Source: Lachnospiraceae bacterium (GTDB lineage: Bacteria; Bacillota; Clostridia; Lachnospirales; Lachnospiraceae). From it: a stretch of 32,156 nt of DNA. Below the pieces are notes generated by a model. That model saw only the letters and a list, made by a program, of their open reading frames with translations. It had not been told where the DNA came from and did no database searches. Where the stretch lies: positions 1 through 32,156 of the forward strand of contig JAIKYA010000155.1 in assembly GCA_024683645.1 (NCBI GenBank). The letters run 5' to 3'. The position numbers and the translations under genes are program-made. This document shows positions 1-32,156 of the stretch, piece by piece; the stretch's first letter is position 1; the number at the start of each line of letters is the position of its first letter.

Positions 1-498
1 ACCTACAATAGCCTCGCTTAATCTCTGCCAGCCGGTGCTTACCCATTTTTCGCTGCTTCCGCTGCCGGTTTTAACATATGCTTCAAGGGCAGCATAAACA
101 GTATCGCCTGCAACAGCAGTATGGTCATACCAGTTCGGAGAAAGAGAGAAGCTTGTTGCAGTTTTACTCAGAGTGTATAATCCTCTCTCATATACGCTTC
201 CGTTTGCTTCCATAGTTCCCAGATGCAGCTCATAGGTTTCTGCTCCGGCAACAGCCGTAAACGTTCCGGAAAATGTCCAGTTACCGCTTGCATTCTTTTC
301 TTCCGAAGTCTGAAAACTCGTAATAGTCGGTGGTGCGACATTGCAGCCGCTGTCTGCCTCCTGCACGGCCTGCAGCACAGTCTGTGTTGTGATCCCGCCG
401 GCTAACACGCTCTCCGGGATCATGCCTGCAAGAAGAACTGCCGACATGATAAGCGACAGCAGACTCCTCAGTTTCTTTCTGATCTTTCTTTTTTCCAT
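1..498 (-). CDS. Secreted surface protein, N-terminal part (runs off the left edge)
   Basis: Read on the minus strand from ATG at 498, the frame stays open for 166 codons to base 1, so the gene is cut by the window edge. It begins MEKRKIRKKLRSLLSLIMSA, followed by VLLAGMIPESVLAG: a basic n-region, a hydrophobic core and a likely signal peptidase site near residue 34. The same style of leader (GMIPES/GMIPME) is found in the giant protein at 3449-12994 and the relic at 24648-25222. The mature start (about residues 52-166) looks like an Ig/FN3-type beta domain (PPTITSF...NWTFSGTF...YELHLG). A good ribosome binding site, AAAGGAG, sits 6 nt before the ATG. The promoter carries LytTR-type operator copy 1. 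Function beyond a secreted surface protein cannot be judged from this fragment. Confidence 0.8.
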   Translation of the reverse strand, partial: MEKRKIRKKLRSLLSLIMSAVLLAGMIPESVLAGGITTQTVLQAVQEADSGCNVAPPTITSFQTSEEKNASGNWTFSGTFTAVAGAETYELHLGTMEANGSVYERGLYTLSKTATSFSLSPNWYDHTAVAGDTVYAALEAYVKTGSGSSEKWVSTGWQRLSEAIVG

Positions 499-591
499 AC
501 AACGCTCCTTTCGATGGGAGGGATATACCCTCATTTCAGCCGGCATCCTGCCGACAGTTCAAAGATACAGTAAATGCATCATATTACCGGC

Positions 592-661
592 ATTTTAACC
601 CACTGTTTCATAAGAAAACAATAATTTGACGACGAACGGTCGTTTTTGGACTACGAACGGT
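592..661 (-). promoter_or_regulatory. LytTR-type operator copy 1 and promoter of the left-edge surface gene
   Basis: On the minus strand: ACCGTTCGT (653-661), 12 nt, ACCGTTCGT (632-640), 10 nt, -35 TTGTTT (616-621), 18 nt, -10 TAAAAT (592-597). Both half-sites fit the LytTR consensus [TA][AC][CA]GTTN[AG][TG] at all positions. The non-ideal -35 and 18-bp spacer suit an activator-dependent promoter. The start codon lies about 90 nt downstream of the -10. Confidence 0.7.
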
Positions 662-693
662 AAAAAAAGAGGCTTCCGTTTAAGGAAGCCTCT
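661..693 (-). terminator. Rho-independent terminator after the 705-1924 relic
   Basis: A perfect 10-bp stem (668-677 with 684-693, AGAGGCTTCC/GGAAGCCTCT) with a 6-nt loop is followed on the minus strand by a run of seven T (662-668). It lies just past the stop at 705 and abuts operator copy 1. Confidence 0.85.
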
Positions 694-704
694 GTGTGTT
701 GTGT

Positions 705-1924
705 TTACTTTGTAACCGTCACTTCTATCGTTTCCTTCAGCTTTCCGCACCTGACGGTTATCTTTGCGGGTTTGCCGCTCTTTGTGATCTTCTTTGCATA
801 GATGATCCCGTTCTTAATACTTATACCACCCGAGCCTGTGATCTTTAGCTTTCCCAGATCAGTGGAAAATTCAGGATTAAGCATTACTTCTACCGTTCCC
901 TTCTCACCCTTTCTCATGGTGCTCTTTTTGTCAGCAACTGTCAGCGTACCGCTCTTCACACTTATCGCTGATGCCGGAGCGGTAACAGTAACCTTGCAGC
1001 GCTGTATATTTCAACACTGCCATCACCGGCTGTACTCTTAACCAGGATATAAGCTGTTCCCGCAGTTTTTGCGGAAAGTGTTGCCGTCGCAATCCCTTTG
1101 TTTTTGTCTGTTGTTACGGAACTCAGCTTATTTACGCTTACCACATCATTATTGCTTGACTCTACACTCAGTATCCTTACGTTGACAATATCGGTCTTTC
1201 CCTTTGCCGTAAGCGATATCGCAAGCTCCGTAGTATCACTGCCCTCTGCTGCGATCATCTTCACAGCCTTCTTCAGTTTCAGTGTATGGCTCTTGTCTGC
1301 TGCAGACGCTTTTGGCACCTCAAGCGGTTTAACGTTAACCGTCACTGTCCTGCTCAGATCTGCGAGCTTACCGCTTACAGGATCTGTAGCCTTAACTGTT
1401 GCCGTGATCTTTGCCGTTACCGATTCCGAAGTTTCTTTTGCTGTTATGATGCCATTCTTTACGCTGACCTTTTTATTATCGGATTTCCACTTCACATTTC
1501 TGGAATCTGTTGAATCATAAGGATCAAACGATACCTTAATGAAAGCCTGTTCGCCGCTCTTCATTTCCATCTTCCCATCAGAAACATCTTCGTGATCCGA
1601 ATTAATAAGGGATATAGTGCTTGTGTAACATACCACCGTTACTTTACAGCTTGCCTTTTTGTTTCCGCAGTACGCTGTGACCGTAGCTTCCCCGTTTTTA
1701 TGAAGCATGAGCTTATTCTTCTCAAACTTTATGCCTGAAAGCTTAACACCTGTATCTGTATCTTCAGGAAGCTTCTCTGTTACCTGGTCGGATACTATAA
1801 GCTTCTCCTCATACTTCACCGTCACATCCTGCGCCGGCATTATAAAGGCTGTAGTCTTTGCATTTCCGTCTTTTGGAACTGCTCCGGTAAGTTCCCATTT
1901 TACAAACTGATATTTTACCCCACT
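705..1924 (-). pseudogene. C-terminal relic of a giant Ig-like surface protein, 5'-truncated and frameshifted
   Basis: The reading frame 1924-962 aligns throughout with the last 450 or so residues of the giant protein at 3449-12994 (WELTGAVP, EEKL, LPEDTDT, ATVTAYCGNKKA, VRWKSD/VKWKSD, TVTVNVKP). Homology continues upstream of the first ATG (1840), but the frame closes at a TAA at 1925-1927 with no start codon or signal peptide. Near 1004-1010 the sequence GAAATATACAG shifts frame; removing one TA would restore V-E-I-Q-R-C-K-V into the downstream frame (to 705). Relative to the giant protein there is also an in-frame loss of about 45 residues after KLMLHKN. It keeps a promoter with operator copy 2 and a terminator. 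It is best read as a decayed paralogue; a single missed base pair could explain the frameshift but not the missing 5' end. Confidence 0.8.
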
Positions 1925-1933
1925 TTAAGCACA

Positions 1934-2001
1934 AATCTACCATTTTTGTCGGAATTTACAAGGATTTTGCGACGAACGATCGTTTTCGGGCTACGAACGG
2001 T
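1934..2001 (-). promoter_or_regulatory. LytTR-type operator copy 2 and promoter remnant of the truncated surface gene
   Basis: Minus strand: ACCGTTCGT (1993-2001), 12 nt, ATCGTTCGT (1972-1980), 10 nt, -35 TTGTAA (1956-1961), 16 nt, TAGATT (1934-1939). The proximal half-site has one base changed (C to T at position 2). The -35 sits at the same 10-bp distance as in copies 1, 4, 5 and 6. It drives only a gene fragment without a start codon. Confidence 0.6.
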
Positions 2002-2010
2002 AAAGCCGCT

Positions 2011-2032
2011 TGCAAAAAGTAATAAAAAGAGC
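2011..2032. repeat. Inverted copy of the 21-bp AT-rich sequence at 14326-14346
   Basis: On the minus strand directly after the stop of the 2036-3133 gene the sequence reads CTTTTTATTAC then TTTTTGCAAGC. The same sequence, one T shorter, occurs on the plus strand at 14326-14346 in the promoter region of the second ATPase. The two copies are in opposite orientation about 12.3 kb apart and enclose both ATPases and the giant protein gene. The AT-rich part could recur by chance; the shared GCAAGC end makes common origin more likely. Confidence 0.4.
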
Positions 2033-2035
2033 AGC

Positions 2036-3133
2036 TCATCCTTCTGCATTTGCAATATACTGCTCAAAACGCGGCAGCTTAAAGCGAAGGTGTCCGTACT
2101 GAGATCCGTCTATGATACCACTGTCTATAAGGCGACTTCGATACTTGGTGAAGCTGTCTGAGCTCATCTTAAGCGTTTTTCTGATACTTTCAACTTTTGC
2201 ACTCTCCCCGGCTTCTTTCGTAATGCAGGAGGGCATAACCCTGAGTATTTTCCGATCGGTAGCAGATAACTCATCCCATATTTTATCATAGGCCAGTTCT
2301 GCGAGAGTGGCGTCCAGTTCCGCATAAACCCGGCTTAAGTCGATTTTTTTCCCGGGTTTGCATGAACACAGGGCATTCCAATAATGATAGCCTAACGCCT
2401 GAAATGCCAGTGAATATCCTCGCGTGGCACGTGCCAGTTCATCGGCTTCTTCATTTTTGAGCTTAAATGTTTCCTGATAATCACTTCTTATAGCGGTTAT
2501 ATTCAGAGAATCAAGCTCCATTGTTTTGGCACGATAGAGGAAGGTAAGGGATTTTTCGTTTTTTATGGCTTTAATATTTTCACGCAGTCCTGTCATCAAA
2601 ACAAAAATATCATAATCAGCATTGGAATAAGATGAAAGTGCATGTGAAAACCTGGCCACATCCTTGCTGTATGTGATCTCGTCGATTGTAACCAAAAGTT
2701 TTTTTCTGCTCTTTTTTAAGACTTGGAGCATGAGCTTCAAAGCATCTTCTTCGTTTGAAGCGATCAGTTCTGCGTTTTCAAGATGAACTCCTATGCCAAG
2801 AAGTGAAAAATCGAGTTTTGCTTTGATGAATAAAGCTTTTATTTCAGGTATAAGATACAGTCCACGTGCCAATGCATTCAGGAGATCATTTTCAGGATTC
2901 AGATCTATGGTGATCCAGTCCTTCGATTCTTCGAATTTTCTGCGTATATCACCAAGTAAAACGGTTTTTCCGGAACCTCTGACTCCCGTTATAAAAAGAC
3001 CTCGGTAGGTCGGAACCTTGCGGGTGTAATTGCTTATAATCTCGGAACTGATAACATTACGGGCGATCAGTCTCGGAGGGACGAAGCTGAACTGTAGTGT
3101 ATACGGATTATCGATTTCTATATATTCTGACAT
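2036..3133 (-). CDS. AAA+ family ATPase with C-terminal winged-helix-like region (paralogue 1)
   Basis: 365 residues from the ATG at 3133 (MSEYIEIDNPYTLQF). Walker A is GVRGSGKT at residues 50-57, Walker B LLVTIDE near 146-152, and a sensor-like segment LMTGLRENIKAIKNEKSL follows. The C-terminal 100 residues (IWDELSATDRKILRVMPS ... DSGIIDGSQYGHLRFKLPRF) look like a winged helix. This resembles the broad group of ATPase_2/COG1672-type proteins common in Clostridia, whose role is unknown. A longer reading frame reaches a GTG at 3184, but that lies upstream of the likely transcription start, so the ATG is preferred; AAAGGA lies 13 nt before it. Paralogous to 13195-14226. The stop is followed by an AT-rich repeat rather than a clear terminator. 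Confidence 0.8.
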   Translation of the reverse strand: MSEYIEIDNPYTLQFSFVPPRLIARNVISSEIISNYTRKVPTYRGLFITGVRGSGKTVLLGDIRRKFEESKDWITIDLNPENDLLNALARGLYLIPEIKALFIKAKLDFSLLGIGVHLENAELIASNEEDALKLMLQVLKKSRKKLLVTIDEITYSKDVARFSHALSSYSNADYDIFVLMTGLRENIKAIKNEKSLTFLYRAKTMELDSLNITAIRSDYQETFKLKNEEADELARATRGYSLAFQALGYHYWNALCSCKPGKKIDLSRVYAELDATLAELAYDKIWDELSATDRKILRVMPSCITKEAGESAKVESIRKTLKMSSDSFTKYRSRLIDSGIIDGSQYGHLRFKLPRFEQYIANAEG

Positions 3134-3167
3134 TGTTATAGTGGTGTCCTTTCTAAATAGTGATCTT

Positions 3168-3244
3168 ATTGTATCACCTTTCACAACTCTTCACAACTCG
3201 AAATTCTTTCACAACTCTTCACAACTTAGAATTCTTTCACAACT
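3168..3244 (-). promoter_or_regulatory. Promoter of ATPase 1 overlaid by five phased AGTTGTGAA repeats
   Basis: Five identical 9-bp units (TTCACAACT on the plus strand, AGTTGTGAA on the transcribed strand) start at 3180, 3190, 3208, 3218 and 3236. The steps alternate 10, 18, 10, 18 bp, giving a 28-bp higher-order repeat with GAATTC or GAAATTC between pairs. A promoter lies inside them: -35 TTGTGA (3191-3196), 17-bp spacer, -10 TACAAT (3168-3173). The units cover the -35 and spacer, as expected for an operator; autoregulation by the downstream ATPase is a guess. Confidence 0.7.
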
Positions 3245-3265
3245 TTGATTTTTAATAGAGCTAAG

Positions 3266-3373
3266 TCAAGTTTTATCCTCTTTCAGCACATATGCAGCGG
3301 GGTGTTTTTCGAGATGTCTGCGGGCGCTTTCTTCGTCTTTGATAAAGACTATACTTCGTTTACGAACGATCAT
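3266..3373 (-). pseudogene. Relic of a hybrid histidine kinase C-terminus (35 codons)
   Basis: Minus-strand frame MIVRKRSIVF-IKDEESARRH-LEKHPAAYVL-KEDKT, stop at 3266-3268. The segment from IKDEE to AYVL matches the last residues of the Cache hybrid kinase at 14402-16810 (IRDEEKAAAY-LKAHEAAFVI): ten identities in twenty positions, in the same place before the stop. The codons are also alike (GACGAAGAA shared). The first residues are encoded by the proximal half of operator copy 3, so the fragment begins inside a regulatory site. No ribosome binding site is evident. I read it as debris of a kinase gene; a functional small protein is less likely. Confidence 0.5.
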
Positions 3374-3391
3374 TTTGAAGCGACGAACGGT
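3362..3391 (-). promoter_or_regulatory. LytTR-type operator copy 3 (no promoter attached)
   Basis: Minus strand: ACCGTTCGT (3383-3391), 12 nt, ATCGTTCGT (3362-3370). Spacing is identical to the other copies, but 10 bp further on there is TAGTCT, not a TTGnnn hexamer, and no -10 at a suitable distance. It abuts the terminator of the giant gene and overlaps the kinase relic. It looks like an orphaned operator. Confidence 0.6.
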
Positions 3392-3426
3392 AAAAACAAA
3401 CACCCGGCGACGTACGCCGGGTGTTT
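3392..3426 (-). terminator. Rho-independent terminator of the giant surface-protein gene
   Basis: A 12-bp perfect stem (AAACACCCGGCG at 3398-3409, CGCCGGGTGTTT at 3415-3426) with a 5-nt loop. On the minus strand it is followed by TTTGTTTTTA. The symmetric A/T flanks could make it work in both directions. The relic at 24648 has a near-identical terminator, so the 3' flanks share ancestry. Confidence 0.85.
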
Positions 3427-3448
3427 TTGATCTTATTGATCATTCAGA

Positions 3449-6400
3449 TTACTTCGTGACAGTCACGCTTATTGTTTCCTTCAGCTTGCCGCATTTGACT
3501 GTGATCGTTGCGGGCTTGCCGGTTTTGGTGATCTTCTTTGCGCTTATGATTCCGTTCTTTATGGTGATACCCTTACCGCTGATCTTCACCTTTCCGTGAT
3601 CTGTTGAATACTCCGGATCAAGCTTGATTTCTATGGTACCGCTGGTACCCTTTCGAAGAGTCATGGTCTTGTTTTCCACATTGAGAGTACCACTCTTTAT
3701 CACTATGGCTTTGGCCGGACTGCTCACAGTCACCTTGCAACGACGGATATTTACATTTCCGTCTGTTCCTGAGGTTTTTACTATAATGTATGCAACACCT
3801 GCAGCATTTGCCTGCAGCCCGACTGTTGCGCTTCCCTTCTTTCCGTCAGCTGTAACATCACTTACTTTATTTACACTTACTACATCATTATTTGTTGACG
3901 TTATGCTGACTATCTTTATTGCAGAAGCATCGCTCTTGGACTTGATATTTACTGCAAGCTCTGCCGAAGCCTTTTCTGCATCAGATGTATTAAGCGCGAT
4001 CTTACTCTTGCCGAGCTTCAGAGTATGACTCTTGTCGGCTGATGATACTTTTGCTACCTCAACAGGTTTAACATTGACCGTCACTGTCCTGCTGAGCTCT
4101 GAAGTCTTGCCGGTTTCGGGATCGGTACATTTTACCGATGCTGTTACTTTTGCACTTACTGCTTCATTAACTTCTTTTGCAGTAATGAGGCCATTTTTCA
4201 CGCTGACCTTTTTACTATCGGATTTCCACCTTACATTCCTTGGATCCGTTGAATCATAAGGCTCAAACGATACTGTAAGGAATGCCTGCTCACCGCTCTT
4301 CATCTCCAGCGTCTTCCCCGTTACTTCGCTCTCGTTGATATCTCTTATGATGATATCCTCGGTGTAGCTTACCACTGTTACCTTACATGTTGCTTTCTTA
4401 TTGCCGCAGTATGCCGTAACAGTAGCTTCGCCCACTCCTGTAGGCCAGAAATTACCGCTCTTATCAACAGCCACAATATCCTTGTTTTCCGTTACGTATA
4501 CTACTTCGGGAGCTGTTCCCCGGGCCTTTACCATTACCGGATTGGCCGTGGCTGCTGCTTTTCTCTGAAGTATCAGTTTACTCTTTTCGAATTTCAGTGC
4601 TTTAACTATTGTAGTAGTATCCGCATCTTCAGGGAGCTCTTCATTTACCTGGTCTTCGATCATAAGCTTTTCTTCAAAGGCAACGATTACTTCTTCCGAT
4701 CCCATCCTGAATGCAGTATTCTCAGAAACTGCATTGTAAGGAACTGCACCGGTAAGCTCCCAGTTCACAAACTCATAGCCTTCTTTCTTTATCCAGAAAA
4801 TACTTATCTCTTCATTCTCTCTCGCAGTCTTTACTTCTTCACCCTTGCTGTTCTTCGCAACCGCTCCGCTCGTCACGTTTATCGCATGAACGATATCAAC
4901 TACTGCAGGAGTTACGGGTTCTTCGGGTTCTTCGGGTTCTGCCGGATTCTTTTCTATGACGACTTTTATATATGCTGCCGCACTGTCATAATGATCCACA
5001 TCACCGACCACCTTATACCATACGTAATAGGTTCCTGCTTCTGTCGCAACCGGGATCACCGAAGAATAAAGGCTTTCGGCAGGTGCGTTTTCATCCGTGG
5101 TCACCGCATAATACATACGTCCGCCTGTCGCGCTTCCCGGAGTGATAAGTGCGAGTGCACTTCCGGTACTGATAAGACCGGTCACTGCCTTCGGTACTGC
5201 ATTTACGATCGCCTGTTCTCTTTCATAACCGTCCGTAACATATACGTTCAACTGATCCATGAGACCGTCTACTATCGTAAATACCATTATCTTGTTATCG
5301 TTTCGTACCGTAGTGCCGTCGGAAAATCTGTCTGTTGTTGTCTTAAGTTCAGTTTTCTGTTTGAGAACAGTTCCGTCTGCACCGCATACCATCGTGTATA
5401 ATGACTTGTCGTTTCCGCCCGTATAGCTTACAGCGACTCTGCTGCCCATTGCTATAACGGAAGGATTTCCGGCATCCGCAATATCAGCTATCACCGTGCC
5501 GGCACTCCATCTGCTTCCGCTTAAACTGCTAAGCATCAGCCCTCCGGCCGATTCATATACAAGATATGCATTTGTCTCATTGGCTGCCATTGCCGTTTCA
5601 AAACCTGCTGCGTCAAATACGCTTTCGCTTACGCTCGCACCCAGTCTTTTTACATGAAGTTTATTATCTGCCGTGGCATAGGATACAAACAGCTCTCCGC
5701 CTTTGACACATGCCGCGATGCTGTAAGTCTCCTGTTCTTTAGCGAGCAGAGTTTCTCCGCTCCATGCGGATGCGTTGTATTTGTATGAACTGATGCTTAA
5801 ATGTCCGGCAAGGGGACCTTCAGCGGTCTTAAGTGTTGCAAGATAAATGCTTTCACTGTCGCTTACCAGAAGCAGCTTCGATGCCACTTCTGCAGGCAGC
5901 GTGTTCAAATTCTTTATACTGCCGCTCCATGCATTCCCGCTTACCTTGCCGAGCGAGTACTTTATGAATGAAGGAGGACAGGTATTCATCATATCCGCCT
6001 TGGCGATCTCTGACCATACTGCAAGGTAGTAACCATCTGCAAGTGATATCACATCGAACGCCGGGATCAGACCGTCTGTTGCTGCTATGGTAACCGGCTT
6101 GTTCCATGTCGCTCCTCCTGCATTGGAAGCAAACTGCAGACGTACTTTTCCTCCCTTTGCACTCATATCGGTATAAACAAAGGTTCCGCTTCCGTCTTCG
6201 TCGGTTGCATAACCGCCTATCGGGAGCAGGTTGGATACTATAGATTCAGGCTGACCATTAAAGGTAGATACACCAAAGTCATCCCTGCTCTTAATGTTAT
6301 CGACTATCTCTATCGGTGTCAGTGAGAACTGCGTCTCCGTTCCGAACTGATAGGAGAACGGGATCTCTGCAAAAGTAAAATCCTTCTCACCGTTGATAAA

Positions 6401-9400
6401 CCAGGTCTTTATTTCTATATGAGCATCGGCGACAACCTTTCCGTCAACCTTTCTCATATGGAAACCGTCTTTATCTATATTCGCATCTACGGTGACCATA
6501 TTTGCAAGCCTGGGATTGTCTCCCGAAAGCCTTACGTTTGCTTCAGCTCCCAGTGCTCCGCCTAAAGCCTTGGCATATATTCCGAGTCCGGCACCGGCAC
6601 CTATCGTGAAGGTCACATCATGGCCGGTCTCCACTCCGTTTACGATCGTATATGTATAAGTGCCGTCTGCGCCGGCAGATACTTTAACCTGTGCTCCTAT
6701 ATCAAGAGCACCGCTCTTTTCAAGAGAAGCAAGTATCGGCCCGACAGGAAGCAGCGCCGCAACTGACGAGAATGCACTTACCTGCGCAACGATATGCACC
6801 TGTCCGTTTGCTTCAAAGGAATATTCCTCCCTGGTACTTGTGTTATTCTTATCCCTCGTGTCAGCATATGCCATCGAAAACTTACCTGAAGGCGGATTGT
6901 CTTTATCAAATTCCACCTTGACAGGAAGACTGCTGAATAATGAAGGCAGGTAATCCGTAGCTGTCAGATTCTGCGACGACAGACCTACATCAAAGCTGTT
7001 TGACAGCTTATTTGTTTTGCCGTCCAGTGCCATGTTCCATCCGCCGGAAACACAGGCTCCGAGCGTACTCGGAAGTACGGACATGTAAGATTTCTCCGCA
7101 TCCGAAACGGACTTTCTGCCCTGCATAAGCCTCATCGCTACCGTATAGTTATATGTAAGGAAGCCGTCCTTATCCATACTCACCTTTGCTTCAAATGAAG
7201 GAAGTGGGATTATCGATCCGGTGGGCTCCACAAGCTCCGCAAGCTTTTCGACGGCTGCTCCGCCGAGAGACTTTGCATTAGCCATCAGGGTGATATTATT
7301 GAGCATCGCGGCACTGTCGCCCTTAAGCCGCGTACCGACCAGCCTGTTTTTTTCATTCTCACCCGAGTAATCAAAATCATAGATCTGTACCGCATAATTC
7401 GATGTCACTGCTACAAGGCAGGGATCAAACCCGTCAGGCGGAAGTTCCCACAGAGGCAGGGTTGCACTGATCTCATAACTGTTCCAGTTTCCGGAAGTTA
7501 CAGACTTGGGTGTAAAGCTTCCCCCGTTTGAGAAGCTGCGTACATAAACATTACCCTGCCCGCCCTGTGTCAGCTTTGCAAGCCATGAAAGAGCTTCCGA
7601 CGGATTATAATTGTCATTGTCCATTGCCGGGGTTGCAAGGGCAGTCGGAATATCGGAAAAATCCGCATTTTTGAAAGACTTCTTATCTACCAGGTATACT
7701 TCCCAGAGTCCGTCTCCAGGGGGAGTGATCAGGGCTGCCTCAACGGTATAGTAAAGCGGACTGTCCTTGGCCTTTGTCAGGGCGAGATCCACAAGAAAAT
7801 CTACCGAACTGGTACTGCCTGTAAAGCTTACACCCGGAATAAATGCGCCCTTGCGGTTTATCTTAACGCTGTTCTGCGTAAAATCCGGACGGAGATATCT
7901 CGTAAGAGAAATACTCTTCGTATCTTCGGAAATGATTTCCGAATCTATAAGCGTGATATTTGTCGGCGAGTATCCCGGGCTTATTACATACACATTATAA
8001 TCCTGATAATACAGATCACTGGCTGTTGCCTTTCCGGCTGCATTCGTGATCACATCGACCGGCTGTCCATGCGATTTACCGACCAGGCTTACGAAAGCGT
8101 TCTGCACCGGATTGCCTTTTTCATCCTTGATCAGTAACTCTTTGCTGTATGCCACCCTGCGGAGAGGCACATAGAATGTCTCAGTTTTTGTTCCTGCATC
8201 ATATACGCTTTTTACAGCATCGCCTTCATGGTATTCCCATTCCTTTTGACCGGCTGCGAGCTGAACTACGGTAACAGAACCGTTACAGGTCTGAAAAGCG
8301 GTCGGAGACGCTGAACTGAAATTACGTCCCGCATAGGTAATGGTCACATCAACGCTGTCAATGACATTATTCTCATTTTCTCTGTCAACTGCCTGTACGG
8401 CTATCGTACGCGGGTTGAGCAGCTGATCCACCTGTGCCTTTGTTAAGATATGGACATTGGATGAACAATTATCCGGATTAAGGAAATTCACATTACAGTA
8501 TATGTCGCCTTCACTGCTGTTATCCAGCGTTACGGAGAACCAGAGATCGGAATTGTAGAGATCCTCATGGACTTCCCTGTTGCGGATATACTCCATATTG
8601 CCGAGAAATACATAGGCCTTTCCTCTCGGAGCACAGAAATACAACGTCACTGTTCCGTCCGGAAGCGGCTTGGTACGGTTATTGACAGTATATTGATAAT
8701 AAAACATTTTATCAGGTATCTTACTTGTGGAATATCCGACAAGATACTCTTCAAAGAGATAATTGGAAGTATACTCGTAGTTATCCCTCCATCCGGGCTG
8801 CGTACTTATATACTCAAAACGGCATCCCTCTTTCGGAAAACCTCTGGCTTCTTTATCTGCCTCCCACTGCTGATGCTGTTCCAGATATGCCTGATAAGCA
8901 GCTTTCATAGCTTCTTCTTTCTCTTCGTTTGTAGCACCGTCCGAAAGTGCAGCTAAATACTGTTGTTCTATTTTCGTTCGATCCGGCTCATCCGGATAGA
9001 TTCCATCCGCGGCATTGCCGATAGTCCCATCTGCATTTCTATAGAGAAGATCACTTCCTTCACCGCCATGCAAAGCTACTTCCTGTTCATAGTCTGACTG
9101 CTCTATCCCCCCGTCACCGAAATACGCATATGATTCTGCTTTAAAGAACTTGAATTTGATCCTATCATGAATATTCCTAAAAGTATTATGATCCTTTTTT
9201 GCTTCGATCTTAAGCCCTGAATACTTCGTAGACAGAGGCCAGGGATTGCCATTTTCGGCATAATCCTCCGGGAAGTACTCCGGCAGTTTGCCCGGTGAAG
9301 GGAAATCAAAGAAAGTGATATTTCCGCCCCACGAAACGGAACTTTCCAACTCGGAAAAATCATTTGATATAGTATATTCCAGACCGTAGTTTCCGGGGGA

Positions 9401-12400
9401 CAGTTCATTGAACAGATATGGAAAGCTCTTGTCAGTCATCGTAACGGTAACTTCCGGATTTTTCCCCTTAAGCTTTAAAACAGCTCCCCTCGTATCGGGA
9501 TGATAGCTTGTATATTTGTATGTGTTTTTGTAATAATCGTAATTGTTCCTTACTGTTGTCCGGCTGTCTGTAGTGATCGTTTCATCCCGTTCGCAGCCGA
9601 TCATAAGGTTATACCATGTCAGATTGTCATAATCGACTGTATAGTCGGGACTGCAGGCGCTGTAGCTGATCTGCTCCTCCATCATTTCCAGATCGGCTAC
9701 GACCGTTCCTGAAGACAGACTCATACCGCCTATATCACCATAGGCTCCGTTTTCATCAGAGGTCATCCATGATACAGCCGAAGCAAAGTTTCCGCCCCAT
9801 TTTTCTGCGCAGGGCCATCCCCATGCACCTGTATATCCGTCGGTATTGCCGCTGTGATATGTCAGACGTCCTCCGAAATAGTCTTTATATGCGGCCTCCC
9901 GGACTTCAACACCGTAGAGTCCCGGTGTGAGGGAGATCGAATAATGCCCCTGAGCATCAGTCGTGGTCGAATACCCGTCTTCTACTCCTGCCAGCGGATA
10001 ATAGAAGGAGGGGATGAGCCAGATCTTTGTATTTGCACAGGGTGTGCTCACGAGCTCTCCGTTTGCGTCCATGTCAGTCTTGTACAGGACGCCCGAGAAG
10101 TTTGCCATTGCAGCATCGAGCTTTACACTTGTGGATGCACGCATTCCGAGCGCCACGCTTGCGGTACTGTTACCGTTAAATTCCACATCAAAATGCTTCT
10201 TTCCGAAGCGGCTGAAATCATGCCCGGCCGAATAGGTCGGATCGTCGAATATATCCAATCCGTCACTGCCTTTGACTGCTACCAGACGTCTTGATCTGCC
10301 CGATGCACTTATCATATAGCTGCCCGGGAACAGTCCGGTGAAGATCGCTTTGCCGCTTGAATCAGGTATGGCATTACGGATAATGCCTTCCGTCATCGTT
10401 CCGGCAACACCGGTAAGCAATACATCCAGAGGATGATCATTATCTTCAGTTTTTTTGAAGATATCGGTATCGGAATAAACCGAGGTAAAGCTGACCGCAA
10501 GTGAGGAATCCACAAACGGAAGTGTAAGTGTCACTTCATCTCCCGAAAGCTTTCCGCTGCTGTCTGAATACACTGTTGCTTCCCGCTGCTCATAGGCATA
10601 GTCGCTGCAGCTTACCTTCCAGGTGATCGGCACGAGTTTATCAACTGTGACACTGCCGTCTGCATCTGTATATGCATCTATATGGATCAGCTCATTCTCT
10701 TCATTTGAAGGATCCACACCCGTTAATGTGACCGTCTTTCCCTTAAGAGGCATATTTGACTTGTTCGATACCGGATCAAAAGAACCGATAACCTTTATTT
10801 TCAGTGACTGATAATTCGGCTTAAGGGCACAGCTTAACTGATAGTCACCTGTAAGATCCTTAGTTTCTGATGTATATTTTTCCCAGCCTGCTCTTCCCAA
10901 ATGGTTGACTTTAAACGTGTATTTACCTGCCGGTATACCCGTAAAGGTCGCAAGTCCGCCGTCAGCTGTCGTCTGCGTATAGCTGCCAAGATTACCTTCG
11001 CCTACTGCCTTTACCTCAACCCCATCAAGCATGATGCCCGAGTACACACAGCTTATCGTTGCATATATGTTAACAGTTCCCGCACCGCCGCCTGCAGTTT
11101 TGGTAAGAGCCGCATCGAAACCGGCAGAAACCATACCTACAGTAAAACCTTCCTCGGATGCATCATTATATCCGAAAGCTCTGGCTGTGATCGTATAACT
11201 GCCGGCAGATACATCCGAAATGCGATAGTATCCGAATTCATCAGTTGTTGCATTTTTCCCGCCTGATAGTGTAACTATGGCATTTCTTATACCCTCGCCT
11301 GTAGCCACGTCAGTGATCCTGCCCGAGACTGCAACATCGGAGGCTTCCGTCCACATAGCATACAGTGTCATATCAGAAGCTGCTGCCGTATCAAAATTCC
11401 ATGCACTCGTACAGGCACTGTCCGTATACCAGCCTCCAAACGCATAACCTTTCTTCACCGGCTCCTGCGGCAGAATGACTGCCGTACCTGCTTCTACAGT
11501 CTGCGGGTACACATAGGAACCGCCTCTGCTGTCGAAACGGACCGTGTATTCAACCCCCTTCCATTTTGCCGTAAGAGTAAGATCCGCTGTTATCGCTGAA
11601 GAAAAATCATACGGCGTTGAGGCATCCTCCGCATACCAGTATTGGAAAATCTTTCCCTCCTCTGCCGGAGGATCTGCGGGTTTCGATACAGCCTGTCCGC
11701 TCTCGACAGATGCACTTGTATACTCCGTACCCATAGATACAAAACTTACGGTGTGATATATGATCTCCGTCTCTGTGATGCCGGCATCCGCAAGATTCGG
11801 AAAACCGCCGTTTATGTTTTCATCGATGCTCCATGAAAGTGCTCCGTCTATACCAGATGTCCCGGAATTCAGAGTTGCCACAAAGGATGAATCTTTCATA
11901 TCAGCTTCTGTCTTATGTGTGACTTCCAGTTTGGTAAGAGCATAATGATCATATCTGGGCGACTGTGCTACATAACTGCTGTCTTCGAGCAGCTTAAAGT
12001 TTGTCTCGATCCAGCATACGTTTCTGAGCGAAAAGCTTCCATACGACTCTATCGCACCCGAATAGCCTTTTGAACCTCCAAGATCTGCACGCACAATACT
12101 GTTTCGAACAGTGCATCTTATCTTATTATCAGAGTTACCGTTACCGCACAGCGGACCGCTGTCCACATTTGCAAAATCTGTCCCGGCAGGAACGGATATA
12201 GTAACATCCGAGACACAATTGTTTATTGTTACGGCAGTCAGATATCCCGCTATTCCGGCTATACCTCCGAGACTGCACATTCCTTCTGCATCAGTAAGGC
12301 TTATCGCTGAACTGACCCGGCAGGAATCTATTATCGCGCTGTTTGACATTTCTCCGACGATACCGCCGGCTGTAGCATTTCTTTTTGAGTTCACTCCTCC

Positions 12401-12994
12401 TGTATATATAGAACCGTCTGCTTCACAGTTAATAGCCGTTGCCCCGTTCATCCTCCCGGCCAATAATCCTGAATCCATCTGATTAGTACCATTCGGATGC
12501 TCTGCATATATTTTGGCATCAGTTATCTTCAGGTTCCTGACTGTACCGGTGATGATCCCGAAAAACCCTGTATCTAATTCTGCATTATAAGGACTTTCCT
12601 GTGAACCGACCCTCAGCCCGCTGACTGTATGCCCGTTTCCGTCAAAGCTTGCGTTGAATTTCTTATTCCAGGACTTACCGATCGGTATCCAGTAATGAGC
12701 TGACAGATCTATATCCGCAGTCAGCATAAATGTAGCTCCGGAATAATCCTCGTCATATTCATTAACATTGAAAAGATCCGCAACCCATGCCAGTTCTGCG
12801 GCGGAACTTATCCGGTATATGTTTCCGGCTCCCGGCTCGACTGCTGTCGTATAGTCAGACCAGTTCCCATCTGTTTCCGGCGCAGCATGCACAAACAAAG
12901 TGCCCATCAGTGATTCCGGAATGAGTCCCGTCATCAACACTACGCAGAGCAGCATGCTGACTGCCAATCTTATCCTTCTCTTCATCTTAGTCAT
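3449..12994 (-). CDS. Giant secreted multidomain surface protein (3181 residues)
   Basis: Signal peptide MTKMKRRIRLAVSMLLCVVL through VHAA (about residues 1-38). Next come a GLUG-type beta-helix region (about 45-300; ISSAAELAWVADLFN, GGIVGEMSNS, GGIAGIAG), two InlB/Listeria-Bacteroides-type repeats (about 415-550; GYAFGGWYTD, LYAMWTE), and carboxypeptidase-regulatory-like beta domains (from about 551; VSGRITDVATGEGIRNAIV). A long middle region is of unknown class. A repeat-rich segment resembling a beta-propeller (about 2260-2590) leads to an acidic proline linker (EPEEPEEP, near 2685). Big/Ig-like domains follow to the end, finishing TISVTVTK. I see no LPxTG or other sortase signal, so anchoring is unexplained; the last 80 residues recur in two neighbouring relics. 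AAAGGAG lies 9 nt before the ATG. Transcribed alone from a promoter with operator copy 4, with a strong terminator. Likely an adhesin or envelope protein. Confidence 0.9.
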   Translation of the reverse strand: MTKMKRRIRLAVSMLLCVVLMTGLIPESLMGTLFVHAAPETDGNWSDYTTAVEPGAGNIYRISSAAELAWVADLFNVNEYDEDYSGATFMLTADIDLSAHYWIPIGKSWNKKFNASFDGNGHTVSGLRVGSQESPYNAELDTGFFGIITGTVRNLKITDAKIYAEHPNGTNQMDSGLLAGRMNGATAINCEADGSIYTGGVNSKRNATAGGIVGEMSNSAIIDSCRVSSAISLTDAEGMCSLGGIAGIAGYLTAVTINNCVSDVTISVPAGTDFANVDSGPLCGNGNSDNKIRCTVRNSIVRADLGGSKGYSGAIESYGSFSLRNVCWIETNFKLLEDSSYVAQSPRYDHYALTKLEVTHKTEADMKDSSFVATLNSGTSGIDGALSWSIDENINGGFPNLADAGITETEIIYHTVSFVSMGTEYTSASVESGQAVSKPADPPAEEGKIFQYWYAEDASTPYDFSSAITADLTLTAKWKGVEYTVRFDSRGGSYVYPQTVEAGTAVILPQEPVKKGYAFGGWYTDSACTSAWNFDTAAASDMTLYAMWTEASDVAVSGRITDVATGEGIRNAIVTLSGGKNATTDEFGYYRISDVSAGSYTITARAFGYNDASEEGFTVGMVSAGFDAALTKTAGGGAGTVNIYATISCVYSGIMLDGVEVKAVGEGNLGSYTQTTADGGLATFTGIPAGKYTFKVNHLGRAGWEKYTSETKDLTGDYQLSCALKPNYQSLKIKVIGSFDPVSNKSNMPLKGKTVTLTGVDPSNEENELIHIDAYTDADGSVTVDKLVPITWKVSCSDYAYEQREATVYSDSSGKLSGDEVTLTLPFVDSSLAVSFTSVYSDTDIFKKTEDNDHPLDVLLTGVAGTMTEGIIRNAIPDSSGKAIFTGLFPGSYMISASGRSRRLVAVKGSDGLDIFDDPTYSAGHDFSRFGKKHFDVEFNGNSTASVALGMRASTSVKLDAAMANFSGVLYKTDMDANGELVSTPCANTKIWLIPSFYYPLAGVEDGYSTTTDAQGHYSISLTPGLYGVEVREAAYKDYFGGRLTYHSGNTDGYTGAWGWPCAEKWGGNFASAVSWMTSDENGAYGDIGGMSLSSGTVVADLEMMEEQISYSACSPDYTVDYDNLTWYNLMIGCERDETITTDSRTTVRNNYDYYKNTYKYTSYHPDTRGAVLKLKGKNPEVTVTMTDKSFPYLFNELSPGNYGLEYTISNDFSELESSVSWGGNITFFDFPSPGKLPEYFPEDYAENGNPWPLSTKYSGLKIEAKKDHNTFRNIHDRIKFKFFKAESYAYFGDGGIEQSDYEQEVALHGGEGSDLLYRNADGTIGNAADGIYPDEPDRTKIEQQYLAALSDGATNEEKEEAMKAAYQAYLEQHQQWEADKEARGFPKEGCRFEYISTQPGWRDNYEYTSNYLFEEYLVGYSTSKIPDKMFYYQYTVNNRTKPLPDGTVTLYFCAPRGKAYVFLGNMEYIRNREVHEDLYNSDLWFSVTLDNSSEGDIYCNVNFLNPDNCSSNVHILTKAQVDQLLNPRTIAVQAVDRENENNVIDSVDVTITYAGRNFSSASPTAFQTCNGSVTVVQLAAGQKEWEYHEGDAVKSVYDAGTKTETFYVPLRRVAYSKELLIKDEKGNPVQNAFVSLVGKSHGQPVDVITNAAGKATASDLYYQDYNVYVISPGYSPTNITLIDSEIISEDTKSISLTRYLRPDFTQNSVKINRKGAFIPGVSFTGSTSSVDFLVDLALTKAKDSPLYYTVEAALITPPGDGLWEVYLVDKKSFKNADFSDIPTALATPAMDNDNYNPSEALSWLAKLTQGGQGNVYVRSFSNGGSFTPKSVTSGNWNSYEISATLPLWELPPDGFDPCLVAVTSNYAVQIYDFDYSGENEKNRLVGTRLKGDSAAMLNNITLMANAKSLGGAAVEKLAELVEPTGSIIPLPSFEAKVSMDKDGFLTYNYTVAMRLMQGRKSVSDAEKSYMSVLPSTLGACVSGGWNMALDGKTNKLSNSFDVGLSSQNLTATDYLPSLFSSLPVKVEFDKDNPPSGKFSMAYADTRDKNNTSTREEYSFEANGQVHIVAQVSAFSSVAALLPVGPILASLEKSGALDIGAQVKVSAGADGTYTYTIVNGVETGHDVTFTIGAGAGLGIYAKALGGALGAEANVRLSGDNPRLANMVTVDANIDKDGFHMRKVDGKVVADAHIEIKTWFINGEKDFTFAEIPFSYQFGTETQFSLTPIEIVDNIKSRDDFGVSTFNGQPESIVSNLLPIGGYATDEDGSGTFVYTDMSAKGGKVRLQFASNAGGATWNKPVTIAATDGLIPAFDVISLADGYYLAVWSEIAKADMMNTCPPSFIKYSLGKVSGNAWSGSIKNLNTLPAEVASKLLLVSDSESIYLATLKTAEGPLAGHLSISSYKYNASAWSGETLLAKEQETYSIAACVKGGELFVSYATADNKLHVKRLGASVSESVFDAAGFETAMAANETNAYLVYESAGGLMLSSLSGSRWSAGTVIADIADAGNPSVIAMGSRVAVSYTGGNDKSLYTMVCGADGTVLKQKTELKTTTDRFSDGTTVRNDNKIMVFTIVDGLMDQLNVYVTDGYEREQAIVNAVPKAVTGLISTGSALALITPGSATGGRMYYAVTTDENAPAESLYSSVIPVATEAGTYYVWYKVVGDVDHYDSAAAYIKVVIEKNPAEPEEPEEPVTPAVVDIVHAINVTSGAVAKNSKGEEVKTARENEEISIFWIKKEGYEFVNWELTGAVPYNAVSENTAFRMGSEEVIVAFEEKLMIEDQVNEELPEDADTTTIVKALKFEKSKLILQRKAAATANPVMVKARGTAPEVVYVTENKDIVAVDKSGNFWPTGVGEATVTAYCGNKKATCKVTVVSYTEDIIIRDINESEVTGKTLEMKSGEQAFLTVSFEPYDSTDPRNVRWKSDSKKVSVKNGLITAKEVNEAVSAKVTASVKCTDPETGKTSELSRTVTVNVKPVEVAKVSSADKSHTLKLGKSKIALNTSDAEKASAELAVNIKSKSDASAIKIVSITSTNNDVVSVNKVSDVTADGKKGSATVGLQANAAGVAYIIVKTSGTDGNVNIRRCKVTVSSPAKAIVIKSGTLNVENKTMTLRKGTSGTIEIKLDPEYSTDHGKVKISGKGITIKNGIISAKKITKTGKPATITVKCGKLKETISVTVTK

Positions 12995-13049
12995 ATCCCT
13001 GTCTCCTTTCAGTTTTTGGGTACAACAAAAAAACCGCTTAATTGAAGTT

Positions 13050-13119
13050 ATTTTATCCTTTTTATCGTTATAGCTTCAATGAATTAACGACGAACGGTCG
13101 TTTTCGAACTACGAACGGT
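13050..13119 (-). promoter_or_regulatory. LytTR-type operator copy 4 and promoter of the giant surface gene
   Basis: Minus strand: ACCGTTCGT (13111-13119), 12 nt, ACCGTTCGT (13090-13098), 10 nt, -35 TTGAAG (13074-13079), 18 nt, -10 TAAAAT (13050-13055), about 50 nt to the ATG. The -35 is also one arm of an inverted repeat (ATTGAAG 13041-13047, CTTCAAT 13074-13080) that brackets the -10, a possible second operator. Confidence 0.75.
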
Positions 13120-13149
13120 AAAAAACCACGGGGACGGACCTCGTGGTTT
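13117..13149 (-). terminator. Rho-independent terminator of the second ATPase gene
   Basis: Stem AAACCACG (13123-13130) with CGTGGTTT (13142-13149), with partial pairing continuing inward, followed on the minus strand by a T run (13120-13125). It directly abuts operator copy 4. Confidence 0.75.
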
Positions 13150-13194
13150 CTTAAATAGAGCTTGATGGAGTTATGAATGAGGACATAAAAAGCC

Positions 13195-14226
13195 TCACTC
13201 AAACTTTGTCTGTATAAATGCATCCATAAGGGGAAGAATCAGTTTCAGATGACCGTATTCGCTGCCATCAATGATCATTTTTTTGATAAGTCTGTCGCGA
13301 TAAGGTGCATATTTTTCGCTGCTCCAATTCAAAGCTTCTTTAATATCTCTGGCTTTTCCGCTTTCAGATTCAGAAATGGCTTTAAGAAGCTTTTTGTCTT
13401 CGGCTGACAGCTCAGACCATATCTTTTCATAGACATACTCTTCCAGATATTGCCGATATTCCGTAAGCGCAAGTTCATACCTGCCTTCATAACGATATGT
13501 GAAATACCCCAGTACCTGAAAGGCAAAAGAATATCCTTTTGTAAGTGCAGCCATCTTCTGTGCATCTGCTTCGGAAACTTTAAGGTTCTTCATGTAGTTG
13601 GAGGCCATCGTGCTCATGTTAAGCGAACGAAGTCTTATTTCTGGTGCTCTGTATAAAAAAGTCAGATTTTTTTCATTGCGCAGGTCATTTATATTATCAT
13701 ACAAACCTGTCATAAGCAGGCAGACAGGATAATCTTCCCTTATAAGTATCTGGTAAACACTGGCAAATTCGCGCATGCTGTCATTGGATATAACCTCATC
13801 GATGCATATCAAAAGTTTCTTTTTCTTCTGAGCCAGCTTACGCAGGGCTTCCTTTATGGCCAGGGTAGGATTCTGGATTTCTATCATACCGTTCAGCTGC
13901 ACACCAAAACCCATTAGAGAAAAGCCTCCACCCTGCTTGAGAAGCTTAATAAGATGATTGTCATTATAGAGAGTCTGGGCAAGCGTCAGCAACAGATCCT
14001 GTGATGTACTCAGTTCTACTGTCTCCCAATCCGGCTTTTCCTGAAGTTTTTTCTTTATTTCTGTCATCAAAACAGTTTTACCGCTGCCGCGGACACCCGT
14101 TATGATAAAAGTCTGCTGGCTGGGAGGGTCATTAAGAAACGCATCCATTATTTCACCGGTTTCTGTGTATCGCGGAATTGTTTGAAGGGGCTCTTTACCA
14201 AAAGTCAGAGTATAGGGATTTCTCAT
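13195..14226 (-). CDS. AAA+ family ATPase with C-terminal winged-helix-like region (paralogue 2)
   Basis: 343 residues starting MRNPYTLTFGKEPLQTIPRY. Walker A GVRGSGKT is at 44-51, Walker B KLLICIDE near 137-144, and LMTGLYDNINDLRNEKNLTF follows. The C-terminal region (IWSELSAEDKKLLKAISES ... KKMIIDGSEYGHLKLILPLM) matches that of the 2036-3133 protein segment by segment, so the two are paralogues. AAAGGA lies about 9 nt before the ATG. It is a single-gene unit with its own promoter, AT-rich phased repeats upstream and a terminator. The family is widespread in Lachnospiraceae without an assigned role; I do not infer one. Confidence 0.85.
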   Translation of the reverse strand: MRNPYTLTFGKEPLQTIPRYTETGEIMDAFLNDPPSQQTFIITGVRGSGKTVLMTEIKKKLQEKPDWETVELSTSQDLLLTLAQTLYNDNHLIKLLKQGGGFSLMGFGVQLNGMIEIQNPTLAIKEALRKLAQKKKKLLICIDEVISNDSMREFASVYQILIREDYPVCLLMTGLYDNINDLRNEKNLTFLYRAPEIRLRSLNMSTMASNYMKNLKVSEADAQKMAALTKGYSFAFQVLGYFTYRYEGRYELALTEYRQYLEEYVYEKIWSELSAEDKKLLKAISESESGKARDIKEALNWSSEKYAPYRDRLIKKMIIDGSEYGHLKLILPLMDAFIQTKFE

Positions 14227-14248
14227 TTTGCTTTCCTTTCATAGTGGA

Positions 14249-14344
14249 CTTTTATTACTTTTTATTAGTTTGCATTTCTTTTATTCTTTTTTATTATTCT
14301 TTATTAGTTTTAGATAATTTTATCACTTTTTATTACTTTTGCAA
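14249..14344 (-). promoter_or_regulatory. Promoter of ATPase 2 with 10-bp-phased AATAAA repeats
   Basis: The element TTTATT on the plus strand (AATAAA on the transcribed strand, usually within an (A/G)AATAAAAAG-like unit) starts at 14251, 14261, 14280, 14290, 14300 and 14329, with a degenerate TTTATC at 14319. All steps are about one or two helical turns. A promoter fits at the distal end: -35 TTGCAA (14339-14344), 16 nt, -10 TAAAAT (14317-14322). The architecture parallels the repeats before ATPase 1, with a different unit. Low complexity makes the count less certain than for ATPase 1. Confidence 0.5.
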
Positions 14345-14349
14345 GCCTC

Positions 14350-14396
14350 CTTAACTTCTCCAATTTTTACGAAATTGTTTTTTTGCTTAAGTTAAG
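14350..14396. terminator. Possible weak terminator hairpin after the signalling operon
   Basis: An outer inverted repeat CTTAACTT (14350-14357) with AAGTTAAG (14389-14396) encloses CAATTT (14361-14366) with AAATTG (14372-14377) and a seven-T run on the plus strand. It lies 5 nt past the stop at 14402. The stem is A/T rich and the T run is on the wrong side for the minus-strand operon, so the call is weak. Confidence 0.3.
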
Positions 14397-14401
14397 ATGT
14401 T

Positions 14402-16810
14402 TCAGGTCGATCTGATGACGAAGGCTGCCTCGTGAGCTTTGAGATATGCGGCGGCTTTTTCTTCGTCCCGGATGTAGACGCCTTTGTAGTTGTCTCCGAG
14501 CAGTTCCTTTATTTGGTTCAGTTTGTCTTTATCGGGACTTATCACGACTATGGTCTCCCGCTCTGTGGCAGGCTTTATATCTGCCGGATCTGCGATAAGC
14601 TCTTTATTAATGTATTTCAGCAGAGTTTCTTCCAGATCCTTATACATTATGGGCTTGGTCAGGTAATCACTGAAGCCTTCCTTTAAATATGCCTCTCTGG
14701 CACCGACTATGGCATCCGCGGTAAGTGCGATCACCGGAGTATCATCTGCAAGATGCTCTTTCCTGATGGCTTCCAGCGTCTGTACTCCCGACATTTCCGG
14801 CATCATCTGGTCAAGGAAGATCATATCGTAGCTTTCTTCTTTGAGCATTTCCAGGCACTGCTTCCCGGAAAGAGCAACTTTTGTTTTTATCCTGGTATCG
14901 CTCATCAGCTCGGTTATGACCAAAAGATTCATCTCATTATCATCAACTATAAGGATCTTTGCATCCGGTGCTATCAGCCTGGCTTTGAATTCTTCTTTAA
15001 TTCCCTGAGATTCTTTCAGACGTTCATTATAGTTTCCGATCGGTGTATCATCGACTACTTCCTGGATCACTTTTACCGTGAACACAGACCCATTTCCGTA
15101 TTCACTTTCAACATTGATCTTTCCGCCCATCATCTCTACTAGCTGTCTTGTAATATTCAGACCCAGTCCCGTACCTTCTATATTCCTGTTCTTTGTTTCA
15201 TCAAGTCTCTGGAAGGAGGAGAACAGTTTTTCCAGATCCTCATCACGTATTCCCATTCCCGTATCTGCAACACTTATGACGAGCATGTTTTTTTCTTTTT
15301 CGAATCCGATATTTGTTTTAACACTGCCCTTTTCCGTATATTTGATAGCATTATTTGTTATATTCAGTATGATCTGCCTTATTCTTATCTCATCACCGCG
15401 AAATACGGAAGGTACATCCGGATCCACATCCAGTTCATATGAAAGACCCTTATCATCAGCCTTTGCTATAGTCATGTTCACTACATCATTTAGCACTGAA
15501 GCAAAATCATATTCTACCGGAACCAGTTCCATCTTACCCGATTCTATCTTACTGAAATCAAGTATATCGTTTATGATCGAAAGTAGTGTCTTTCCCGCAC
15601 TCTGTATATTCAGAGCATAGCGTGTGATCACATCATTGTCGGAAGATCTCAGTATCATCTCATCCATGCCTATGATGGCATTTATGGGCGTTCTTATCTC
15701 ATGTGACATATTGGCAAGGAAATTACTCTTTGCCCTGTTGGCATCATCTGCCGCATCCTTTTCAAGCTCGAGAACCTTCCGGTCATATATCGCCTTCTGC
15801 TCTTCCAGCTTCAGTACCTCCATACGCCTGATATCCTCACGTTCATTCCTATGCCCTACGGTATAGAATATCAGTATCATTATGAATACCAGCATGAAGA
15901 TTATAACCGTGATTACAAGCTGCTTTTTTACCTCCTTATAAAGCTCATTGTCACTCACTATCATAACAACGTGCCAGTTATTTGACAGAGTATTTACGAA
16001 TACGGTATCTTTTTCCCCGTTGTATGTATACGAAAAACTGCCTGAACCTTTGGATATCATGGCTTTCATCAGTCCGTTCCCGTCCGGGATATCATATATC
16101 GAGCTTCCCTTCTTTGCTTCATCCGCATGTGCGATTATCAGTCCGCTTTCATCAACAACAAAGCCGTATCCCTTTCCGTTGATTGACAGCTCACTCATCA
16201 TCTCCTGAATGCGGTTAAGCTGTACATCAAGAGATATGATGTTCTGTCTGTCGGGCAGCATACGGCATACGGATATGATAAGGTTTCCTGTCTGGGCATC
16301 AATATAAGGAGACACAAAAGCCACCTCTCCGTCACTCTCTCTCGCACAGGTATACCATAGTCTGCTCTTCGGATCATATCCTTCAGGAGGTTCCCAGTTC
16401 AGACCATCCAGATATCTGCTCATGATATATCCGTATAATCCGTTAAAGTTCTCATCATACTGTTCATATACATTATTGGTCTCCTCAACCAGAAACTCAT
16501 GTATACGTGCAGGTGTGGAACCGCTTATGATCATGTGATACACCGAATCGGCAGTGACATGAAGTATGTTTTCGGCCGTATTCAGATGATTCTCCATCAT
16601 TGCCGAAACACTCAGTATCTTGTCGGAGATCACTTCCCTTGAATTAGATACAGCCGAGGAGTATACCAGCCTTGAGGTATAAACTACCAGCACGCCTACA
16701 AATATGAATATAAGGATCAGCGGTAGAAGAGTACTGTTTTTTCTGCGTACGGTTTTTTTTGTTTCTTTTCTGTTTTCAAAATCGTTATTTTCTTCTTTTT
16801 TCATAAACAT
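14402..16810 (-). CDS. Hybrid sensor histidine kinase with Cache-type extracellular sensor
   Basis: 802 residues. TM1 is at about 28-52 and TM2 at about 297-320, bounding an extracellular region of about 240 residues that looks like a dCache sensor (GLNWEPPEGYDPKSRLWY, GNLIISVCRM, GYGFVVDESGLIIAHADE). In the cytoplasm there is a HisKA H-box (NMSHEIRTPINAIIG, His near 370), a HATPase domain with N-box NITNNAIKYT near 487, then DTGMGI and GTGLGL. A receiver follows, with ILIVDDNEMN and phospho-acceptor in FLDQMMPEM near 665. The final 55 residues resemble only the first half of another receiver. Last gene of the operon, 4 nt after the lipoprotein. Two in-frame ATGs (16810, 16804) are both possible starts. 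It probably passes phosphate to the Hpt protein in this operon. Confidence 0.88.
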   Translation of the reverse strand: MFMKKEENNDFENRKETKKTVRRKNSTLLPLILIFIFVGVLVVYTSRLVYSSAVSNSREVISDKILSVSAMMENHLNTAENILHVTADSVYHMIISGSTPARIHEFLVEETNNVYEQYDENFNGLYGYIMSRYLDGLNWEPPEGYDPKSRLWYTCARESDGEVAFVSPYIDAQTGNLIISVCRMLPDRQNIISLDVQLNRIQEMMSELSINGKGYGFVVDESGLIIAHADEAKKGSSIYDIPDGNGLMKAMISKGSGSFSYTYNGEKDTVFVNTLSNNWHVVMIVSDNELYKEVKKQLVITVIIFMLVFIMILIFYTVGHRNEREDIRRMEVLKLEEQKAIYDRKVLELEKDAADDANRAKSNFLANMSHEIRTPINAIIGMDEMILRSSDNDVITRYALNIQSAGKTLLSIINDILDFSKIESGKMELVPVEYDFASVLNDVVNMTIAKADDKGLSYELDVDPDVPSVFRGDEIRIRQIILNITNNAIKYTEKGSVKTNIGFEKEKNMLVISVADTGMGIRDEDLEKLFSSFQRLDETKNRNIEGTGLGLNITRQLVEMMGGKINVESEYGNGSVFTVKVIQEVVDDTPIGNYNERLKESQGIKEEFKARLIAPDAKILIVDDNEMNLLVITELMSDTRIKTKVALSGKQCLEMLKEESYDMIFLDQMMPEMSGVQTLEAIRKEHLADDTPVIALTADAIVGAREAYLKEGFSDYLTKPIMYKDLEETLLKYINKELIADPADIKPATERETIVVISPDKDKLNQIKELLGDNYKGVYIRDEEKAAAYLKAHEAAFVIRST

Positions 16811-16814
16811 AATC

Positions 16815-18089
16815 TCATTTTATTGAAAAATATTTTTCCGGTACTTCTACTTTTGTGGTACCCATGTAATAACCGGGATCACCGAATATATATGTATCCT
16901 GATAAATCAGAAATGTATTGTCATACTTTACTCCGCCTTCGGCATCTATGTAATTTGATCCGTTCCATTCAGCTCCGGGAGAAAACACTCCATATGCTTT
17001 GGACAGATCATTGATGTCCGTCAGTGTACTGTTTCCTTCAATAACATTCTTTGCATGCTCCGCAAGACCTGCCGACACGGTATATCCGTATGAATACGTC
17101 CATGTTCCGAATCTTCCCGCTCCTCCGTTTTCCACGATCACTTCTTCTATCTTCTCGGTCATTTTTTCAAAATCGCCTGCATAACTTATAAGATCGAGAT
17201 CAAGAGCTCCCGGATAGCCCATTAAGGGTGAAGGAAGATCTGCTTCTATAAAATATCCTCCGTACTTTAAGAGCATTCTGATAAGAGGTTCCGTATGAGC
17301 ATCGTTTGTGCAGAAATACGCGGTATTCTTTCCGTATTTTTCAACCCACTCGGGAACATGTTCCGTGATGAACTGCTGGGCTCCCGGTACTCCCACATCC
17401 GTTGTGGGGTCGGGTGCCTCCTCCATCTCAAATGTCATACCGAATTCTTCACATGCGGCCCTCATTATCGCTACCTGTCTTGATACGGTTTCATAATCGA
17501 GATGCCTCGGGAAGGATATATGTACAAAAGTATCACAACCGAGTTCATGCGCACTTCGTATCATCAGATACCCGCGTGCTACAAAGTCGCTGTTGACAAC
17601 CAGATCTGCCACTTCCCCTATCTCGGAGAAGTCTTCATATGCTTCACCCGCAATACAGAGGATGTCCGGCCTTTTCTCCTTGATACGCCTGAAAGCTTCC
17701 GTCGTGCCGTCTACAGCCTGATTGACGATTATAGCTTTTATCTTCGGATCATCGGCCATATCCTCAATAATTTTTACGGTAGTATCAATATCTTCACTGA
17801 AATTGTCCGGATATATGGCAAGTGTCACTTTATCATCACCGTACATCTCACGAAAAGCCTCTGCACCACGCCTGTCATCCTCTGACTGTGCATAGGATCC
17901 CGTAACTATACCTATACGGAAAGCATCATTTTTTGCAGGAACTTCTTCTTTAACAGACTGCTCTGCAATTCCGCTATCAGTCGTGCTGACGACCGGACTT
18001 TCTTCTGTGATATCATCTGTCCTCCCGCAAGCACTCATAAGCAGAATAAGTGAAAGTATCGGTAATATATATCTCTTTTTTATCATCAT
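16815..18089 (-). CDS. Periplasmic-binding-like lipoprotein, DUF3798-type
   Basis: 424 residues. A lipoprotein signal (MMIKKRYILPILSLILLMSA then CGRTDD) puts the lipid-modified Cys at 21. After a Ser/Glu-rich linker comes a Rossmann-type binding fold (FRIGIVTGSYAQSEDDRRGA, VTLAIYPDNF, IKAIIVNQAVDGTTEAF, DLVVNSDF) resembling type-1 periplasmic sugar-binding proteins; I assign DUF3798 by remembered pattern, not by search. SD GGAGG lies 6 nt before the ATG, inside the end of the upstream kinase gene (2-nt gap). Lying between two sensor kinases in one operon, it is likely a ligand receptor feeding one of them. Confidence 0.7.
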   Translation of the reverse strand: MMIKKRYILPILSLILLMSACGRTDDITEESPVVSTTDSGIAEQSVKEEVPAKNDAFRIGIVTGSYAQSEDDRRGAEAFREMYGDDKVTLAIYPDNFSEDIDTTVKIIEDMADDPKIKAIIVNQAVDGTTEAFRRIKEKRPDILCIAGEAYEDFSEIGEVADLVVNSDFVARGYLMIRSAHELGCDTFVHISFPRHLDYETVSRQVAIMRAACEEFGMTFEMEEAPDPTTDVGVPGAQQFITEHVPEWVEKYGKNTAYFCTNDAHTEPLIRMLLKYGGYFIEADLPSPLMGYPGALDLDLISYAGDFEKMTEKIEEVIVENGGAGRFGTWTYSYGYTVSAGLAEHAKNVIEGNSTLTDINDLSKAYGVFSPGAEWNGSNYIDAEGGVKYDNTFLIYQDTYIFGDPGYYMGTTKVEVPEKYFSIK

Positions 18090-18091
18090 GT

Positions 18092-20587
18092 TCAGCCTCC
18101 AACCTTCATCACCGCATCCGGTGTATGTTTTTCAAGATATTTCTCCATTGCTTTGCTGCCTGTCACGCATATACATCTGTATGTACCGTCCAGCCTTTCC
18201 TTTTCCTTCTTCAGCTTTTCGAGATCGTTACCCCACATCAGCAGTACCGGCAGCTCGTGCTCCCTGTTCGGATTCAGAAGTTTTTCTTTCGGAAGAAGTT
18301 TCTTTAAAACTTTTTCCAGAGCCTCATACTTAACGGGTTTGCTCAGGTATGAGGTAAAACCTTTACTCAGATAATTATCCTCGGCTCCCATTATCGCATC
18401 TGCCGTAAGTGCAACCACCGGAGTCCCGTGCAGGATATCTTTTTCCTTCAGGGCATTCAGCGTTTCTTCACCGTTCATTCCCGGCATCATCTGATCCATG
18501 AGAATGCAGTCATATTTATTTCTCTCAGCCTGCTCTATACATTCCGCTCCCGAAGCTACCAGATCTGTTTTTATCTTTGTATCCCTTATAAGTCCTGCGA
18601 TCACTTCCAGGTTCATCTCATTATCATCGACTACCAGAAGCCTTGCTTCAGGTGCATACAGTCCTATAGTTTCCGTTTCCTGATTATTCAGCATATCTTT
18701 TACTGCCCTGCTGAAATTGCCTATCGGTGCGGCTTTCACTACCTTCTGCGGTACAGTCACGGTAAAGCACGAGCCCTTTCCGTATTCGCTTTCCACTTCT
18801 ATCTTTCCTTCCATCATCTCCAGAAGTCTACTGGTAATGAAAAGTCCCAGTCCGGTTCCTTCTATATTACGGTTTTTCTTCTCTTCGAGACGCTGGAAAC
18901 TGTTAAAGAGTTTTTCCTTATCTTCTTCTCTTATACCTATACCTGTATCATTTACTTTTATTATCAGATCTATATTATTTCCCATCATCGTTGATACCGA
19001 CGATACTTCGACATTCACGCTTCCTCTTTTCGTATACTTTATAGCATTGTTGATTATATTGAGCATTATCTGTCTGATCCTTATCTCATCACCGTTTAAG
19101 CGAGAAGGCATATCTTCTGCTACGGCAAAGTTATATTCAAGCTCTTTTTTCTGTGCCCTGTATCGTGTAAGGTTGAGCACGTCATTTAAAACGGATGCTA
19201 TATCGTAATCCACCGGTATGATCTCAAACTTTCCGGCCTCTATCTTACTCATATCAAGTATGTCGTTTATGATCGAGAGCAGTGTATTACCTGCACTCTT
19301 TATCTCCAACGCATAATTCTTTACTCTTTCTTCCCTCGTATCTCTGATTATCATTTCATCCATGCCGAGGATACCGTTAAGAGGCGTCCTTATCTCATGG
19401 GACATATTTGCAAGGAAATCATCTTTGGCTTTGTTAGTATGCTGCAGTTCCGTTGCTTCCAGCCTTATTCCTATCAGCTGCTTTATAGTATGTATGATCG
19501 CGCAGATCATAAACCCGAAGAGTCCGAAGGCCATGAACAGACCCGAAAATACGCCGTTATGTGCAAACTGATATACACCGATCTGTATCACTGCTGCGAT
19601 CGCCAGCAAAACAAAACCAATCGCAACCACCTTATATGAATAAGCAAGACGGCGCTTTATATCCAGGAAGATAGTTGCGAACATGACTGCTATACTTATC
19701 AGAGCACAAAGTGCAGAGGGAACAAAGCTGTTGATAAGAGATACTTTTCCGAGTACAAACAGTGCCGTACAGATTGCAAAATTCACTATCTCAAATAAAC
19801 TCACGGCTGTCAGGGCCTTACTGTATCTGCCTTTCTGCAGTGAGTCGATAAATACAAAGAACGGAAGCGGCATGATCATTACCATGATAAAAGGAATATC
19901 CGACATAACGGACAGGTTTCTCGAATACAGCTGCCTGAATACCGAATTGGATAAAACCCACATAGCACCGATGATAACACCGATGGAAAGATGTTCCATC
20001 TCAAGATATTTCTTATGAATTATCTTATAACATACGGATGCCACAAGAGATATAACGCCGAGCAGCAATATCGAAAGTCCCACAAAGAGTTCCAGTCCAT
20101 ACTGATCAAAAAGATATGTAAGTACCCCCAGCCGCGTTCCTATATAGACTTCATAAACCATTCCGGAATTATATTCATAACGTACCCTGAGCGTACGTCC
20201 CGCATCTTCCGGATATATTGAGGCCATCACAAAACATTCTGCCGACTGGTCCCCGAAAAACTTATAATCTTCAGTCTTTAAGCTTTCCCGCAGTTCATCG
20301 TCTACATAGATATCCATATCCATTCCGCGGAATAACAGAACACAATAGTCCTTTTTAAATACCTCCGGCAGCTTTGTTTCTACAACTATCTCTCCATCCG
20401 TATGTCCGGGCACGGCAAAATGAACCCTGCTGCCGTCTTCTTTTACTTCATACCATGCATCACCGGGTAACACATCGCATATATTTCCGTTCATGGGAAC
20501 ATTGGCCGGCAGGATCAGCTGGCCGATAAAGATATAAATAAATACCAATATAAGAATAACAGATAATGCAATCCTGATCTTTTTCAA
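18092..20587 (-). CDS. Hybrid sensor histidine kinase with 7TM-type membrane sensor
   Basis: 831 residues. One N-terminal TM (about 5-27), then an extracellular beta domain (about 30-165) and seven or so closely spaced TM segments (about 168-370), resembling the 7TMR-DISM plan. The cytoplasmic part has an H-box NMSHEIRTPLNGILG (His near 396), N-box NIINNAIKYT near 512, DTGIGI and GTGLGL. A receiver follows, with LLVVDDNEMN and the phospho-acceptor in LMDQMMPGM near 699, then a C-terminal half-receiver-like tail ending VMKVGG. The start is a TTG: AAGGTGG lies about 7 nt upstream and no in-frame ATG fits. It is closely related to the kinase at 14402-16810 across the catalytic half. 12 nt separate it from the Hpt gene. 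Confidence 0.87.
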   Translation of the reverse strand: MKKIRIALSVILILVFIYIFIGQLILPANVPMNGNICDVLPGDAWYEVKEDGSRVHFAVPGHTDGEIVVETKLPEVFKKDYCVLLFRGMDMDIYVDDELRESLKTEDYKFFGDQSAECFVMASIYPEDAGRTLRVRYEYNSGMVYEVYIGTRLGVLTYLFDQYGLELFVGLSILLLGVISLVASVCYKIIHKKYLEMEHLSIGVIIGAMWVLSNSVFRQLYSRNLSVMSDIPFIMVMIMPLPFFVFIDSLQKGRYSKALTAVSLFEIVNFAICTALFVLGKVSLINSFVPSALCALISIAVMFATIFLDIKRRLAYSYKVVAIGFVLLAIAAVIQIGVYQFAHNGVFSGLFMAFGLFGFMICAIIHTIKQLIGIRLEATELQHTNKAKDDFLANMSHEIRTPLNGILGMDEMIIRDTREERVKNYALEIKSAGNTLLSIINDILDMSKIEAGKFEIIPVDYDIASVLNDVLNLTRYRAQKKELEYNFAVAEDMPSRLNGDEIRIRQIMLNIINNAIKYTKRGSVNVEVSSVSTMMGNNIDLIIKVNDTGIGIREEDKEKLFNSFQRLEEKKNRNIEGTGLGLFITSRLLEMMEGKIEVESEYGKGSCFTVTVPQKVVKAAPIGNFSRAVKDMLNNQETETIGLYAPEARLLVVDDNEMNLEVIAGLIRDTKIKTDLVASGAECIEQAERNKYDCILMDQMMPGMNGEETLNALKEKDILHGTPVVALTADAIMGAEDNYLSKGFTSYLSKPVKYEALEKVLKKLLPKEKLLNPNREHELPVLLMWGNDLEKLKKEKERLDGTYRCICVTGSKAMEKYLEKHTPDAVMKVGG

Positions 20588-20599
20588 TATTAACCCACC

Positions 20600-21196
20600 T
20601 TATCCGATTGTCGGTGAGATCTCTTTTATGAGCTCTGCTGCCTCGTCATACATAAAATCATTAATGTAACTTTCTGCTTCCTTAAGCTTCTCTTTCATTT
20701 CAGCATTAAAAGAGTATCCCGCAAGTTTTATTACAAGTTCTTTTGAAAGCTCATCATCAAAATCATCTAAAGCATCCAGAAGCTTTGCTGCAATATCTTT
20801 TGCCTCATCCGCAGATATCTCTGCTGATGAGGTTTCATTTTCCTTTGGCATTACGGAGTCCAGTTTATTGTACAGCTTTTCATATGCTGATAAAGTTTCG
20901 ACAGTCTTTTCCTCTATTACCGCTATCTCATTGTTTCTCGCCGCCATCTCAAGAGTTTCAAACATCTTTGCCAGAGATCCGGCACCTATCATCCTGGAAT
21001 TACTCTTCATGGCATGTACGGCTATCATGTAATTCTCATAATCCTTATCCGTATACAGCTTCTCTATGTTCGCTCTGTTTTTTTCATAAGCATCACGATA
21101 GCGTCTAAGCGCAGACATATAACGGTCTTCACTTCCCGTGAATCCCAGTCCGGCTTCCTTATCTATCCCTGCTTCTATGAAAAAACTGTTATCCAT
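20600..21196 (-). CDS. Hpt (histidine phosphotransfer) domain protein
   Basis: 198 residues, all helical in appearance. The phosphotransfer motif is AVHAMKSNSRMIGA with His at 61, followed by LAKMFETLEMAARNNE, the typical Hpt pattern. The C-terminal half (about 110-198) is a second helical segment without a phospho-His. The ATG directly follows the stop of the response regulator gene (TAAATG). It supplies the link that hybrid kinases need to pass phosphate from their receivers to a separate regulator; both kinases downstream are candidate partners. Confidence 0.82.
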   Translation of the reverse strand: MDNSFFIEAGIDKEAGLGFTGSEDRYMSALRRYRDAYEKNRANIEKLYTDKDYENYMIAVHAMKSNSRMIGAGSLAKMFETLEMAARNNEIAVIEEKTVETLSAYEKLYNKLDSVMPKENETSSAEISADEAKDIAAKLLDALDDFDDELSKELVIKLAGYSFNAEMKEKLKEAESYINDFMYDEAAELIKEISPTIG

Positions 21197-22000
21197 TTAT
21201 CCCAGTACCTCTATTATCTTTGCTACGAGATCTGATTTTCGCGGAGGTTTGATGATATAACCCTGAGGCCGCAGCTCGGTAAGCGTCTGTATCACCGTAG
21301 ACCTCTCAGTCATACCTGTAAGGAACATCACGGGTATTACCGCATATTCGTCTATCGTACGCATCTGCTTAAGTACCTGCGGCCCGTCTTTTTCTGGCAT
21401 CAGATAATCCAGCAGTATCAGATCCGGAGTATGTTTCATCAGGAATTTGAACATCGCGTCGCCGGACTTAACAACGGATACATTATAAAACTCCTCCAGC
21501 TGTTCCTTGATACTTACCAGCTGTTCCGTATCGTCATCCACTACAAGTATGTGTTTTTTCTTTGACTTTTCATCAAATTCTTCATTGATGAATTCCCTGA
21601 ATTCAGGACTCTCCCCTTTTTCTTCCAGCTCATCTTCTATCTGCTGCAGCTTTTCATACAGCGCCATCAGTGCTACAGGCCTGGAAAGGAAATAAAATTT
21701 CCTCAGCTCTGTATTCTTGATAAAGGTTTTTTCATCTTCGTTGTTGGTTACGACTATAATAGTACAGTTTCCCTGCATGGAAACATTTTTAAGTACATTG
21801 AATGTTTTCACCGTATCTGCCGTTTCATCACCCAGACAGATGATGATTACTTTTGGCAGCTCACTCAAGATAAGGTCAAATAACGCACTCTTACTGGGTG
21901 CGCATTTGATCGTAATATATCCTCTGTCCGACTCAAGATGTTCGCTTATGTCACGACAGATCTTTTTGTTTTTCCCGGTTACAAGTACTTTGAGTTTCAT
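21197..22000 (-). CDS. Response regulator with pseudo-receiver and true receiver, no output domain
   Basis: 267 residues. The C-terminal domain (about 150-267) is a full receiver: ILVVDDDTEQ acidic pair, phospho-acceptor in LILLDYLMP near 197, FLTG and IIKPP. The N-terminal 125 residues have the same alternating fold (VLVTGKNKKI, VIIICLGDE, TIIVVTNNED, FLSRPVALMAL) but lack the acidic cluster and acceptor Asp and have Arg where Lys is usual, so it is a pseudo-receiver. No DNA-binding or enzymatic output is visible, so its output is presumably protein-protein contact. Start immediately follows the stop of the DUF3021 gene; AAAGGTGA precedes it. Confidence 0.82.
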   Translation of the reverse strand: MKLKVLVTGKNKKICRDISEHLESDRGYITIKCAPSKSALFDLILSELPKVIIICLGDETADTVKTFNVLKNVSMQGNCTIIVVTNNEDEKTFIKNTELRKFYFLSRPVALMALYEKLQQIEDELEEKGESPEFREFINEEFDEKSKKKHILVVDDDTEQLVSIKEQLEEFYNVSVVKSGDAMFKFLMKHTPDLILLDYLMPEKDGPQVLKQMRTIDEYAVIPVMFLTGMTERSTVIQTLTELRPQGYIIKPPRKSDLVAKIIEVLG

Positions 22001-22459
22001 TTATTCACCTTTTTGATCCGAAGACTCGTTCTTAAGACTTTCCAGTTCTTTATTCAGCTTTCTTATTTCTTTCTTATATATAGTATAAAGTATCAGCCAA
22101 ATGATAAAATACGCGATCACCATGCAGGCGAAAATGACCCATACCATGGCATCATCTATTTCAAATCTCCATAAAGTGAAGCCAAAACCGAAAAACATCG
22201 TAAATACGATCAAAAAGTGTATCAAAGTAGCGCCTAAGATACTTAAGCGTTCAATATCATATATTATGGAACTTCCGCAGTTGACTGCACCGAAAATGCC
22301 GCCCATCAGCAGATAGAAGATAAACTTTCCTGCTGTCATGTCTCCGGTCCCGTTGATCATTCCGGTTATCGCGTCCAGCATAAACATGCAGTTCATTACC
22401 ATGCCGCCGAAAAATCCAAAGATCACAAGCAATATGGTTTTTTTCATTTTGTCACTCAT
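22001..22459 (-). CDS. DUF3021-type four-helix membrane protein
   Basis: 152 residues from the ATG at 22459 (MSDKMKKTILLVIFGFFGG), chosen because GGAGGAAAGG lies just upstream; a longer frame to 22525 would overlap the regulator gene deeply. Four TM segments (about 8-28, 43-62, 78-98, 108-130) are followed by a charged cytoplasmic coil (KKEIRKLNKELESLKN). DUF3021 proteins are typically encoded beside LytTR regulators, as here: the ATG overlaps the end of the LytTR gene by 8 bp. By analogy with LytTR regulatory systems, where a membrane partner restrains the regulator, it is likely to control the upstream LytTR protein. Confidence 0.8.
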   Translation of the reverse strand: MSDKMKKTILLVIFGFFGGMVMNCMFMLDAITGMINGTGDMTAGKFIFYLLMGGIFGAVNCGSSIIYDIERLSILGATLIHFLIVFTMFFGFGFTLWRFEIDDAMVWVIFACMVIAYFIIWLILYTIYKKEIRKLNKELESLKNESSDQKGE

Positions 22460-23245
22460 GATCCTTTCCTCCCTGATTGATACTTGAAAACTTCTCCTGA
22501 ATAGCGCGTACATACCTGCGCGCAACCCAGGTCTCAGTGCCGTCTTTCAGGGACACTTTAATCGTTCCGGCCATACTCAGATCAAAGCCTGATATCATCC
22601 TGATATTGACCAGTTCAAATCGGCTGATACGGACAAACTTGCTGCTGTCCAGTCTTCCTTCTAGCTCTCCCAGCGTCTGTCTGGATCTGTAAGTCTTTCC
22701 TTCGGAACAAACCATGATCTTCCTGTTTTCGGAGTAGATACGTGTTATATCTTCCGAATTAAGGAACACGACCGTATCCGGATCTGAATTATACAAATAA
22801 AGATTTTCCGTGAATTCGCCGCCGCTTATGTTTACATCGCCTGTGGTAATCTGCGTTTTACTGCTTACGGTACCGCCGGTTACTGTAAGATCACAGCCTT
22901 TGAAAATGAATATGTTTCCTTGCTGATTTCCGGTAAGTCCTATTACTCCGCTGCTTATGAATTTACCGGTTTTTGTACCTTCAAACATGAGTATGCCGCT
23001 TCCGGTCAGGCCGCCATTGTCAGTGATCACCAGCTTATGACCGTTCATTTCCACAAAGATCTGGCCAAGATCCTGGTTAAGTGTATGATTGATGACCTTG
23101 TCTATAGTTACATCCTTAAGCAGCGTTAACAAAGGATGATAATAATTACTGTGTGCAGGACATTCTGCTATATAATCCGCTTCCTCTATTGCCTTGAGAG
23201 CCGCTTCTATAGATTCATATTTTACTGTTTCATATGTCGGGTCAT
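22452..23245 (-). CDS. LytTR DNA-binding regulator with secreted-type N-terminal module; start out of frame
   Basis: The C-terminal 100 or so residues are a LytTR domain (VVFLNSEDITRIYSENRKIM, KFVRISRFELVNIRMI, VSLKDGTETWVARRYVRAIQ). There is no receiver. The N-terminal half reads YESIEAALKAI, LLTLLKDVTIDKVI, IFVEMNGHKLVITDNGG, LTVTGG and NISGGEF, the pattern of beta-helix-like modules of secreted proteins. There is no signal peptide or TM. The good start is ATG 23245 with SD AGGAGG 8 nt upstream, but it reads MTRHMKQ-stop. The coding frame is shifted by one base and is open only back to 23246 (TAT-GAC-CCG-ACA), where no start codon exists before the TTG at 23132, which has no SD. One lost base after ATG would explain this. 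First gene of the operon, under operator copy 5; proposed regulator of all six operators. Confidence 0.75.
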
Positions 23246-23301
23246 AAGCTTAACCTCCTGAAAAGAGTATTCTCACCACGTAAAGCGGCCTCACTAAACA
23301 C

Positions 23302-23371
23302 ACTCTAACACTTTCGATCCGACGATTTCAATAATTTAGCTACGAACGGTCGTTTTCAGACGACGAACGGA
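23302..23371 (-). promoter_or_regulatory. LytTR-type operator copy 5 and promoter of the signalling operon
   Basis: Minus strand: TCCGTTCGT (23363-23371), 12 nt, ACCGTTCGT (23342-23350), 10 nt, -35 TTGAAA (23326-23331), 18 nt, -10 TAGAGT (23302-23307). About 50 nt of leader precede the SD at 23254-23259. The operon's first gene encodes a LytTR protein, so this implies autoregulation. Confidence 0.75.
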
Positions 23372-23410
23372 AAAAAACAGAAAAAGCACCCTCGGATGCT
23401 TCTTCTGTTT
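23371..23410 (-). terminator. Rho-independent terminator of the Rpn-type gene
   Basis: Interrupted stem: AAACAGAA (23375-23382) with TTCTGTTT (23403-23410), and AAGCA (23384-23388) with TGCTT (23397-23401). It is followed by a T run on the minus strand that leads straight into operator copy 5. Confidence 0.75.
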
Positions 23411-23435
23411 CCCTATTTCCTATGTCCTTAGCGGA

Positions 23436-24356
23436 TCAATCTTTATGGTCTATCATTGCTACAGCTTCTTCCCTGGTCGCTGCAGTTCCTTTATCCAGCA
23501 GCAACTGTATAAATTCTTCACGCTGTTGATCAATAATACGATCCTTCTGCAGCAGCTGTTCGTTCTGCTCTGCCATTATTTTTTCCTGTCTCGCAAGTCT
23601 TTTATTCAATCCGGATTGTCTTTTATAGTAATCTTCCCTTGCCTGGCACTGCTGGCGGATACGCTCATCTTCAGACAATTCATATATGGTTTTTGCTGCC
23701 TCTGCCAGATTTTCATTCTTTGCTGCCAACATTTTTATCTCCTCCCACGTCTTTGCCCTGAATAGTTTTGCCCATTCATCAATATGATACTGTTTGTCTT
23801 CTTCCGTAGCGAGTTCGGTTTTTGTCAGATCAACTATGCCTATCATCAGATTCTCATTGTAAACATAGTGTTTTTTCGATTCCATCAGCCTGTATGTAGA
23901 ATACAATGCCGGATAATCTTCAAATAATGTAAATCCCAGAAAACTGATCTGATAAACAGGCTTTAATTCCTCGTAATCATCTCCTCTGTTAAGTTCTGCA
24001 AAATTCCGGCATGCATAAAACGCAGATCGGTTTTTCCAGTTTCCTTCATCCAATACCTGCATCTCAAGATTTACTCTTGATCCCGTATCGAGAAGCACAT
24101 TTACGTCCAGGATGATAGTCTTTTCTTCTGCGCTTTCTCCGAGGATTATCGGGTTGGTCACTTCCAGATCCATTATAGCATTATCCGGTAACTCTAATAA
24201 TGCTCGTATGAGAGATTTCAGTACCGATGTGTTTTTCTGCAATAATGCCTTGAAAAAATAATCATTTGTCAGTCTGATCCGCAGATTTCCTGTCTGTTCT
24301 GCATACAACGGTATACTGTTGCCTTCTGCATTAGTATTCTTTTTTGTTATGTCCAT
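23436..24356 (-). CDS. Rpn-family PD-(D/E)XK nuclease/transposase-like protein
   Basis: 306 residues from ATG 24356. The first part has the PDDEXK_2/Rpn pattern: LTNDYFFKALLQ, VTNPIILGE, then D84 (ILDVNV) and E98-x-Q100 (LEMQV), the expected metal-binding core, then RSAFYACRNFAE. The C-terminal third is a charged coiled coil (about 200-290). Family members are DNA endonucleases said to promote recombination, or orphan proteins once called transposases. Two ATGs are in frame; AAAGGAG is one base from the first (24362) and 8 from the second, so the second is chosen. It has its own near-consensus promoter without a LytTR site, and a leader hairpin. Confidence 0.82.
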   Translation of the reverse strand: MDITKKNTNAEGNSIPLYAEQTGNLRIRLTNDYFFKALLQKNTSVLKSLIRALLELPDNAIMDLEVTNPIILGESAEEKTIILDVNVLLDTGSRVNLEMQVLDEGNWKNRSAFYACRNFAELNRGDDYEELKPVYQISFLGFTLFEDYPALYSTYRLMESKKHYVYNENLMIGIVDLTKTELATEEDKQYHIDEWAKLFRAKTWEEIKMLAAKNENLAEAAKTIYELSEDERIRQQCQAREDYYKRQSGLNKRLARQEKIMAEQNEQLLQKDRIIDQQREEFIQLLLDKGTAATREEAVAMIDHKD

Positions 24357-24362
24357 AAGCAT

Positions 24363-24422
24363 TCTCCTTTCGTCAGTTGCTTACAGGAGAGCATATGGAC
24401 TAATTATTTATAATCTCTCCTG
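24363..24422 (-). promoter_or_regulatory. Leader of the Rpn-type gene with two competing hairpins over the ribosome binding site
   Basis: In transcript order: CAGGAGAG (24422-24415), CTCTCCTG (24391-24384), then AGGAGA of the SD (24368-24363). The middle arm can pair perfectly with the first (8 bp) or, through TCTCCT, with the SD (6 bp). These exclusive pairings could expose or hide the SD. No ligand or trigger is visible. Confidence 0.4.
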
Positions 24423-24525
24423 CTTTAATTTGTAAATGTAAAGTTGGATAAAAGCAGTTAAGATTACAGAATTTATTAGATATAAGAACTATCAGAAACT
24501 ATGATCTTCGTTGCTTTGTGTGCAT

Positions 24526-24554
24526 AGTATAGCACAGACAGTCAGGCAAGACAA
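24526..24554 (-). promoter_or_regulatory. Promoter of the Rpn-type gene
   Basis: Minus strand: -35 TTGTCT (24549-24554), 17-bp spacer, -10 TATACT (24526-24531). It is the strongest sigma-70-type match among the promoters examined here and predicts a leader of about 160 nt. Confidence 0.65.
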
Positions 24555-24580
24555 TACTGAATTATCGATCACTACTATCC

Positions 24581-24624
24581 GACGAGGAACGAAAACAAAC
24601 ACCCGGCAGTATCTGCCGGGTGTT
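24581..24624 (-). terminator. Terminator of the 24648-25222 relic, with a decayed half operator beyond it
   Basis: Perfect stem AACACCCGGCAG (24598-24609) with CTGCCGGGTGTT (24613-24624) and a 3-nt loop, followed on the minus strand by TTTGTTTTCG. It is almost the same as the terminator of the giant gene (3398-3426). The bases beyond (24581-24596, GACGAGGAACGAAAAC on the plus strand) correspond to GACGAACGGTAAAAAC next to that terminator, so they look like a degenerate distal half-site. Confidence 0.75.
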
Positions 24625-24647
24625 GTGGGTCCTATTGGTCTTTCAGC

Positions 24648-25222
24648 TTATTTAGTGACTGTTACGGTGATGATCTGTTTCAGCTTGCCGCACTTCACAG
24701 TGATCTTTGCAGGTTTTCCTTCTTTGGTCACTTTCTTGGCGTAGATCACGCCCTTCTTGACAGTAAGCCCGCCTGATGCGGTGATCTTTACTTTTGCAAG
24801 ATCTGTAGAGAACTCAGGATCAAGTACTACTTCAACAGTACCCTTTTCTCCCTTTCGCATCACAGCCTTGCTATCGTTTACTTCTATGGTTCCGCTCTTA
24901 ACCGCTATGCTCTTGGCAGGGCTGGACACTGTTATCTTGCAGCGTGCTACATTTACCTTATCACTGCCATCAGTCATACTCTTTACTATTACATAAGCCG
25001 TTCCTGCATTATGTGCTGTGAGCTTCACACTCGAAGTTCCCTTCTTCTTGTCAATGCTGATTTCTGTCGATACAGCTGTTGCTATAATATCAGGATTTCT
25101 CTGATAGACGGGCCTGCAAAAGCCTCCATAGGTATCATGCCTGCTATCAGTACTACGGTCATCACATAAGAAAGCACTTTCCGAAGCAGGATTTCCGGTT
25201 TTCTCTTTTTTCTCGTTTCCAT
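24648..25222 (-). pseudogene. Giant surface-protein gene reduced to signal peptide plus C-terminal domains, out of frame
   Basis: From ATG 25222 (SD AAAGGAGA) the frame encodes METRKKRKPEILLRKVLSYV, then MTVVLIAGMIPMEAFAG, a signal peptide like those of the other surface proteins. It then meets a TAG at 25082-25084 after 46 codons. From about 25105 a different frame reads NPDIIATAVSTEISIDKKKG and continues to 24648. This matches the last 135 or so residues of the giant protein (TAYVIVK, RCKITVSSPAK, KSGTIEV ... TVTVTK). The junction therefore joins leader and tail with loss of everything between, and changes frame. The first ATG in the tail frame, at 25028, has no ribosome binding site. It keeps promoter, operator copy 6 and terminator. 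Confidence 0.82.
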
Positions 25223-25278
25223 ACGACTCTCCTTTCCTGTGGTTAGCTACCGGGAAATAATTTTCCTAAACTAATCGT

Positions 25279-25332
25279 TCCCCTCATCAGTCAGGCTCCG
25301 CCTGACAGCTTCCCCCCTTAGGAGAGAAGCCT
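25279..25332. repeat. Palindromic intergenic repeat (CCCCTCATC...CTTCCCC type), copy A
   Basis: CCCCTCATC, then TCAGGC-tcc-GCCTGA (25291-25305), then AGCTTCCCCCC and a degraded partner AGGAGAGAAGC. The same modules, better preserved, occur at 27441-27546. Repeats of this kind are common between genes in Clostridia. This copy lies in the leader of the surface-protein relic, between its promoter and its ATG. Confidence 0.65.
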
Positions 25333-25354
25333 ATAATATGCCTCATTAAATACC

Positions 25355-25424
25355 ATTTAATCATCCTCGGCTCATTATTTACAAGGTATAAACGACGAAC
25401 GGACGTTTTGGGGCGACGAACGGT
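25355..25424 (-). promoter_or_regulatory. LytTR-type operator copy 6 and promoter of the surface-protein relic
   Basis: Minus strand: ACCGTTCGT (25416-25424), 12 nt, TCCGTTCGT (25395-25403), 10 nt, -35 TTGTAA (25379-25384), 18 nt, -10 TTAAAT (25355-25360). It starts immediately after the trpA terminator's T run. Confidence 0.65.
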
Positions 25425-25448
25425 AAAAAAGCGGCTCTTTCGAGCCGC
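25425..25448 (-). terminator. Rho-independent terminator of the trp operon
   Basis: GCGGCTC (25431-25437), loop TTTC, GAGCCGC (25442-25448), followed by six T on the minus strand (25425-25430). It lies 30 nt past the trpA stop. Confidence 0.88.
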
Positions 25449-25478
25449 CTGCACACTATCATCACGGGGGAAGGCTTT

Positions 25479-26240
25479 TTAAGGATGCATGGAGCTTACA
25501 TATTCAGCGAGTTTGGCGGGAGCTTCGGAACCGGATTCTTCAAGGATGCGTATGATCGCGGAGCCGACTATGGCGCCGTCGGAGATGGCTGCCATCTTTT
25601 TGGCCTGCTCGGGAGTGGAGATACCGAAGCCTATGGCGCAGGGTATATCCGTGTTTTCCCTGATGACTTTTATTATGCTGTCGAGATCGGTAGTGATCTC
25701 GCTTCTTGTACCTGTTACACCAAGACTTGAAACTACATAGATAAATCCTTCTGCTTCTTTTGCTATCATGGCTATGCGGTCGCTGGAAGTGGGAGCAATC
25801 ATGGAGATCAGATCCACGCCGTACTTTTTGCAGTAAGGAAGGAATTCTTCTTTTTCCTCGAAGGGCACGTCCGGAAGGATGATGCCGTCTATTCCCGCTT
25901 CCTCGCACTCTGCCATAAACTTCTCTGCTCCGTATGAATAAACCACGTTTGCATAGGTCATGAATACAAAGGGTGTATCGGTTTCCTTACGGAGTTCTCT
26001 GACCAGGCCGAATACTTTATCGGTAGTTACACCACCTTTAAGTGCGATCTCGTTTGCTCCCTGTATCACGGGACCTTCCGCTGTGGGATCCGAAAAAGGA
26101 ATACCCAGCTCTACCAGATCTGCACCGGCTTTGATCATCTCCAGCACGCATTTTTTTGTGGTCTCAAGATCGGGATCACCGCAGGTGATGAAAGGGATGA
26201 ATGCTTTCTTATTCTCAAATGCTTTATATATCTTACTCAT
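25479..26240 (-). CDS. trpA: Tryptophan synthase alpha subunit
   Basis: 253 residues, normal length. It cleaves indole-3-glycerol phosphate to indole and glyceraldehyde 3-phosphate and channels indole to TrpB. A TIM barrel is visible: [15 protein letters not shown], then [19 protein letters not shown], then [21 protein letters not shown] and GFGISTPEQ. Glu44 corresponds to catalytic Glu49 of the E. coli enzyme. The position of Asp60 (LADGP) is Glu55 here (TAEGP), a conservative change I believe is found in other clostridial TrpA proteins. Its ATG overlaps the trpB end by 8 bp, implying translational coupling. Last gene of the operon. Confidence 0.96.
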
Positions 26241-27417
26241 GGATGTCCTCCCCTCTGTATCTTGCTATCGCTGCGCAGTCCTTATCGCCGCGCCCCGAAA
26301 GCGTGATCACTATGGTCTGGTCTTTTCTCATCTTAGGTGCCAGCTCTCTGGCATAAGCAACCGCATGTGCCGATTCTATCGCAGGAATGATACCCTCCGT
26401 CTTAGCCAGATATTCAAAAGCTTCCACAGCCTGATCATCAGTGATCGAAACATACTGTGCACGGCCTGTATCGTGAAGGTATGCATGCTCGGGTCCGATA
26501 CCCGGATAATCCAGACCTGCCGATATGGAATAAACCGGCGCGATCTGTCCGTGCTCATCCTGGCAGAAATAAGACTTCATGCCGTGGAAGATACCCGGCT
26601 TTCCGGTTGCTATAGTAGCTGCCGTCTCAAAGGTATCAACTCCTCTGCCCGCTGCTTCACAGCCGATCAGTTTTACATCCCTGTCTTCTATAAAGTTGTA
26701 GAAGGTTCCTATCGCATTCGAACCGCCGCCCACACAGGCAAGTACCGCATCGGGAAGTTTACCTTCGCACTCCAGCATCTGCTCTTTTATCTCTTTGGAT
26801 ATCACAGACTGGAAATCTCTTACTATGGTAGGGAAAGGATGAGGGCCCATTGCGGAACCGAGGCAGTAATGTGTATCCTCTATACGGCGTGTCCATTCAC
26901 GCATCGTTTCAGATACGGCATCTTTCAATGTTGCTGTTCCGGTGGTAACGGGAACCACATCAGCTCCGAGCAGTTTCATACGGTATACGTTCAGAGCCTG
27001 TCTCTCTGTGTCTTCCTTACCCATGAATACGACACATTCCATACCGAAGAGAGCTGCTGCCGTGGCTGTTGCCACACCATGCTGGCCTGCACCGGTCTCT
27101 GCTATCAGTCTGGTCTTGCCCATCTTCTTTGCAAGCAGGGCCTGACCCAGAACGTTATTGATCTTGTGTGCACCGGTGTGATTCAGATCTTCTCTCTTCA
27201 GATATATCTTTGCGCCGCCGAGATCCTCTGTCATCCTTTTAGCATAGTACAGTCTGGAAGGACGTCCCGCATATTCATTGAAGAGTTCCGAAAGCTCTCT
27301 CTTAAAATCGGGATCGTCTTTGTACTTATTATAAGCTTCCTCCAGTTCATTCACCGCATTCATCAGAGTCTCGGGAATGTACTGTCCTCCGTGTACGCCG
27401 AATCTGCCTTTAGTCAT
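26233..27417 (-). CDS. trpB: Tryptophan synthase beta subunit
   Basis: 394 residues. PLP enzyme that condenses indole with serine to tryptophan. Signature: the Schiff-base Lys85 in [10 protein letters not shown] and the phosphate-binding GGGSNAIG near 230. Also [29 protein letters not shown] and [15 protein letters not shown], all typical of the TrpB1 type. SD GGAGGAG lies 7 nt before the ATG. It is separated from trpF by about 100 bp holding a palindromic repeat. Confidence 0.97.
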
Positions 27418-27440
27418 GGTTGGTCTCCTCCTTGTGATAT

Positions 27441-27546
27441 CCCCCTCATCCGACTGCTTCGCTGTTCAACACCTCGGCAGTCAGGCTTCGCCTGACTGCT
27501 TCCCCTCAAGGGGAAGGCTTAGCAACCCTCAAGGGGAAGGTTTTTT
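27441..27546. repeat. Palindromic intergenic repeat, copy B, running into the 3' end of trpF
   Basis: CCCCCTCATCCGACTGCTTC, then hairpin CAGTCAGGC-ttc-GCCTGACTG (27478-27498), then palindrome CTTCCCCTCAAGGGGAAG (27499-27516), then a second CCCTCAAGGGGAAGG (27526-27540). It is related to 25279-27332 copy A at 25279-25332. It extends across the trpF stop (27519-27521). Inside the operon the RNA hairpins could slow transcription or stabilise mRNA ends between trpF and trpB. Confidence 0.7.
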
Positions 27547-28121
27547 AGAAAAGTTTTCATTTTGTTTAGATCTTTGCAGCCGTTAGTTTCTATACCGCTG
27601 CTTACGTCCACACCCCAGGGATGAAGTGTCTTCACGGCTTCTGCTATATTATCCGCATCCAGGCCGCCGGCCAGGATATACGGTCTTTTCAGTTCTTTTA
27701 TCAGCTGCCATTCAAAAGACTTTCCTTCGCCTGTGCCGGCATCCAGCAGGATGTGATCCGCACTGCTGGCAGCTGCTGTTTTTACATCTTCTTCGTTTTT
27801 TATCTTAAAAGCTTTTATGATCTGTGTAGCTGTAAGTGAACGAAGCTTCCTGATATAAGCTTCATCTTCATCTCCGTGCAGCTGAAGCATATCGATGATC
27901 CTCTTATTTGCAAGCTCTGCAATTGTTTCAACATCATCGTTTACGAACACGCCGACTTTTTTTATTACTGGATCAACAGCTCGTCCAAGCATTTCCGCTT
28001 CTTCGTAAGTGATCGTCCGCTTAAAGCCCTTTGCAAGTATAAAGCCGATGAAGTCGGGTTTCAACTCATTTATTATTGATATATCTTCAGGCCTTCTCAT
28101 TCCGCAGAATTTGATCTTCAT
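27519..28121 (-). CDS. trpF: Phosphoribosylanthranilate isomerase
   Basis: 200 residues. Isomerises N-(5'-phosphoribosyl)anthranilate to the carboxyphenylamino deoxyribulose phosphate. Motifs: MKIKFCGMRRPEDI with catalytic Cys6, GFILAKGFKRTI, VGVFVNDD, LQLHGDE, and catalytic Asp in HILLDAGTGEGKSFEW. AGGLDADNIAEAV and GVDVSSGIETNGCKD follow. The last seven residues, NLPLEGC, and the stop are encoded by the palindromic repeat that follows. Starts 12 nt after trpC; a GAGGG SD lies before the ATG. Confidence 0.95.
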   Translation of the reverse strand: MKIKFCGMRRPEDISIINELKPDFIGFILAKGFKRTITYEEAEMLGRAVDPVIKKVGVFVNDDVETIAELANKRIIDMLQLHGDEDEAYIRKLRSLTATQIIKAFKIKNEEDVKTAAASSADHILLDAGTGEGKSFEWQLIKELKRPYILAGGLDADNIAEAVKTLHPWGVDVSSGIETNGCKDLNKMKTFLKNLPLEGC

Positions 28122-28133
28122 ATTTATCCCTCA

Positions 28134-28913
28134 TCAGCCATCCTTAAAAGCATTAAGTACTGCGGCTTTGTCAGGCGAACGCATCAGGGCTTCGCCTACA
28201 AGTACTGCGTCTGCTCCCATCTCTTTTACTTTGGCGATATCGCCGGCATCCTTTATACCGCTTTCGGAAACAAAGACTTTATCTTCGGGGATCAGACTTC
28301 TTAAGCGTGCGGCCAGTCCCATATCAACGCTGAAGTCCTTTAAGTTTCTGTTGTTCACGCCTATCACTCTGCCGCCGCAGTCAAGCGCTCTCTTTATCTC
28401 TTCCTCATCATGACATTCCACAAGTGCGGAAAGACCGAGCGTGTCACATATCCCAAGATATTCCTTCACCTGTTCATCACTGAGTATCGACATGATCAGA
28501 AGCACTGCCGATGCACCGAATACTTTTGCTTCATATATCATATACTCATCTACAGTGAAGTCTTTTCGCAATACCGGGATCTTTACCTCTGCTGCGATCT
28601 CTTTCAGATACTCGTCACTTCCGAGAAACCACTTCGGTTCTGTCAGGCAGGATATCGCATCCGCGCCGGCTGCTTCGTATTCCATTGCGATATCAAGATA
28701 AGGAAAATCCTCAGCTATGATACCTTTCGAAGGAGAAGCTTTCTTGCATTCGCAGATAAACGACAGGCCCGGCTGTTTCAGGGCTTTTTCAAAAGAGAAG
28801 TCTCCGGCGGGAAGTGCAAGGGCCTCCTCTTTAAGGATTTCCGCCGGTTTTATTTTTTTTGCAGCCTGTACACGTTCTGCTGCCACTGCAGCGATCTCGT
28901 TTAATATGCTCAT
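28134..28913 (-). CDS. trpC: Indole-3-glycerol phosphate synthase
   Basis: 259 residues. Decarboxylates and closes the ring to indole-3-glycerol phosphate. Motifs: FICECKKASPSKGII, MEYEAAGADAISCLTEP, FLGSDEYL, VLRKDFTVDEYMIYEA, GVNNRNLKDFSVD, VSESGI and DAVLVGEALMRS, the complete active-site set of the family. It is a monofunctional protein, not fused to TrpF. SD AAGAGGA lies about 9 nt before the ATG; an 89-bp gap separates it from trpD, in which I see no terminator. Confidence 0.96.
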   Translation of the reverse strand: MSILNEIAAVAAERVQAAKKIKPAEILKEEALALPAGDFSFEKALKQPGLSFICECKKASPSKGIIAEDFPYLDIAMEYEAAGADAISCLTEPKWFLGSDEYLKEIAAEVKIPVLRKDFTVDEYMIYEAKVFGASAVLLIMSILSDEQVKEYLGICDTLGLSALVECHDEEEIKRALDCGGRVIGVNNRNLKDFSVDMGLAARLRSLIPEDKVFVSESGIKDAGDIAKVKEMGADAVLVGEALMRSPDKAAVLNAFKDG

Positions 28914-29002
28914 GTCTGTTTCCTCTTAAGATCCTTCGAAACACTTACTGATGACACTGCAACTCCTTCGTATCATTCAGAAAGCGAAACCCGAATAATC
29001 TT

Positions 29003-30019
29003 TTATGAATTGCTTACTGCTATTATCTTATTAAGTGTTTCAGTTGCTTTGCCGCTATCGATAAGTTCTGCTGCCAGCTTTACGCCCTCTGCCATGCTAT
29101 CGGCTTTTCCTCCTATATAAAGAGCTGCGCCCGCATTCATGAGAACCGCATTTCTCTTATGGCCTTTGACTCCGCTTAATATGTCTTTTGTAATCTGTGC
29201 GTTTTCTGCGGGAGTACCGCCCTTCAGATCATCTTTTGTACATCTCTCGAAACCGAAGTCTTCGGGAGTGATGACCGTAGTCTTGAACCATCCGTCCTTG
29301 ATCTCGCAGATCTTGGTGGGAGCTGAAAGTGAGATCTCATCCAGCTTATCCATACCGTATACGACCATGCCGCGTGTCACACCCAGGTTTACAAGCACCT
29401 GTGCCAGCGGCTCTACCAGATAATCATCATATACGCCGAGCAGCTGCATTTTGGGTGAAGCCGGATTGGTCAGTGGTCCGAGTATATTGAAGACTGTCCT
29501 GAAACCGAGTTCTTTTCTGATAGCACCGACATACTTCATTGAAGTGTGATACTTCTGTGCAAAGAAGAAACACATGCCGGCTTCCTGTAAAAGCTTAATA
29601 CACAACTCGGGACTCTGGTCTATATTTACGCCGAGAGCTTCGAGGCAGTCTGCCGTACCGCAGAGAGATGATGCCGCACGGTTGCCGTGCTTTGCAACCC
29701 TGATCCCTCCTGCTGCAGCGATGATCGCCGTAGTAGTTGATATATTGAAGCTGCCGGCATTATCTCCGCCTGTACCTACTATTTCCAGCACGTCCATGCC
29801 GGTATCCACTCTGGTAGCATGATCGCGCATTGCTGCAGCACAGCCTGCTATCTCATCCGTTGTCTCGGCTCTGGCACTCTTGGTCGAAAGTGCCGCAAGA
29901 AAAGCTGCATTCTGTGTGGGAGATGTTTCCCCGCTCATGATCTCATTCATTACAGTATAGGCTTCGTCGTAGTTAAGATCTTCTTTGTTAACGATTTTTA
30001 CGATTGCTTCCTTGATCAT
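29003..30019 (-). CDS. trpD: Anthranilate phosphoribosyltransferase
   Basis: 338 residues. Transfers phosphoribosyl from PRPP to anthranilate. Family signatures: [17 protein letters not shown] (PRPP loop, about residues 83-99), [49 protein letters not shown] and [10 protein letters not shown]. The KHGNRAASS form has Ala where many members have Ser-Val. Starts 3 nt after the trpG stop; its SD GGAGGTG lies in the trpG end. Monofunctional, with trpG as a separate gene. Confidence 0.96.
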
Positions 30020-30022
30020 TTT

Positions 30023-30592
30023 TTACACCTCCAGAAAATTCTTTAATATTCTTTTACCATCCGGTGTCATTATGGATTCCGGATGAAACTGTACACCGTA
30101 AACGGGATACTTTGCATGCTGCACTGCCATTACTTCTCCGTCATCGGCAACCGCCGTGACTATAAGTTCTTTCGGCAGGCTGTCACGCTCTGCTGCAAGA
30201 GAATGATATCTTGCGACCGTTATCCTTGTTGCATTCAGGCCTTTAAACAACACGGTTTCGGTATCGGCGCTTATCTTGGAACTCTTGCCGTGCATAAGTT
30301 TTTTCGCATGGACTATATCGGCTCCGTATGCCATACATATGGCCTGATGTCCGAGGCAGACTCCGAGGATCGGGATCTCACCCTTTATGCTTTTGATCAG
30401 CTCCACTATGATGCCTGCATCTTCAGGTCTTCCGGGACCCGGTGAGATGATGATGTGTTCAGGTTTTAACTGCTTTATCTCTTCAACCGTCATCTCATCG
30501 TTTCGTATCACTTTTATTCCCGGATCCATCTCTCCTATATATTGGAAGAGATTGTATGAAAAACTGTCATAATTATCTATCAGCAGATTCAT
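30023..30592 (-). CDS. trpG: Anthranilate synthase glutamine amidotransferase subunit
   Basis: 189 residues from the ATG at 30592 ([20 protein letters not shown]). A longer in-frame reading from 30652 would lie inside trpE and is rejected. Class I amidotransferase triad: Cys79 in GVCLGHQAI and His/Glu in QFHPES; also IISPGPGRPEDAG. Supplies ammonia to TrpE. The ATG overlaps the trpE stop by 4 bp (ATGA), so the two subunits are translationally coupled. Confidence 0.95.
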   Translation of the reverse strand: MNLLIDNYDSFSYNLFQYIGEMDPGIKVIRNDEMTVEEIKQLKPEHIIISPGPGRPEDAGIIVELIKSIKGEIPILGVCLGHQAICMAYGADIVHAKKLMHGKSSKISADTETVLFKGLNATRITVARYHSLAAERDSLPKELIVTAVADDGEVMAVQHAKYPVYGVQFHPESIMTPDGKRILKNFLEV

Positions 30593-32058
30593 TCGTCCAC
30601 CTCCCCCGCAAGCTCCAGTGCGGTAAGCGTTGCCTTTGCTTTGTTGATGCATTCCTGATATTCTTTTTCCGGATCTGAATCGGCTACTATGCCTGCACCG
30701 CTCCTTACAAATACTTTTCCGTTTTTCTTATATGCTATGCGGATCGCTATGCAGGTGTCCATGTTTCCGGTAAAGTCTATATATCCGATAGCGCCTCCGT
30801 ATATCCCGCGTTTGTTTGCTTCCAGCTCGCCTATCAGCTCACAGGCTCTGATCTTGGGCGCACCGGAAAGTGTTCCTGCGGGAAGTACCGCTTCTATCGC
30901 ATCCAGTGCATCCTTATCTTCTCTTATCCTTCCTCTTACGGTAGAGCCTATGTGCATCACATGCGAGTATCTTTCTATGCTGTGAAGCTTCTCCACTTCC
31001 ACCGTTCCGAACCTGCTTATCTTTCCGAGATCGTTCCTTCCCAGATCCACGAGCATGTTGTGCTCTGCAAGTTCTTTTTCATCTTTTAAAAGCTCGGCCT
31101 CCAAAGCCCTGTCTTCATCATCATTTTTTCCTCTCGGTCTGGTGCCTGCCAGCGGAAAGGTATGAAGTATGCCGTCTTCCAGCTTGACAAGTGTTTCGGG
31201 TGATGCGCCTGCCACTTCCATATCCGTACCCGAGAAGTAAAACATATAGGGTGAAGGATTGATGGTCCTAAGCATTCTGTAGGTGTCCAATAAACTGCCC
31301 TCAAAAGGAGCGCTTAATCTGTTGGATAAAACGATCTGGAAGATATCTCCTTCAAAGATATGCTTCTTTGCGTTTTCCACCATGTCGCAGAATCTTTCCT
31401 TATCAAAGAGAGCTGTGACTTCACCCGTCATCCTGCCTGCGGAGCTGTCGGTCTTTTTTCCTGTTTTTACCAGCTCCTTAAGCTTCTTAAGTTCTTCTAC
31501 CGCTTTATCATATCCGGCTTCTGCTTCACTCAGATCCATGTTGACTATGAAGATCAGCTTCTGCTTCAGATTGTCAAAAGCTATAACCTTATCAAAGAGC
31601 ATCAGATCAACATCGTAAAACTTTTCGGAATCATCAACATTTTTCCTGATCTCAGGCTCACTGTATGCAAAATAATCAAAAGCGAAATAGCCTACGAGTC
31701 CGCCTGTAAAGGAAGGCATGCCGTCAAACTTCGGACTCTTATGTGCTGCGATCACTTTGCGTATTTCCGCAGAGGGATCGGTGGTTTTTATCTTCTTATC
31801 TCCGATCTGCATCTCACCGTCAATGCAAGTGATGCTAAGCTTAGGGTCAAAGCCTAAAAAGGTGTACCTGCCCCATTTGTTATCACCGCTTGCCGACTCC
31901 AGCATATAGCAGTGTTTTGAAGCAGCCTTCAGCTTTTTAAGTACATCGATGGGAGTAATGAAATCCGAGAGGATCTCGAGACATACCGGCATCACTTTAT
32001 AACTGCCGTCGGTGATCACTTCCTTCATGGTATCCAATGAGGGATATATTCTATCCAT
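30589..32058 (-). CDS. trpE: Anthranilate synthase component I
   Basis: 489 residues. Converts chorismate and ammonia to anthranilate. The feedback-site motif is MLESASG near the N-terminus with [10 protein letters not shown]. The catalytic half has [86 protein letters not shown] and [17 protein letters not shown], so it is a complete enzyme, probably inhibited by tryptophan. First gene of the operon; SD AAAGGAG lies 9 nt before the ATG. The operon promoter is outside the window or in the last 98 bp. Confidence 0.97.
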
Positions 32059-32078
32059 ATCGATATCTCCTTTCTCAT

Positions 32079-32129
32079 AGATTTCCGCTTGCGGAAATCT
32101 TGGCGCCGAGCACGGTTGCCGCAGGCAAC
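32079..32129 (-). other. Two hairpins in the trpE leader
   Basis: A 10-bp inverted repeat AGATTTCCGC/GCGGAAATCT (32079-32100) and a 6-bp hairpin GTTGCC-gca-GGCAAC (32115-32129) lie 20-70 nt upstream of the trpE ATG. I see no T-box consensus, no Trp-rich leader peptide and no T run, so attenuation cannot be claimed. They may be part of an intergenic repeat cut by the window edge. Confidence 0.4.
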
Positions 32130-32156
32130 AATTTCATCTCGTGCGAGTGCGCATCT

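Follow-up and report, generated by a model that had tools for sequence, protein, structure and literature searches.

Published promoters of the LytTR Regulatory System (LRS) carry 9-bp repeats, mostly 12 bp apart and with a strong bias to a position 10 bp before the -35, and DUF3021 is among the domains of the published LRS inhibitors (PMC6193735). In AgrA, the residues R198, N201 and S202 contact DNA (PMC4227749), and in Streptococcus gallolyticus the LytTR-domain-only protein BlpS binds a site that it shares with the activator BlpR (PMC8545106). Here, we analyze a stretch of 32,156 nucleotides (the window) from a Lachnospiraceae draft genome; the host is a gut bacterium. The window contains six direct-repeat elements that are probably sites of an LRS with a LytTR domain of RISRF type, switching on surface proteins. 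We base this on a LytTR-DUF3021 pair in the operon and on a geometry as in published LRS promoters (PMC6193735).

At up to 3 mismatches, six ACCGTTCGT-N12-ACCGTTCGT elements are found in the window, against a shuffle expectation of 0.01. All are present where the first-pass annotation had placed them, on the minus strand and with a half-site spacing of 21 bp in every copy:

632 to 661, minus strand: operator copy 1, ACCGTTCGT-N12-ACCGTTCGT; TTGTTT 10 bp downstream (616-621), TAAAAT after 18 bp (592-597).
1972 to 2001, minus strand: operator copy 2, second half-site ATCGTTCGT; TTGTAA 10 bp downstream (1956-1961).
3362 to 3391, minus strand: operator copy 3, second half-site ATCGTTCGT; without TTG at 10 bp.
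13090 to 13119, minus strand: operator copy 4; TTGAAG 10 bp downstream (13074-13079), TAAAAT after 18 bp (13050-13055).
23342 to 23371, minus strand: operator copy 5; TTGAAA 10 bp downstream (23326-23331), TAGAGT after 18 bp (23302-23307).
25395 to 25424, minus strand: operator copy 6; TTGTAA 10 bp downstream (25379-25384), TTAAAT after 18 bp (25355-25360).

Half-sites are 90–96% identical among the six copies and flanks 25%, and the low flank identity rules out that the elements are parts of longer duplications; upstream of the last ten bases, flank identity is 25–26%. The AAAACG spacer edge noted earlier is real, with 94% identity at spacer positions 7–12 versus 50% at positions 1–6. The operators were compared with the familiar form of the LytTR half-site consensus, and the claim that they fit it at every position has to be corrected, given that the ATCGTTCGT second half-site of the copies at 1972 and 3362 deviates at one position. 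A genome-wide search, proposed earlier as a check and run here at 3 mismatches, found no pair with the CGTTCGT core outside the window, and the six are the only elements in the 3.1-Mb draft genome with this core in both half-sites, all confined to one locus. With 9-bp direct repeats and a 12-bp gap in six of six copies, and the -35 distance in five of six, the elements look like LytTR-type operators and are candidates as such. A run of 3 to 7 T precedes each of them, and a scan places a terminator hairpin at two (632 and 3362). None matches a known RNA element in Rfam at gathering scores.

As annotated, a TTG lies exactly 10 bp past the second half-site in five copies (binomial 2e-9 versus a TTG frequency of 0.013), the exception being 3362. 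The 18-bp spacer to the -10 holds for four of these five (632, 13090, 23342 and 25395) but not for 1972, for which 16 bp is best; in two of the four promoters the -10-like hexamer at 18 bp shares just four of its six bases with TATAAT. When the perfect sites in G001 and G013, eight in all, are included, the TTG is at exactly 10 bp downstream in 10 of 14 sites. Counting against an LRS, it is found at that distance in none of the six weaker sites tested in relatives (two in G030 and one each in G028, G014, G029 and G031); those of G014 and G028 differ at 3 positions each. A bound LytTR protein could also act as a repressor, for which BlpS of Streptococcus gallolyticus is a precedent (PMC8545106), and the window protein, if made, would be a near-bare LytTR domain. 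However, the sites end 10 bp before weak -35 elements, which is the LRS activator position, and a general promoter scan recovers only two of the six operator promoters. Hence, we consider repression improbable; the geometry and the literature suggest that binding would activate rather than repress.

The candidate regulator and its neighbors are encoded as follows:

22785 to 23245, minus strand: start region and surface-protein fragment; the ATG at 23245, with a strong Shine-Dalgarno, opens a 7-codon ORF, and the fragment is in another frame.
22452 to 22778, minus strand: LytTR DNA-binding domain with the motif FVRISRFELVN; an intact paralogue on contig C182 shares 81% identity with it over residues 55-162 of the paralogue.
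22001 to 22459, minus strand: DUF3021 membrane protein (70.5 bits); its start overlaps the LytTR stop.
21197 to 22000, minus strand: response-regulator protein (Pfam search).
20600 to 21196, minus strand: Hpt protein (Pfam search).
18092 to 20587, minus strand: hybrid histidine kinase (Pfam search).
16815 to 18089, minus strand: DUF3798 protein; lipoprotein-like start (by eye).
14402 to 16810, minus strand: hybrid histidine kinase with dCache sensor (Pfam search).

The stretch 22452-23245 had been taken for an intact LytTR gene, which it is not: the ATG at 23245 is out of frame and yields MTRHMKQ followed by a stop, and no in-frame start stands behind that ATG's Shine-Dalgarno. The first ~150 residues of the ORF are the surface-protein fragment, which matches residues 407-551 of a surface protein from G001 at 46% and shares its frame with the LytTR domain that follows, and the LytTR protein's own N-terminal domain, kept in the C182, G013, G014, G028, G030 and L127 proteins, is gone. 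A Shine-Dalgarno-like tetramer is found at 2 of the 13 listed in-frame ATG, GTG or TTG codons, one (23279) upstream of an in-frame TAA (23250-23252) and the other (22715) within the LytTR domain. PF04397 matches at 73.6 bits versus a cut-off of 22.6 and is the sole Pfam domain, with no receiver domain. In the predicted structure, pLDDT is mostly 81–92 over the LytTR domain and 26–59 (block means; 5 sequences only) over the fragment in front, and Foldseek returns 11 matches at E up to 0.001, to B. cereus LytTR, AgrA and ComE structures. A phmmer search of the PDB gave no match, and a related-locus search with the fused protein confirmed 0 of 85 stretches, for which the fused nature of the query may be the reason.

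Autoregulation through copy 5, also part of the first-pass annotation, fits the sequence in so far as operator, promoter and Shine-Dalgarno stand directly in front, but copy 5 looks as if it once served a surface-protein gene, and the apparent autoregulation would be due to the fusion. An operator directly precedes the LytTR operon in the window (through the fusion), G030 and L127, and does not at C182 (the paralogue) and G013 (an orthologous gene). It is unlikely that the fused protein is a working activator under direct autoregulation, even though its LytTR domain is intact and continues in frame from ~150 upstream codons behind that operator, and C182, which carries the alternative regulator, could be a contaminant of the bin. 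The out-of-frame ATG with its stop after 7 codons, the poor placing of both tetramers, the missing N-terminal part and the low-confidence model of the fragment all argue against it.

The contig C182, from the same bin, encodes an intact LytTR paralogue of 162 aa. This copy is the likelier working regulator, because in the window the LytTR domain is joined to the end of a surface-protein fragment and its own N-terminal domain is missing. The C182 copy is also RISRF. Two observations count against LRS control here: the flanking stretch covered at C182 contains no site, and the LytTR genes of both C182 and G013 are preceded by operator-free TTGACA-18-TATCAT promoters of their own. Because bin contamination is estimated at 5.75%, C182 could belong to another strain, but the two genes next to its operon, presumably glmS-like and an aminotransferase, occur once in the bin, and GC is alike, which counts against a contaminant. 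Among the remaining LytTR genes of this genome none is better placed: at the eight other loci (two RISRF excluded), the stretches covered contain no site at up to 3 mismatches. Ahead of the nine LytTR genes outside the window, a narrow search gave no CC-containing direct repeats with at most 1 difference.

The candidate targets and their remains are:

1 to 498, minus strand: surface-protein gene, 5' part, 166 aa and then contig end; signal-peptide-like start MEKRKIRKKLRSLLSLIMSAVLLAGMIPESVLA (by eye).
1007 to 1912, minus strand: remnant behind the 1972 promoter, C-terminal part of a surface protein; 52% to giant-protein residues 2740-3083.
3269 to 3349, minus strand: remnant behind 3362, the final 27 residues of a hybrid histidine kinase; 93% identity to the end of the G001 kinase that an operator heads.
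3449 to 12994, minus strand: giant surface protein, intact, 3181 aa; Pfam matches Flg_new (List_Bact_rpt), CarboxypepD_reg, SdrD_B and SpaA.
24651 to 25222, minus strand: remnant behind 25395, a 46-aa ORF with a signal-peptide-like start, followed in another frame by the final ~150 residues of a surface protein of giant type.

The claim that the operators head surface-protein genes therefore holds in part, with intact starts behind 632 (where the contig end cuts the gene) and 13090, and remnants behind 25395, 23342, 3362 and 1972. The ATG of the gene at 1-498 is 163 bases from the first base of operator copy 1, and its product has no match in Pfam. For the remnant at 1007-1912, a start codon with Shine-Dalgarno was not found, and another frame change follows further downstream. 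Judged from the sequence, four of the six units are deletion remnants and the array is partly decayed in this strain. All four remnants keep the operator, and in three the promoter also stands at its normal spacing. The breakpoints deduced from the matches are at least 13 bases downstream of the elements, with none inside. A PDDEXK_2 transposase gene is located between two of the six elements.

An alternative is that the repeats served as sites of recombination or insertion and helped to shuffle surface-gene units, with their promoter position being secondary. The element still heads all four damaged units, and the T runs, the hairpins at 632 and 3362 and the transposase gene would fit. However, the breakpoints lie away from the elements, L127 and G030 have similar elements ahead of LytTR-DUF3021 genes in different surroundings, the 10-bp TTG distance is fixed in five of six copies, and discovering units by their operators biases toward remnants that retain one, which makes such an origin very improbable. 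There is also a slim chance that the damaged units are functional, with four operators as decoys and the truncated, operator-driven LytTR, which might still bind the sites, as a competing brake producing a self-limiting pulse of surface-protein expression; if so, LRS positive feedback would become self-limiting.

The eight RISRF proteins form one tree group (90/89; in 88% of bootstrap trees). Of 6 RISRF LytTR loci, 5 have a site at up to 3 mismatches no more than 10 kb away, versus 3 of 35 other LytTR loci (Fisher 0.0004; 0.0018 without the window), in a non-random sample of 41 loci for which several flanks are shortened by contig ends and the operator status of G029 C94, G031 C53, G030 C6, G028 C15, G014 C25 and G013 C77 was known before flank retrieval. 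L127 (Ruminococcaceae RUG12807) and L098 (Eubacterium RGIG6945), found by operator alone, are in the tree and excluded from the Fisher test; both encode RISRF LytTR proteins. DUF3021 matches lie beside the LytTR genes of C182, G013, G014, G028, G030 and L127, and in several relatives the sites likewise precede secreted-protein or LytTR-DUF3021 genes, so the annotated tie of the operator to surface proteins and a LytTR operon recurs beyond the window. Across 35 genus genomes the exact CCGTTCG-N14-CCGTTCG pattern has 14 occurrences, which are limited to four genomes and always at such loci.

Some observations point the other way. G001, whose bin is 95% complete, has three perfect operators, yet its best LytTR-domain match is 39% identical and of RISQS type. 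With 1 mismatch allowed, the CCGTTCG pattern is found in 17 of the 35 genus genomes, and a reversed control also matches most genomes. Among at least 176 exact-match stretches (at least 117 genome and 59 viral), 3 have a LytTR match, one of which (L090) is not RISRF. A scan of 392 genomes of the order gave four further near-matches of chance-like appearance.

R198, N201 and S202 of AgrA correspond to R, R and F of FVRISRF. The RISNS group has ACCACTTAT-like repeats at 3 of 5 loci, and the RISQS group weak operator candidates at 2 of 9. Our guess is that the half-site may be set by the two residues at AgrA positions 201/202, with RF giving GTTCGT, KS or RS (sister group) GTTCAT, and NS ACTTAT.

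In the LRS that we propose, a RISRF LytTR dimer would bind the two 9-bp direct repeats just before weak promoters and recruit RNA polymerase, switching on the secreted surface proteins. The LytTR-DUF3021-response regulator-Hpt-kinase operon would also be switched on, directly or by read-through; DUF3021 would restrain the regulator in the absence of a signal, with the phosphorelay downstream as a possible second input.

The LRS kind itself is already known; our analysis contributes the RISRF-GTTCGT covariation and the decayed array. In a partial, abstract-level survey with subscription journals mostly outside it, we recognized no literature on this locus or on LytTR control of such Lachnospiraceae proteins. 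At this locus an LRS-type operator set goes with one clear class of candidate targets, the giant secreted proteins of uncultured Lachnospiraceae, and it recurs in relatives. The way in which the half-site covaries with two DNA-contacting positions gives a testable guess at LytTR site discrimination and, if true, LytTR regulons would be predictable from sequence. The decayed array is a caution that an operator need not mean a working gene.

Compared with HdrRM, BrsRM and other LRS of Streptococcus mutans, the window shares a small LytTR regulator adjoining a membrane protein, as well as the 9-bp repeat length, 12-bp gap and 10-bp distance to the -35 (PMC6193735). It differs in the half-site, which is ACCGTTCGT here, whereas Tables 2 and 3 of that paper give forms like ACCACTTAC and ACCGCTTAT and do not include ACCGTTCGT (PMC6193735); in its candidate targets, which are giant secreted proteins instead of bacteriocins or competence; in an operon that also holds a response regulator, Hpt and hybrid kinases; and in a LytTR that is truncated and fused. 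AgrA at P2/P3 of Staphylococcus aureus has the same LytTR fold, direct repeats upstream of the promoter and a suboptimal -35/-10 spacing of 18 or 20, but is a phosphorylated response regulator, whereas the window LytTR has no receiver domain (PMC4227749). BlpS shares its operon with a two-component system instead of a membrane inhibitor, and it represses bacteriocin genes (PMC8545106). BlpS and BlpR are nevertheless alike in being LytTR-domain proteins on one 30-bp motif just before the -35, a motif found only before gallocin-locus operons and two other operons (PMC8545106).

The six LytTR-type direct-repeat elements claimed by the first-pass annotation are all present exactly as described, on the following positions and strand:

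632, minus strand, operator copy 1
1972, minus strand, operator copy 2
3362, minus strand, operator copy 3
13090, minus strand, operator copy 4
23342, minus strand, operator copy 5
25395, minus strand, operator copy 6

With up to three mismatches, the window holds 6 matches against 0.01 expected, and the rest of the draft genome (3.1 Mb in 203 contigs, 91.44% complete, 5.75% contamination, with the window as the entire contig C153) holds 2 more, both with CGTTCTT cores. Identity between the six copies is 96% and 90% in the half-sites and 94% in the spacer's second half (AAAACG), whereas the upstream flank beyond its last ten bases is at 25–26%, the chance level. Conserved half-sites between flanks at chance indicate that each site was kept singly, not within a recent duplication. 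A TTG starts exactly 10 bp past five of the six window sites; counting in the eight perfect sites of two relatives' genomes, G001 and G013 (JAEEIK010000062, Lachnospiraceae bacterium Tb.RUG.144), brings this to 10 of 14. Among six weaker sites of relatives no TTG was found at exactly 10 bp; four have a -10-like hexamer (5/6 bases) 17 bp past the hexamer at 10 bp, and a site of the relative G030 in this weaker set has TATAAT at 16. Every window site is preceded by 3 to 7 T, and a terminator scan placed a hairpin immediately before two of the six, 632 and 3362. The LytTR consensus is [TA][AC][CA]GTTN[AG][TG], and a fit at every position had been claimed; this holds for ACCGTTCGT, but ATCGTTCGT is off by one. 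The elements are real, well-placed operators. Exact ACCGTTCGT-N12-ACCGTTCGT also occurs on three IMG/VR viral contigs (L206, L224 and L248), followed at 10–11 bp by good sigma-70-like promoters.

The count of working targets first proposed needs correction: an intact start is found in only two of the six units, 13090 and 632, the latter cut by the contig end. In the assembled draft, where assembly joins are possible, the 3362 unit retains no more than the final 27 residues of a kinase (93% to an operator-headed G001 kinase), the 1972 unit consists of a C-terminal portion of a giant-type protein (52%) that lacks a start and has an additional frame change, the 25395 unit has a signal-peptide-like start followed in another frame by the ~150 C-terminal residues of a giant-type protein (56%), and the 23342 unit places a fragment 46% identical to a G001 surface protein ahead of the LytTR domain. 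AAA_14-like ATPase genes adjoin operators at 13195–14226 and 2036–3184, a homologue of the former (82%) lies divergently beside the operator on G013 contig C131, and a PDDEXK_2-family transposase-like gene occupies 23436–24362, between operators 5 and 6. Seven of the eight perfect operators in G001 and G013 head genes with signal-peptide-like starts (judged by eye), one of them the split gene at G013 8154, and the eighth heads a hybrid kinase. In G013, the second of the surface genes headed by an operator (L065, 8283–13603) is in two pieces: an ORF of 147 aa whose start is signal-peptide-like, and a separate 1600-aa ORF. By script, 11 of the 14 units of the window, G001 and G013 have a Shine-Dalgarno-led start, which in nine lies 125–140 bases from the first operator base. 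A surface-protein regulon under these candidate operators is likely.

The operon runs LytTR domain, DUF3021, response regulator, Hpt, hybrid kinase, DUF3798 and dCache hybrid kinase. Past operator 6 lies a cluster that, from its ORFs, we take to be tryptophan biosynthesis, and the surface-protein genes are on the opposite side of the operon. On a single G013 contig, trpB-trpA is followed by two operator-headed surface genes, LytTR, DUF3021, response regulator, Hpt and kinase, then a dCache kinase and, headed by a third operator, another surface gene.

The ORF at 22452–23245 had been named as the regulator gene, which needs correction: the ATG at 23245, behind a good Shine-Dalgarno, is out of frame with it, and a surface-protein fragment (residues 3–153, 46% identical to residues 407–551 of the G001 protein) precedes the LytTR domain. 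Residues 156–263 are 81% identical to residues 55–162 of an intact LytTR protein of 162 aa encoded on C182, another contig of the same bin. A structure model of the fused ORF, built on five sequences only, is confident in the LytTR domain and poor before it; its 11 PDB matches (E ≤ 0.001) are to structures of B. cereus LytTR, AgrA and ComE. The bin's second LytTR-DUF3021-response regulator-Hpt copy is at L069 2822–3435 on C182, where the order, with a frame change in Hpt, continues into a presumably glmS-like gene and others; the HK1 sensor part had no match in the 18 kb of C182 examined. The C182 LytTR promoter is TTGACA-18-TATCAT without an operator, as is likewise the case in G013. Because the glmS-like gene and the adjoining downstream aminotransferase gene are each single copy in the bin and GC is similar (0.454 versus 0.447 in the window), nothing tested marks C182 as foreign, and it may come from the same strain. 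The intact C182 protein is the likelier regulator.

In AgrA, R198, N201 and S202 of the segment FFRCHNS contact DNA (PMC4227749); the corresponding segment reads F-h-R-h-S-x-x in most of the LytTR proteins compared. Six of 41 loci chosen via LytTR proteins have RISRF there, and a site (≤3 mismatches) lies within 10 kb at five of these versus three of the 35 others (Fisher 0.0004; 0.0018 without the window). Those three belong to one tree group (100/99) with RISKS or RISRS, and their half-sites are GTTCAT-type, one being GTTTGT. One label change suffices for the eight RISRF proteins in the tree (support 90/89), two of which, from L127 (Ruminococcaceae RUG12807) and L098 (Eubacterium RGIG6945), are long branches of unsure placement; the group's neighbour is a RISRS protein of the relative G028. 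At three of five loci with RISNS proteins, ACCACTTAT-like repeats are separated by ~10 bp from a hexamer resembling a -35. The RISKS/RISRS sister group (L316, L318 and L319) has its ACCGTTCAT-type sites ~1.6 kb upstream of LytTR, and at L319, the sole sister locus read, genes identified by eye as ABC-transporter genes separate the site from LytTR-DUF3021.

L127 and L098 were reached by operator search alone. The L127 operator precedes LytTR(RISRF), DUF3021 and a gene with a signal-peptide-like start; L098 has one site before an ORF of 605 aa that also starts in this way, and a second upstream of an ORF that joins LytTR(RISRF) to a GH3 domain. That fusion (5754–7931) scores 62.5 bits for LytTR and 257.2 bits for the GH3 family in one ORF, with a ACCGTTCAT/ACCGTTCGG site upstream. 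One G030 site precedes LytTR-DUF3021 and another lies ~0.5 kb upstream of a membrane-anchored-looking protein gene and a gene for a 377-aa protein whose start is signal-peptide-like.

Several observations count against the link between site and regulator. No RISRF LytTR was found in the G001 bin despite its perfect sites, C182 has a RISRF LytTR and no site in the stretch examined, and the sites of G014 and G028 are weak. At one mismatch the CCGTTCG pattern matches in 17 of 35 genus genomes and its reversed control also in most of them; only the 14 exact matches stand out. An order-wide sample of 392 genomes gave, at ≤1 mismatch, four other, chance-like matches, two within long ORFs and none with a RISRF LytTR in the flanks examined. 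Among the matches listed, 3 of 176 exact-match stretches have a LytTR match (L127, L098 and L090), and that of L090 is not RISRF.

Predicted LytTR binding would most likely mean activation, given that the sites sit 10 bp before the -35, as in the LytTR Regulatory System (LRS; PMC6193735). The truncated window protein may instead repress or compete at the sites, given the precedent of BlpS, a LytTR-only protein that can repress at an activator's own site (PMC8545106). In PMC6193735 an LRS comprises a small LytTR regulator, a membrane partner and direct repeats of 9 bp, mostly with a 12-bp gap and with a bias to 10 bp ahead of the -35. With its small LytTR, DUF3021 partner and repeats at LRS spacing, the locus probably belongs to this kind.
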